From Doris montereyensis (taxonomy: Eukaryota > Mollusca > Gastropoda > Nudibranchia > Dorididae), in contig JAXRKP010001510.1 in assembly GCA_037039925.1 (NCBI GenBank), positions 15,001-79,000 of the forward strand: a stretch of DNA of 64,000 nucleotides, read 5' to 3'. A program made the translations under genes and the position numbers. The notes under the pieces were generated by a model that was not told the DNA's origin, ran no database searches, and saw nothing but the letters and a program-made list of their open reading frames with translations. Position 1 is the first letter of the stretch, and the number at the start of each line of letters is the position of its first letter. Positions 1 through 64,000 of this stretch are shown one piece after another.

Positions 1-373
1 TATTTTCATTTGCATTTTTATTGAAGAGACATGGAGAACATTCATTACAAAAGGTATAAGTATATTTCAATTCAATTCAATCATCTTTATTAATTCTTTA
101 AAAAAAGGAAATTATAGTTGTGTTATCACAATTTCCGTTTGAAAAATAAAAGAATACATCAATGCATTTAAATCAAATACAAATTTAACTTTACTTAATC
201 GTTAAATGTATAGATTTTAGGAGAAATATATATAAAGATGCAACGGTGAGTGAATAGATAGTGCGGTGAAACGATTCCCATTAATCTGCAATAATTGGTC
301 CATCTTTATTTAAAATCTCATTCATGTTATAAAAGCACAGAATATTGGTCAAAACGTGTGTTATTTTTAGGGG

Positions 374-394
374 GACGAGATGGCCGAGTGGTTA
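374..394 (+). repeat. tRNA-Ser-like 5' fragment (A box)
   Basis: The stretch gacgagatggccgagtggtt is the acceptor strand, D-arm and A box typical of a eukaryotic tRNA-Ser. The sequence after it does not continue as a serine tRNA: there is no anticodon arm, variable arm or T-arm. It is therefore a truncated tRNA pseudogene or the head of a decayed SINE, not a working tRNA. Confidence 0.5.
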
Positions 395-621
395 AAAAAA
401 GAGTGCACTTCAGGCATTTCGGGGTTTTTTTCCTTGGGCAAAAAGATTTACCCTATTCGCTCACTTGGACAACATGCGTAAGCTCGATGATAGTCTTTAT
501 TCCGTTCTCTAAAGAAATTGGAATGTCTTTCGGTGGCCACGCGGATGGCACTTAATTATTTTTTTTATTTGTGATAAAAGTTATATGATTAACGTAACGC
601 AATCGTTCAATATTGTCATAC

Positions 622-844
622 CTGTTGGTGGTTGGGCATAAGGTATTCCCAAATATGAATGGACATAAGTGCCATTGATAAAAATGCTGCTGCCTTGCAG
701 TTCTCCATATTTTGTCATCACTCTGGGCTCAAATATGGAGTTTGTTGTTAATGTTAGATCTGCATTTATTTTAGTCGATATACTACACACGAAAAGAATG
801 ATAAGCAACCACTTTTGGAAACACTTTATCGAAATCAATACCAT
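622..844 (-). CDS. First coding exon of a type-B carboxylesterase / cholinesterase-like gene
   Basis: Reading on the minus strand from ATG at 844, the exon encodes 74 residues. Residues 12-20 are strongly hydrophobic (WLLIILFVC), giving a probable signal peptide ending near residue 29. The rest carries the N-terminal signature of the alpha/beta-hydrolase type-B esterase family: a V-x-T-K-Y-G-x-L-x-G strand, then YLGIPYAQPPTG, which matches the family's LGIPYAxPPxG. The exon stops exactly after this motif at a good donor (cag|gtatga), phase 1, a common break point in this family. An in-frame GTG upstream at 877 is ignored because the ATG precedes the signal peptide. An N-glycosylation site (NGT) lies just before the motif. 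The catalytic Ser/Glu/His would be in exons to the left, outside the window. Esterase, acetylcholinesterase, neuroligin-like or juvenile-hormone-esterase-like products cannot be told apart from this piece. Confidence 0.8.
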
Positions 845-1328
845 TTTGGATTCGGAATATTCAAAAGAACCATCCACTTTTCATATAAACGTCGATATTA
901 TGTTCTAAGATATTCAACATAATAAATACAATGTGACTTAAAGATGATAAAAGGCTTAAGCGATGTTATGTATCTAGCTCTAATGGATTTGCTTAACCTG
1001 CCGCAAGCCTCGACTTCGCTTCATAAATGTAGTTGATAATGGTGCACCTAGATACTAGAGAGGGGTGCCAATGTGGCGATTACGTAAAGGACCAATGGCT
1101 ACTGATGTAGCATAATGATATCTGCGTTGCATTAGTAGTAGACAGGCGGATGAGCTAATTTCACACACGGTGCAACACAAGAATGTGTCCTATTTAAGAC
1201 CTGCGTTCTGTGTCTTGATTGCCGTTCTTCATTCTTATTTTGCACCATGTTCGTCTCTTCATCATCTGATGGCATATCTTGACCAGACCATCAGTTACGT
1301 TGAAAATTCATTTTGACAGTCTCTGTCT

Positions 1329-2262
<934 letters not shown>

Positions 2263-2544
2263 GCTCACATTTCTTTCTTTCTGCTGTATCTCTCTCCGCC
2301 TATCTGTATATCTGTGTCTTTGTGGTTACGGTGAATGTAGAGGTTGGCGGTAAACATGCAAAGCGATTTTGCAGTATCACATGCTCGTAAAGAAAAGGAG
2401 TGAAGTAAAAGCTACGTGTATTTTTTTACATCTTGTCCCCAGGTTTGCAGTGCTATTTAAACTTGTTGCCGAAAGAATTTTTTTTTAAAATACCATATTA
2501 AAGGAATGGAGCTAGGCTCCCGTAGATGATGTCGACTGTAGTGT

Positions 2545-2875
2545 GATGACTTGATTTGTTTTACCCATATCCACAGGTAAGGTGATCTCGGGGGTTTTGG
2601 TAGGATTTGTAATTTTGCCCTGACTGCCCTGTAAACAGCCAAGGGATCGAGTTACCGTGCACAGAGTGTTGTGATCTGCACATGTGATCTCCTTTTTATC
2701 GTCCGTCTCCGATGGGACTCGGTGTCGATCCACCTACATAGACCAGGGGAGGGGGGGATAGATATTTCTCGAAAATACTCGAAATTTTGTTTCAACCGTA
2801 GGCGGAGCTCGCATCCATTACCTTCTGGTTGAGAGGCCAACACCTTGCCTCTTGACTACCGAATTCCCTATGGTG
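2545..2875 (-). mobile_element. tRNA-headed SINE copy 1
   Basis: On the minus strand the segment reads from a tRNA-like head (tctcaaccagaaggt) through landmarks shared with the copies at 7.05, 24.8 and 34 kb: a GGTCTAxGTAGGTGGAT block, GGAGACGGACGATAAAAAGGAG-like sequence, GTTTACAGGGCAGxCxGGGC, and a GAGATCACCTTA tail. The shared order in several places and both orientations marks a dispersed SINE family. Confidence 0.7.
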
Positions 2876-3047
2876 ACTACTTAAAACGAAATTGGATACC
2901 AGCACCGCGTCGCTAAAATTACTTCTACTACTCTACGTGTATTATGTAGCATTGTCACGTTGGGGCTGGGAGTGTTCTCTTTTAATTTTTAGTGCCTAAA
3001 TCGGGTTTTTAAGAATTTCAAAGAAATAACAACAACACTGCGTCCCT

Positions 3048-3053
3048 TATAAA
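3048..3053 (+). promoter_or_regulatory. Possible TATA box
   Basis: TTATAAA-like sequence in a locally GC-richer context about 160 bp before the ATG at 3210. It is weak evidence, useful only together with the candidate first exon that follows. Confidence 0.25.
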
Positions 3054-3209
3054 CCCAGCCGGCCCTCTGACCAACCAACGAAACACTTCGTGCATGTACG
3101 CCAAACAAGAAACGTAAATCTAGTTCTAGTTCTAGGCTCTAGCCACGCGGCGAGTGCACATTGGACGGACAACACCGCCTTTCAAAACACTTCAACTTCA
3201 ACGGCAACC

Positions 3210-3296
3210 ATGTCTATACTTATAAGTTATATAGCGTGCTCACTTGTGCTGTTTCTGACTGTCTATTTTTTTATTATTGATTTTCACAAACGGTAG
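3210..3296 (+). CDS. Candidate first exon: short membrane-anchored peptide
   Basis: An ATG in good context (caaccATGt) opens a 28-residue peptide that is almost entirely one membrane segment (ISYIACSLVLFLTVYFFIID) followed by a basic HKR end, then a stop. A possible donor (cg|gtagtg) sits at the end of the frame. The shape fits the first exon of a signal-anchored type II enzyme such as a P450 or glycosyltransferase, but no downstream exon was found. A chance ORF is quite possible. Confidence 0.25.
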   Translation: MSILISYIACSLVLFLTVYFFIIDFHKR

Positions 3297-3752
3297 TGTG
3301 AAAACATGATGATCAATTACATTCGATGTTAACAAATATGGTTTGTACTTGTATAATGTAATATAATTATTTAAATTATGCATTCACTGAATTCACTGCC
3401 TGGTTCATTGATCGATGAGATGTTTGCCTCGGTCCTCGTTCAGAGACTTTAAAATCGTAAAATATCCCAGCAACATCGCGGTTATGGCCATCCATTAAGA
3501 AAAGCTAGTACGTGCAGATTTACATGTAATCACTGAAGTAAATAGGGGCATTGTGTAAAGCAAGAGAGGCGGTTTGACCTTGCTTGAATCGGGGTTACCA
3601 TCCTTTCGTTCTGCCCAGTTTATTTATTTCATTCCAGGCAGTATAGACCTACGGCGGTACCGAGCTTCTCTGTGCATCATGTATAGTATAACTTATAGGT
3701 AGCAAGGTACGTATCATTCCGAAGCATGCTGATACATGCTGCCGGATAGATT

Positions 3753-3910
<158 letters not shown>

Positions 3911-4239
3911 GAGTTCATCTATCCTTGTCTAAACTTCATATAAAAGTTGTTGGAATTTTTCTCCAATAATTCTACCTTCCTATAGATTATGGTGAAGGAG
4001 TCCTGGCCGTGAGATGACGGCAAATGTCATTGTAACTTATAATATAATGTAAGATTGTAGTTCGCCCTCCTCCCAGCAACAACACGTTCATCTCTCCGTC
4101 TCATCTATCCCTCCCTGGTCCGTCCTTTTTGACCGCATTGATCCCCACCTCGTCGATGAAGATGAACGTTGCAGTGGCCACATTGCCCGTGAGCCAATTG
4201 GCGTAGTTACGTCGAGGGTCGTTGTTTCTGTTGTTGTAG

Positions 4240-4860
4240 TGTAGCATCACTGTTGCGTTCAGCTGGGGAATCTTCTACTACTTCCAGTTTCTTTGTCACT
4301 ATTAATGTCGAATCAAGGAGGTGGGCCAGCGTGGACGTACATGTATTAATTTGCTGTTGGTTTGGCAGTGTTTCTCTTATGTGGGCGTTTATTTGGTTGA
4401 GAATGAACTCTGGGTGTAAGCTTCTACCAACTCGATGACAGTCGGCTTTGATTATGTTGTCTGCCAGGTCGTTGATGTAGATGAGGAAGAGAGTAGGACC
4501 GAGAACTGAACCTTAGGGGACGCCTGATTTTACATCCCCCGTTTTCTGATTCATTCCCATTTATGACGACCTCTTAAGTACGTCTAATTAGGAAGTTATT
4601 GATCCATTTCAACCTTCCACAAATTTTGGTCTTTTGGAGCAGACGGCGATGTTACAATTTGTCGAATGCTTTGGAGAAATCCAAGAGGATCGCATCGATT
4701 TGTCCTCCGCTGTTCATTTCGTTTGCTAGGTCCCATGTGATTGAGATCAGTTGGGTTTCACACGAGAGGCCCTTACGGAAATATATTAATATATCCTTTT
4801 GGATGTTCTCTTTTATGTGTTCAGCGACTGTCGATCTAACGATATGTTCAAGCAATTTGT
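4240..4860 (-). pseudogene. CR1/jockey-like LINE reverse transcriptase relic
   Basis: Minus-strand translation in broken frames gives the finger/palm region of a non-LTR reverse transcriptase. It has LEHIV-x-S, FRKGLSCETQL, then a block ending in D-A-I-L-L-D-F-S-K-A-F-D (RT motif A, aspartates intact). After a frame break come GSVLGP-x-LFLIYINDLAD (motif B region, preceded by a stop where Q is usual) and the following I-x-K-A-D-C. Frames are interrupted by stops and the 5' end is missing, so it is a dead fragment. Sequence with the same polarity may continue to about 5060. Confidence 0.8.
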
Positions 4861-5069
4861 AGTATAATATGTATGTCAGTTATATTGATCTGTAATTTGC
4901 TCTGATTTTTTGTCGCCATTCTTGAAGACTGGTTGCACAAAGGCATGCTTTCATATTTGTGGTATTTCGCCTGTAGACAGAGATCGTTGAAAAAGTTTGG
5001 TTAGTGCTAGGGATATTTGTATTGGCCAAATTTGTAGGAGTTTTCACCCCTTCCCGTTGAATGGTTAGC

Positions 5070-7040
5070 CTACTTGGCCGTCATTTTCTATACCGCGCTT
5101 CACGATACAATACGCTGTCGTCCTCTTTACACCAAGACGTCTAGCAAGCTTAGGGGACAAATTGATAAAAGACAATACATGTACATGAGAAAATGACAAA
5201 AAAAAACTATGTGAAAGGATTGTGTTACTGGCATCAAAGTGCGCACACTGACACTAGTGACACAGGGGAATATTGAATAATTATTATTGTAAGCCAGTAC
5301 GTAACACGGACTGAATTTGAAACACGCAGAAGAATTTTTAAATTCTAGTTGGTACTCTCGCTTGGCGCTGTACTTTTTCCTTTCTTTTAAAGATGTAGAT
5401 TAATATTTTTAAGACAGTTAATAAACCTGCTAGACCGTTAGATCTGGACCTTCCATTGAAATTGAAAACAGGCTTGTAGCAGCGATATCAATTTACAGGG
5501 TGTCGCAAAAAAATAAAGAAGGTAACTCACGTTGGATCTCAATGTCATAACGCCCGAACTCGATAAGCCAGAATGTTTAAAATTAGCCCAGATTTACTGA
5601 GATAGATCTAGTTGTGAACAAGGGATACAATTTTTTTTGGTGGAAATTTCCTCACATTTGACTTAATTTATGAAGAATACAACAACACCACCAAAACATA
5701 CGAAAAATTGCCTCAAACTGGCAAATTCCGGGGGGGGGGGGGTCTGAAAATGCCACTTTTGCCGAAAATGGGACAAATCTAGTCTATCAATACTATCATC
5801 ATACTAGATCTAGTGCAGTAGTGGATGGACTAGAGCAGTTCATTTCCGTCATAATAATAAAAGAAGCTCAGTATCGATTCTTTGAATTTATAGGATTTTT
5901 TAAGAAACGATACAGGCCTATCTTTCAACACAGCTATTATACAACAAAAGCCAGAAATATTATCTAAAGTATGGCGAGTTGATACTTATTTTGATCGTCA
6001 CAATAAACGCTACCCAACACAAACTTATTTGAGGATCTATTATGAATATTACTATAGATCGGCCGGAAAATACGGAACATATTCCACACACCTATTATCA
6101 AAATAGTAAAAATGTGCTGGTGCACTTGAAACAGTGTCAATAAGAAGAAGTTGAGAGCCTCTCAAGATTTTATGATGTTTCAAAGTATTATCCTTCTCTT
6201 TTCTTAGGTTTATGGGAGAAAAAATGTATTCAAATAACAGAAAATAAGAGAAACATACGATTTTCTCAAAATGTCCTTTTTTCGTTCATTTTTTCCTATA
6301 TACCGGTACTTTTTTATTTCTCAACGTATCTTTATGAAATTTGGTACGGATGATGAGTGGGGAAAACAAACAAAGAAATTATCAGAGACTTTTTTTTGGT
6401 ATATTTTATAGTTTTGGAAAAATTGAATTTTTTTTACAATATTTTTGTATTATATTTTTGGTTGTTTTCATGTATGCTTTTTTCAAAAATTCATAAAATC
6501 ACAACTTACTAATGAAACAAAAGTCCGATCTGATCAAATTTAGATATTGTATCAAATAAGATGTGTACCAAGTCTGAAAGAAATTTGTTGAAAAATGAAA
6601 AAGCCCATCGATATTGAACTTGGTGAAATTTGTGGGCAAAATCCCAGGTGGCCGCCGTTTCCATGGCAACCGGAAGTATCAGAAAAAAACGACGACATAT
6701 TTCAACTCAGTACACCATGCCCATTATACCTATACATAAGTTAAATTGATAGGAAACATACGGGGAAATTTTCACTCCAGGATCCCCCCCTCCTTAAAAT
6801 TATCCTCTGGATAACCTGTAATAACAAAGTGATTTTTTTTTTAACAAACACGAAATGATAGCAAAAAGAGCCGGAGATGAAGGTCATTTTCAACAAGAAT
6901 ATTAATTTAAAACATGACTCTTTGTAAATAGGAAATTGATACACCTAAAATGTCCTGTCCTATTCCTATGCTCGAAGTGCTCTCTCTTGTTTGCAAACAC
7001 CTGTGTATACATCTTTCACAACAATAATTATTGATGACAT
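5070..7040. other. Intergenic, no recognised feature
   Basis: AT-rich sequence without convincing coding potential on either strand. It holds a G-run near 5730-5741 and many short A/T runs. A phrase near 5497, cagggtgtcgcaaaaaaa, recalls the ends of mariner-type elements, but I found no matching inverted end. Confidence 0.6.
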
Positions 7041-7047
7041 TTCTGCA

Positions 7048-7330
7048 GGGGGGGTAATCCAGACGCATCTCAACCAAAGGTCGTGGGTTCAAGCGCCGAC
7101 GGTTGCAACATTTACTAGAGTTTTTCAAGTAACCCCCCCGGTCCAGGTAGATGGATCAAGTTACTCCCATCGGAGACGGATGATAAAAAGGAGGCCCCAT
7201 GTACAGATCATAACAATCTGTGTACATCCCTTACATGTTTACTGGGCAGGCCGGGCAAAATCAGAAATCCTACCACAACCCTTGAGATCACCTGAGTTTG
7301 TATAATGATGAAATTAAATTAAATCAAGTC
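7048..7330 (+). mobile_element. tRNA-headed SINE copy 2
   Basis: Plus-strand copy of the same family: ctcaaccaaaggtcgtgggttcaa is a B-box-like tRNA head. It is followed by GGTCCAGGTAGATGGAT, the GGAGACGGATGATAAAAAGGAG block, GGGCAGGCCGGGCAAAAT, GAGATCACCTGAGTT and an AAATTAAATTAAATC tail. Confidence 0.75.
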
Positions 7331-7599
7331 AAAAGTCGTATTTGAATTTAAAATGTTTTCATCATATAAGTATAGATCTAGGTACCGAATTTGAACGCTG
7401 TCGAATTTCTTGCCCTATGTTGAATTTGAATGATTTATGTCGAATTATGCACGATTGTTTACATTTGCCCGGGAAAAACTGTAATAAAATTGTCCCGAAA
7501 AAAGTTGCCCATTTGAAGTGAAATTGACAATACATGTAGGACCTAACATGTAGTACACTAACACTAACACATATTTATCATCAGTCATAAAAGTGTGTA

Positions 7600-8215
7600 T
7601 AGTTACTAATGATGGCGGAGCAAATACGGATATCTAAAATACTCAACAAAGCCAGAAACGCATTCAAAATGCTCAACAATATGTGGAAATCACAAAATAT
7701 ATAGCCGTAAGCCCAAACTAAAAGTATGTGACAGCTGTGTTCTTGCCACCCAAGTGTATGGCTCAGAATGCTGGAGAATGACGACACTACTAATGACAGA
7801 TAATGCTAATAATGTATGAACAAGCTATGTCTTCCATGATCAAAGTCTGCGAAAAATAAATATAATTCTTTGGCCCGTTAAAATAACAAACGAAAAACTC
7901 CTTAAACAATGCAACGGAGAAAAATTGAAAATACGCTTATGAGAAATATAACGAGGTAGATAGGGCACATTATGCAGAAGAGAACAAGAGAGCATTACAA
8001 TAACAGTCTTGCATTGGACACCTGAAGTCCTGAAGGCAGAGGAAAGCGAGGTGAACCAGAGATCACATGGCACAAAACCGTAGAAGTAGAAGTGAAGACA
8101 TGGAAAGAGAAATGGAACACCATCCAAAAAAGAAGGTCCAAAACAGATAAGGGTAAGAGTGGAAAAACTTCGTTGCTGCTCAACACCCACATGCCACCCA
8201 GCGTAGGCCTAAATA
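7600..8215 (+). pseudogene. RTE-like LINE, C-terminal fragment
   Basis: Broken frames give IRISKILNKARNAFKMLNNMWK, then (after stops) a C-D-S-C-V-L-A-T-Q-V-Y-G-S-E-C-W segment. This corresponds to the KARxAFxxL...LYGSExW region downstream of the RT domain in RTE-type LINEs. Further on come remnants of the W-T-P-E...G-x-P...W...M-K-x-W tail. Stops and frameshifts throughout show it is inactive. It is 5'-truncated. Confidence 0.7.
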
Positions 8216-8363
8216 AATGGGCAGTGGATCTAAGTAGTTAGTAAGTAGATCTACTATGTACATGTAAATTAAGAAATAGAATTGTGTAGCCTACAATTAA
8301 AATGGAAATTACCGGTATTCATGACTTTTTAAAGATTGGAGAAAGAAAAAAAGGTCTGCTCTA

Positions 8364-8391
8364 CCAAGGCCGTCTATATAGACGGCCTTGG
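8364..8391. repeat. Perfect 28-bp palindrome
   Basis: A 14-bp arm (ccaaggccgtctat) is followed immediately by its exact reverse complement, with no loop. It could form a hairpin or cruciform. No function is evident. Confidence 0.9.
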
Positions 8392-8517
8392 CTCTACCCA
8401 TGTCTGCACAAGAGAGCTCTTTTCGACCGTGATATCAAAAAATTTCCGTGGTCAATTCTCATGGAGAAAGGCACTGGACTGGAAATGGAAATAATAATAT
8501 TGGCCGGTCCAGCCATA

Positions 8518-8529
8518 TGACGTCACGTG
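8518..8529. promoter_or_regulatory. CRE overlapped by an E-box
   Basis: tgacgtca is a full CREB/ATF palindrome and is overlapped by cacgtg, a bHLH E-box. No transcription unit is visible nearby, so the sites may be fortuitous. Confidence 0.25.
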
Positions 8530-9138
8530 GTGTCGCTTGTGCGATGGTGGGTGACGGGGGAACAAAATTCCCGGACGACCTTTCGGCTCGTTAGGAATTC
8601 AAAATTCATTCCTATGAAATCGGTAAAATTTATCGGTACAGAGCAAGATCGGCAGCAAGCGGTGCTCATGTAAATCGATCGATATTATGTAACTCATTTC
8701 CTATAACTCTATGTACCTATTATTATTATGGATTAACAGGATTCGGCCGTCACTCTCTGTGCGGCCGACACAACCTCGGCCTATCAGCATTCACCCTCCT
8801 TTCGGCGCCTTCAAAACGAGGACGCCAGTTTGGCGAATATTGTGCCATATTGCCAGAGAGTGTTATTTTTGTAGTGTTTGGCACCTTGACCTAAATTAAA
8901 ACCCTCTGGCACATAGGACTACATGTATTCCTTCAAAAATACTATTACTAGAGATCAGGTGTGTGGTTTGATTAGATCTTTTTTCTTTGTTAAATCTAGG
9001 TCATTGCCACTACTACAAGCTTGGATCCTGATTTTAATATTGTGTAAATCGATTTGACTTGATTCCACGAGCGGCCATAACCGGATATTAGATATTATTT
9101 TGAAGGATCAGGGTACGCAGGCAGTTGGGGCCAGCGCC

Positions 9139-9195
<57 letters not shown>
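9139..9195. repeat. (ATC)n microsatellite
   Basis: About 19 perfect trinucleotide copies. Confidence 0.95.
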
Positions 9196-9196
<1 letters not shown>

Positions 9197-9299
9197 TAAA
9201 ATCTACTATTTTATTTTGATCTATGTATAATGATAATATGATATACATGTAATCCATAATATCATTATTACTACATGCATTTTTGTTATTATAATTAGC

Positions 9300-9665
9300 A
9301 CCGATATTATTATTATTATTATTATTAGTGTTAATATTTTATTATGACTATTATTATTGTTATTATTAATATTATTATTATAATATCATTATCATCACCA
9401 TCATCATTATTATTACTATTATTGATGTTATTATCATTATTATTATTACCGGTATTATTATCACCATCAATATTTGCAATAGTAGTAGTAGTTGTAGTAG
9501 CAGCACCTGTAATAGTAGTAGTAGCAGTAGTAGTAGTAGTAGTATTAGTAGTAGTAGTAGTAGTAGTAGTATGGGTAGTAGATCTAGTACGATTTTGTTC
9601 TGTCTATAGTATTCCTTGTATTTGTCTTGTATTTGTAGTATATTATCTTATGGCATTACCTTCAC

Positions 9666-9731
<66 letters not shown>

Positions 9732-9790
9732 CAACAACAATGATAATAATTGAACCTAGAAGTAGTAGTAGAAGAAGTAGGCATTATCGT
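9300..9790. repeat. (TTA)n / (TAG)n trinucleotide repeat region
   Basis: Imperfect ATT repeats (9300-9480) pass into GTA/TAG repeats (9480-9570 and 9665-9735). The valine-rich open frame across it is a repeat artefact. Confidence 0.9.
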
Positions 9791-9799
9791 TATTGATGT

Positions 9800-12180
9800 T
9801 CTAGAAGCTACTTAACTGGTGTGTCCTTCTTTCCGGTTAGATTTCTCCCATGCAGTCCCCCTCTCCCACCCCACCTGCTTTCCTATTCCCCTTCTACTTA
9901 TTCTTATTATTGCCGTCTTTCCTTTCTTGATTATTTTCCTCTCTACCTGCCCCCCCACCTCTTTCTTCCTCCTTTCTGGTTTTCTTCTGACACCTAACTG
10001 TGTGATGCCTGAATAAGTGTGTAGATCTGGATATTCCTCGTTTATTGTCTGACTAAGGGATATTACTTTTGTGCCGTATTAATAATAACTTCATCCTTAT
10101 TAATTTTTTAATATAATTAATGAAAATTTATAAATCTTACTTTTATATAATGATTTATTTAATATTTAGAGACAGGTTTCGCGACCTTTACCCTGGATGG
10201 CATGGCGCGATGTATGCATGAGGTATATGACCCATAAGTGTCATTGTCATGAATTAATGCCTGCTACTCATACCTTATCGCTTCCTTTCCTGTTTTGAAG
10301 TGTACAACGATTGTAGTACACATCAAGCATTGGTAATATTAATAGTGGACATTTCACCGTCAACCCTCTTAAATCAGGCTTCTTAAATTCTTCCAACTGA
10401 AATGCACTGTCTATCATTTAGCTTGTAATTAACGGTGTTCTCTATGAAATACAATTATTATGACGATGTCTATACCTTAAGATTCTATTAATGATTTATT
10501 ATATACCGGTATATCGTTCTGCTCTTGCGTATAATAAAATGACAATGAATATCTGTGTATGCGAGTGTGTGTGTGTGTGTGTGTAAAGCAAAACATTGTG
10601 GGTAAATGGAACATCGTTTATGGATTCAAAATACTTTATTTTTTATCATTGGTGATAATATTGAGACCCTCTTTTAAACCCTTAACATAGCACAGGGGGG
10701 GGGATCAAATGTGACAAGGAGACACTGATGTGATAGACATTCGCGGTGAGCGCTCTCTTAGAATAAAGACAGAATATCGATGGGGGAAACATTGCTGGAC
10801 ATTTTGTAAAATAGAAGTTCAATACAATAAAATGAGAGTTATTAGAGGAAACACTACCGCATAATATTAGTGAATTAGAATGATCTGGATAGAAAGCAAG
10901 GACAACCACAATGGACAGTCAAAACATGCATTCGTAAGAGGCATGAAAAATTAACAATTTAGGCCTACTTCAGTTGCAATTTATTATAATTTATCATGTT
11001 AGTACATCTGTTGTATGTAAGCTAATTTGAAGAAAGCTTCAGCCTGTTCATCGTTTGTTGTATCGTTGGATTTATGTTTAACCCTTCCCACCTTATCAAA
11101 ACAACAACCCAAAGCAAACTCCAATTTCGTTGTAGATGGAATTGTCAAATCAGCTTATTTCAAATTATTTTAACGTTTACATTACTCACACGAGAATGCA
11201 TTAATAATATCCTATATAAGCGAATGAGAAGAATTCACATCCCTGATTTGTTTTTCATCGTTGCAAATTATCTTTGTATAAAGTCGGGTTGATTCAGATG
11301 CCTTCACTGCCATTCGTTCTATGGAGGGGAAAACCAGCAATTTGTTATAATGTGATTTTAAGTAGCCTTTTTAAACAATCTTCCTAAAAATAATACATGT
11401 ATACGTATTTGTAGGTAGACCACGCTCTTGTTGAACTATATCCAGCAAATTCGGCGGTTTTAAAGCTTATTTGGCATAACTTCTAAAAAAGATCTGGCCA
11501 CCCGGCGTCTGAGCGTGCGCATTTATTGGGGCTCAAAGGCAGGAGCACGGGTTTCAAACAAACCTCAAGGCGACATCGATTTATATTATAGTTACTCCCA
11601 AGTTCAGCCCTGGAGAAATATAGTTGTTTACTTGGAACGCTTGGTGAGTAACATTTTTCATGTATACTTTTTAGCAAGAGTGAATAATCGACCCTCATCT
11701 GATACATTTGAACCTTTTGTCTTGGTCTACTCTCTTCATTGGCCGCCATTTTGGGGCCTCATATTTGATCAGTATCTTTAGATCTAGCCGCTCTTAGCTT
11801 CGAAGAATACCGTCATGTGATTCCTCTCTGTTGCGAGTAGGATTATATGATTTTCGTTTTCACGGCATGTAGATGAGGTTCTGAAATTAAACCTTTTAAT
11901 GATAATGTAGTACGTTTTTATTGTATTATAGACGAATGGCCCTGCTGTACGGCCCCTGAGGTACGGCGCGGGGGCTTCTGCCACATTGTATTTGAAGTGA
12001 ACATGGCAGACTAAATGAGACTTCTCTAAAATTATTATAAGCTCAAATTCAGAGAAGTTAGCTCTAGATTTAGAAGATCCATTTGCATCATTCATGCAAT
12101 GTGCCAATCCCTCCAAATTTCTACAATTTTTGCCTTTTCTTTCTTCATGCACACTGGATTTTAGCTTGATCTAGATCTAG
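9800..12180. other. Intergenic, no recognised feature
   Basis: No coherent coding frame, RNA gene or transposon end recognised. Contains a short (GT)n at 10568-10585. Possible unclassified old repeats. Confidence 0.5.
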
Positions 12181-12204
12181 AGCTAGCAGGTTGATACTGA
12201 GAAG

Positions 12205-12350
12205 GGAGTGATTATTGGGACCCGAATGCCCAATAGACAAAAATGGTTATTCGGACTCAGCCTGCTGACTTCCGCTCCTGCAATCTCTACCCCGGGTCCC
12301 AATAGCCAAAAATGGTTATTCGGACCAGGGTGCTGACCTCCACCCCCGCG
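12205..12350 (+). repeat. Left arm of long inverted repeat
   Basis: This arm is the near-identical reverse complement of 14555-14725. Both arms carry two spaced copies of a ccaatagxcaaaaatggtta word followed by ttcgga, and a cctgctgacttccgctc block between them. Together they bracket about 2.2 kb holding a BED-type zinc-finger ORF, so I read them as the ends of one transposon or foldback element. Confidence 0.75.
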
Positions 12351-12978
12351 ATCTTGTGTCGTGCGAGACGAGAACGTGCGCGGTTTCATTTGGGCGAGCC
12401 ACCTACGCACCTACATCCGTTCTAGACGAGACGAATTGATCCAGATCGATTGGGACCCGGGGTAGAGATTGCCGCATGGGCTACATGATTTGCAATGCTC
12501 TATCTACATTCAGGGATGTAAATCTTTCAGATTTTCTCTGATTTTAGATTATTTGATTGTGTTGAAATTTGGCGGTAAATTGCTTGATCTAGTCTCTATT
12601 TCTAGTCTAGAAATAGATCTAGATTCTAGATCTAATTCTATTAAATTTTTGTTATTTCGGATAATTATTTTTTAATTCACTGATAGATCTATTATATTTT
12701 TTTGACTAAGAATTCGAAACCTAAAAACTATGAACAAAAGGAAGTTATTTTCACAATTACATTAATACTATTGTCACGATATCCGTTCGCTATTTGTGAG
12801 ACAAATTTTCAGAGAACAATTTTGACGGCCGAGTTTCCTTCACTATCATTAGTCCGAGATTTTCCGAGGATTCAGAGAAAAATTCTCTGACCTACGTAAA
12901 TAGCTGAAGCGGCGAAATAGATGGTAAGTATAAGGGAAGTAACTCTCATTGGTAAGTATTAAGATTAGTAAACACAAC

Positions 12979-13499
12979 ATGGCGTCGTGTTCACGAAGGT
13001 CTCCTAACTTTGTGGAGCGAGGTACAACAGTTGATGCGATAAATCTAGAGTGTAGGAACAAATTTCGATGGGATTGGTTATTGTTGAAAGATGACAACGG
13101 CGATTTTTTTTCTCAGATTATTTCCGAAAGGTAGACAAAGATGGATTTGCTTGGTGCTGTTACTGTAAGTGCGAGATAAAGTACGGCAGTGGTGGGGTGC
13201 GTTGTTTAAAGGACCATGCTAACCGATCTAAAGCTCACAATCGAAACCGTCATATTTTTCGATCTAATCTTAGTCTTCCAGCTGCAGTGCAGGCAGCATG
13301 CAGTAAGATTTCTGGTACTGCAGATACCAGTAGTCCATCACTGCCTAGATCTAGTTCTAGTTCTAGTTCAGCTCTACCATCCTCTTTACCTTATGGTGCT
13401 GCTCCAAACATTGAGCAAGAGCACAATAGATCTAGGATACCACTCATTTATTTATTTTTTGTCCACTATGTCAGTTCTAGTTCTGTTTCTTCATTTTAA
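12979..13499 (+). pseudogene. BED-type zinc finger / hAT-like transposon protein N-terminus, frameshifted
   Basis: A first frame (ATG 12979) encodes about 51 residues including F-R-W-D-W-L-L-L-K-D-D-N-G. After a frameshift near 13130 a second frame continues with D-K-D-G-F-A-W-C-C-Y-C-K-C, GSGGVRCLKDH and H-x6-H, then a serine-rich segment. The spacing C-x2-C...H-x6-H after a tryptophan-rich lead is the BED-like finger seen at the N-terminus of hAT-type transposon proteins in invertebrates. The catalytic domain is absent. The ORF lies between inverted-repeat arms, supporting a decayed mobile element. A related scrap is at about 32905-32990. Confidence 0.65.
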
Positions 13500-13574
13500 A
13501 GTCTCTTTATCCCTGTTAATTTAACTAAATTAAGCCCAGGAGAGGCCATTTTTAAGCTGTACAAGTGTGAAATT

Positions 13575-13655
13575 TCAATTTCGGCCGGGGGAGCCCCCCC
13601 AAGGGGTGTTGCCCCCGACCCCACCGGGGCCTTCGCGGCCCCTGGACCCCTGCGT
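13575..13655. repeat. GC-rich segment of the same element
   Basis: A short block of G and C runs (gggggagccccccc, ccccaccggggcc) unlike its AT-rich surroundings, with hairpin potential. It lies within the inverted-repeat element. Confidence 0.5.
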
Positions 13656-13854
13656 TTCTTTTCAGAGAATTTCTCCAGATGCCATTTACATCCCTGTACA
13701 TTAAATGAATTGAGCTTTAACTTTAACTAGATCTATGTATTGGTCTTTCTTCATTTAAGTAAGCAAGTTTTGTTATGTTGCATGCATTTGTGCAAATTTG
13801 GTGTATCTTTGTGGCTCTCTTTGTCTCACTCTCTTTCTCGGTTTTCCTCCTTGC

Positions 13855-13892
13855 TCTCTTTCTCTCTCTCTCTCTCTTTCTCCTCCTCCTTG

Positions 13893-13941
<49 letters not shown>

Positions 13942-13942
13942 T
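13855..13942. repeat. (CT)n microsatellite
   Basis: Imperfect then pure CT dinucleotides; open frames here are artefacts. Confidence 0.9.
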
Positions 13943-14120
13943 TTTCCTCCTTGTTCTCATTTTTGTGAATTTGGTGTCTGCATATATGCTCTCTCTCTAT
14001 CTTATTTTTTCCTCTTTCTCTTGCTCTCTCTTTCCTATTCTTAACGATATCTTCTGTTTCCTCCTCTCCTCTCTCTATCCTTGAAAAGAAGAATGTACAA
14101 GAGATCGGGAAATACGAGAT

Positions 14121-14270
14121 AGTAGATGAGTAAGTGCATAATACTATAAAGATAGTATTATGATTGCTGAGACTGATCCAAAGAGAACGTAATGATAGTA
14201 GATGAGTAAGAGTGCATGATACTATAAAGATAGTATTATGATTGCTGAGACCGAGCCAAAGAGAAAGTAA
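14121..14270 (+). repeat. 76-bp direct tandem duplication
   Basis: Copies at 14121-14196 and 14197-14270 differ by a few bases. Each contains a small near-palindrome, atactataaagatagtat. Confidence 0.85.
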
Positions 14271-14554
14271 ACAAAACACAACACAGGCTACATGGTGATC
14301 CATCTCAAAACCCAACCTAGCTTACAAACAATGAATTAGAAGCGGGTGGCATGTCGATCTAATTGTAATAGGCTACAACTAGATCTACATGTCAAGAAAT
14401 AAACTGACATTGATTAGTTATTCGCTCGACCTTTGACTTTGACCTGTCTTGGCCTCGTTACGATCGGTGGCCGCTATTTGCAAGGGTGTAGTCTATCGGT
14501 TCAATCAGTGATCAAAATGTGTCGAAATTCAATCAGAGTGTATTCGGACCCAGG

Positions 14555-14725
14555 GTCCGGAGGAACGAACGAAGGCTGAGAAAGTAGACCGGGTCTGAAT
14601 AACCATTTTTGGCTATTGGGGCACGGGGTAGAGATCGCAGCAAGAGCGGAAGTCAGCAGGCCGGGTCCGAATAACCATTTTTGTCTATTGGGCACCCGTT
14701 TCCGAATAATCACAGCCTACTGAGA
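14555..14725 (-). repeat. Right arm of long inverted repeat
   Basis: Inverted partner of 12205-12350, with the same two aaccatttttgxctattgg words and the gcggaagtcagcaggc block in reverse orientation. Confidence 0.75.
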
Positions 14726-14954
14726 GACATCATGTGAGATAGAAAATACTACTAATAGCCCTGGTAAGGCTATGACCGGTAAATGCTGGTTTGTTACAGC
14801 ACTCTGCTCAACGCATCGCCTACTGTTTGCCTGCTACAAACCTCTCAGCGCGAAACCCGTCATTTGCCGGGAAGGAAGGACGGGTCAAGAGAGGCTTGAA
14901 TATTCCTTCCTGTGGTGTTAGTGTTACACTCTTACTGTCTAACGCTCATCCTCT

Positions 14955-15125
14955 TTTAACCCAAGAAAAGCGCTGGCCCTGGCCCCTTTTTTAGCGCCTG
15001 TTGCGGTTGGTCCGGGAAGAGCGCATGCCCTTTAGGGCTACCGTCATTGGCTTGGGAAGTGCGCAGGCCCTATATTTAGGGCCACCCTCATTGACACGTG
15101 AAGCGCGCAGGCCCTATATTTAGGG
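14955..15125 (+). repeat. Short tandem repeat, about 50-bp period
   Basis: Degenerate copies share a gcgcaggccctatatttagg core followed by gcca and a spacer of about 25 bp. The last two copies are the clearest. Confidence 0.7.
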
Positions 15126-15129
15126 CCAG

Positions 15130-16550
15130 ACACCTAGGCTTCTTCAACCCAAGTAAAGCTCGCAGTGTTACAGGAAATGACCTTCTTACAGTGAGGGGTT
15201 ACCCCAGCCATTTGCATGAAAAAAAACGAGTTTACAACAGGGGAAGCTAGGATTTAGACTTAGTTTGGACAAAGAGTTCACATTTACAGATGATAAAAGA
15301 CACATAAAACATGTGTTTCTATAAGTTGAAAGAATAAGGAATTCATATTGAGATGTCATTGCAACAAGAGAAACTTTAACTAAGGTCTAAACATTAGCAG
15401 CGATAGCCTTGTAATCAACTTAGACCTCACAAAGTGTGTTGAATGGGAAAGCGCCACTTTGACGAATGATAATGAGGCTATCGGGAAAGACACGAGCTTA
15501 GAATAAATTGTAATCTCAAAACAGGCACCTACACTACAGTCCTATCAAGACTGCTGAACACATCTTTCCTCTACTGACTTATGCAAAGGGAGCATAAGTT
15601 GCCACGCCATACAGTGTGCTGCACTGCATAGATGAAGTGTTTTGATTTGATAAATGGTTGTGTAATTTACTCTTTAAGTCTGCATAAAAGTACAATTATT
15701 GTAGTCTTTCACAGGACTAAAATATTTTAGTATCTGAGAAAAACAGGAAAAGAGATAGTTTAGATCAAATAAGATTCCACAAAACAATGGGTGGTAAACA
15801 TTTGACGTTAAAAGACACCATTGCACTGGTTCTAAAGCATAGAGCTTTTACTTTCACTAAAGTAATGATAGTGTTGATGCAGTGTTTGCAAGTGACCAAG
15901 ATGGTTGAAATCATTTTTATTGCTTTGATGACTTTTGTTTTAAGACTTCAATTTTTGTAAACTAGCATTTTAGTATTTTCAGGTTGTACAATGTAAGTCT
16001 CTCCAGTGAGCCACAAATGTTGTTATTTTGATATCACATGCTTTATAATAACTTAATAGTATCATTTTTAGTATCATTTTATCTTTACTTCAACTTTAAT
16101 GTCTAGCTGAACTTTTGGAAAAATGACTAAATGTTGCTGATTTTATGATTTTTGTCTGGGATTGGTATTTTTAAATGAATATTCATAAAACGGATTTCTT
16201 GGCACAGAGGAGTTCCATGTTTTTATCTCATTTTTATACACACAAGCACCAGCCGCCTGGGAAAACATAGGTTTTAAGTCTCAAACGGAGGGAGGGAGAA
16301 AGAGAGAGTCATTACAGTATCATTTATTGCTGTTTAATGAGAGAGACAGAGGGGGAAAAGATGGAGAGAGAGAGTAAAATTAGTAATACTGGTGGGGTAA
16401 GCCTAGTTAGTAGGAGTGGTAATTCTACATACCTTCAACATTCAAGTTTAATCATGCGCTTTTTGTTGTTTTCTAGAATTATGCCTCATTTATTATGTTA
16501 CGATTGGTTTTGCTTTTTTTCAAATCGGTTCGACACTGCTCCGTGCTTAT
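15130..16550. other. Intergenic, no recognised feature
   Basis: AT-rich, without supported genes. Short GA tracts near 16290-16375 only. Confidence 0.5.
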
Positions 16551-16565
16551 AAGAAAGACACACCA

Positions 16566-16733
<168 letters not shown>

Positions 16734-17854
16734 AATACATATAAATACACACTCATATAGGGTATACAATGCAAGATTGCTATACAGCATCCTGATCAAC
16801 GAGGCACCTGTAGTATTGTGTAATATTACGCTACATGTGGGCTACAATACTGCGTCAGTATTGATTTTTTTCCCTGGTCGCATGTTATTACTTATTCTTC
16901 ATCTTTGCTTTTCTTCTTTTACCTAATCTTTAATCTTGTTGTTTACATTCACCTGAGATCAATGTATATGTTAGAGGGGTTAAACTTCAATAAAGCAAAC
17001 AAACAAGTCCAACTGACGTCCACGCCCTTTTGCGAATCACGCCTGTTAAGGAGATAACTCACACGTTGACATTTAAAAAAATAAACTACTATTGTTTAGC
17101 TTGGATTAGTTTTGATTCCAAGAGTGTTGCATTATACGTAGCCATTCTTGAGAGAGAGGGGGGGGGGGGTGGCATACTTGAAGAGATCATTAGGAAATGT
17201 ATTAAAATGTTCTGGGGGGGGGGGGGGAGTAAAGTGACTGCAAAATAAAATGCCATGGAATAAAGGGAGTAAGAAAACATGAAAAATATGATGGAAATTA
17301 GTGACTGCGATAAAAGAGGATGAAGAATGATTGGTGAGAAGATATGGATTTGAATGTAAAGAAATGAAGATAAACGAAAAGAAGAGATGGTTCACTTGTT
17401 TTCGCCTGTTCTTGGATTTTCTTTTATTGAGTTTTGTGTGTGTGTGTGTGTTTTGAGTAATTATTTGGCTAGAGCCTATATCAGGGGGAGAGAGGGGGCT
17501 CATCTTTTTAATAACTGCTATGGGATGTTACTTGCACAACATGTACATGGCTCCTGTGAAATTTTCACTCAATGTTTTATAGAATCAGAGGATGAATAGT
17601 CTGCAAGACTAATTCTTGATATGCTTTTGAAAAATAAACCCTTAGGTATAGAGTTATATAACATACATGACTCGAACTCCAAAATGCTGTCTTGCCAGTC
17701 CAGCAATGTAGTACTACTACTACAGGACTATGATGAAAGAGATACAGATCTCTCTTGAATTTTGATTCTAAAAAGCTGGCATGTCTGATGACATTCGTGT
17801 TTTTTTTTTTATATTGCGGCCCTCTTCTTTATATTTCTTGTACTTGTATTTAAA

Positions 17855-18470
17855 TAATAATAATATGGAGATTTCTATAGCGCCCATACATCGAGATGCT
17901 CTAGGCACTTTACAATATCAAAGAAATACAAGAAACAGGTAAATAAAAATTGACATCAGAAGTAAGTCTCTCGAAAATAATATGTTTTTAACTGGGTTTT
18001 TTTGAAGGAATGGATGTTAGGGCTGTTCTTGATGATCATTAGCAGAGAGTTCCAGACCATGGGACCATTGAATGAGAAGGCTTTCATGCCTAAGTTCATA
18101 TTTAGAATGGGTGAGGTAAGGAGGGATTTATTTCCAGACCTCAGTGGGCGGGACGGCTGGTATACCAGAAACAGTTCAGACAGATATTCTGGAGCTGTTC
18201 CATGTAGTGAGTTCTAAATCGTGCAAGCAATCTTAAATTCGATGTGCTTGTGAACTGTAAAACCAGTAACATTCTTTTAAAACTGACGTGATGTGATCTT
18301 TGGTTTTTGTCCTGGTGACAACAAGAGCGTATTGATTTTGGATTTGTTGGAGATCCTGTATCTGGCCAGCTTTGGTGTTGTGTAGTAGGCCATTGCAGTA
18401 GTCGAGATGACTGCTGACAAATGCAAGAATCAACAGTTTGGTTGTTTCTTCATCCAAATACTGACGAGTT
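17855..18470 (-). pseudogene. LINE 3' end: RT C-terminal domain plus (ATT)n tail
   Basis: On the minus strand the open part (18457-18233) reads L-A-F-V-S-S-H-L-D-Y-C-N-G-L-L, then Q-I-Q-D-L-Q-x-I-Q-N and D-H-I-T-x-V-L-K-E-x-x-W. This is the conserved post-RT segment of CR1/jockey-type LINEs. It continues in broken frame to a P-E-Y-L-S-E-L...P-S-R...L-R-S and K-A-F-S-F-N-G-P-M-V-W-N-S-L segment. The 3' end carries the familiar gcgctatagaaatctccat phrase and an (ATT)n tail near 17860. It is 5'-truncated and inactive. Confidence 0.8.
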
Positions 18471-18479
18471 TTATGTATC

Positions 18480-19680
18480 CATTTCAGGTTAATGCAATGC
18501 TCTTACGTAATACTTTTTTGAAATTTTAAAGGGGGCAATAAAGGTCAGGGTTATTTTTCAGAGCTTGTACCCATACCTGTTAAATGCCTTATCTGAGAAA
18601 AGCACCAAAAGTTTTAGTACATCTAGTCTGACAAATTGACTTATTCATTTAAGCAGTTTAACTGTAAGTATACCTATATTTCTGTCCTGAATGAAGCCAT
18701 AGTTGGGCACTCACTATCACATGAAAGAGTACCATAGTAAGGACTCTGCCACTATTTTATCATGCCACTATTTTATCACCTATACTATCACCATCCCTGA
18801 CTCGCAGGACTAATTACGGCGTTCACACATGAATTAAACTGAATGCCATCCCATTTTTCTAAATAATGAATAATGAAAGCATCTTTTTTCTATGTTTCAT
18901 ACCCCAAAAGGCTGCATAAAAAATAAATTATCCTTAAACTAGACTCCAGTCAACAGGGGTCAAATTTCTTATTGTTTAAAGGATAAACATTATAAAAGAT
19001 TACTTTAACATAGATCTAGATATATATACGACCAATAAGCCTGTAGAATTCCATAGGTAGAACTTAGAAAAGCAATGAATCATGAATTTTCTGGCGCAGT
19101 GTATACCACAAGGATATCGTTAACGGGAGATGACATTTCAACTTTTGCTCTGAGACATTCTGTGAAACAATATAATTTCGAAAATTTTGTATCTATTAAA
19201 AATGTTTGTTCTTTCAAATGAGCAGTTCAAGAACCAGGAATTTTTTTTTTGGGGGGAATTGGATTTGTTTTTTCAGAGCAAAGGTATAAAATGTTAATTT
19301 TCAAAGCTTTAAAGGATGCGGAAGAAGCCATTTTTTGGACCATAGAAGGAAACTCATCTATTCGTTGGTGTTCCAGAGCCGTCACATGAACACTTTGAAG
19401 AGGGGAGGGTTACCTCTGCCGTTTCGGAAGGCTCTAAAAACCTATAAAATTTGACAGAGGTCGTCTTTTTCACTGTTGTCTTCTCTCTTTCATACTCATA
19501 CAATACAAATAAAACAAAACACCATCTGAAAGAACTTGAATTCGTCTATATTTCTATGTGTTTCATACATGTATATTATCATACAATTGATTGAGAGACA
19601 GAAGGGTGAATAGAGGGGGAAATTGGATTTCGCTGCCCGTCGCGCAGGGGTCGGTTTGGAATATCTACTTGTAGGCCGAT
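18480..19680. other. Intergenic, no recognised feature
   Basis: No supported gene or element end. Confidence 0.5.
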
Positions 19681-19689
19681 CTTGAATGA

Positions 19690-21330
19690 CCAAAGGCTAA
19701 GGGGGTTAACCCCGACAGAATTTAACAAGGTCTGGTAGGGGGCCTCAAGGTGGCAGCCCCACCATCTACCAAGGGTACACTGGACCGATCCCCTGCTTAT
19801 CCAAAACCAAACTGATCTAGAGAAATAAATGCAATATACCCGGCTTGACCGTTCATCGACCATCATGGGAATGAAGACGGACTGGTTTTTGGAACATGGG
19901 ATGTTAGGGCAATAAATGGAAAAGAGCTAGAATTAGTTGAAGAAATGGACAAATTCAAAGTAGATAATTTGGCCATTACAGAAACAAAGAAAATAGGACA
20001 AAGAATAGAAAATGTAGGACCAAATCATATTTTAATCTTCTCAGGAGTAGATATCAAAGATAGAGCAGGAGTAGGCCTCCTAGTGCATAAAAGGCATGAA
20101 AATCTACTGGAAAGTTTGACATTTATAAGACCACATCTCTTAGAGGTAAATATTAAGGACGAGAAATTAAATTATTAATAGCTTATGGACCAAACGAAGA
20201 CGATATGAAAGAAAAAAAGATAGCTTCGAAACGATTTACAAATAGCTGCAGAGAATTTTAAACCCCAACAGGAACTAATGCTCTAAGGAGATTTAAACGC
20301 TAGAGTAGACAACAATATAGAAACGTCAGGAGGAGTAATAGGTAAAGAACTCGCAGCTTTCACACGCTTTCGATGATGTGGTGATGATGATGTGATGAGA
20401 GAGACTAATAGATTTTTGTCTAAAGAATAACATGAAAATAGCCAACACCTTTTTTCCTCATAAAGATATCCACAAATATACAAGAGTAAATGAAGACAGG
20501 TGTGAAAAGTCAATCATAGACTACATAATAGTTAGCAGCTCCCTCGTGTACAGTATATTGGATGCAAAGGTAAACAGATGAGCAGGAATTTTTCATGATC
20601 ACCACCTAGTGATTGCCAAAAGGAGATTACTGACTAAAGAATAAAATAGAGAAGAAAGCTACTAAACTCAAAATAGAGGAACTAAATAAATCGATAGTTA
20701 AACAGATAAACCAATCTAGGATAAAAGGATTTATCAGTGAAAGGCAGATGGATCTGAATGATAGTACAATAGAAGAAGAGTGGCAAGTGTATAGTTATAA
20801 AGAAACGCCTTTTGGTTGTACTGCAGAGGTCTGTGATAGGAAACAAATTAAAGGAGATATGAAACGAACAGCATGGTGGAATGAGAATGTCTAGACTACG
20901 ATGAAAGAAAATGAGGATGCCTGGAAGAAATACTTGCAAAGAGACCAGAGGATATGATAGATTACGTGGATAAAAGAACTCGCCAAAGAGAAAGTGGGGA
21001 AAGCAAAACGGGAACAATGGGAAGAGTTTGGACAAAGATTTCAAGGAAATAAAAAGCTGTTCCTCAAAAATACAGAGAATAAATTATGTAGGTATGTGAA
21101 AGCTCAAACCAGTAGATATATCAATGCTTTAATTTGCCGATGATATAGTTCTGTTTGGAAAATCAGAAAGTGACCTTAAGTCAAATATCAACATGGACAA
21201 TGAACTAAATAAAAGAGGAATGAGAGTAAATGCAAAGGAAACCAAAACAATGCTAGCAACCAGAGAAGCTAAAACACAAAATCTTAAATTGGGCAGGGAA
21301 AATTTAGAACAAGTTCACAGCTACAATTCA
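19690..21330 (+). pseudogene. RTE-like LINE copy (plus strand), internally deleted
   Basis: Begins with 5' UTR sequence shared with the minus-strand copy near 38 kb (ccaaaggctaagggggttaa; catctaccaagggtac). The endonuclease start reads G-T-W-D-V-R-A-I-N-G-K-E-L-E-L-V, then KFKVDNLAITETKK and R-A-G-V-G-L-L-V-H-K (residue spacing of an apurinic-type LINE endonuclease, E in the TETK motif). A broken GDLNAR segment and a D-Y-I-I-V-S-S segment follow. Most of the RT is deleted: sequence jumps at about 21110 to F-A-D-D-I-V-L-F-G-K-S-E, the RT motif C with its catalytic D-D, and stops soon after. Multiple stops make it non-functional. Confidence 0.85.
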
Positions 21331-21939
21331 CTATCACAGTAGGCTAGCATACATCACGGTCAGTCAGCAAGAGTGACAGCGTGATCGTGCACTGTGTGTC
21401 TTTTCAGTGAGTCAAGTCGGCAGTACATCGCAAACAGTATCGTTGAACTATTTTTAAGTTCAGTGCTGCCTAGTGGTGCTATTATGTTGGTGCTAAAGTG
21501 CGATTATGCCATCTGAACAATTGCAGTGATAGCTGTGTAATCCACTAAGGCTTGCATGAAATGTTTTGAATAAGAAAGTGTGACTTTAACGATCAATAGC
21601 TACAACTACAAGCTTACTCAAAAAGCTACGAGCTTAAAATAATTGTAATCTCATTAGCGGTCATTTAAGGACAGTGGAAATTTCCATTCGAGAAGTCTAA
21701 ATATAGGGTCTGCATGCTTCCCATGCCAATAACGTTGCGCTGGCCAAATATATATTTGTACTTATTCTAATAGTTTGGGTAGAGGAAAAGTCATAGTCAA
21801 AGTAACCGCTTACAGAACTGCAATCGGTCGCATAGTCTTTTTTTCTACGATTTTTAGAAAACGCCGCTATTTTCGTAATCACCATGGCGTTTCAATTCTT
21901 GAATTCTTTGATCGAAAGTGCGATAAATGGTGATGTTAT

Positions 21940-23154
21940 TGTTAAAATGGTTATAAAAATGACTCAGATGATTCAAATTTAGATGAATCTGACATTGAGT
22001 TGATCCTAGAGAACTAGATGATGCAGAATCAGTGTCAACAGATGAAACAACGCATGCTGGTCCCGATATTACACCTGGCTCAGAATGATAGGTGGAGTGA
22101 AAATCTTCGTGATATTTTCGTCCATAATTTTGATGTATATTCAGGTGCTGTTGTGGATTTATCAGAAGAAACAGAGCCTATTGATGTTTTGGAGTTGTTT
22201 TTTTCAACCAAGTCTATGAATTGATAGTAGAAGAGACAAACAAATATGCAGAAGGAGACTAATAAGATAGACAAGACAAGGACTGGAAATCAGTGACTGG
22301 ACGACATGATGAGGCCATGGTGGCTTTCAACGGGAGACTTCACTACATCCCTAGTAAACCCCATCCATACGGGATAAAAGTGGTGCACGGCTGAATCCAA
22401 GCCTGGACATTTGCTCAATTTTTCTGTGTACTGTGGAAAAAGTAATGAACAGCTTTCTAATGACTTGGACATCATGTTGTCATGAATGTGGATTGTGACT
22501 ATTTAAATAAATTACATATTTTTTATTTTGACAATTTTTTTTCATCGTTTAAACTCGCAGAAACCCTTCTTCAGAACAAACATACTGCTGTTGGGCGATT
22601 CGCCAAAAAGGCTGGCCTCACAGTAAAAGCAAAGACAACAATGGTTTATCGTAAGACCAAGTCTGGTGTCGTCGAAGGCGAAATTCCAACACTACAATAT
22701 TCATATGGGCGGTGTTGATCTTGCCGACCAATATCGTGCCTCATACCAAGTCAGCAGGGCAAGTAAGAGGTGGCGGCGATATATGTTTTCCAAAGTGCAC
22801 TGATTAATTCGTTCCTGCTCCTCTAGTCAGCTGTGCCAAATGCAAAAAGAGGATCGGCCGCTGCAAAGCATCTGACTTTTCACCTCAGCGTAATGAAAAG
22901 CCTTCTGCGGTCATCAATGACCATTACAAGGCAACAGCCAGACATGCCAGCCATTGGCCGGTCTGTGAACAATGGTGTCATCCACTAGAGAAGCCGCCTC
23001 GAACTTCGAAGGCAGGAAAAAAAATTGTTATCAGTGTTTAGTCAAGAGGAAAACCCCTAAAGGCCGCACCCCTGAAACTGTCTATGGCTGTGGTATTTGT
23101 GCAGTACATCTTTGTGAAGGACAATGCTATGCTAAATTTCATAAATTATTATAG
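21940..23154 (+). pseudogene. piggyBac-like transposase relic
   Basis: Collinear fragments of a PGBD4-like transposase in shifting frames. An acidic N-terminus (D-S-D-D-S) comes first, then a linker ending PIDVLELFFS-x-K and V-E-E-T-N-K-Y-A (22160-22255), then the region around LHYIPSKPHPYGIKV (22330-22380). D-Y-L-N-K-L-H-I-F-Y-F-D-N-F-F-S-S follows, where the family has one of its catalytic aspartates (22482-22560), then MGGVDLADQYRASY (about 22707) and R-W-R-R-Y-M-F. The C-terminal cysteine-rich finger (C-Y-Q-C...YGCGICAVHLC...C-Y-A-K-F-H) occupies about 23030-23154. Stops and frameshifts abolish function. TTAA ends were not identified. Confidence 0.85.
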
Positions 23155-23552
23155 AAAATTTAATTTTTGTCATTTAATATGATCTTGTGATGAGTGAAAT
23201 GTGAAAAATTATCACTTAAATTCGCAATTTTCAACTTTGGATATATTTTTTTACGGTAACTTGTCATGGTTTTCATTAGAATATATAGTTTTTCTGAAAG
23301 GTTGTTTTATTCTTCTTCCTTGTGAGTTTTTTTCTATTGATTTTGAGCTGTGGAATATGTTTTAAAATGTGTTTGAATGATTTTGGTAATTTTGTGTACA
23401 AGAGTTATTTCCTCTTCCTGGGATGCTTGGGTGCATTTTTAGGCTGGTGAGTCTGGGATGCTTTGGGTTAAGGCCATTGATTGTACTTCCATTAGACAGT
23501 GGAAATTGAAAGTAAGCGAGCTCAGATATGAACGAGAACTCAGGAATAGTGC

Positions 23553-23750
23553 GATTAATTTTAATCCAAATCATGTACATACATTGCTATTTCAAGACAT
23601 CCCATTTTAGTGTATTCTTAAAATTTTTATTTTATTCAGATAAGATTCCCAGATTAATTTTAATCCAAATCATGTACATACATTGCTATTTCAAGACACC
23701 CCATTTTAATGTATTCTTAAAATCTTTATTTTATTCAGATAAGATTCCCA
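23553..23750 (+). repeat. 99-bp tandem duplication containing a splice acceptor
   Basis: Copies at 23553-23651 and 23652-23750 are nearly identical. Each ends with a pyrimidine-rich tract and ttattttattcag, an acceptor-like end. The second copy's acceptor would open exon A; the first copy's acceptor is an alternative 99 bp upstream. Confidence 0.85.
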
Positions 23751-24529
23751 TGGATCATTGATTCAACACAAGCATGGATTTCGATTCATCCTCAAAGTTC
23801 ATTGGATCCCTCGCAAAATTTTTGCAGTCATTATGTAATGGCTATGTGGAATTCGACAAGGGTGTTGAAGTTATTGGACACATTTACCTTAGTGTAGACA
23901 GTGATACTGGTAAAAAAATAGATTATGTCTTAAACGAAAAAGTGTGTAAAAATGATAATTCTGTGACATTTATCAGCAACAGTTTCCATGCTCAGCCTGC
24001 TGAAAAACCCAAACCTCCACCAAAGAAGTCAGATGTTGACAAAAGAAATGAAGATTCAGTGGTCATGGATGAATCAGGCCAAGCAGTGCCCAGCAGCACT
24101 AATGTGGGAACCATGGGAACAATGAGAATTCATATAAGTCAAGATGGGTCATTCTCTCCAGGCAGCAAACGTCCTCGCTCCCTCTTCATCGAAAGGGGAG
24201 TATGGGGAGAGGGCCAAATAGCCCAGCCCCTAGAACTGGCATTTCTCCAAGATATGACATGGGTGGACCTGCCAAAATCGGAAGGTCGGACATTCCATAT
24301 GCTACTTCAAACAATATGAACTCGAGTGAAGATTATGATGGTGGGGGTGCCTTTCAGGACAGTGAGGATGGTTACTCAAATAATTTCCTCACTCAAGATG
24401 ATCAAAGTTCGTCTCAAGACATTGACCAAAAACCTATCATTGATCCAGATATTAGTATTGTGAAAGAAGAACATATGGCTAGTCAACAAGCAAATACACA
24501 TATCCCCTCTGCATATGGTCAACCTCCTG
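23739..24529 (+). CDS. Exon A, N-terminal coding exon of the variable-array gene (apparent frameshift)
   Basis: After an acceptor at 23738 there is a short leader with one upstream ATG (two codons, stop), then the likely start ATG at 23774. Residues 1-75 look folded: SSKFIGSLAKFLQSLCNGYV, then a V-I-G-H-I-Y-L and K-K-I-D-Y-V-L-N-E-K-V-C segment. From about residue 75 the chain is disordered, rich in K/P (KPKPPPKK), S and acidic residues. Near 24165-24200 the reading frame must shift by one base: frame 1 ends at 24319, while the next frame continues with GRGPNSPAPRTG, acidic/serine stretches and a SUMO-type I-V-K-E-E. It ends at a strong donor (cctcctg|gtaagt) in phase 1. I do not recognise the family. 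A nuclear role is suggested only by the SUMO-like site and basic modules downstream. Confidence 0.7.
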
Positions 24530-25366
24530 GTAAGTATGCCTTGGGGGGGTGTTGTGTGTGTATGTTTGCTTTCGTGTTAATTTTCTTGGGGGGGGGTTGT
24601 TAATTTTGGGTTTTCTGCTGTGTTTTTTTGTTGATTTGTTAACTCTTGCATTTTTTACTTTTAAGGCGAATGATTTTGTCACATTTTATAGTCATTTTTC
24701 CATTTATTCCATGCAGTTGTACTATGTACAAGAATACAGGTGATAAAACGTATGTAAGACCTCTTGTCATGACGATGACTAGGCGTCAACCATTCATTGC
24801 AAAAGGATTCAGTGGTCCAGAGGCATGGTATCCTCTCAACCAAAAGGTCTTGGGTTTTTTCCCCGACAGGTTGAACAAATTTAGCCCCTGGTCTAGGTTT
24901 GTGGATTGACACTTAGACCTATTGGAGACAGACATTAAACAGGCGGTTACATTTGCAGATCCACAACCCTCCACATGTTAAAGATCTCTTAATTGTTTTA
25001 GGGCAGTCTGGGTAAAATTAAAACAATTCCTACCCAAAATTTAGAGATCACCTTAGTTGGGGATGTGGGTAAGATTAAAACAAATGCATCCGCTGCAGGA
25101 TGAAGCCCTCCGCAGATACCATCCAGTGGGTTCTATTCTTTATTTTATTCTTATGGTTATGTTTTATTTCAAATTTAAATGTGATGATAGCTGCAATGTC
25201 CATGTGAATCAGCTTTGCAAATACGAAGAGAACATTTTTTTAAAGGCTTCAACAATCTGTTGATTTATTTAATTTTAGAGTATTGTAAGTGTTTTGGTTT
25301 ACAAGTTATGTTAATGTCATTCAGAATCTTGCTGTTGTTAACAAACTATTGTACTATCTCATGAAG
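24530..25366 (+). other. Intron A-B
   Basis: Starts with G-rich sequence (24543-24600) and contains SINE copy 3. No other coding segment seen. Confidence 0.6.
24780..25075 (+). mobile_element. tRNA-headed SINE copy 3
   Basis: Head agtggtccagaggcatggta and cctctcaaccaaaaggtctt resemble A- and B-box tRNA sequence. Then come ctggtctaggtttgtggatt, a degenerate middle, gggcagtctgggtaaaatta and gagatcaccttagttgggga. Same order as the copies at 7.05 and 34 kb. Confidence 0.75.
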
Positions 25367-25489
25367 CTCCTGGCAGAGGAAAACCTTCCCAGTCTCCATA
25401 CTCGATGCATCAAAATCCCTCCATATCATTAGGATCTCGTCCCCCTGATACATACACTGGCTCCTCTTTAGAGGGTGCAGACCCTTCAA
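25367..25489 (+). CDS. Exon B of the variable-array gene
   Basis: Acceptor ctcatgaag and donor tcaa|gtaagt bound 123 bp that enter and leave in phase 1, matching exon A's end. The peptide is proline/serine-rich and disordered (APGRGKPSQSPYSMHQ, then SLGSRPPDTYTGSS), continuing the style of exon A's tail. Splicing A to B reads ...Q-P-P-G then P-G-R-G without a stop. Its last base A combines with AT from exon C to give N. Confidence 0.75.
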
Positions 25490-27139
25490 GTAAGTATTTT
25501 GTGGAAACTTTTCCTTGAAAATACCATGCTTTTCGAGATAAGAGCATATAAATATTTTGTATTGTTTTTTTTAAATTTCTTATATTTAATGAGTGGAATC
25601 TGCAGTATTGCGTTGCTCAACATTATATTTTTTCGCTACTCCCCTTTTTCTTTTCTTCTTATTATTGTTTAAGAAACGTCAACATTTTTTACAATGTCAG
25701 CTATGTTTCGTCTGGCCAACCCTGGCCGTTGCCAACTGCTTCCCATTGTTCAAGCCGGCCAAACCCGGCAGTGGGTAACACCTTTTTCAACGATCAGATT
25801 GGCTTCAATTGGCAAACCTATTTTTGTAACTTAATTTAATTGCTATTATTTGTAAAAATGATTTTACCATTTTAAGCCTCTTTCTGACGCTAAAGGTCAT
25901 GAATCTAATTTATGTTCTTTATGTGTTTTGTTTTTATTTTTACCATTAATTTTGTCACAATAGTGACACGGAGAGAGAAGAATCCATTTTCTAACACCAC
26001 CTATCAGAAGTACACGGGGAAGGTTAGAAAATTTAAACATGCCACAGCAATTTGGTTGCTGGGAAATTGAATCTAGGTCAGCGTCTTCCGGTCAGGGAAT
26101 CTGCACACTGGTGCGTTAAACCAGAGTAATTTTCTTAATCCAGAAAAATTGCAGGGGATCAGACATGGTTTGTGAAAATCATATTTTATACAATAAAGTA
26201 CATATTAACTCTTTAGTTTCATGGGAGTCTTGGAAAAGATTGTTCACGCCTATATTGTCCAAGAGTTTTAAGATTTCTTTGTTACATAAATCTCAAACAA
26301 GGAAAATTGTAATCTTGGCATGGATAATTTGCTCCACCACCGTTGGCCATGCTTGCCAGCATGTTGGATTTTACCAGTTATGTCAAAGTTAAGTTCCTTT
26401 TGAACTGCTTCACCCCTATCTCAAGGTGTCGTTTCAATATATCTTTATCTTGATGAGTCATCAGTGTGGTGAAGGATATCACCCAGGTTGAACCCTAGCT
26501 CAATTTCATCCAAATCATGCCAAAATTGTAATGTCAACATTTTGGGCTGGAACAGTTCAGCTAAGCTGGTCAAGTACCGATCCTGGAGTTCCTGGTACTA
26601 GTTCTCAGCTTGGGCCTAAGAAATCAGTTAATCTAGACCTGCTATAGACAGATATACCGATTTTTAGAGACTCAGATAGTGATAGTTATGGATTGATTTA
26701 TTTCTGGTGAAAATCGTTACCTAGTTGAGGATGATTTTCCATATGTTGCTGTTTTTCTCTGTATTTCTCTTTGTTGATGTTATTATTTTCATCACCATGT
26801 AACTATGCTGCTTTATACCATTTCGGTGGAATTCCTATCGTAAATATGGGATTGATAACTCATACTGGCTGGTTCGACAGAAAAAAAGTATTTTTCGGAA
26901 TTAAAAAGTATATATATTAAAAGATTTATACAACTGAAAAGTGCATTTCAAGTAGGTAAGCATGCAATAAATAAATGAAAAAGTCAAAAACATGACCACA
27001 GTGATTTTTTAAGCCTAATGAAATGGCCTGGCAGTCAGTGAGTTAAGTGTTTGAAAGAAGGCTGATTTGAAATATCTATAATTGCTTTCCTGAATTTGAG
27101 ACACGTAAATAGAGGCAAAAAGTGTATTTGATTCGTTTT

Positions 27140-27235
27140 AGCAATTCACCAGATGTTTTTTCTTTTATGCTTTCATCTTGCTGTTTTCTGTTAATTTATC
27201 CTGAGGTCACCACAGATGATACAATGAAATAGTCG
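27140..27235 (+). repeat. Short interspersed repeat with TTAATTCACCCTGAG core
   Basis: Degenerate copy: pyrimidine-rich tttcatcttgctgttttctg then ttaatttatcctgaggtcac. The family recurs at 28.1, 29.0, 30.8, 31.6, 33.7, 39.1-39.3, 61.2 and 63.5 kb. Confidence 0.55.
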
Positions 27236-27304
27236 AGCAGTGGTGATTTTTAATAATGAATTTTGTACTTAGTGTAAGAGATGAGATCAGATAGCAACAT
27301 ATTA

Positions 27305-27885
27305 CAGTCACGTCTCAATAGTCTGGACTTTGATAATCGGGATGTCTCAATAATCTGCACAGATAAGCAGATTTTTCTTCTGTATTTGTACTTGATAATT
27401 CAGAAATTTGGGATTCCGAAAGTTAAGAACAAGTTACCACAGTATAGAAAGTTAATGCTTCGATAAACCAAACACTCAGTAGTTCGAGATCTAGTCTAAC
27501 CAGTCTGCTGAAGGCACATCAAAACCACCTGACTCGACTTTTCTAACACCTGGTCATACAGTGTAGCAATTATCTCTGCCGGTCTGTCGCTCTCTCTCTC
27601 TCTCTCTTCCTTCTTTTTCACCCTCTCTCTCTCTCTTCTCTTCTTTTTTGTCTTCTTTTTCTTTGAGTGTTGTAACACAAGTGAGAGAGAGTGATCGGGG
27701 CAGTGATGAACACATAATGCTCTGTGCCCCGTAAGATGCTTCAGGTCTTCATTACTGTAAATTCATAGGCCATTTGCTGAATCACAATGTGACACTGATT
27801 GGAGATTCGATAATTTGGATGACTCTATAATCCATACAAATTGTTCAGAATGGAGGTAGGTATACTGACTATCGAGGTGCGACTG
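27305..27885. mobile_element. pogo/Tigger-like TIR element
   Basis: Left end cagtcacgtctcaatagtct and the reverse complement of the right end (cagtcgcacctcgatagtc) form imperfect terminal inverted repeats, with TA before the left end. Internal phrases on dissatisfied base pairs such as ttgataatcgggatgtctc, and no transposase ORF, point to a non-autonomous copy. A CT tract and poly-pyrimidine run (27590-27660) lie inside. Confidence 0.6.
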
Positions 27886-28089
27886 TCTGTAGTAGTAATA
27901 CACTTGTTTAAGTTCTTTTCATCAGATTAATTGATTAATTGGATTGAAGTCAATTCATCTCTGATTTTCTCAATCCATCTACTTTTAGGAAAACTCATTT
28001 ATTTCACATACATGAAAAAGTACTTTGAATTCAATTAAATGTTATTTTAAAAATCTTAGATCTTTTTACATTTTTCCTCATGGGTGTAG

Positions 28090-28210
28090 GCGGTTAACGG
28101 GCGCTACTGGTAGGTCTTACTTCTTTCTTTCGCCTATCTTTTTTTATTGTTGTTTCCTCTTAATTCACCCTGAGATCACCGCATATAGTGGATTGAAGGA
28201 GAATTGTTAG
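28090..28210 (+). repeat. Short interspersed repeat, TTAATTCACCCTGAG family
   Basis: gggcgctactggtaggtctt, a pyrimidine-rich stretch, ttaattcaccctgagatcac and cgcatatagtgga: the clearest full-length copy. Confidence 0.7.
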
Positions 28211-28967
28211 TTTAATTGTTAGCATGCTCTCTTTTCATGGCAAGGCAATGGGTGCTGACACGGATTCGTGGTTTCCATCCCCATGGCATCCAAAGCTTTT
28301 TTCTATCTGTTCCTTGTATTTGTCTTGTCTTGTCTTATGGGGCTTTAATATTAGTCAATGTCATTGTCTTTGGCTTATTCTCTACTCCCAAAACTTTCAT
28401 TCTTTTTGGAGATCCAGCTATCAAATTCTGGACTATTGGTTCCTGTTTTTCAGCCCCTAAAAAAATAATCACTCAGAAGATAGCGTATAAATATACCGTC
28501 CTTGTATTTTGCTCCGATTGTCATAAGTCGTTACGTCGTCGCGGTGGAGGGCCGCCTGAATACTTTTGCCAGCCAGGATTAGTATGTTCTTAAGGACTAA
28601 AAAAAAAAAAAAAGTGCGATGCTTTTTTAAAAACCAGATGTTTTCATCGATCTTAAATTGAGAAATGAAGGGAGATAAAACAAAAACTATGAAATTGTCA
28701 GAGAAATAACGAAATTATCTTAATTCTTATCCAATTTTGATGGTTCTTGAGCTGGAGTTATACGGTTCGAAAATAAAACTTATATTTATTTTAGATTTGA
28801 AGTGATAAAATTCCTTGATTTTGTATTAGACCATAGTTAGTAACCAGAAAGGTGTGAATTTTACAGTAACGTTTGTATGATGGAACACATTTTATTGGAT
28901 TTATGCCTTACTAATTGCATTATTTTACATATGCCCATTGATCAGGATCTTCGATTCGTTCTTTAAT

Positions 28968-29095
28968 AGCAGCGTTTGGCGAGCGCTGCTGGTAGGTCTT
29001 TCTTTCCTTTCCTTCTTTCATCTTGTCGTTTTCTTTTAAATAAAACTTGAGATCACCGCAATGGTGGACAGGGTATATTTCAATGAAACAAATAG
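28968..29095 (+). repeat. Short interspersed repeat, TTAATTCACCCTGAG family
   Basis: gagcgctgctggtaggtctt, pyrimidine tract, cttgagatcaccgcaatggt and ggacagg, with diverged centre. Confidence 0.65.
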
Positions 29096-29872
29096 TGCTT
29101 CAATGACTTCTTTTTTTACACCTTATTTTAAATTCAATTTGATTCCAAGATCTGGACTTATGGTCAAGAAAATGCAGATATTGTACAAATCCTGGAAAAT
29201 GAGTATTAGTTATTTTCCTACATAAAATCTATAATCTTAACAACCAGTTGTTTAGGAATCAATTTGACTTTCAATGTTTTAGTGCATTAGGCAAGATGGT
29301 AAACCTAATTCAGTAGAAAATATAATATTTTTAGAATTTTTACGCATTTGTGTACGTCATCACTGCCATGATACTGAAATCGCAGATTCGACTAAGGTGA
29401 TTAGCCCAAAAGCGTAGGCGATTATTGAGATGTCTCAACCTATTTTGGGTGGCTAAGGTGTCCATCGTTTTCTAGAGTATTTCAGGCCATTGTGTAAGTT
29501 AGAATCAGTTTGCATGGTCAGTTTGTTTTTCGATTTGAAAAGGTTGGAAGCTATGCAGTTCTTTGTTTCTGTCTTGTTGTAATTCTGCAATCCATATTGT
29601 GTCAAGATGATTTAGTCATCAAAGTCCAAGAGTAAACAAAAAATCTATTTTGTTCTGTCAGGCACCAGATGTTTGGAATCATAATAATTGTAAATAACAG
29701 GTAACTTTTCAGTGACATGCATACTGTGTCATTTGAGGTACACTGGTTAGTTGGTCCTATCAGATTGTCAAGATATCCAAATTAGATATATGTATATGTA
29801 AACAACCAAAGTCTTCTTTTATTGACAAATTTTTGGGTACATTTGAATGTCAAGTTTCATTTGATCTTTCAG

Positions 29873-30105
29873 CACCTTTGCCATGGGTGTCAGTAAGTCA
29901 AGATTATGCCGTCAACTTTCAGAGTCAAAAAGCAGAAGGTGTACTTAGGAGACGGCGGTTTGCTGAATCAAATGAAATGTACACTTCTACTCAAAGAGAT
30001 GAAATTGGCAGATATGCCTTGTTACATGGAGCGGCTGCAGCCTCTCGGCATTATTCAGATGTTCTCGGCAAACGTATTCCCGATCATCAGTACAAAACTT
30101 CATAA
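29873..30105 (+). CDS. Possible alternative terminal exon or transposon-derived helix-turn-helix ORF
   Basis: A good acceptor (tttgatctttcag) opens a 233-bp frame entering in phase 1, which fits exon B's end, and running to a stop at 30103-30105. The peptide has a basic L-R-R-R-R run, then EIGRYALLHGAAAASRHYSD and V-L-G-K-R. That pattern (basic lead, I-G-x-Y-A-x-x-H-G, A-A-x-R-H-x-S) resembles helix-turn-helix segments of transposon-derived proteins common in invertebrates. Either the gene has a short isoform ending here, or an old mobile ORF happens to sit behind an acceptor. The frame just past the stop keeps similar character (NALRRSQAW), hinting at decay. Confidence 0.4.
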
Positions 30106-30409
30106 ATGCACTTCGTAGATCTCAAGCATGGAAGAATCCTCCCTGATATTTCATACCCCAACTCATGATGGCTTTTTAAAATATGAGATTTTGTTTATGT
30201 GTTGGGTGGGGTGCCGGGTATCTTGTGTTTGCCATTTTATTCATTGTGGGGTAGGATGGATGTATTTCATAAAGGATTGGTTGTTGACTTTTTCCCTATT
30301 GGTCCAACTCAGTTTTGAGACTTCAGGATGCCTTTTCCATTTAAATCTTTGACGAAGGATTATTAACAGTAAAGACTCAGTGTTTTCTCTTAATTGTGTT
30401 CAGTGAGAG

Positions 30410-30515
30410 TTAAAGATTCCGTGGCTGTTTACAGGGCAATTGGGCGATATTACAAGATCCTACCAAAAAAACTCTCGAGATCACCTTAGTTATTGATGTA
30501 GGTGAAATCAAGTCA
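30410..30515 (+). mobile_element. SINE 3' fragment
   Basis: tggctgtttacagggcaatt, then cgagatcaccttagttattg and a gaaatcaagtcaa tail: the 3' third of the tRNA-headed SINE family. Confidence 0.6.
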
Positions 30516-30777
30516 ATGTCTCAATGTTTATTTTAAAAGCAGCTTCCATGCTGGTCACTGCCTGGCAGCTTATTTTTCATTGATCAACTTAAGTATAGTA
30601 ATGAAAGGTAAAAACAAAGAATATTGTCAGTGATTTAATAGATTCTTCAGTTTAAGTATGGTTAATTTTTATGATTAAAGAGTTATGGGAATGGAGAACT
30701 CTTAGAATTTAGCAATCTCAATGCAATACTTGGTGAGAATTGAAGCTTTTGTATGACCAATGTGATCTGCTATTAAA

Positions 30778-30900
30778 AGTTGGCAGTTGGGGGTGCTACT
30801 GGTAGATTTTCCTTTTTTCCTTTTACTTTTTAACATATCTTTCGTCTTGTTGTCTGTTCTTAAATCACACTAAGATGACCACAGTGCATCAAATCTATTG
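30778..30900 (+). repeat. Short interspersed repeat, TTAATTCACCCTGAG family
   Basis: gggggtgctactggtagatt, long T/C tract, ttaaatcacactaagatgac. Diverged copy. A further scrap lies at 31618-31650 (ctctgagatcatcgcatatg). Confidence 0.55.
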
Positions 30901-32904
30901 TTCTTTTTCTTTTTCTTCTTTTGTTTTCTGCATAAAGAAAACCTCAAAATGATTTAGGCAAGAAGGCTTCATTATGAAAATATGTTTAATTTTCTGCAAA
31001 TCTTCTGATTGAGTTAGTGTATGTGTGTGATGTTGCTTTTTTCTTTATGCTCATATAGACTAAGACATCAAGAGATGCTTAAAACCTGTCTCATTCAGTA
31101 ATATATTTGAGATTGGTCTCTTATTACTATTTTTGAAGGCAAAGGCTCGTATGTCATGCTTTCGGGCCAGTTTCGTTTTTGTATTTTATTTGTTTCATGG
31201 AAATAAATTGTTTAATATGTTAATTTTGCTTTGCAGTCTTATTTCAGTTATTTGAGTTGTGGGTGGTCAATTGTCAAGGTCTGTTGATAGATCCAACAGC
31301 TTTCCTTTCATTCTTCACATCTGTCTATCAGCTTTCTGCTTTGATGACATTTTGCCTGCGATCAATTCTAATGCAGTAAATTCTGATCAATCAAATGTCA
31401 GTGTTGTGGTGTTTTACAGGAATCGTATCATTCGTATTCTGCGTGTAAGAGTCTTTTTTGTCCAGGTGTTGTTTTAAAGGGTCAGGCTTTTTTCAGTCTT
31501 GAAAGCAGAAAAAAATTTTGTCAGTGCATTTAATATACAGTGTCTGGAATGCTGACACTGCTGTTTGAAATTCTTTTTCATTATCACAGCATATGGCGGC
31601 TGGGAAAATTCAATGAAACAAACTAATCCTCTTCATTCACTCTGAGATCATCGCATATGGCACACATGGTAAATGCCGATAAACAAAGCCCCCAAAACAG
31701 AGATGTAACTCTTTCTGATTTCAGATTATTTGAAGTTTTCTACTTTCAACTTATTTTTCTCTTAAATTTCCTTTCTTTCCTTTTGCTAGAATACTTTTAT
31801 GTTCGCTATTATGAACAGGTCAGGTGGTTAGCACAATGGTATTATAAATCATTAAATTCCCAAATCCAGGCCCATCGCCGGTTTTCATACACGGAAGCAT
31901 GCTGCTTCAGAATTACAATTTCCACACTGATCCGTGAGGCCCTACTTCTCACACAAGAAGATTTCAGAGTAAAAAATCGGAACCTTCTTTATTTCCTTTC
32001 AGATTTTTTAGTCTGAAATCTACTAACGCTTTGTTGTGAAATAGACTTTGCGAAGTACTTTGTGATAGATTGAGCCTAGCCTGTCGCTATCGGTGTTGTG
32101 ATGCACTGACTTGCTATGCAGTCGCATTGTTCAGCTGTGTTGTGTGGTCGATGATTTTTCATTCTCTCATTCCAGTTGCAATTTATATTATCCTGTTTGT
32201 GGATTATTGTGATTTAAAAGTCTAATCTAGATCTAGATGTGACTGACAAATGATAAGATTAAGATCGATCTGCTTGAGTGAAGTGACAGACCTGGAATCT
32301 AGCTCTAGATTTAGATTCTAGATTTTTTTTTATGACGACTTGACACAGCCCTAGGCCATAGGTTTTGGCTACAAGGAATTCTCAGCACATAAACAGCTAA
32401 ATAACATATTAAAACTTCTTGCTAGACAAATTGAGATCTATTCTAGATTCTAGTCGGCAAGAGAGACCTTGAAAATAAGCGCACAAGTGGTTGATCTAGA
32501 TTTTCTAGATTTAGATTCTAGACAGACAGGCTATTTTATTACAGATCTAGGTATATCTAAGTCTAATGGTTATCTAGAGGCCTAGAAACATTTTCTTCAA
32601 TGACTTAAGTAAAGCTAGATCTACTGGGTATTTAATAGAATCAGAATTGATTAAGAATTTTGCTATAACGAGCGAATCTTCAAAACAACTAGATCTACTA
32701 GATAAGCTACGATCCTGAATCTAAATCTTTAATAATTTGGGGATGGCTTGTCAAAGCTTAGGTTTTTGGGGAGGGGATTCACCAGTAGATGTGATTGATC
32801 TTAACTTCTTAGATCAAATTCAGGAGGGAATGGCTGTCAACTAAAGATTGTAATGATGAATTCCTTTCTAGATCTAGTTATATTAGGATTATATTAGGAA
32901 GGTT

Positions 32905-32990
32905 GAAAAAGATGACATTGCATGGTGCTGTTATTGTAATTGTGAGATTAAATACTGGCACAGATTTTTTTTTCATTTGCCATTCACATC
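32905..32990 (+). pseudogene. BED-finger transposon scrap
   Basis: A segment translating around W-C-C-Y-C-N-C-E-I-K-Y-W matches the C-x2-C part of the ORF at 13.1 kb, followed by the shared 'ccattcacatccctgca' phrase. The histidine half is deleted. Confidence 0.5.
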
Positions 32991-33699
32991 CCTGCAAAAA
33001 TGGCTAGTATGAACATTTTGTATGAATCACCTACAGAGTTTAAAGTTTTCTATAAAAAAAATAGTGGCTTTTTTTCAAGCATCCCTTCTTTATGATATGA
33101 GTGAAGAAATTCTTTGCTTGCTTGTTTTCTAAATTTGATATTCTAACAACTTCAGAAAATACATGAAATTGCAGCATATTATCTTGGCATAGAATTATTG
33201 TCAATATGCTGTCCTCACATAGCAGTGATGAATGTATGAAGAGAGTTTTAAAGAAGTCTGCAGTTTTCACTTGCTTCAGCAGTCTGATCAAAAAGAAGTT
33301 AGTAAGACGTGAAACAACTCGTTTTTTTGTCCAATATGTTTCCTCACCACCAGCTTATACTTAAAGGCATAGTCACAAGATGATGTAAACCCCCAGTAAA
33401 TTCTTTAATCTTGTAATGCTGATAAAATGAATGATAAGTGAACTAGTCTAGTTGTGTGCGCACAGGATGGTTATTTAGTATTCTTATGCCACCCCATATC
33501 TCTCTTCAAATGAGAGCCTACTGATTCTTGAAACCTTTATTTGTTCTTTGTTTGAAAAAATGGTCCATATGTTTATTCGAATGAGATGCAATCTGGAGTC
33601 AGATCGATTTTACTTCGATGGCATTGAATTTAGACGGGAGGAGAATAAGTAATCCCCTCATCCTGACTTAACCAATGATAATTTGAAAGTTCTCTCTCC

Positions 33700-33985
33700 G
33701 ATGGTTGCTGGTGGATCATACCTTCTTCTTTCTTTTTACTCTTTCAATTATCTTTTTTTCTTTTTTTTGCTGTTTTCTTTTAATTCACCATGAGATGGCT
33801 GCATATGGAGAACATGGATTCCAATTTAGAAGAAACTCCCAACTTCACTTTTCAACATCATCAGAGGCATATAATACACATGTGTCTATTTTGAGTTTAT
33901 GGATAGATAGCTCACTACCCCAAGAACCTCTGAGATCACCGCCAAGGTGGACAGGATTACTTCAAAGAAACAAACCCCAAGAAAC
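33700..33985 (+). repeat. Two partial short interspersed repeats, TTAATTCACCCTGAG family
   Basis: ttgctggtggatcatacctt with pyrimidine tract and ttaattcaccatgagatggc (33700-33830), then a second 3' piece ctctgagatcaccgccaagg with tggacaggattacttcaaag (33920-33975). Confidence 0.6.
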
Positions 33986-34300
33986 AAGACTCGGTAGTCC
34001 AGAGTCAAGGTGTCGGCCTCTCAACCAAAAGATTTCCGGTTTTCGATCCCCGCTAATAGTTGAAAAATGTTCTCAATCTTTTGGGGCAAAATCTATCCCC
34101 CTGGTCTAGGTAGGTGGATAGTAGACACCTAGTCCAATCAGAGATGGGCGATAAAAAAGAAGATCCTGTGTGCAAATCACAACTGTGCATGTTAAAGATC
34201 CCTTTGCTGTTTACAGGGCAGGCTGGGCAAAATTTCAAATCCTTCCAAAAACCCTGAGATCACCTTAGTTGTGGATGTGTTAAATCAAATCAAAAGCACA
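33985..34300 (+). mobile_element. tRNA-headed SINE copy 4
   Basis: Nearly complete: gtagtccagagtcaaggtgt, cctctcaaccaaaagattt, ctggtctaggtaggtggata, gatgggcgataaaaaagaag, gctgtttacagggcaggctg, ctgagatcaccttagttgtg and a taaatcaaatcaaaag tail. It is the best reference copy of the family in this window. Confidence 0.8.
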
Positions 34301-35439
34301 AGAAACACAAATATTAAAATGTTAATTCACATTGATGCCACTGCAAAATGTTAAAGACAACATAACACTCACAAAATAAAAAAAGTACTTATTACAATTA
34401 CTATTGCCCTGTCTGAAGTATTGCCTACTTAGCAATGCTGAGGGCTGCTTCTTCATTAAAACATGCCATTTATTGATTCTGATGATACCCTGTGCTACTA
34501 TGAAAATCAGTAATAATGAAGACAGGATCCTCGCTGCCCTTCAATAATTCAAAACCCAGACTGCTAACTCAAAAGTACAGTAGTAACGGCCTAAGAACAT
34601 GCTGTCTTACACTACAGCCTGCCCACTGCCACATACTCTCAGTGTCTCAGAAAACATAATTTTTCTCTATATAAATTGATCATTAACAACACCCAACTAG
34701 CTTACATCATCATTTTGACACACACCTAACTTTTCAAAGTTGTCAAGACATATTTCTGTTCATAAATGTCGCTTATGCATTCAATTCAATTAATTGTGTA
34801 GGTGATCAAGCCATGCCTCTCAGCTGTAATAAGTAGGTGCTGATACCGATAGCAAAATCTCTTTCCACATGCCAGACGGCAAGGTTCCAATTTCATCCAC
34901 CTGGGGCCTAGCAAACAATGGTCACCATCTAGCAAAAATGGTCACCATCTAGCAGGGGATCTTTTTATACCTGCCAGACAATGTAAGCAAAACGAACAAT
35001 GGTCTAAATTCAATATTCCTTTAAAACGTATGTTATGCACACAATTGAGGTTGACCTGCAAGGCTGACCTGTCCTTTGTTAAAGTGATAAACGTTTTATT
35101 GCATAATTGACAGGTTGGGCAAGATAAAGGTTTAATCATGACCACAGTCTTTCGTTGTGCGATAGCGTTTGCTTACTTATTACTACCACTGTTTCCCAAC
35201 ACCTTTTTTTTTTTTTTATCTCCCAAGGGGTGTGTTTTTAGATTACTGCTACTGTATATATCATGTAATGGTGATCACAATTAATTGATGGTGTGGCTAC
35301 AACAAAAGTGAATTTTGGTCCAAAATATCAATATCATACAGTAGTCTCCGCCAAATTGCACGGTGCCAAAATGCATGGTTTGTCATAATGCACAAATTTT
35401 CATGTCACTGAATTTCTTTATCTTTCTTTCTTTATCAGT

Positions 35440-38250
35440 TCCCATTCTACCTTTCGGTGTATGGGTTCAGATACCTGAGATGATCTTTCTCCAAGATGCT
35501 CTGTCGTGGCATTTTCTGTTTCCTTCCGTGAAAGTTAAATTTCTATGCTTCAATGCCTCTTTTATATCTTCTTCCCACTTTCTCCAAGGTCTGCCTTTTG
35601 GTCTTTTACCTTGGGCTTTAGCACTGTGTACTGATTTAGCTATTCTATTGTCATTTATTCTGTTAACATGCCCAAAACATCTGAATTGATTTGTTTCTAT
35701 CTTAGTTTTTATGCCATCTGCTTTGGTTTGATCTCTTATTGTTGTTTCTGATTTTGTCTTTTTTAGTTTTTCCCTACTACTCTTCTTAGATATTTCATTT
35801 CAGCTGCCTGTACTCTACTGTCTGAGGTCCAGGTTTCGCTGCCATAGAGACAATAAATTGTATAGTATACTGCCAATTTGGTTTTTGTTGACAATTCTTG
35901 CTTACCTACAAATGCCTTTCCTAGATGGTTATATATTGCACTTGCCTTTTGGATTATCTGGCTGATTTCTTCTCTTAGTTTTCCTTCTGAGTTAATCATT
36001 ACTCCTAAGTAATTTTAGCTTTGAACTTGTAAATTCTCCCTGCCCAATTTAAGATTTCATGTTTTAGCTTCCTTGTTACTAGTATTGTTTTGGTTTTCTT
36101 TGCATTTACTCTCATTCCTCTTTTATTTAGTTCATTGTTCATAATGTTGGTATTCAATTGAAGGTCACTTTCTCATTTTCCAAACAGAACTAAATCATTG
36201 GTAAATGAAAGCATTGATACATTTACTGGTTTGAGCTTCCATTTTCTTCATTTTTGAGGATGCCTTTGCAACTGAATCCATAAATGTGATAAACAAAAGA
36301 GGACTTAGGATACAACCCTGTCTTACTCCTATATCTACATCAAATTCTGCAGATATGTTTCCAGCTATCCTCACTGCACATGTTGGTTTATTGTAAAAAC
36401 TTTTAATGGCTTCTATTAAATTTTGCTCTACATTGTGTTCTTTTAAGGAATGCCATAGTTCGTCCTTCCTCAGTGTCAAATGCCTTTTCTAAGTCAATAA
36501 AACACAGGTGCAAGTCAGTGTTTCTCTCAAGGAATGTTTCTATTATTTGTCTAATTGTAAATATGTGATCTTGTACACTTCTTCCTGGTCTAAATCCGCT
36601 CTGATGCTCTTCAAATTCCATGATTTTGCTGTCTTATTTCATTATTTCTCCTTTGGCATTTTTAATTTGTTGTATTGGGCATGCTTTGGTCTGTCTCATG
36701 CTCTTCATTGCCGCCGCCCGAACAACTTAATTTCCTCGATAGCTTTTTCTTGAAGCCTTTGTCCAAACTTCCCATTGTTTCTGTTTTGCTTTCCTAATTT
36801 CGTCTTTGGCTATAGTTCTTTTATTCACGTAATCTATCATATCCTCTGGTCTCTTTGTTTGCAATTATTTCTTCCAGGCATCGTTCTTTTCTTTGATCTT
36901 AGTTTTGACATTGTCATTCCACCATGCTGTTCTTTTCCTATCTCCTTTAATTTGTTTCCTGCCACTTTTCTTCTATTGTGCTATCATTCAGATCCGTCTT
37001 TCACTGATAAATCTTTTAATCCTAGATTGGTATACCTGTTTTACTACTGGTTTGTTTAGTTCCTCTATTTTGAGTTTAGTAGCTTTCTATGCTTTTCTTT
37101 TCTGGGGTTTTTTTCCAGTCAGTTATCTCATTTTGGTAATCACTGAGTGATGATCACTAAATATTTCTGCTCCTCTGTTTACTCTTGCTTCCAATATACT
37201 GTACAAAAGGGAGCTGCTAACTATTATGTAGTCTATAATTGACTTTTCACACCTGTCTTCATTTACTCTCGTATATTTGTGGATATCTTTATGAGGAAAA
37301 AATGTGTTGGCTATTTTCATGTTATTCTTTAGGCAAAAATCTATGTCTCTCTCCATTTGGAGATGTTTTTGTCTCTCCTTCTTTACCTATTACTCCTCCT
37401 GAGGTTTCTACATAGTTGCTTACTCTAGCGTTTAAATCTCCTAAAAGCATTAGTTCCTGTTTGGGTTTAAGATTCTCTACAGCTATTTGTAAATCGTTTT
37501 CGAAGATATCTTTTTCTTCTTTAGAGTTGTCTTCGTTTGGTCCATAAGCTATTAATAATTTAATTTCTCGTTCTTTTGGTTTAATATTTTCCTCTAATAG
37601 CCGTGGGCTTATAAATTTCCAACTTTCTAGAGTTTTTCATGTCTTTTATGCACTAGGGGGCCTACTCCTGCTCTAGCTCTATCTTCGACATCTACTCCTG
37701 AGAAGATTAAAATATGATTCGGTCCTACATTTTCTATTCCTTGTCCTTTTTTCTTTGTTTCTGTAATGGCGAAAAATATCTACTTTGAATTTTTCCATTT
37801 CTTTAACTAATTCTAACTTTTGTCCATTTATTGCCCTAACATTCCATGTTCCAAAAATCATAGTCCGTATTCGTTTCCAAGTTTGTCTTCGAAAGATCAA
37901 GCTGGTTATATTACTTTTATTTCTCTGAATGAGTTTGTATTTGGTAAGTAGGGGATTAGCCCACTGTACCCTTGGTAGATGGTGGGGCTGCCATCTTGAG
38001 GCCCCCTATCAGGCCTTGTTATTTTCTGTCAGGGTAAACTCCCTTAGCCTTTAAGCATTCAAGACCAGCCTGCACGGCAGCGGGTTGTTATTTTCTGTCA
38101 GGGTTAACTCCCTTAGCCTTTGGTAGGTCAAGACAAGCCTGCAATGCAGCAGGTTGTTTTCTGTCAGGCTTAACTCCCTTAGTTATTGGTCGGCCAAGAC
38201 CCGTCTGCAGGGCAGCAGGCCTCGTGGAGGGCGGGATCATCTACTCCCCG
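35440..38250 (-). pseudogene. RTE-like LINE, minus strand, nearly full length but broken
   Basis: On the minus strand, three roughly 70-bp 5' monomers (38240-37940) precede an endonuclease start G-T-W-N-V-R-A-I-N-G-Q-K-L-E-L-V (about 37850). Next come GDLNARV (about 37430) and a Y-I-I-V-S-S region. The RT has HQSGFRPGRSVQDHIFTIRQ, C-F-I-D-L-E-K-A-F-D (motif A), V-R-Q-G-C-I-L-S-P-L-L-F (motif B), and, after the F-A-D-D region is disrupted, the C-terminal L-Y-G-S-E-T-W segment near 35830. Its 3' tail is AAAGAAAG-like. Many stops and frameshifts make it inactive. It is the same family as the copy at 19.7-21.3 kb. Confidence 0.85.
37945..38240 (-). repeat. Tandem 5' monomers of the LINE
   Basis: Three units of about 70 bp share ttctgtcagggttaactccc and a caagaccagcctgcacggca-like end. 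The plus-strand LINE at 19.7 kb keeps only one such unit. Confidence 0.7.
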
Positions 38251-39044
38251 TACATGTGCTTGCCTGTCCACTGCCCGGGTCACTTAATTCTACAACACTA
38301 ATTACCCCCTCAAAATGCAACACCGGCTGGTTTGGCTTCGCCAAAAAATGCAACACGTTTTTGCAAGTGTCTTCAGTTGGTTGCATTTAATTAGAGTCAA
38401 TTCTTGTGAAAAATGAAGTCGATACAATCTTTTTGTTTTGTCCAAGTAACAAAATCTGCCATGCATGCACGTGTGTGTGCGTGTGACATCTAGATCTGTT
38501 AACTATGTGCGCACGACAATGCCAGTCTTGGCTGTCTCAGCTCTTGTCACCCTGCCCGTTCCCTCCCCAATTCGGCCGTCGACGATGATCACTCTATCTT
38601 TGATCATGGTTAGAAAATATGAGAAAGGTATTGTGTCACTTTTATGATATGCGTGTCAACAAATTACAAAAAAATATTGCTCGAAGTTGCGGAATGTCTC
38701 CACCATCCCATCCCCTTCTGTAGTCTTGAATGAGAGAAGAATGAACAATCTATGAGAAGAGGTTAGGCCTATAATTGGGTCTTATCCTCAAACCAAGTAG
38801 CAACAAACAAAACCCAAACGATTACAAACAACTAACAAAAGAAAAAAAGTTTGTGTCCAACCAAGAATGGCAATGTAAGTACATGTAGTGAGTTATGATC
38901 CTTGCCTTTGTCAAAATGCACCTTCACCAAACCAAAATGCATGATTTTTTTGTCACCCGAGGACCATTGATTTTGGCGGGGACTACTGTATATGGTACAA
39001 TCTAATCTCTATGATAATACATTCTTCATTTGATGATGTCAGAA

Positions 39045-39345
39045 GTGGTTGTGCATCTTGGAAGTAGCAGTGGGTTGTTATTGGTTAACGATGCTAGTAT
39101 TTCCTACTTCTTTACTTTTACTCTTTCTCTTTCACTTATCTTGCATCTTGCTATTTTCTCTTAATTCACGTTGGCGGTTGGCAGACGCTACCGATAGCTG
39201 CTACTTGTTTCCTTTCATTCTTTTACATCTTTTTCTTTCGTCTTACTGTTTCTTCTTAATTTACCCTGAGATCACTGCATATGGTGGACAGAGTATTTTC
39301 CAAGAAGCAAAATCTTAATTCACCCCAAAATCACTGCGTGTTTCA
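39045..39345 (+). repeat. Cluster of short interspersed repeats, TTAATTCACCCTGAG family
   Basis: Pieces of at least three copies in tandem: ttaattcacgttggcggttg, then ttaatttaccctgagatcac followed by tgcatatggtggacag, then ttaattcaccccaaaatcac. Confidence 0.65.
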
Positions 39346-39436
39346 ATCACAAAATTGTGGGAGTAGCTAGATGTTTTCCAGATTTATAGACCGACGTTTA
39401 TTTATTTAGTTGTCCTTTTCTGTTTCATTTATTCAG

Positions 39437-39510
39437 ATTTGACCCGTGCCCAGCAAGAGGAGCTTGAAATGTATTACCGCAAAGGAACTGATCAGCATTT
39501 GACATTTTTG
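39437..39510 (+). CDS. Exon C of the variable-array gene
   Basis: Acceptor tttattcag, donor ttg|gtaagt, 74 bp, phase 1 to 0. Read after exon B's final A it gives N-L-T-R-A-Q-Q-E-E-L-E-M-Y-Y-R-K-G, then T-D-Q-H-L-T-F-L. The sequence is strongly helical, with a charged face and aromatic pair, unlike the disordered exons before it. It starts the folded part whose end is supplied by the variable units. Family not recognised. Confidence 0.8.
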
Positions 39511-39851
39511 GTAAGTGATTGACTCTCCCTTTTAGTGTAATTGAGAATGCTCTTTTTCTTTTCTTTTTTTAAGTTCTAAATTTTGCATTTCTTTCTGCAA
39601 TGAAAAAAGTCCCATGTTCAGATAGTTTGTAACATTGTTGTTTTTTAGAAAGGACTGTAAAAACCATCAACTTAAATCAAAATCAAATTATACAACATCA
39701 AGCTAAAGGGCAGCCACTGTACCTGGGTTGGGTTTATTGTTTTGGTTTTTTGTTGTTGGGTTGGGTTTTTGTTTTGTTGTTGGGTCATGTAATTATTTCA
39801 AATTCATTTGACAAATCATTAATATTTCAATTTACATCCTTTTTTTTTCAG
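39511..39851 (+). other. Intron C-D
   Basis: 341 bp, T-rich, ends in a long poly-T tract before the acceptor. No other feature. Confidence 0.7.
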
Positions 39852-39932
39852 CGCAATATGCGTGAAGCTCATGCCATGTATCCTTTTACTGGGAAACGTG
39901 ACAAAGAATTATTTGACAAGGCCCTAGCTGAG
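39852..39932 (+). CDS. Exon D, last constitutive exon before the variable array
   Basis: A poly-T tract plus cag acceptor and donor gag|gtatgt bound 81 bp (27 codons, phase 0 to 0). The peptide runs R-N-M-R-E-A-H-A-M-Y-P-F, then TGKRDKELFDKALAE, continuing the helical style of exon C. It ends on KALAE in phase 0, and every array unit opens in phase 0 with L-[FL]-x-R. The junction KALAE-LFRRMPIL is therefore seamless in frame and reads as one amphipathic helix. This fit is the main reason for assigning the array to this gene. Confidence 0.8.
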
Positions 39933-42214
39933 GTATGTACCCCATTCTGTAGCATCCCTTTATCTGACTTGAAAATTCTTTGATTGGGTATAACGTTTCT
40001 TATTTGTACAGAAATTCAATACACTTGTGCTATTGTATCTTGCGAATGAACTAGTGAGCGGTTTACTTCTGGTGACATTTTTGAATCAGCGGTTTTATTT
40101 CGTTCATTTCTCATTTTTTGGCATTTCTTTTAGCTTGTTAAGTTCCAGTTCTCTAGTGTTGATTGAAAGAGGGCCTTATTTGTGTGGAGTGGGTTACTCA
40201 CATCTAACTGGGTGTGGACAATTCATCTCCGTTTTTTATCTCGGTACTGGGTCTCAGGAGGTCTGCGTTAGATTCCCAGTCTAGGCAAAAACAAATCTGG
40301 CCCTCCTGTTATCACAGCAGTGAAATGGGTAGCTAGGTCTAGTCAGACTCGACGAAAGTAAAGATGGTGTGGACAGCAATGGCAAACTACCACATGTTAC
40401 CTAGAAAAATCAGGACTACTCATGATTCAACTCTGAGCATGAGACTTGCTTTTACTTATAACACACAAGATACAGACAGATAGACATCTTGATCAATTTG
40501 TATTTGTTACACATTTGGAAAATCTCTTACATTGTTTCATATTTCTAGGAGATCTTTATATGAATTGGCAATACTATGTGTCATGTCAAAGCATCCATAC
40601 AAGTGGGATCTAATTTTCAGTTATTTTCTTATAGAGATGTTTTGACTTTGTGATGTGGAATCATTTGTTTTTCACTCACAAATTTTGGTCTGCCCTATAG
40701 ATATTTGAAGATGACTTATTTACTATTGAGGACATCAAAATAACGTCTATAATAAGAAATTGTGGTGCTCTATTCAGACACTACATAGGTTTTAGTAGGT
40801 GGCGAACATTACTAAAGCACTGTCCTCTGCCACAGCCCTAAAACAAAGCACATTTTGTTAAATTGAACAGAGGAAATTGACTAGTATTTAGACAAGGTTC
40901 ATCTGTGGTCAATTTTCTTAGCAAGTTGCTGACTGAATCAGCCGTGGCAATGTTATGGCAATGACTGTATCATGCAGCGTTCTAGAGCTCAGCTCATTGG
41001 ATCCTCACTGACACTCCATTCATGATCTGGCTTTTTAAACTGCTATCCAAAGTCAATTTAAATGAACGAATCTTCCAAGCCATCTTTTAAAAACATTATT
41101 GTTTTTAACTTGGTGCCCGGGGAGTAGATTTCGGCTGTAAGCTTGCTTGGGCTAATTGCTCCTTTCCTCTGCTTTTCATTTTGAGCAAGGGCTGTGGCAC
41201 AAATTTGCTTCATCGTCAATATTTTTACTCCTGTCCGTTTTTCCTCTTGTCAGTGTCATTTGATTCACTGCTCAAATGAGGCTATGATGGCTAATCAGGT
41301 GTGGTTTTCTACAATGCCATGTCACTTTATATCTTGAACTGCACTGTTTTTGCTCATTCCTTTGATTATTTTCTGGGCCCTATCCCCTTTGTGACATTGT
41401 CATGGATTATCGAACAAATATCAATTTTCATTGTCTGTCTCTTGCCCGTGAAATTATAAAACCCAATATGCACAAAGAATTTTCAAGTCAATGATTTTTT
41501 TAAGTCACTGAAACTGAATACAAGCAATTGAAAGCATTGTCTGCGGGTGCTCAAGCGTAGATAATTGATCTCAGGTGCTATAATTTAATGTATCATACCT
41601 AATTCCTGCAATTAAATTAAAGTTCCTGTCCCTCAGCCCATTCCATCTTTTCGTTAACTTCATTGCTTTAAGCAAGATCTATTAGTCTTTTAAAAAAACA
41701 AATTACCCAGCGTGTTTTTTGTACACACATATTTGTAGTACATGTTTATAACTACTGAGCAACTTAAAAAACTGTCAGGGCAATTTCCAAATCCTATCGT
41801 AACCTCATGGTAATTTCTTGCTGTGGGAATGTGTAGATGAAATAGCTGTCAACATTGATATAGCTGCACACTTCTCTATCCTCATGGAGAATGAATGATG
41901 CAAATGCATTTAAACTTGGTTTCATTCAGGGGATGTGCACCTCAAAAGTAAAACATCTATGATACAACACAAGAAATACCTGTTCTTTTTGTGTATAATA
42001 GGCCCATGTAATACTAAACCTAAATATGATGTTGAATTTTGTTTTAAAAATTTGCTGTCGTGGAGATTAAGACAAACAAACTGAAATTATGAAACTTCGC
42101 AGCTCTATTTTGAAACTATTTATCTGTCTATTCAGCCCATATTTTGTGCACAGTAACCTGAAAGGATGTATGAAGATCAAATAGGGATGTTTTTGATATA
42201 GTAAAAAGTAAGTC

Positions 42215-42692
42215 GTGCAGCCAAATCAAAATGATATACCTAAATAAGGAAAAGAACACAAGAGTGCAGCCAAATCAAAATGATATACGTAAATAAGGAA
42301 AAGAACACAAGAGTGCAGCCAAATCAAAATGATATACCTAAATAAGGAAAAGAACACAAGAGTGCAGCCAAATCAAAATGATATACGTAAATAAGGAAAA
42401 GAACACAAGAGTACAGCCAAATCAAAATGATATACGTAAATAAGGAAAAGAACACAAGAGTGCAGCCAAATCAAAATGATATACGTAAATAAGGAAAAGA
42501 AAAGAACACAAAATGATATGCGTAAATAAGGGAAAAGAACACAAGAGTGCAGCCAAATCAAAATGATATACGTAAATAAGGAAAAGAACACAAGAGTGCA
42601 GCCAAATCAAAATGATATACGTAAATAAGGAAAAGAACACAAGAGTGCAGCCAAATCAAAGTGATATGCGTAAATAAGAAAAAAAGAACACA
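42215..42692 (+). repeat. 49-bp minisatellite, about 10 copies
   Basis: The monomer contains gcagccaaatcaaaatgata followed by tacstaaataaggaaaagaa and cacaagagt. One copy near 42500 is truncated. Copies differ by single bases (tacc/tacg/tgcg). The open frames on the minus strand are by-products of the repeat length. It lies in the intron directly upstream of the variable array. Confidence 0.95.
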
Positions 42693-43501
42693 AATTTTCA
42701 ACATGAAATATTGAAGTAATGAAATGCGATTAAAGAGAAAAAACTTTTTACTAAATATCTTCAGCCTTTGTCTTGGAAATGTGAAAAGAATTGGTAGACA
42801 AGTAACTGAGTAATAACAACGCTTGAGAAATGAATTAAAATAAATAGCCACGACGATATAGATCTAAATATACATGGACAGCGAAAGTAATTGACTTCTT
42901 GCAAAACAATTGAGAAATGTCTTAAAGTTTGAAAAGAATTTTGTTTAAAAACAAAGCCATGAAATACATAACAGACACAGGTGCAAATGTGATAGGTGTT
43001 AATGCCAGAAATAGATTCATAAGATCATTTAGCGTAGATCCCCTTTGACACACCAATAGGCTGCAGTAAGTCTGGAGAACATGTGTTTCCTCAAGAAAGT
43101 ATTGCTGGATCATCAAGGCATCGCTTAGTGTCTATGTCTATGCTTTTGCAAACACGAAATGAGCTGTGTATCGATATCAAATATACTCATGTCACTATAA
43201 AGTTAGACCCATTACCCATTACCTAAGACTTGAATGTGATGAATTTTTCACAAACAGAGATAAAACATTGTGCAAACATACTTCTAAAAAAACCTCTTTT
43301 GTACTGTTTTAAAACCGATTCCATGTGAACTGTTATATTATCTCGAAATTAGAATAGTTTTAGCACTGAAATGGGAAGTATTTGGAGAGAGAAAAAGATA
43401 ATTTTTCTTTATTATCGATGGTTGCACATCCCTTAATTGTTTAAGATAAGTTATGTCTTCAGATTTTAAGGAGACATACAGAATTGGTGTGTCTTGAAAT
43501 A

Positions 43502-44289
43502 CAGTCAGACCCTGTTATACCACCAACTTTGGGACCAACGTGACATTGGCCGTATAATGGGTAGGGCAGTATAACAGGGTTTTTAATCTTTATCGACATT
43601 GAAGCATTAGTCTAACTAAAGGCCTACGAAAGGTTAGTCCCTCGTCTTTACTACAAGCTAATTGGCAATCGTGTTGATTGGTGGCGTTAATCATCAAACA
43701 TTAGCCTGCAGTTTTGTAACCCCACTGTCCTATGCAACCCAACCGAAATGCGATTGTATTATAGCCTACACTGTCTGTATAGGCTGGAAGGTTTAGGCTA
43801 TCACTAGGCAGCAGGCAAGCACAACGTTGTGGTGCATTCGGATTGACTCAAAAGTTCTACAGCCAGTACATGTACTAGTAATTAAATAAGTCACACCATG
43901 TTGACATACTACTAGGCTTACATGCTTGTATCTTACTAGGCTTCTATGTAATACATTATGTAATACATTTTAGTTGCATCAGCTCAAAAGCAGTGCTTTT
44001 GCCCACGATAATGCTATCAAAACGCGATGCACTACCTATGCTGTACTGTAAATGTAGAACTACCAGTGCAATACTAATTTATAGGGCCATTTATGTTGTA
44101 AATCTATCTTCTTGGTTGGCGGTATAACGGGAAGTATTTTAATCTACACAACTATTGAGAACGCCTCTGTCTCACTGTTGGTGGATGGCGGTATAAAAAA
44201 CATCCCCATTGCTTTTTTTTAGGGCAGTCGTTCCATTCTCTTGGCAAAAATTAGCGGTAAGTGAGAATGGTGGTATAACGGGGTTACTG
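43502..44289. mobile_element. pogo/Tigger-like TIR element, 788 bp
   Basis: The left end cagtcagaccctgttatacc and the reverse complement of the right end (cagtaaccccgttataccac) are matched, with TA flanking both. Internal repeats of ggcggtataacggg and ggatggcggtataaaaaac lie near the right end. No transposase. Confidence 0.75.
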
Positions 44290-45178
44290 TAAATATTATT
44301 TTGCAAGTGCATATATGTAAGATTTTTTTCCGACAAACGCCCTAGTGTGCAAAGAAGATGATATTGAGTTAAATCCTTAAGATACTGGACAAATTTTACT
44401 TGCGTTTGACAATCTTAGTCAAGTACATTTAGCATCTCATGTCAATGCTTTCTATTGTGTGTTCACTTTCTCTTTATACCTGACACAAGCAAATCACACT
44501 TAAGCACATACAAAATATCGTTTTTCCTGATACAACAACAAAAAATTGCCTATATTATTAAAGGCGTGCATAAAATCAGAAAACAATGGCTTATGTTTGA
44601 TTTGTTTTGTCACAATATTATGTATTGCTTTTGTGAGTTTTGTTATTTCTTAAATTGAATTGTTCTGTTAGTTATCTGTAAGATACAGCTGCTCTTGTTT
44701 CAAGTAGGCCATTCTTTATCATATTTCAGACAAGTGATCAGTACTGAAGTCAAATATCCTTAGCAGTTACATTTTATGAAAATATCCATTGATAACAAAT
44801 AGAGGAGTTTTACTTGTGATAATTCTGTCTTCACTGATGAGGAAAGAGTGATCATGGGGAGATGAGATGGCTCAATGAACCAGTCTAAAGGCTGTTAGAT
44901 TGAAGGCGAAGTGAACAATTGGCCCTGGCTCATCCCATGTGAAACTGCAACCTTCTCTAGAAGCGTAAAAAAATTTAATTGCTTTTATATATCAATTACA
45001 ATGTTGTTCCTGGAGAAATATCTGAAGTGTTGATGCATTTTATCAGCTTTTGCGCCCTTCCCCTTGAAACAACTCATCTTTCATTCTTGGATGTTAAAGT
45101 TGAGCACAGTGTTTTTAATCCCTTATTATTTTATTAACTTTTTCCTCGAATTCTTCAGTACTGATCATTTGTACTTTA

Positions 45179-45219
<41 letters not shown>

Positions 45220-45313
45220 TTCTATTTATTTTTTTTTAAATGTGATTTGATTCTTTCTTTTTCTTTTTTAAATGTGATTTGATGGATGTATTCTCATTTT
45301 ATGTCACGTATTA

Positions 45314-45460
45314 CAGTGGAGTTTGGATGAAAGACTTGATTGAAACAAGACTGTTTAAAACCAGCATCTTTTGATTTTTTATGTATTTGCTTCTTGGATA
45401 CTTTTCAAAATTGACTGTACTTCCTCAAACCTTGAAGTTGATTTCAATGAGACTCCACTG
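45314..45460. mobile_element. Miniature TIR element, 147 bp
   Basis: Ends cagtggagtttggatgaaag and cagtggagtctcattgaaat (right end reversed), flanked by TA on both sides. Non-coding MITE. Confidence 0.75.
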
Positions 45461-46129
45461 TAATCATGACTTGATCTCTACACTGTTTATTTTGTCATGT
45501 ATTGATTCTTTAATTACTAGATATGTATCATAAAGAGGTGGCAGGAATTAAAATTCTTTAAAAATAAATAAAACAACAATTAAACTGAATGTTACAAAAT
45601 ATAACATTAATCTTATTGAATTAGGTTATATTATTTAGATTTAGCTTGAATAGAAATATTTTTAGAAACAAGAGCAACTGTCAAATGAAGAGCCCTTTTG
45701 ATTTTGGTGCTGTGGTGAAACAAAAATTAACTGAATAATGCCAGACATAAAAGAGTCCCCATTCCCACATTTTGAAACTTTTGGCCAAATTGAGAAATTC
45801 AAAATTATGCCTTGTAATCCCTTTCATCAGTCCCATAAATTTGCTGAGCACCTTGAGGTCCTGGATAGGTCTTTTTGCTTTGCCTTTCTGGCCCTATTTA
45901 CACCCAATATCCAGAGACATGAAATATTTGAATCTTTGAGGCAGGTCATTCCGCAGAATTTCTAGAGTTTGCTTTGGTCTGAGGTATAACTGAAAGTTCT
46001 CTCTAATTTTCTGGTTTTTCACCAATGAAATTTTTACAATTTCTATCTTCTCCTTTTTTTGTTTTGTTTTGATAAGCTGATGATTTTCTACTATCTCATT
46101 CATCTTTCTGTTTTCTCCCTGTATCTCTT

Positions 46130-46248
46130 TCTAACACTCTCTCTCTCTTCGCTTTCGCTCTCTCTCTCTCTCTCTCCCCCTCTCCCCCTCCCCCTCCCTC
46201 CTTCCTTCTCTCTCTCCCTCCTCCTCTCCCTCCCTCTCTCTCTCTCTC

Positions 46249-46292
<44 letters not shown>
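46130..46292. repeat. (CT)n / CCCT-rich microsatellite
   Basis: About 160 bp of C/T repeats; frames on both strands are artefacts. Confidence 0.9.
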
Positions 46293-46294
<2 letters not shown>

Positions 46295-47193
46295 ATAGCC
46301 ATATGCTGACCTGTTAGTTGTTCTGTCAGAAAATTTGCATGAAGTTGGACGTTTAACTTGAGGATTTTTCTTTAAACATGGACTGTGACCTCTCCTGATC
46401 TTTATTGAGTAAAATTAATTGTTTTAAAGAAAAAAAGGAGAAAGAATTTGCAACCCATTGAGAAGAAGAGATCGGCTTAAAAGGTGAGTACATTTACTTT
46501 TGGTAACACAAGAATAGTCTACTTCACAATATTTGTTTTTTTCCAACCCATTTCACTCACACACACAACCCAACAGACGCATACATAACTGAGAGACATA
46601 AGAGGAACATGGTAAAAGATGTAGTCAAAGTAAGTATCAATGTAATGAAAAAATTCCTCTGTGCTGTAGTAGAATGACTTTGGTCTGGGCATTGGTGTGC
46701 TGCTTTGGATATCTTGTTTCTGTTATAAACTGGTGTATTTGTGTCTTTGTATCATAATCTTTCTGATTCTGTTGTCGTCTTGAACATTGAGTGGTATCCA
46801 TGTTTGATTCACCACAGTTGTAAGGAGGTATCCAGAGGTGGTTCTTTGAATGTTTACATTATTGATTCGAGATGAAATGTCAAATACTTCTATTGGCATG
46901 CTGTTGGATTGTATGGTTCATGTGTTGTTTGGTCTTTCTGGCTCTACCAGGGTTTTTGCCCTTCTTTCCATCTCAATAGAAAGCTCTTGTTTCAGTATCA
47001 GCTGTCTTTTTGTATCTTCTGTCATTTCGCTGTTGCTCATGTTGTCTTTGTGGAGTTCACATAATTAGATTTCTGAGTGATAGGCATATTGTTCTCAGTT
47101 TTTACGAAATTAATTGGAATTTTTATTTTGCAGAAATGTACATTAAAGAAAAGGCACTTTATTTATATACCCCTCTCATATACATTGTGACAG

Positions 47194-47301
47194 TTGAAGA
47201 GAAGAATTCGGTCTTAAGTGCTGATCCCCTTCGTGCTCAACAATACTTTTATGTAAACAGCATGGCTAAATTATCTTATCGGCGGTCCAAATTAATAAAA
47301 T
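47194..47301 (+). pseudogene. Array unit 1 (one-base deletion)
   Basis: Acceptor gtgacag, donor aaaat|gtaagt. It opens LKRRI as expected, then hits a stop seven codons in. One missing base just after the fifth codon puts the rest, LSADPLRAQQYFYVNSMAK, back in the module frame. With that base the length would be 109, phase 0 to 1. It is the nearest relative of unit 2 (D-x-x-R-A, N-S-M, L-S-x-R-R-S). Dead unit or base-calling error. Confidence 0.65.
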
Positions 47302-47533
47302 GTAAGTAATTCATATAATGACAATGAAGTGAGAGCCACCGTTTTTGTCTCTTATTGCTTCTGTCTGATTGGTAAGAATGCTGCTTGCTGTTTTTCCCTC
47401 CGTCTTTTTTTGTTTTGAGTTTTTTTTATACTTCTTATGGGCATATTGTAGATTTCATGAGAAGAATTTTCTCTTTTTCTTTGTTCCTCAATATCCCCTC
47501 CCAAAAAAAATTCTTATCTTTTATTTGTCCCAG

Positions 47534-47645
47534 TTGTATCTTCGGATTCCAATCCTGGCTTGTGACTCAGTTCGTGCTGAGACCCTGCTGTATGCCAACA
47601 GTATGAGAAAATTGTCACTGCGTCGAAGTAGGCAGAAATTGAATT
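47534..47645 (+). CDS. Array unit 2
   Basis: Acceptor tgtcccag, donor gaatt|gtgagt, 112 bp, phase 0 to 1. Peptide opens LYLRIPILACDSVRAETLLY, then A-N-S-M-R-K-L-S-L-R-R-S-R-Q. It has all module landmarks: R4, P6, D11, R14, a Y-x-N-S site and a basic tail. Confidence 0.8.
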
Positions 47646-47727
47646 GTGAGTTCTTGTTACACCTGCGCCAGTATTTTCTCCCCCTGACCTCTCTAACTCA
47701 AGTAGTGAACTTCCTATTTCACCATAG

Positions 47728-47836
47728 CTCTTATCAAGAACTCCAATCCTGAGGTTCAGTAGGTATCGGGCTGAGCATGCTATGTATATCACTACCATGC
47801 GGCAGATTCAAAGAAAACGCAAGAAGTATGTATTTG
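47728..47836 (+). CDS. Array unit 3
   Basis: Acceptor accatag, donor tttg|gtaagt, 109 bp, phase 0 to 1. Opens LLSRTPILRFSRYRAEHAMY, ends R-Q-I-Q-R-K-R-K-K-Y-V-F. It has T for the usual L/M at position 5, and ITT replaces the N-S site. Confidence 0.8.
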
Positions 47837-47923
47837 GTAAGTAATGCCAGTTTTTTGTCGTTTTTTTTCCTGGACGTGATATGAAGGAAGCTTGCGATTT
47901 AAAAATTGGAATAACTACTTCAG

Positions 47924-48040
47924 ATATTTCGGCGTCTTCCCCTCTTGTTGAAGGCCCAAAAGAAGACGGAGCAGATTTTGTATGAGAATTGTAGTAGAAA
48001 AGTACGTCGCTGGCGACAGCAAACGGCATTGCTGCATCAG
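47924..48040 (+). CDS. Array unit 4 (ends in phase 0)
   Basis: Acceptor acttcag, donor catcag|gtaaat, 117 bp. Opens IFRRLPLLLKAQKKTEQILY, then E-N-C-S-R-K-V-R-R-W-R-Q-Q. The module is complete and open, but this donor leaves phase 0, unlike other units. It would need a different downstream exon or would shift the frame. Confidence 0.7.
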
Positions 48041-48295
48041 GTAAATAAACCTCTATCTTGGCTTGGATTTAAGTGGGATCTCCTCTGTTTCAATCTATTG
48101 TCACCCTCTTCGCTTTCTTCAGCCTCCTTATATGCCCTTTCACTTCCAAGATGTCCCTTTTGTTATGGTATTGGTTCGATGATATAGGGGATTGCACTTT
48201 TTGTGGCTCACTTCTGACATCCATCAAACTTTGGAGGGCACATTTCAGGTGAAGGCTTACTGTTCTATTTATTTCCTTCCTTCATTTTACCTCAG

Positions 48296-48407
48296 CTTTT
48301 TCTCCGAATGCCTGCCCTCCTTTACAACAGCAAAAGAGCTTTAGAGACATTCTATATAAATTCAACACGGAAAATGCAAAAAAGACGCTTGAGAGCTCAT
48401 TTTAAAG
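48296..48407 (+). CDS. Array unit 5
   Basis: Acceptor tacctcag, donor aaag|gtgagt, 112 bp, phase 0 to 1. Opens LFLRMPALLYNSKRALETFY, then I-N-S-T-R-K-M-Q-K-R-R. Close to unit 6 (shared LFLRMP, FYINS). Confidence 0.82.
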
Positions 48408-48627
48408 GTGAGTACCTTAGTTTGACTCATCTTGTATGCTTTTTGTGCAGCGCATGTTAATCTTGAAGAGGTGGCTGGCTGCATGCAATTATGTAGTCTA
48501 TAGAGAGCATACTTGTGACAAAGGCTGTCATCATATTCTTTTCCACTCATATTGTCAATAGCTTTTTGTGTCTGAGACTTTCAAAATTATGTGAACAGAT
48601 GTTTTGTCCGTAGAAATTATTCAGCAG

Positions 48628-48667
48628 TTACTTGTGTCAGGAAACCTCATTACGTTTGCATGCAGAT
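48628..48667 (+). pseudogene. Possible truncated array unit
   Basis: Acceptor ttcagcag and donor agat|gtaagt bound only 40 bp, phase 0 to 1, reading LLVSGNLITFACR. Opening and phases fit a unit, but most of the module is missing. Probably an internal-deletion relic. Confidence 0.3.
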
Positions 48668-48928
48668 GTAAGTTCAGTCTCTCTTGCCGTTTATGTTCTG
48701 TCTGAAATCAGCTGTGGCTCAGTACAGATTGTCCTGATTTGCCATTTCTTCAGGATTTGTTTTACGGAATCTTGCTGCAGTTTTTAGTTATTTAGCCCCT
48801 TGTGTCCTACACTGTTAGGGTCATTTCACTCTCTGTGGCTTTGTGATCAGGAGTGAAGCTTTAAAAAAGAACAAATCTGTCAAGGGTGACTTATGCTCCT
48901 AACATTTTCGTTGCATTCTTTGTGTCAG

Positions 48929-49034
48929 CTCTTCCTGCGAATGCCCACCCTTCGCTTTAACTATCGCAGAGTGATGGAGAATTTCTATATCAACAGCATG
49001 AGAAGAATGTATAGAGATCGGGACAAATCAACGG
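48929..49034 (+). CDS. Array unit 6
   Basis: Acceptor tgtgtcag, donor acgg|gtaaag, 106 bp, phase 0 to 1. Opens LFLRMPTLRFNYRRVMENFY, then I-N-S-M-R-R-M-Y-R-D-R-D-K. Sister of unit 5. Confidence 0.82.
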
Positions 49035-49142
49035 GTAAAGTTGTATTTTTCCCCTTTTTTCTTCCCCTGTTTTTAAAGAAAAACAAAAACTCCAAGAAAA
49101 TGGTCTTGCCTTGTGTATAAGGTTTGTTTCTGTTTATCATAG

Positions 49143-49248
49143 TTGTTTCGACGCCACCCACTTCTTTATTGGCAACCGAAGCGGTGTGAAGAAGTGTTCT
49201 ACGTTAACATGAGAAAGAGAGTGTCTAGGGCCCGCAATAAATTTTTGG
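49143..49248 (+). CDS. Array unit 7
   Basis: Acceptor tatcatag, donor ttgg|gtaaga, 106 bp, phase 0 to 1. Opens LFRRHPLLYWQPKRCEEVFY, then V-N-M-R-K-R-V-S-R-A-R. Shares EVFYVN and SRAR with unit 8. Only 109 bp of intron separate it from unit 6. Confidence 0.82.
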
Positions 49249-49587
49249 GTAAGATAATCTGTGATAAGTATCAATTCTTTCATTCCCCATAACCTTTTTA
49301 TTCTCACTGAATATCTTTTTTAATGTATTAATTTGCTCAGCATTCTAGACACAGATCTCTTAGCAATTATGAAACAAATGAAACAGTTTATGCGGAATTT
49401 CAAATGACTGGCTCTAAATTTGTGTTTAATGCGATGTTTAAAAGTTTCATACATTTATTTTAGATGTATAGCTTTTAAGAGCACAACAAGGATTTCTTTC
49501 TTTGGTTCTTCTATTCGATCTCTTTGTAATGCATTTTATATGCTTCCTTTTACTCCAATAATACCCAATGTTCCTTTGTGTGTATAG

Positions 49588-49693
49588 TTATTAAGGCGCC
49601 TTCCGCAGCTGCATTGTCTGAAAGAACGAACAGGGGAAGTGTTCTATGTGAATGTAATGAAAAAAATATCAAGAGCACGGATAAAAGCACGTG
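49588..49693 (+). CDS. Array unit 8
   Basis: Acceptor tgtatag, donor cgtg|gtaaga, 106 bp, phase 0 to 1. Opens LLRRLPQLHCLKERTGEVFY, then V-N-V-M-K-K-I-S-R-A-R-I-K. Sister of unit 7. Confidence 0.82.
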
Positions 49694-49977
49694 GTAAGAA
49701 TTGGTTGGTAAAGTGTCTTTTGTGAGTTTCCAGACACCCTTGATTTTATTGCCATTTTGTTTGTGCTAAAGACCTGGTCATTGTGTCAAGTATTTTGTTT
49801 GGTAGTGAGCAAGGCTATTGATTCTCCAGACTGATAGCAGCAAGTTTTACCACCTGTATTGTCTTTGTATGGCAGCAAGGGCAATCTGTTTTCTTTATTT
49901 GTTTCTTTTTGTAGTGGTATGCACAGTATCAACATTTTTTTTGTCATGATCACAATTATTGGTTCTTAATTTACTCA

Positions 49978-50058
49978 GCTTTCCCCATCTGTAGGGAATA
50001 AACGACAAAGTTTGAGTGTGAAGTATCAAAAGAAACACCAACACAAGTCAGAAGAAAG
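49978..50058 (+). pseudogene. Possible degenerate array unit
   Basis: Acceptor tttactcag, then L-S-P-S...N-K-R-Q-S-L-S-V-K-Y-Q-K-K-H, with a weak donor (aa|gtcttt). The front half appears deleted and P6 is out of place. Listed as a likely relic only. Confidence 0.3.
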
Positions 50059-50286
50059 TCTTTGGTTAAGGGAATAATATAGTCTTGAACGCTGGGTGCG
50101 TTCTTCAATTCAATCATATGTAGTAGTGATCCAGTAGCACGATTGAAAGTGGCTCATTATTTTTGTACTTCCTCTTTTGCTTTCGCTTTCATGTACTGTT
50201 ACGACCGTTAACTAAGTCTGTACGTCTCCTTTCCCAATTCTTCCTTGCTCTGACACATTTTCTCTCTTCTAAAACTCGCCCTAAAG

Positions 50287-50407
50287 TTGGTGAGAAGAAT
50301 GCCTATTCTCTCTGGAGACGCAGCAAGGGTATCAAACTTGCTGTATAATAACAGTAGGGTCAAGATTCACATGAGATATCGACGTCTAGTCCAGGCCCAG
50401 ATGAAAA
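50287..50407 (+). CDS. Array unit 9
   Basis: Acceptor ccctaaag (A before the AG), donor gaaaa|gtgagt, 121 bp, phase 0 to 1. Opens LVRRMPILSGDAARVSNLLY, then N-N-S-R-V-K-I-H-M-R-Y-R-R. Longer basic tail than most. Confidence 0.8.
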
Positions 50408-50556
50408 GTGAGTAATCTCTTGTGACAAGCTTCTTCTCTTTTTTTTAAATTGCCAAAACTAGCAGGATTGTTGCACCCAGCTCCAATTTCTGGGATAGAT
50501 TTTGAAAACTTTGGTCATCATTCATATTTCCCTCTTGTACCCTTCTACTTATACAG

Positions 50557-50668
50557 TTGTTCTCTCGTCTACCAATTCTGAAACATGACAGGACAAGAGC
50601 CGTTGCTCTGATGTACACAAACTGTCGTAATAAACTGTTCATGAGAAGCCGTAAACATCATTTTCAAG
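50557..50668 (+). CDS. Array unit 10
   Basis: Acceptor cttatacag, donor caag|gtggat (weaker), 112 bp, phase 0 to 1. Opens LFSRLPILKHDRTRAVALMY, then T-N-C-R-N-K-L-F-M-R-S-R-K-H-H. Confidence 0.8.
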
Positions 50669-50909
50669 GTGGATAATTTTGAAATGTTGGGATTTTTTCA
50701 TCTTTCTTGTTTGTATTATGTGTATGTGTGTGTGTGTCCATTTATGATGTTTATTCGAAGGTGTATGTGTGAAAATTTGCTGTTGTAGAATGGGAAAACA
50801 AATTTAAAAAATGAACAAAAATACTTTTTATCATGGCAGTTAAATCTCAAGGGCATGTTGTCACTCTTAATATTGTTACCAAAAAAACCCTTTCTGTTGT
50901 CCCTTCTAG

Positions 50910-51035
50910 TTGTTTGAAATGTGCCCCTGTTGGCTTATCAGCCTGAAAGAGCAGGGTATACTATATACATGAATTCAATGTCTCGGAATCATTACTGGAA
51001 AGCCAAGAAGTCCCTTTGTAAAGCAAGCAGCAAAG
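50910..51035 (+). pseudogene. Array unit 11 (one-base deletion)
   Basis: Acceptor cccttctag, donor caaag|gtattt. It opens L-F-E-M, then one base is missing just before P6. Past that point the module frame reads PLLAYQPERAGYTIYMNSMS, then R-N-H-Y-W-K-A-K-K. As it stands, phase 0 runs into a stop. The usual R4 is also lost, so real decay is likely. Confidence 0.65.
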
Positions 51036-51302
51036 GTATTTTGTAAATGACATACATCATGATTAGTCATATATATATATGTATTGCTCATTGCGCTTAG
51101 ATTTGAATAATCATAGTTTCTTTTACTTCGTGCTCTTGTCAGGTTGAAGTGATGTTGGGTTTTTTTTTTTTAATATCTTATTCTGCCGTATGCCGTGCGT
51201 CTCAGTTTTTGGCAGGGGGCTAATTTTGTTTCTCCACAATGGTCATCTCTTTCTCCAGCATAAAAGAGTTTCTTCACTTTTTGCCTTTTAATGTTCCCAC
51301 AG

Positions 51303-51411
51303 TTATTTCGTCGCATGCCCATTCTTCGCCTAGATTATGATCATATCAGGGAAAAATTGTGTCATAACAGCAAATCCCGTATAGGGATGAAAAGAATGTA
51401 CCAAAGACGCA
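51303..51411 (+). CDS. Array unit 12
   Basis: Acceptor ttcccacag, donor cgca|gtaagt, 109 bp, phase 0 to 1. Opens LFRRMPILRLDYDHIREKLC, then H-N-S-K-S-R-I-G-M-K-R-M-Y-Q-R-R. It is the closest to the consensus and a good query for searches. Confidence 0.85.
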
Positions 51412-51865
51412 GTAAGTAGTGTCTCTGACTGACGTTATTGATAACTCAGGGGCAGTAAGTTGTGTTATTGGCTTGTTTCCCGCATAGGCTAAAGCCTGAT
51501 GTCTACTCCCTAGTAAACCAATTTATCTTGTGCTTGCTTGAAAATCCGTCTTGCTGAGGTAGGCTTAAGAGCGTTCTGATAGTTTTGTACACCAAAGTCA
51601 AATTTATTTTATCATGTGGGATGAACTGTCTCTCAGATTTATTTTGAAAATATACAACTCTTAGCGTGGCATTCTTTATTATATTCCTAGTATTGTTTCA
51701 TCACAGTGCTTATCTTTGGTCATAAATCTTTGAGATCGTCCACATTTCATTTTGGACATATATGTTTAGAGGTATTAAAACTTTCAATTCAGCATCTAGA
51801 ATTCTCTGTGTGCTGTTAAAATTTTTGATTTTTTTTTTACATATTCCCTGAAAATTACACATCAG

Positions 51866-51986
51866 CTGATACATAGAATGCCAATATTGGCATCAGCAGG
51901 AGAAACTTGTCGTCTGTCTTCCATTTTCCTGCACGTTTGTCGATCAAGAATCAATATGAGGCTTCATCGAACCAAGCAGCGATTGT
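51866..51986 (+). CDS. Array unit 13
   Basis: Acceptor cacatcag. The donor t|gtaggt gives 121 bp and phase 1; a competing tag|gtatag 5 bp on would give phase 2. Opens LIHRMPILASAGETCRLSSI, then F-L-H-V-C-R-S-R-I-N-M-R-L-H-R. The phase rule favours the first donor. Confidence 0.75.
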
Positions 51987-52236
51987 GTAGGTATAGTGTA
52001 TTGCTTTGGGGGATTTTCTTGTGTTTGTTTTTTGGTAGCTGGGATCTTTTATCTGTTGCACTCATTTATAGTCTCCATGTTTGTGTGTTAGTTTTTCAGA
52101 CACCGCGCGTTGTCTTCATTAGTTCTTGTTATTGGTTTTAATCATCAAGGACTTGTTTCATACGTGATTGCACATGAACTTTCTGGAGGAAGGGGTGAAT
52201 GTTTGTTAGCCTGGTTGGAAGAGCCTCGCTTCATAT

Positions 52237-52348
52237 CTGCCAACTCTACTGCAAATTGCGAGAGACTCCCGCAGTTTGTGTCTATCTTCCTACCATTACA
52301 GAAACCTCCCTGTTAACGCATATATATTATTTCAAACCTCCATTCACT
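52237..52348 (+). pseudogene. Degenerate array unit, copy a of a tandem pair
   Basis: Starts at the equivalent of position 5, with L-P-T-L-L-Q-I-A-R intact but the first codons and acceptor lost. It then has frame breaks and ends at attcact|gtaaat. It is partly duplicated by the next relic, about 139 bp downstream. Confidence 0.45.
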
Positions 52349-52375
52349 GTAAATGTTCATTAGTCTTGTTAACAG

Positions 52376-52525
52376 CTTGCCAACTCTGCTGCAAAGTGCG
52401 GGATATTCTTGCTGTTTGGGTTTACCATGACAAACATACTGGGTTATCGCATTTAGATATTTATAGCAGGGAATGGATTTCAGGGCCTTTCGGGAATTCA
52501 CGTGATTTTCGGACCTCCGTTTACT
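52376..52525 (+). pseudogene. Degenerate array unit, copy b of a tandem pair
   Basis: Acceptor gttaacag, then out-of-frame L-P-T-L-L-Q-S-A-G, a frame break, and Y-H-D-K...G-L-S-H-L-D, ending at tttact|gtaagt. Clearly related to copy a (ctgccaactctxctgcaaa, cctccxttxactgtaa). Confidence 0.45.
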
Positions 52526-52849
52526 GTAAGTGGAAGTGGGTTTTTAATGTTCCTGTAAGGTTGATATTGTATCCAAGAAGACCAATACTTACCCAAATGA
52601 ATACTTTATTCAAGAGGAAGGATACTGCACCACTCTTCCTAATTCATGTAAATTTTTAATAACTGGCATCGATATAGTTATTATTGAAAAACAAAACTGT
52701 TAGGGTAGTTTGAAATTTGAACCAGCAAAACTTCAGTCTTTTTGTTTGCTAGTCTGCTTGTGACTGGGCAATCCGTTTTCTTTGGTGTCTAAAGAACATG
52801 AATTCGTATCTCCCTCATTTTTGTATAATCTCCCGGGTTTCCTAATCAG

Positions 52850-52900
52850 ATTACCCTCTCAGATGGCTTCGAAGGTTGGCAGCTAAATCTCTTAGAAATA
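52850..52900 (+). pseudogene. Truncated array unit relic
   Basis: Around acceptor accctctcag the sequence reads W-L-R-R-L-A (compare LLRRLP), then A-K-S-L-R-N, and ends at aata|gtgagc. The middle is deleted and the frame is off by one. Confidence 0.4.
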
Positions 52901-53409
52901 GTGAGCTTGCTCTTTTTGTTAACCTCACCTCACATTTTTAGCTTTTTACTTAACTTCAAATTTGGCATTTCATGTAGTTATTCAGTTTTACTTGTTTTGT
53001 TACACTGTGTCCTCTATACTGGTTCACCCTAAGACTGAGTTTTGATGATTTCATTATGTTCTTGTAAGAAGTTAAGATGTATGTCATTTCTAAATTCTTA
53101 CACTCTCCCGCTAATGTCCTTTGCTTTGAGAATTTAAACTTTGATCTGGATTCAAAGAAGAAAATCTGGCTCTGTAGGACTTTTTGTTTGCACTATTATT
53201 TATAAACTTGAAAGAAGGGTATGTTATTGTCCTTTATTTCTATTTCATCTCAAATAGCTAGCTTGCAACCTAATTTAGATTTCATGACGTATGTACAGCA
53301 GTCCTGCACACTCTTCTCCCTTGGCATTATCATGACATGAACCCCGTGTGTCTTTTTTATATCTGATTCCCCCTTTTGGCTTACTGCTTGTGTTCTGTGC
53401 TCTTACCAG

Positions 53410-53518
53410 TTGTTTCATCGTCTTCCTTTCCTTATGAGACAAGAAGGCAGATCAATCAAGTGTTTTTCTAACAACGTCAAAGTCTGGAGACACAGGGCTA
53501 GGCATCGTTTTGAATTGA
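53410..53518 (+). CDS. Array unit 14
   Basis: Acceptor gctcttaccag, donor ttga|gtgagt, 109 bp, phase 0 to 1. Opens LFHRLPFLMRQEGRSIKCFS, then N-N-V-K-V-W-R-H-R-A-R-H-R. Preceded by the largest gap in the array (51987-53409), which holds only relics. Confidence 0.82.
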
Positions 53519-53680
53519 GTGAGTAGGGTCGTATTGCCATAAGGTTCCTGTTTTTCTACATCTTTTTTGTCTGTAGCACAATGGCAGTTGGTGATTTTGT
53601 GTGTGTTTATTTTTGGTTTATTTTAAAGGTTCCCATGTAATATGCAGGGAAGGGTTTGCCTCTCTATTTTTATGTATCAG

Positions 53681-53780
53681 TTGTTCCGGAGAATGCCTCT
53701 TTTGAAATGCTGTCAGTCTTTGGCTTCTGACTATATGTACAATACAAGTCGTTACCGGAGGATTAAGCGCTTGCAGAAAG
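53681..53780 (+). CDS. Array unit 15
   Basis: Acceptor tatgtatcag, donor aaag|gtaagc, 100 bp, phase 0 to 1. Opens LFRRMPLLKCCQSLASDYMY, then N-T-S-R-Y-R-R-I-K-R-L-Q-K. One of the two shortest open units. A G-run follows in the intron (53811-53828). Confidence 0.82.
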
Positions 53781-53946
53781 GTAAGCTACAGTGTCTTGGG
53801 TTGTTTTTTTTGGGGGGGGGGGGGGGGGTTTTCTGTAAGATTACCTGTCAAATGTCATAGTTGGGTATGTTTTGAAGAGTTGGTTTTTGTCAGCTCTCGA
53901 AACTGCGCCATAACGCTTATGAAAGAAATGAATTTGTACTTTGCAG

Positions 53947-54058
53947 CTTTTGCTCCATTTACCTATTCTTCGAGGGGATATTTTGAGACTAACCGAGTAT
54001 ATGTACAGTAGTGCACGGTCAAGGCGGAGTCAGAGATCCTTCCAGCAAAGGCAAAGCT
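53947..54058 (+). CDS. Array unit 16
   Basis: Acceptor actttgcag; the donor aagct|gtaggt gives 112 bp and phase 1. Opens LLLHLPILRGDILRLTEYMY, then S-S-A-R-S-R-R-S-Q-R. H replaces R at position 4. A later tgtag|gttatg would give phase 2. Confidence 0.75.
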
Positions 54059-54252
54059 GTAGGTTATGCAGAATTGTTGTTTTTTTTTTTAATTTGTATT
54101 TTCTCAAATTCTGTTAATGCAGATTATGTTGTAAAACTTTGTCTTTTAGTTTTGTCTTTCATCTCTCTTTTCCTTCTTTTTTTTTTTTTTAACTGAAGGA
54201 TCTTTCGATTTCTTTGCTCTGTTGCTCTTGAAGTCTTAAATTTTGATCACAG

Positions 54253-54364
54253 ATTTTCAAACGCATACCTGTGTTGCAAGGCAGTTCTTCTATGGCCTCT
54301 GAGTATTTTTACCAAACCTGCATGTCTCGTAGATCGTCTAGGTTACACCTTAGCCGTCAAAAGA
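54253..54364 (+). CDS. Array unit 17
   Basis: Acceptor gatcacag, donor aaga|gtaagt, 112 bp, phase 0 to 1. Opens IFKRIPVLQGSSSMASEYFY, then Q-T-C-M-S-R-R-S-S-R-L-H-L-S-R. D11 is replaced by S. Confidence 0.8.
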
Positions 54365-54670
54365 GTAAGTCTCTCCTATTTTGATCTTACACATCATCAT
54401 ATCCCAAGTCTGGTCTTGCACACATTGATTTCTGTCCAGGACTCTTGCTTAGCATTGTTTTATGGCAGAGTAATAGCCACAATGCTCAGACAGGGCTAGA
54501 TTCTTTTTGGAGATGGATTCATCTCTGTGGGAGTTTTTTTAGGAGTTGGGGTGTTATACTTGTCATGTTTTTCTTATTGTGTATTTTTGTTTGTTGCTCC
54601 CCCTCCAACCATGTCTTCTCAGAGACCTTCTCACTATATTTTTTTTGTCCCTCTTCACACATTCCCACAG

Positions 54671-54776
54671 CTTTATTCACGGTTACCAATTTTGCTAGGA
54701 AATAAAGTCAGAACCTCTCACTATTTTCACATCAGTACTTTGTCTCGTCGTGCCAAGCATAATATTCGGACGAACA
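54671..54776 (+). CDS. Array unit 18
   Basis: Acceptor attcccacag, donor aaca|gtgagt, 106 bp, phase 0 to 1. Opens LYSRLPILLGNKVRTSHYFH, then I-S-T-L-S-R-R-A-K-H. Shares L-S/M-S-R-R with unit 17. Confidence 0.82.
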
Positions 54777-55085
54777 GTGAGTCGATTCAACATAGTTTTC
54801 TTGAAATGCATACATATACCTATATTGGCGTGTTCATGTAATTTTGGATTTTTTTTCCTCTTCTTTTTTCTTTTAATTCTAATACATCTACTGATTCTCT
54901 CATAGACATGAGTAAAGTTGAAAGTTTCAAGGGTCACTATGCAATCTGTGCTCAGCCAGTTTCCTTTCTTGCATTCACACATCCCAAATTATATCTCTTT
55001 TTCACCCTATCTAACTAGGATATGATGTTAGACACTGTTCAGTTTTCTTTTTCTTTTCCTATTGTTTTACAATGCTTTTTGGCAG

Positions 55086-55197
55086 ATGCTGTCTCGTATC
55101 CCCTGCCTCTGTCATGATGTCCAGCGTTGCTCAGAATATTTGTACCATAATTGTCGAAAGAAATTAGGCATGAGAATTTCTCGTTTAAGAGCACTAG
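55086..55197 (+). CDS. Array unit 19
   Basis: Acceptor ttttggcag, donor ctag|gtgagt, 112 bp, phase 0 to 1. Opens MLSRIPCLCHDVQRCSEYLY, then H-N-C-R-K-K-L-G-M-R-I-S-R-L-R. Cysteine-rich variant. Confidence 0.82.
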
Positions 55198-55373
55198 GTG
55201 AGTTGGGTTTTTGTATGTGTGGTGTACCTGTGTTTTCATAAGAAGCTTTTCCTCAGTTTCCTGTGAATCATAAGGGCTTTTGTGTTACCTTAGTGTGGAT
55301 TAAAGCTGTGATGCCCAGTGGATTTCGACCATTAATTGTTTTTGTGTTGCATATGTGTTTTCCATCAATCAAG

Positions 55374-55509
55374 GTCTTTTCACATTGCCACATTCTACGC
55401 CGGGACCCTTTACGAGCATCTTATTATTTCCTCGAAAGATGCAGAGTGAAAATGAGTATGCGAAAATTGAGAGAAAAGGTCAAGATACACCCTTGGGGAG
55501 GTGCTGCAT
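55374..55509 (+). CDS. Array unit 20 (divergent, longest)
   Basis: The acceptor caatcaag is weak and followed by GT. The donor gcat|gtaaga gives 136 bp and phase 1. Opens VFSHCHILRRDPLRASYYFL, then E-R-C-R-V-K-M-S-M-R-K-L-R-E-K plus an unusual IHPWGGAA end. H replaces P6 and R4. A nearer aaag|gtcaag would give phase 0. Possibly decaying. Confidence 0.6.
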
Positions 55510-55612
55510 GTAAGAAGTTGTACACATTTTCACAGCCTTGTCAAAAGAGCTCTTGATTGTATTTTCCTGTTTAGTTGATGCAATTTGTGACATCTTAAAT
55601 TTTGATGTTCAG

Positions 55613-55724
55613 CTGCTGAACCGACTGCCTTTGCTAAATTATTGCTTGAGAGAAACAAAAGCATTATATTTAGAAGTGACTCGTCAGCGTTTAAAGCAGC
55701 GCCGTAAAAGAGGAGTTCATTTAG
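55613..55724 (+). CDS. Array unit 21
   Basis: Acceptor gatgttcag, donor ttag|gtaaga, 112 bp, phase 0 to 1. Opens LLNRLPLLNYCLRETKALYL, then E-V-T-R-Q-R-L-K-Q-R-R-K-R. R is shifted to position 13. Confidence 0.82.
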
Positions 55725-56135
55725 GTAAGAGCGCATGTTATCTTTTGGTCGGAAAATCTTGTTCGTATCATGCGTTGTAAGTATCTTTCGTATCATGTAA
55801 GTATCTGTGGTTGCCTGAGCTTTTTACTCACAATCATCATGTCAGGTGAATTTGCCTTTTTCTTTTGGGCGTTGATTTTCTCCCTCTCTGAAAAAAATTC
55901 ATCATATTTCGTCATACTTGAAAGGTTTTTATCATGATAGCCTTGTCAGTATTCCAGATTGTTTCTGCAACATCTTTCGGGTGTCTTTCCAAGCTTGTTC
56001 TCACCTGAAAATGTAATTCTACATAGCTACCTATCTGTGATTCCTCATGGTCTTGAAATCCATGGGAGACTTTAAATTACTTTCTCTCTTTTTTTTTTTT
56101 TTTTTTGTGTGCGTTTTCATGGATCTAATCTTCAG

Positions 56136-56240
56136 CTCTTCTCCCGATCGCCTTGTCTCGCATGGAATGCTGCCCACACTGCATTTCTTTCTCTGATAAT
56201 GCTAAGAAACGCTTGTGGCTTCAAAGATCAAGGACGAGGA
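56136..56240 (+). pseudogene. Array unit 22 (one-base deletion)
   Basis: Acceptor aatcttcag, donor agga|gtaagt, 105 bp. It opens L-F-S-R-S-P-C-L in phase 0, but the module's second half (S-D-N-A-K-K-R-L-W-L-Q-R-S-R-T-R) is in the next frame. One base is missing near 56159. Phase 0 stays open yet encodes a non-module tail and ends in the wrong phase. Confidence 0.65.
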
Positions 56241-56458
56241 GTAAGTTTGAGTTGGGGTTATTTTCTTTAGGGGTGGGGAGGGGGATGTTTTCTTTGCCCC
56301 AGGGACTAAACAGGTTTTATGTGCGTGTGCAAGTTTTGTTTTGTTTATTTGTTGTTTTTTGCCCCCCATACTCCAGGACATGAGTGGTTTTATTCTTTAC
56401 TGTCTTCTTTAGCATAGTCTAGTTAATGGTATGCCTCAAATCTTTCATCATTGTCCAG

Positions 56459-56570
56459 TTATGTATCCGTCTTCCCATCCTGCAACACGATATTAAAAAA
56501 GCCAGCTCCTTGTTCACAAAGACTGTCACTAGAAGGATGTCTTCGAATAGACGCAGATTCTTCCATGAAG
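56459..56570 (+). CDS. Array unit 23
   Basis: Acceptor attgtccag, donor gaag|gtgagc, 112 bp, phase 0 to 1. Opens LCIRLPILQHDIKKASSLFT, then K-T-V-T-R-R-M-S-S-N-R-R-R. Shares S-L-F-x-x-T-V-x-R-R with unit 25. Confidence 0.82.
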
Positions 56571-56670
56571 GTGAGCTGGACGGTAGTACACCGGTCTTCT
56601 GTCTTGTCTCTTTCCTGTCTTTTACTCTGAAGTCTTCAGGTAACATGGCCATTTTCTGACCCCTCTGCAG

Positions 56671-56740
56671 ATGTTTCACCATGTGCTTTCTCTTATTTCA
56701 CCACTAAGTTATCAGTTATGAAGAGGCTGTCGTATTGAGC
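56671..56740 (+). pseudogene. Truncated array unit relic
   Basis: Acceptor cctctgcag, then M-F-H-H-V, an internal deletion, and out-of-frame S-Y-F-T-T-K-L-S-V-M-K-R-L-S-Y before a stop. This resembles the middle of unit 24 (S-Y-L-F-S-A-T-T). No donor. Confidence 0.45.
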
Positions 56741-56784
56741 ATGACAATCATTCAATTTACGACTTACAACAACATACTCTACAG

Positions 56785-56893
56785 TTATTTCGTCGCTTAC
56801 CGTTGTTGAGATGGGATTTGGTCCGGACCTCTTACTTATTTAGTGCCACAACTTCGAAACGTAATTGGGCTGTACGCATTCGGAACAGGAACA
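56785..56893 (+). CDS. Array unit 24
   Basis: Acceptor tctacag, donor aaca|gtaagt, 109 bp, phase 0 to 1. Opens LFRRLPLLRWDLVRTSYLFS, then A-T-T-S-K-R-N-W-A-V-R-I-R-N-R. Strong consensus member. Confidence 0.85.
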
Positions 56894-57229
56894 GTAAGTA
56901 TTTGACATGTGGGGATCAAACTGCATCAAAATGCCCGGTGCCTGTAGGTGAATGGGGCAGGGCTTCCATCCCATGGATGTAATAGGAGTTTGTGTTGTTT
57001 CTTTTCCTTTAGTATTTTAAGATATTTTGGACAGTTGGAGTATCGATCTGGCGCAGTTGGCTACTTTTGCCATTTACTCTGCCATTTGGATCTATCTCAG
57101 CTTTCTTTTTTATCCTCTTTTTAAATGCTTTTGATCACCGCTTTGAACGTAATTCATTATCCCTTGAAAAATGTCTGATCATTGCTTTTGGTGGCCTGGG
57201 TATATTTCAACAATCATTCAATCTTCAGT

Positions 57230-57305
57230 AATCTGTCTTTCCCTTATGGTACAATAGTGGTGTCTATTATTGTTCAAACTCAGTAGAAAGTTGTATGAGA
57301 GGGGT
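57230..57305 (+). pseudogene. Possible degenerate array unit
   Basis: After caatcttcag the text tctgtctttcccttatggta resembles unit 14's start (cgtcttcctttccttatgag), and later sequence reads Y-Y-C-S-N-S-V-E-S-C-M-R. The frame is broken and there is no donor. Confidence 0.3.
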
Positions 57306-57488
57306 AACATTTTGGACACAATTCCAATGTGCTCAGCTGTGGTCTTATTTAAGCCACAAGTCCACCTTTTAATATAAGTATTTACACCATTTCACTGATC
57401 TTAGTTTTCTTTGTTGCTTATGTTTTTGGGATTTGTAACAGATTGATTTTCGAATAAATGATCAGAATTGATTGTTCTGCCATCTCAG

Positions 57489-57597
57489 TTACTACATCAT
57501 CTGCCTCTTCTAAGAATGGATTTGAAACGAGTGCAGTCTCTATTTATGCTTACTGTAAGGGTTCGAAGGTCATCACAGAGGAGGCGTTTTCAATTTG
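57489..57597 (+). CDS. Array unit 25
   Basis: Acceptor gccatctcag, donor tttg|gtgagt, 109 bp, phase 0 to 1. Opens LLHHLPLLRMDLKRVQSLFM, then L-T-V-R-V-R-R-S-S-Q-R-R-R. H replaces R at position 4. Confidence 0.82.
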
Positions 57598-58042
57598 GTG
57601 AGTGGGCTAGAATTGGCACTGCAGCTTCTTACATGCTATCGTTGACTATCCCTAACACCACCCCACAGTCATCACACTTGAATGGTCAGAAATTTTCTTT
57701 ACTGCTGCTTCTTTTTTCTTTTCACTCAAGCGCACGGTACTAGTTATCAAACCTCTTGGCACCAAAATTTTAAGACTCAGCTGCTAGGCTGACCCTGTCC
57801 AAAACGCCACCACTCTCTCTATCACACTCACTTATGAAAATTTTATCTTGATATCACACCAGCATAGTCTTGTTGCAAGTCATTTCATGCTCAGTGTTGG
57901 TGTCCTTAGTGAAAACGAAGTGGCTACCCCACAATAGCTACATTGGTGGGTTTTTTCCGTATGACAAATTTTGGATTAGAGGAGGGGTGGGATATTCTAA
58001 AATTAAAATGAGTGCTAGAATAATCTCTGGTTTATCCAACAG

Positions 58043-58148
58043 TTGATAAATCGACTTCCAGTTATTGCGAGAGATGTGAATAGAGTTTCATCCATATTTG
58101 TTGCTCGAGTTCAGAAAAGGCTTTTTGATCATCGTCACAGATTGAAAG
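58043..58148 (+). CDS. Array unit 26
   Basis: Acceptor atccaacag, donor aaag|gtatga, 106 bp, phase 0 to 1. Opens LINRLPVIARDVNRVSSIFV, then A-R-V-Q-K-R-L-F-D-H-R-H-R. First of the F-x-A-R class that dominates the right half of the array. Confidence 0.82.
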
Positions 58149-58233
58149 GTATGATTACTTTTTGCTTTTCGGGAGGTGAAATGGGAAATTTTGTAAAGAG
58201 CCTGAGCCTGACATTGTCTCATCCTTTCAACAG

Positions 58234-58339
58234 TTGATTAAACGCATGCCATTAATCAGATCTACTTCAAACTGGCTGTATACTTCAGTGCTAGGTGCAG
58301 AGTTTCGCTATCAAAACAGGCAGAGAGTGATTGGCAGAG
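58234..58339 (+). CDS. Array unit 27
   Basis: Acceptor tttcaacag, donor agag|gtgagt, 106 bp, phase 0 to 1. Opens LIKRMPLIRSTSNWLYTSVL, then G-A-E-F-R-Y-Q-N-R-Q-R. Separated from unit 26 by only 85 bp. D11 and R14 are replaced. Confidence 0.8.
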
Positions 58340-58671
58340 GTGAGTTGATTGCCCAAACCTGTGACACATGTCATTACTTTCCAGTTATTTGGATATTCAT
58401 GTACATGTACTTCCTTCCTGTGGCTCTGATGCTATCATAAACATTTTAATTTGGGGAATGGTATGTTCATGGACTGCATATTGTGTGAAAGAATTGAAGA
58501 ATTCCTTTCAATATTTCACTTCTGTTCGCTTTCCTAAAGACCTCAGGTGTAGGAAAATAGTTTTCTTGATGGTTTTAAAAGAGACCAAACTAAAGCTAAA
58601 ACAGGATAAACCTCATCATCCAAAAAATCTCTACACTGTCCTGTAAGCTCTTATATGCATACCCCAAACAG

Positions 58672-58780
58672 CTGCTCTCTCGCATGCCAATGCTACGGTT
58701 AAATGTGGGGCGACTTGAGGGGACGTTCTGTGCTAGAACAGCTGAGATCCGCTACAAGAAGCGACAACAAAGAATTAGAG
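58672..58780 (+). CDS. Array unit 28
   Basis: Acceptor cccaaacag, donor agag|gtgagt, 109 bp, phase 0 to 1. Opens LLSRMPMLRLNVGRLEGTFC, then A-R-T-A-E-I-R-Y-K-K-R-Q-Q-R. Near units 29 and 30 (R-L, F-C, A-x-x-I-R). Confidence 0.84.
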
Positions 58781-59085
58781 GTGAGTGCTAATTTCAAAAG
58801 GTCTCTACACTCTGTCAGAAAGGAACATGTAGGGTTGCTCTGCTTCTTGGTGCAGTCTTTTTATTTGTTGGAATCCCTTTGAATGACTTTTCTTATGAAG
58901 CATATGTGACTATGTCACTACGACTTGTCAGCAGCTACCTCATCACTGTGGTTCTTAGTTGTTTTCTCTATTAGTGGTCAGCAATGGTAATGTTAGCAAT
59001 ATTATGTACTACAAATGGATGTACATTTTGTATTTATGATAATAAGTCCTGATAGATTTGACTGTGGCTTTTGACTTTCATGCAG

Positions 59086-59200
59086 CTTCTGTACCGCTGC
59101 CCTATTCTTCAATTCGATGTCCCTCGTCTGAACTTATATTTTTGCAATCGAGCCAAAGACATACGATTTAAACTTAGGCTCTCCAAGTTTCAAGGCCAAG
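59086..59200 (+). CDS. Array unit 29
   Basis: Acceptor ttcatgcag, donor caag|gtaagc, 115 bp, phase 0 to 1. Opens LLYRCPILQFDVPRLNLYFC, then N-R-A-K-D-I-R-F-K-L-R-L. Sister of unit 30. Confidence 0.84.
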
Positions 59201-59309
59201 GTAAGCCTTCACTGGTCGGTCAAAAAGAGTGTCAGATCTTATGTTTGCAATTCATACAGACATTCCATGAGCCAATTTTATGTAGCTTAAATATTGAATA
59301 TCCTGACAG

Positions 59310-59417
59310 CTCACAAATCGCTGTCCTGTGCTTCAATTGATATACAACGGCTTAAGATGATTTTCTGTCAAAGAACAGCTGATATCAGGTTTAAAGAAAG
59401 AAGAGCTAGAATGCGAG
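59310..59417 (+). pseudogene. Array unit 30 (one-base deletion)
   Basis: Acceptor tcctgacag, donor cgag|gtaagt, 108 bp. Opens L-T-N-R-C-P-V-L-Q, then loses one base where unit 29 has ttcgat (here ttgat). Past that point the module frame gives D-I-Q-R-L-K-M-I-F-C-Q-R-T-A-D-I-R-F-K. Phase 0 meets a stop. All motifs are intact, so a base error is plausible. Confidence 0.65.
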
Positions 59418-59598
59418 GTAAGTTGACTGAAATACGAGTGGTTTCACTGCTTTTTCTTCCTGTACCCTCCTGTGTCTTTCCTATCAAAAATGTGTAATGG
59501 TCTCTGTTTTCACCATTCCCTCTTATGGTCATACTTCCAGTTTTGTCAAGGGTTGCTTGTCGTACTGAGCAAGTTAATGCTTTGTTTCTTTTCATTAG

Positions 59599-59707
59599 TT
59601 GTGTCGAAGAATGCCTATCTTACAATGGTGGACTGATAAAACAAAAACCTTGTTCAGTGCTTGTGTTGCACGATGGAGCTATCAGAGGAGGAATGTGAAA
59701 GTAAAAG
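59599..59707 (+). CDS. Array unit 31
   Basis: Acceptor ttttcattag, donor aaag|gtaggt, 109 bp, phase 0 to 1. Opens LCRRMPILQWWTDKTKTLFS, then A-C-V-A-R-W-S-Y-Q-R-R. Tryptophan-rich. Confidence 0.84.
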
Positions 59708-59866
59708 GTAGGTCAAGCTCAGAATAAGCTTGCTACCTTACCATGAGTCACAAAGGGCTTCAGGATATGAGAGATTTAATTTTCACAATTCTTGTTGTGT
59801 GGCTGCAAGATTGAATCAAATCTTAGAATCCTCTGCTGTATTTCTTTTGCCTTTCATCACCTTCAG

Positions 59867-59972
59867 CTGTTGAGGAGAGTGCCAATTATGGGCTTTGACA
59901 TCCGTCGAGCTTCAGCTTTGTTCAGGTACAATACAACATCTCGAAGGCATGAAGAACGTAAGAGACAAGAAG
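59867..59972 (+). CDS. Array unit 32
   Basis: Acceptor tcaccttcag, donor gaag|gtaaat, 106 bp, phase 0 to 1. Opens LLRRVPIMGFDIRRASALFR, then Y-N-T-T-S-R-R-H-E-E-R-K-R. Confidence 0.84.
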
Positions 59973-60105
59973 GTAAATGACTCAATTCCTTCACTGTGTT
60001 AATCAAGTCTGAAAAAATCAAAAGGTGGCTCTGTTTTTGCTAGATCTAGTTTAGATTGTCATTTTTAATACGTCCACTTTCATTGAGCTAACTTTTTTTC
60101 TACAG

Positions 60106-60223
60106 TTACTTCGACGTGTGCCGATATTGTCCCTATCTTGTGAAAGAACCATTCATATTTTTTGTGCTCGTGTTGCCAAATGGAGATTTCGCTCAAGGGC
60201 TGCCTCAATGGCTCACATTGGAA
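60106..60223 (+). CDS. Array unit 33
   Basis: Acceptor tttctacag, donor ggaa|gtatga, 118 bp, phase 0 to 1. Opens LLRRVPILSLSCERTIHIFC, then A-R-V-A-K-W-R-F-R-S-R. It shares E/Q-R-T-I-H-x-F-C-A-R-V-A-x-W-x-F-R-S and the same donor with unit 34, a clear recent duplicate. Confidence 0.84.
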
Positions 60224-60501
60224 GTATGATTGTCTTTGTGGTTCTACATTGTATGTACACCTTCTTTTTCTTTGTAAAAGTAGTCCGGTCTTTCTCTTTT
60301 CTGAGCTCACATTCTAACTCATTTTTAAAACCTATACTATGTCCCCACCCTAGAGACTTGGATTTTAAGTTTTTTAACAGGCATTTCCTCCAGGTAAGCT
60401 CGGAAAGTCTTAAATCTGGGGGTCATTGCCCTAAACTTGTCACGTCTGACTTTTATAATTGTCACATTCTTTTTAGGTTCTTCCTTTCTGATTGTTCACA
60501 G

Positions 60502-60625
60502 TTGTTTCATCGCCTGCCTTTCTTGCATTGTTACCATCAACGTACCATCCATGTCTTCTGTGCTCGAGTGGCTTTATGGAAATTTCGTTCCAAGTCTGGC
60601 TGTAGCACAAAAGCAGCAGTAGGAA
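60502..60625 (+). CDS. Array unit 34
   Basis: Acceptor gttcacag, donor ggaa|gtatga, 124 bp, phase 0 to 1. Opens LFHRLPFLHCYHQRTIHVFC, then A-R-V-A-L-W-K-F-R-S-K. Sister of unit 33, with a longer tail (GCSTKAAVG). Confidence 0.84.
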
Positions 60626-60764
60626 GTATGACCAGGCTGATAACTGATGTTTTGATAGTGTACTTGATGCTTCATTCTAGCTTTTCTTTCAAATTTCCTT
60701 TGACAAACTTTAATTGAAACAACAAACATAAACCCTCCACCCCTCAACAACTTAAAAAACACAG

Positions 60765-60873
60765 CTCTTTTTAAGGTTGCCCCTATTGACTTGTGACAGA
60801 AAGACTGTCGCAGAGATGTTCTGTGCACGTTCATCCGAAATCCACTACCGCATGCGCAAAAAAAAGGGAAGAG
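60765..60873 (+). CDS. Array unit 35
   Basis: Acceptor aaaaacacag (purine-rich, weak tract), donor agag|gtaacc, 109 bp, phase 0 to 1. Opens LFLRLPLLTCDRKTVAEMFC, then A-R-S-S-E-I-H-Y-R-M-R-K-K-K. Confidence 0.8.
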
Positions 60874-60979
60874 GTAACCATGATTAATCGTATCAACTGA
60901 GCTCATCATGTTACAGGGCTTTTATTTTATAATTTACAAAAATATTGTCATTACGTTATTTTATTTCAATATATCACAG

Positions 60980-61086
60980 CTTTTTGACGCGTCTCCCTCT
61001 CCTTCGATATTGCGTGCCCTATGTTGTAGATGTGTTCAGAGCTCGAGTTAGTTGGAGAAATTCATACCAAAGACGTAGAAAAGAAG
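60980..61086 (+). pseudogene. Array unit 36 (extra T in a T-run)
   Basis: Acceptor atatcacag, donor gaag|gtgggt, 107 bp. With five Ts instead of four after the first C, phase 0 is lost and stops. The neighbouring frame reads L-T-R-L-P-L-L-R-Y-C-V-P-Y-V-V, then D-V-F-R-A-R-V-S-W-R-N-S-Y-Q-R-R-R. A homopolymer error is a strong alternative to real decay. Confidence 0.65.
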
Positions 61087-61229
61087 GTGGGTTACCCTTG
61101 TCATTCTATCTATGCTCGTCCTTCGCCACCGCCACACCCTTATTTCTGTCCCTTTGTTCTTTTTGTGTCAGTTATATGTTTTGCCTCAAATGTTTGTGGA
61201 CAGCTGGCGGGGGGTTTTTGCAGGTTATA

Positions 61230-61330
61230 CTTCTTTCCTTTCTTTCACATATCTTGTCTTGCTAATTCCTCTTAATTCACCCTGAGGTAACTGCATATGG
61301 TGGTAGGGGAAATTTGATGAAACGAAGTCT
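61230..61330 (+). repeat. Short interspersed repeat, TTAATTCACCCTGAG family
   Basis: tttctttcacatatcttgtc, ttaattcaccctgaggtaac, tgcatatggtggtaggggaa: a copy between array units 36 and 37. Confidence 0.65.
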
Positions 61331-61543
61331 CAAATGTGCATCCCTCTGTGTTTGTTCCTCTTCTCTGGTGTACCTTTGTTTTGTCAGTGTTTTTTCCTCT
61401 TTCAGCATTACTGTGCCTCTGATTGTATTTTTAGTGCTGAGCATTTAATTTAAAACGCCTGTCTCAGTCACCACAGTGCAGATCAAAACGGTTTCTTGTC
61501 TTTATTGGCTGAACTGTTGCCACGAGTGTCATACTTCTTGCAG

Positions 61544-61655
61544 CTGCTGTCTCGCCTGCCAATTTTACGTCTTGATATCCCTCGTGTAAGTTATTATTGT
61601 GTAAAAACTGCCCATGACAGGAAAGCGAACGAAGTACGCAGGACCAGACATAAAG
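61544..61655 (+). CDS. Array unit 37
   Basis: Acceptor cttcttgcag, donor aaag|gtaggc, 112 bp, phase 0 to 1. Opens LLSRLPILRLDIPRVSYYCV, then K-T-A-H-D-R-K-A-N-E-V-R-R. Shares V-K-T-A-x-D-R-K with unit 40. Confidence 0.85.
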
Positions 61656-61725
61656 GTAGGCTGTCACTAGTCTAGCTGAGGTTTTTGAAAGGCTTTTTGT
61701 GTTGTTTTTCCCCTCCTGCACACAG

Positions 61726-61834
61726 CTAATACAGCGCATACCCTTACTTCAATTCAACATTACCAAGTGCAGCCACATATTTAGGGCCAGGGTAGCAGAG
61801 AGGATTCATTACTATAAGCATCGGACTAAACCAG
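61726..61834 (+). CDS. Array unit 38
   Basis: Acceptor tgcacacag, donor ccag|gtacct, 109 bp, phase 0 to 1. Opens LIQRIPLLQFNITKCSHIFR, then A-R-V-A-E-R-I-H-Y-Y-K-H-R. Confidence 0.84.
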
Positions 61835-62088
61835 GTACCTGTATGTGTAGTATCACTGTTGCAGTTTTTGTTTTCAAAACTGAGGACGCTATTACTAAAC
61901 AGTCATCTTGCTTTGTCTCTTCCCACTAAGATGAAGGCGTTTATCGGGTCTCTGTCTGGTATAAACATTCATAAACATTTGGCTCTTTTCGTATTTGTGC
62001 ACATTCTAGCGCCAAGTTAGGGGTGTCCCAGTGTCTTTTTTGTTTTACAAATTTTGATGCTTCTTGTTTTGTTTTTGTATGATGACAG

Positions 62089-62202
62089 TTAGTTAGTCGA
62101 CAACCTCTACTGAAATTCGACTTTATCCACCTATGTGAATGTTTGGCAAAAAAATGCCAAAGATAGAAAGAATGCTCGGGAAATTCCGGCGGTGGGAAGG
62201 GG
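62089..62202 (+). pseudogene. Array unit 39 (homopolymer frameshifts)
   Basis: Acceptor gatgacag, donor agggg|gtaagt, 114 bp. Opens LVSRQPLLKFDFIHLCECLA, then a run of seven As (six expected) shifts the frame. The continuation is K-N-A-K-D-R-K-N-A-R-E, like units 37 and 40. The final G-run also appears one base long. Phase 0 meets a stop. Confidence 0.6.
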
Positions 62203-62313
62203 GTAAGTCAGAATGTTCTTCAATGTTTTAGATGTCTAAATGCTTCAAGAACCCAGCTCACTGTTTATACACACTTCCTTATAATGGCGACCTTTGTTAC
62301 CTTCACTGGACAG

Positions 62314-62410
62314 CTTGTGTCACGCCTTCCGCTATTAAAGCATCATATTGACACTGCTGGCCATTATCTGGTTAAAACTGCTCAAGATAGAAAGAGTAGG
62401 AAAGACTTAG
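62314..62410 (+). CDS. Array unit 40
   Basis: Acceptor cactggacag. The donor ttag|gtgcag gives 97 bp and phase 1; a stronger gagag|gtgaga 10 bp on would give phase 2. Opens LVSRLPLLKHHIDTAGHYLV, then K-T-A-Q-D-R-K-S-R-K-D-L. R14 is replaced. Donor choice is uncertain. Confidence 0.7.
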
Positions 62411-62901
62411 GTGCAGAGAGGTGAGATTTGTTTTTTCTTTCTCCTCCAGTTTTAGGCTTATTGAAAAGTATCAAATTTTTGTTTATGTGAGAATGAGGGT
62501 TTCCTTCCTGTTTTCTCATTTCTACTTTTAAAAAAAATATATATATTGTTAAGAGTGGTGGAGAAAGGCAACGTTCCATTTACTTTGAAGTAGTGCACCT
62601 CTATTCACTCCTTTTCTTCCCTTTCTCAGATGCACGGGTTAAATCTTGTTGAGTTTCTCTGCCTCTGCTGCTTGGCATATTTTGCTTTAGAAGGGAACTC
62701 TAGTTGGTTGTTCGTTTGTGTTTTGGGGATCTTTGTCTTGTTTTTCTTTCGGGGTGGGGTAAGGCTTTGATTTAGTGAAGATGGGTGTTTCCAGATTTTT
62801 TGTTCTGTCTTGGACTGACATTAATCAAAGCATGTCACCATGACTTCATCTGGCTCTATTCTTGTATCTTTGCTGAGCATTACATTTACTTCATCATACA
62901 G

Positions 62902-63022
62902 CTGTTGCGCAGACATCCAATTCTTTCAAATGACTTGGTTCGTACTAGCTTGATTTTTACGGAGCGGAGTCTTCGAAGGTTGTCTTATGAAAGGACAAAA
63001 ACTAAGGATTACAATTCTCGAG
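62902..63022 (+). CDS. Array unit 41
   Basis: Acceptor catcatacag, donor cgag|gtacgt, 121 bp, phase 0 to 1. Opens LLRRHPILSNDLVRTSLIFT, then E-R-S-L-R-R-L-S-Y-E-R-T-K. H at position 5, as in unit 7. Confidence 0.84.
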
Positions 63023-63251
63023 GTACGTGCTTGCCGTCTTGTTAAGAGGTATCTGCACAGTTGTTCCAGAGGGGGTTTGACCACGGTCAGCAGCAATGCT
63101 CACAACAACAAAGGTCTTAAAGAGGCAATGTTTTTATAAATGCAATGTGAACTGAAGAAGAAAACACCATGGCAGCAGGCCTTTGTCAACGAGAGTTGTC
63201 GCTCAATTTTGTTTGATAGGTGGAGATTTTATTCAAATTCTTTCATGTCAG

Positions 63252-63363
63252 TTGTTACGCAGGATTCCACTTCTCGGGACCAGCCTGGCTAAAACTTCAT
63301 ACGTCTTCTCGATCAATACCATGTCTCGTTTGGCAATGCAGCGCCGCAAGAAGCAGGAGCCAG
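63252..63363 (+). CDS. Array unit 42 (last in window)
   Basis: Acceptor catgtcag, donor ccag|gtgtga, 112 bp, phase 0 to 1. Opens LLRRIPLLGTSLAKTSYVFS, then I-N-T-M-S-R-L-A-M-Q-R-R-K-K. It returns to the N-x-M/S type of the left half. No later unit appears in the remaining 640 bp, so this may be the true end of the array. Confidence 0.84.
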
Positions 63364-63514
63364 GTGTGATCACTAGAGCAGCAGGGTTTTCAGTTTGGGA
63401 CGGCAATCTTTGTCTGATGGCAATCACGTTAAGTTTCCCTGCAGAAGAGGGAGAGCTTCTGTGTCCTCTGTCTGTTTTTAGGTTGATCAATGGTATTCCC
63501 TTTGTTTGCCTCAT

Positions 63515-63665
63515 TATTGTGGGTGGTCAGTGGGTGCTGCTTGTTGGTCCTAGGCCTACTTCTTTTCTTTCACTCTTTCACTTATCTTTCATCTTGCTGT
63601 TTCATTTTAATTCACCCTGAGATCAATGCATATGGTGGACAGGGGAACATTGCAAAGAAAGCCTC
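63515..63665 (+). repeat. Short interspersed repeat, TTAATTCACCCTGAG family
   Basis: gggtgctgcttgttggtcct, pyrimidine tract, ttaattcaccctgagatcaa, tgcatatggtggacagggga. A near-complete copy just after the last array unit. Confidence 0.7.
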
Positions 63666-63669
63666 ATTA

Positions 63670-64000
63670 TTTTTTCATGGCCAAATTTATTATGACGCTG
63701 GATGGATGTAATTGTGTCATATAGTCACGTATTGAAGTATGTCCTAGTTCTAATTTGAATCGTGCTTCAATGGCAAGTATAATATTATTATGTTCATATC
63801 CAATAATCAATTGTTTACTTAAGTAAAGTTTTTGGCATGAATTAATAAGGAAGTATTGAAATGTATTTGTGCCAATACGTTAAACAATTATTTTTTTTAT
63901 AAGAGTAGCTACATTTCTGTTTTGGTTTTATACACAAGACATCAAAGAGCCAGTGATCCCAGCATGTAACAGTTTCTCTCTGAAATTAACTTTTCTATTG
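63670..64000 (+). other. Downstream sequence, no recognised exon
   Basis: AT-rich. No acceptor followed by a convincing phase-1 coding segment was found, so the constitutive exon expected after the array is presumably beyond the window. Confidence 0.5.

Follow-up and report, generated by a model that had tools for sequence, protein, structure and literature searches.

The window analysed here, a stretch of 64,000 nucleotides of Doris montereyensis (contig JAXRKP010001510.1, positions 15,001 to 79,000 of the forward strand), holds constant exons of a gene followed by an array of 42 homologous exon-like units. Constant exon A (23774-24529, + strand), located by tblastn of homologues and with its boundaries set by sequence and phase, contains the start codon, a conserved N-terminal domain, a KRPRS basic stretch and an IVKEE motif, along with a single frame break near 24180. 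Constant exon C (25367-25489, + strand, phase 1 to 1) was positioned from its sequence and phase and by comparing homologues, and ends in ...GADPS, which is likely the variable junction of the family. Constant exons E (39437-39510, + strand, phase 1 to 0; LTRAQQEELEMYYRKGTDQHLTFL) and F (39852-39932, + strand, phase 0 to 0; RNMREAHAMYPFTGKRDKELFDKALAE) were matched by tblastn with 96% identity over 25 residues and 93% identity over 30 residues, respectively, and it is onto exon F that the units splice. A helix-turn-helix-like open reading frame at 29737-30102 was considered as an exon of the gene and dropped, because it is present in none of the homologous isoforms read and exon C joins exon E in phase. 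A common exon downstream of the array, as supposed in the preliminary description, does exist, but it lies 1.2 kb beyond the window end: constant exon G was found at 65163-65309, 3' of the array, and the last constant 3' exon, also past the window end, runs from 66088 to the stop. This 3' half of the gene, previously missing, is newly found here, as are the family members bearing zinc fingers that are described below.

The array spans 47194-63363, with all units on the + strand and an AG directly before every one of them. Its first third comprises units 1 (47194-47301), 2 (47534-47645), 3 (47728-47836), 4 (47924-48040), 5 (48296-48407), 6 (48929-49034), 7 (49143-49248), 8 (49588-49693), 9 (50287-50407), 10 (50557-50668), 11 (50910-51035, frame broken), 12 (51303-51411), 13 (51866-51986, with its end set by phase) and 14 (53410-53518). 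These are followed by units 15 (53681-53780), 16 (53947-54058), 17 (54253-54364), 18 (54671-54776), 19 (55086-55197), 20 (55374-55509, with a divergent start), 21 (55613-55724), 22 (56136-56240), 23 (56459-56570), 24 (56785-56893), 25 (57489-57597), 26 (58043-58148), 27 (58234-58339) and 28 (58672-58780), and finally by units 29 (59086-59200), 30 (59310-59417, frame broken here), 31 (59599-59707), 32 (59867-59972), 33 (60106-60223, where a donor at 60223 or 60250 would be in phase), 34 (60502-60625), 35 (60765-60873), 36 (60980-61086, frame broken), 37 (61544-61655), 38 (61726-61834), 39 (62089-62202, frame broken), 40 (62314-62420), 41 (62902-63022) and 42 (63252-63363).

Unit lengths range from 100 to 136 nt when units 13 and 33, which have weak donors only, are given the nearer GT, and 30 of the 42 measure 106-112 nt. 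Weak donors were seen at a few units (13, 16, 33 and 34). When donors were taken as the best-scoring GT 80-150 nt downstream, ignoring phase, length modulo 3 was 1 in 33 of the 42 units (14 expected at random), 0 in six and 2 in three. Six of these nine exceptions are the out-of-frame units 1, 11, 22, 30, 36 and 39, and the other three are unit 4, of 117 nt in the window and 118 nt in the second haplotype contig (C3321), unit 40, of 107 and 106 nt, respectively, and unit 13, in which an in-phase GT is present at 51986. Homology was evaluated with a split-half profile, for which seven of the 42 units were read by hand across breaks: 40 of 42 opposite-half units scored at least 10 bits, while shuffled units reached a maximum of 7.5. 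With a seed profile, scores peaked at 49 inside the array and did not exceed 5.8 elsewhere on the + strand or 7.4 anywhere on the - strand. The tandem array of the preliminary description is therefore confirmed, with the AG before all units and profile scores beyond those of shuffles; its set of 42 units also holds, except that unit 1 turned out to be frame-broken in both contigs. This array shows all three sequence features by which PMC3228551 recognises mutually exclusive exon clusters: exons of like length, conservation of splice sites and of frame, and homology.

The profile built from the units was also compared with relatives, and units were found in gastropod-type homologues. Nine of the 120 homologues listed contain a unit, exactly one in each case, as had been anticipated for the products of such a gene, and in seven of the nine (from Physella, Aplysia, Biomphalaria, Lymnaea, Bradybaena twice, and one transcript contig) the unit lies between both constant flanks; the constant 3' flank is absent from P0008 and P0053, the latter a distant homologue whose unit has unit 42 as its best match. 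The profile match has an E value of 2e-4 or better in seven of the nine, and P0008 and P0010, with weak matches (E 0.22 and 0.38), were counted by the position of the unit after KALAE. We attribute a match in P0109 (E 0.84) to chance. The complete 545-aa product P0010 is encoded on a contig of 2,047 bases, which could not hold the introns, so that this contig likely represents a spliced RNA with one unit. In P0009 (Biomphalaria isoform X43), exon F apparently passes straight to exon G and the sequence then runs out of frame. The orthologous loci LOC131934887 (Physella), LOC101860137 (Aplysia) and LOC106053932 (Biomphalaria) share the same constant exons and module, with one unit per representative except for the skipped X43, and are annotated by automation only, as uncharacterized isoform models. 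No paper naming these gastropod loci was found in a literature search by locus name. The description of the gene as unrecognised has to be qualified, as its orthologues are present in public annotation under the heading of uncharacterized loci, with numerous isoform models. Clusters P0001, P0006, P0002, P0003 and P0005 hold 49, 43, 33, 27 and 9 sequences, with one contig listed for each; one representative protein per cluster was read, and further isoforms are deduced from these counts and from the isoform numbers in the names.

Splice phases provide a logic for the presence of a single unit. The phase is 0 at the end of exon F and 1 at the start of exon G, and the units enter in phase 0 and leave in phase 1. 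In computed products, the frame stays open through exon G when a single intact unit is included, whichever it is (34 of 34); when all units are skipped a stop appears nine codons past the F/G junction, a prediction with which the out-of-frame run of P0009 agrees, and when two units are joined a stop appears before the end of exon G in 561 of 561 ordered pairs. Since no unit or two units lead to an early stop, the full protein can only come from single inclusion. We consider it likely, with a probability of around 0.9, that the 42 units are alternatives of one internal exon in one gene, one being kept per mRNA. Each mature mRNA would then retain exactly one unit, and skipped and doubled transcripts would presumably be cleared by nonsense-mediated decay. 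Given that each of the nine unit-bearing homologues has exactly one unit, dozens of different proteins are likely produced from this gene. The three sequence criteria and the one-unit homologues support the original proposal of a mutually exclusive, Dscam-style cluster giving dozens of isoforms.

The same stops could also act on splicing that is unregulated, random or serial, with decay leaving in-frame single-unit mRNAs, so that the outcome would reflect a filter instead of a choice. In favor of this are the early stop in every doubled or skipped form, the skipped isoform model known in Biomphalaria (P0009), and the results obtained when docking or selector signals were looked for, none of which stood out in word and duplex tests. 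The 41 inter-unit introns shared no more exact complementary words with the flanking introns than shuffled sequences did, and enriched short intron words did not exceed the shuffle maximum. When 329 windows were scanned for duplex energy with the final 220 bases of each trimmed intron, a stretch near 45693 ranked top (-2.0 kcal/mol versus shuffled introns, with one 30-base window at -2.7), whereas the same stretch (-1.7) was third, level with several others, once the scan was repeated on 903 windows with different shuffles. As it is not clear of other windows on repeat, the docking candidate at 45685-45718 is a lead only. Against it, such a filter alone would presumably cost the cell most of its transcripts, given 42 exons to choose from, and crowding is of no help either, because only four of the 41 inter-unit introns are shorter than 100 nt. 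We regard this explanation as rather unlikely.

That one or a few units are used and the others are decaying duplicates or pseudo-exons, the array being a tandem relic, appears improbable. As this explanation would have it, the window has six units out of frame, and for four of them (1, 11, 36 and 39) neither contig offers an intact copy. Against it, 34 of the 42 units are intact in the window (including unit 13 by means of its in-phase GT), and units 4, 30 and 40 are intact in C3321, so that at least 37 of the 42 have an intact in-phase copy; the C3321 copy of unit 22, out of frame here, is open with several gaps. The comparison of the two haplotype contigs gave no sign of constraint on the units, with mismatches of 1.1% inside units and 0.88% outside, and 33 nonsynonymous differences in 2911 sites versus 11 synonymous in 854; however, C3321 is full of sequencing errors, and for this reason the comparison says little either way on selection. 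Conservation between species also argues against a relic. Unit 5 and the unit of Biomphalaria X11 are identical at 31 of 37 positions, compared with 18 of 35 for the nearest unit in its own array (support 98/86), unit 13 pairs with the unit of Physella X11 (99/89), unit 36 with a Bradybaena unit (99/89) and unit 2 with a Bradybaena unit at moderate support, with most forks of the unit tree unresolved. Judging from these sequences, some units have orthologues across gastropod species. For related loci, moreover, up to 49 sequences fall into one cluster that is listed with a single contig.

The joining of units in series into a repeat protein, which tandem homologous units in a single orientation might suggest, is highly improbable, as phases 0 to 1 bar in-frame joining, every one of the 561 pairs meets an early stop and the nine homologues carry one unit each. 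Nor is there much to favor copies of a transposon or dispersed repeat, an equally improbable source, apart from a LINE-like fragment present in the window: the units lie on one strand with conserved splice sites and frame, and a search of the 513-Mb assembly with unit 42 gave matches only to the array and its haplotype copy (six of six at E <= 1), although this search, done with unit 42 alone, sees close units only and picked up no more than four of the 42 units within the array itself, in C570, so that distant copies may be present elsewhere. The module matched no Pfam family above the cut-off.

The variable segment is short, basic and probably helical, as previously proposed. Net charge per unit averages +7 (range +3 to +9), and in the AlphaFold model of P0001 one helix (348-364) spans the junction between exon F and the unit (360/361) and a long one covers 372-399. 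Ten-residue blocks over 351-400 average pLDDT 72-87, those over 311-350 (exons E and F) 56-63, and the mean of the whole model is low, at 44.6. The variable unit may form the final part of a helical domain that starts in constant exons E and F; such a domain could recognise nucleic acid or protein partners, and the unit would determine which. Exon E, exon F and the unit together may resemble a BEN domain; BEN was not among the matches of 14 sequences searched, with HMMER filters that drop weak matches, and a BEN search of the genome, read exon by exon, gave two weak matches, both outside this locus. Homologues P0001-P0006 and P0010 showed no Pfam domain, immunoglobulin and BTB included, and a role in nucleic acid binding finds no support in a structure or a Pfam family. 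The protein probably is intracellular and nuclear, and is predicted in some forty forms differing only in one basic helical segment. In genes of the same family, two of them on the haplotype contig, the common N-terminal half is joined to C2H2 zinc fingers, and because of this kinship the array would likely diversify one cassette of a transcription factor-like family. A more tentative proposal is that, in gastropods, the choice of unit re-tunes the recognition helix of a protein that binds DNA or chromatin, so that around 42 exons would give dozens of target specificities, the gene deriving from one cassette of a family that swaps zinc fingers.

Most of what is known of very large mutually exclusive clusters concerns the Dscam of arthropods, which is a receptor of the cell surface (PMC3228551); in that paper, 48 variants of Dscam1 exon 6 are supposed in D. 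melanogaster and 39/40 to 53 are predicted across Drosophila species. As in the exon 6 cluster, tens of tandem homologous internal exons of one phase (42 here) lie between constant exons. Unlike in Dscam1, no immunoglobulin or other Pfam domain was found for the gene described here, one cluster was seen instead of several, with units of about 36 residues and no convincing docking site, and the protein looks intracellular and nuclear. The Drosophila genes lola and mod(mdg4), which have a BTB domain, combine a constant N-terminal half with many alternative C-terminal parts by means of alternative terminal exons. The likeness to them resides in the gastropod relatives that carry C2H2 zinc fingers after apparently the same junction, whereas the units are internal, with a shared C-terminus after them, and the N-terminal domain has no Pfam match.

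If the reading of the units as alternatives of one internal exon is true, this locus would represent an exon cluster of about the size of the largest in Dscam, in another phylum, in a gene where no features of a surface receptor were seen, and with some orthologous exons of the array kept among gastropods. It would be a new and compact model for two questions, namely by what means a single exon among forty is selected in a cell and whether the targets of a regulator can be reprogrammed through splicing. Both can be tested because Aplysia and Biomphalaria, both laboratory gastropods, have the gene.

The preliminary description had claimed 42 tandem exon-like units at 47194-63363, and this claim was borne out: a profile seeded with units recovered them on the plus strand and found nothing comparable elsewhere, the top score being 49 bits within the array, against 5.8 for the rest of the plus strand and 7.4 for the entire minus strand. 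Since the seed units were taken from the array itself, a split-half test was the fair one. When a profile built from either half of the units was scored against the other half (seven of the 42 units being hand-read across breaks), 40/42 reached at least 10 bits, with shuffled units at 7.5 or less. Every unit is immediately preceded by AG (42/42), and in a donor search that ignored phase 33/42 had a length of 3n+1. The nine exceptions were units 1, 11, 22, 30, 36 and 39, which are out of frame, units 4 and 40, one base off in the window and in phase on a second contig (C3321), and unit 13, where only weak donors were found. Coordinates, and the three units rescued by C3321, come from a separate scan in which 3n+1 was required by design.

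The window corresponds to bases 15001-79000 of contig C570 (117,796 bases, in a 513-Mb assembly). C3321, which we take from the sequence to be the other haplotype, covers the same region from around 2.8 kb 5' of exon E, with 97-98% identity and many small indels. The constant exons A, E (39437-39510), F (39852-39932), G (65163-65309) and H (66088 to a stop ending at 66409), the last two past the window end, were located by tblastn with homologues, and exon C (25367-25489) was placed from its sequence and phase and by comparison with homologues. The frame is broken once in exon A, near 24180, and once in exon H close to its start, a position at which C3321 carries an extra base; both breaks look like assembly errors. 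Allowing for the break in A, phases run 0 to 1 in exon A, 1 to 1 in C, 1 to 0 in E, 0 to 0 in F and 0 to 1 in the unit, and G begins in phase 1.

Frame calculations were done on 34 intact units. With one unit included the frame stays open through exon G in 34/34 cases, and skipping all units leads to a stop nine codons past exon F. With two units, all 561 ordered pairs hit a stop ahead of the end of exon G, 520 of them ahead of the end of the second unit. Homologues show S or G before QFKSPG because the codon is split at the 3' junction, its first base coming from the unit.

A search with the hand-joined product gave 286 homologous proteins, and nine of the 120 listed carry a unit, exactly one copy each. 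Named sources are Physella acuta, Aplysia californica, Biomphalaria glabrata, Lymnaea stagnalis and Bradybaena similaris (two loci), every stated organism being a gastropod; the remaining three (P0008, P0010 and P0053) come from contigs no longer than 2,047 bases, likely spliced RNA. The unit profile matched seven of the nine at E 2e-4 or better, while P0008 and P0010, matching weakly (E 0.22 and 0.38), were counted by position. Both constant flanks are present in 7/9, P0008 and P0053 being without the 3' flank. Biomphalaria isoform X43 (P0009) and P0012 apparently have no unit and go out of frame past exon F; P0007 and P0013 apparently continue into the intron past exon F, as does P0016 past exon E. 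Homologue clusters, examined through their representative sequences alone, had sizes of 49, 43, 33, 27 and 9, each given with one contig, as would be expected if each locus had many isoforms. When the variable region or the distant homologue P0053 served as query, the matches listed contained no new proteins.

Unit 5 shares 31/37 residues with the Biomphalaria unit, and 18/35 with its closest relative in its own array. Five further homologues had a clear best-scoring unit (P0001 of Physella, unit 13; P0003, unit 2; P0005, unit 36; P0008, unit 28; P0053, unit 42), and P0002, P0004 and P0010 had none. In a tree of 51 units the starred cross-species pairs were those of units 5, 13 and 36, the unit 2 pair was moderate, and P0008 and P0053 paired directly with no single unit; most forks lacked resolution and bootstrap values had yet to converge. 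Adjacent units resemble each other more than randomly paired units do (mean identity 0.367 versus 0.326; 0/5000 orders as high), as expected if the array grew by tandem duplication. Part of the array is thus likely older than the split of these snails.

Within the unit, L1, R4, P6 and L8 are almost invariant (38-40/42), R or K makes up 74-78% at positions 14, 26, 31 and 33, and position 19 is mostly F, with variable positions in between; the mean charge per unit is +7. AlphaFold models exons E and F of P0001 as three helices, the third extending into the unit, and places a long helix at the unit's end (pLDDT blocks average 72-87 over 351-400 and 56-63 over 311-350; 44.6 for the whole model). 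It is thus likely that the unit completes a helical domain. Basic KRPR stretches, the motifs IVKEE and IKxE, which we take to be lysine-acid motifs of SUMO type, and the zinc-finger relatives point to a probable nuclear role.

Other features were noted in the window. An open frame at 29737-30102 (+), with an acceptor-like site ahead of it and apparently broken near 30086, includes DEIGRYALLHGAAAASRHYSDVLGKRIP, which we regard as helix-turn-helix-like; it had no Pfam match and was absent from the homologous isoforms examined. A carboxylesterase-family gene starts at 581-880 (-) (Pfam E 4.9e-7), a BED zinc finger lies in an open frame at 13095-13499 (+) (Pfam E 1.6e-5), and a LINE-like reverse transcriptase fragment lies in the C-E intron at 36195-36488 (-) (Pfam RVT_1 E 1.8e-7). 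In the intron joining exon F to unit 1 there are ten copies of a 49-base tandem repeat (42215-42693) and, at 45685-45718, GAGCCCTTTTGATTTTGGTGCTGTGG, whose pairing with inter-unit introns was somewhat above shuffles but, on repeat, did not stand out from background.

A C2H2 pattern was found in 81 of the 120 listed homologues, and 71 of these 81 have the loosely defined motif D[PS]S upstream of it. In several examples this motif is the end point of the constant half, as it is ahead of LTRAQQ in the array gene. P0053 has an N-terminal half resembling Babylonia zinc-finger isoforms and a single unit. The N-terminal domain was detected at six places in the assembly, counting the array gene. On C3321, 3' of this gene, there are an N-terminal exon (80270-80485) and four groups of C2H2 reading frames (38971-53091) on the minus strand, three of the groups with five fingers within one frame, and on the plus strand (106106-111881) an N-terminal exon at 106106 and C2H2 frames at 110746 and 111552 (loci L012, L019, L020, L023, L025 and L026 over both strands). 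These likely represent two genes of the same family adjoining the array gene, each with the shared N-terminal exon and with C2H2 frames that look like alternative exons. The history of the family would probably be one in which C-terminal cassettes were swapped, and one cassette turned into the exon array.
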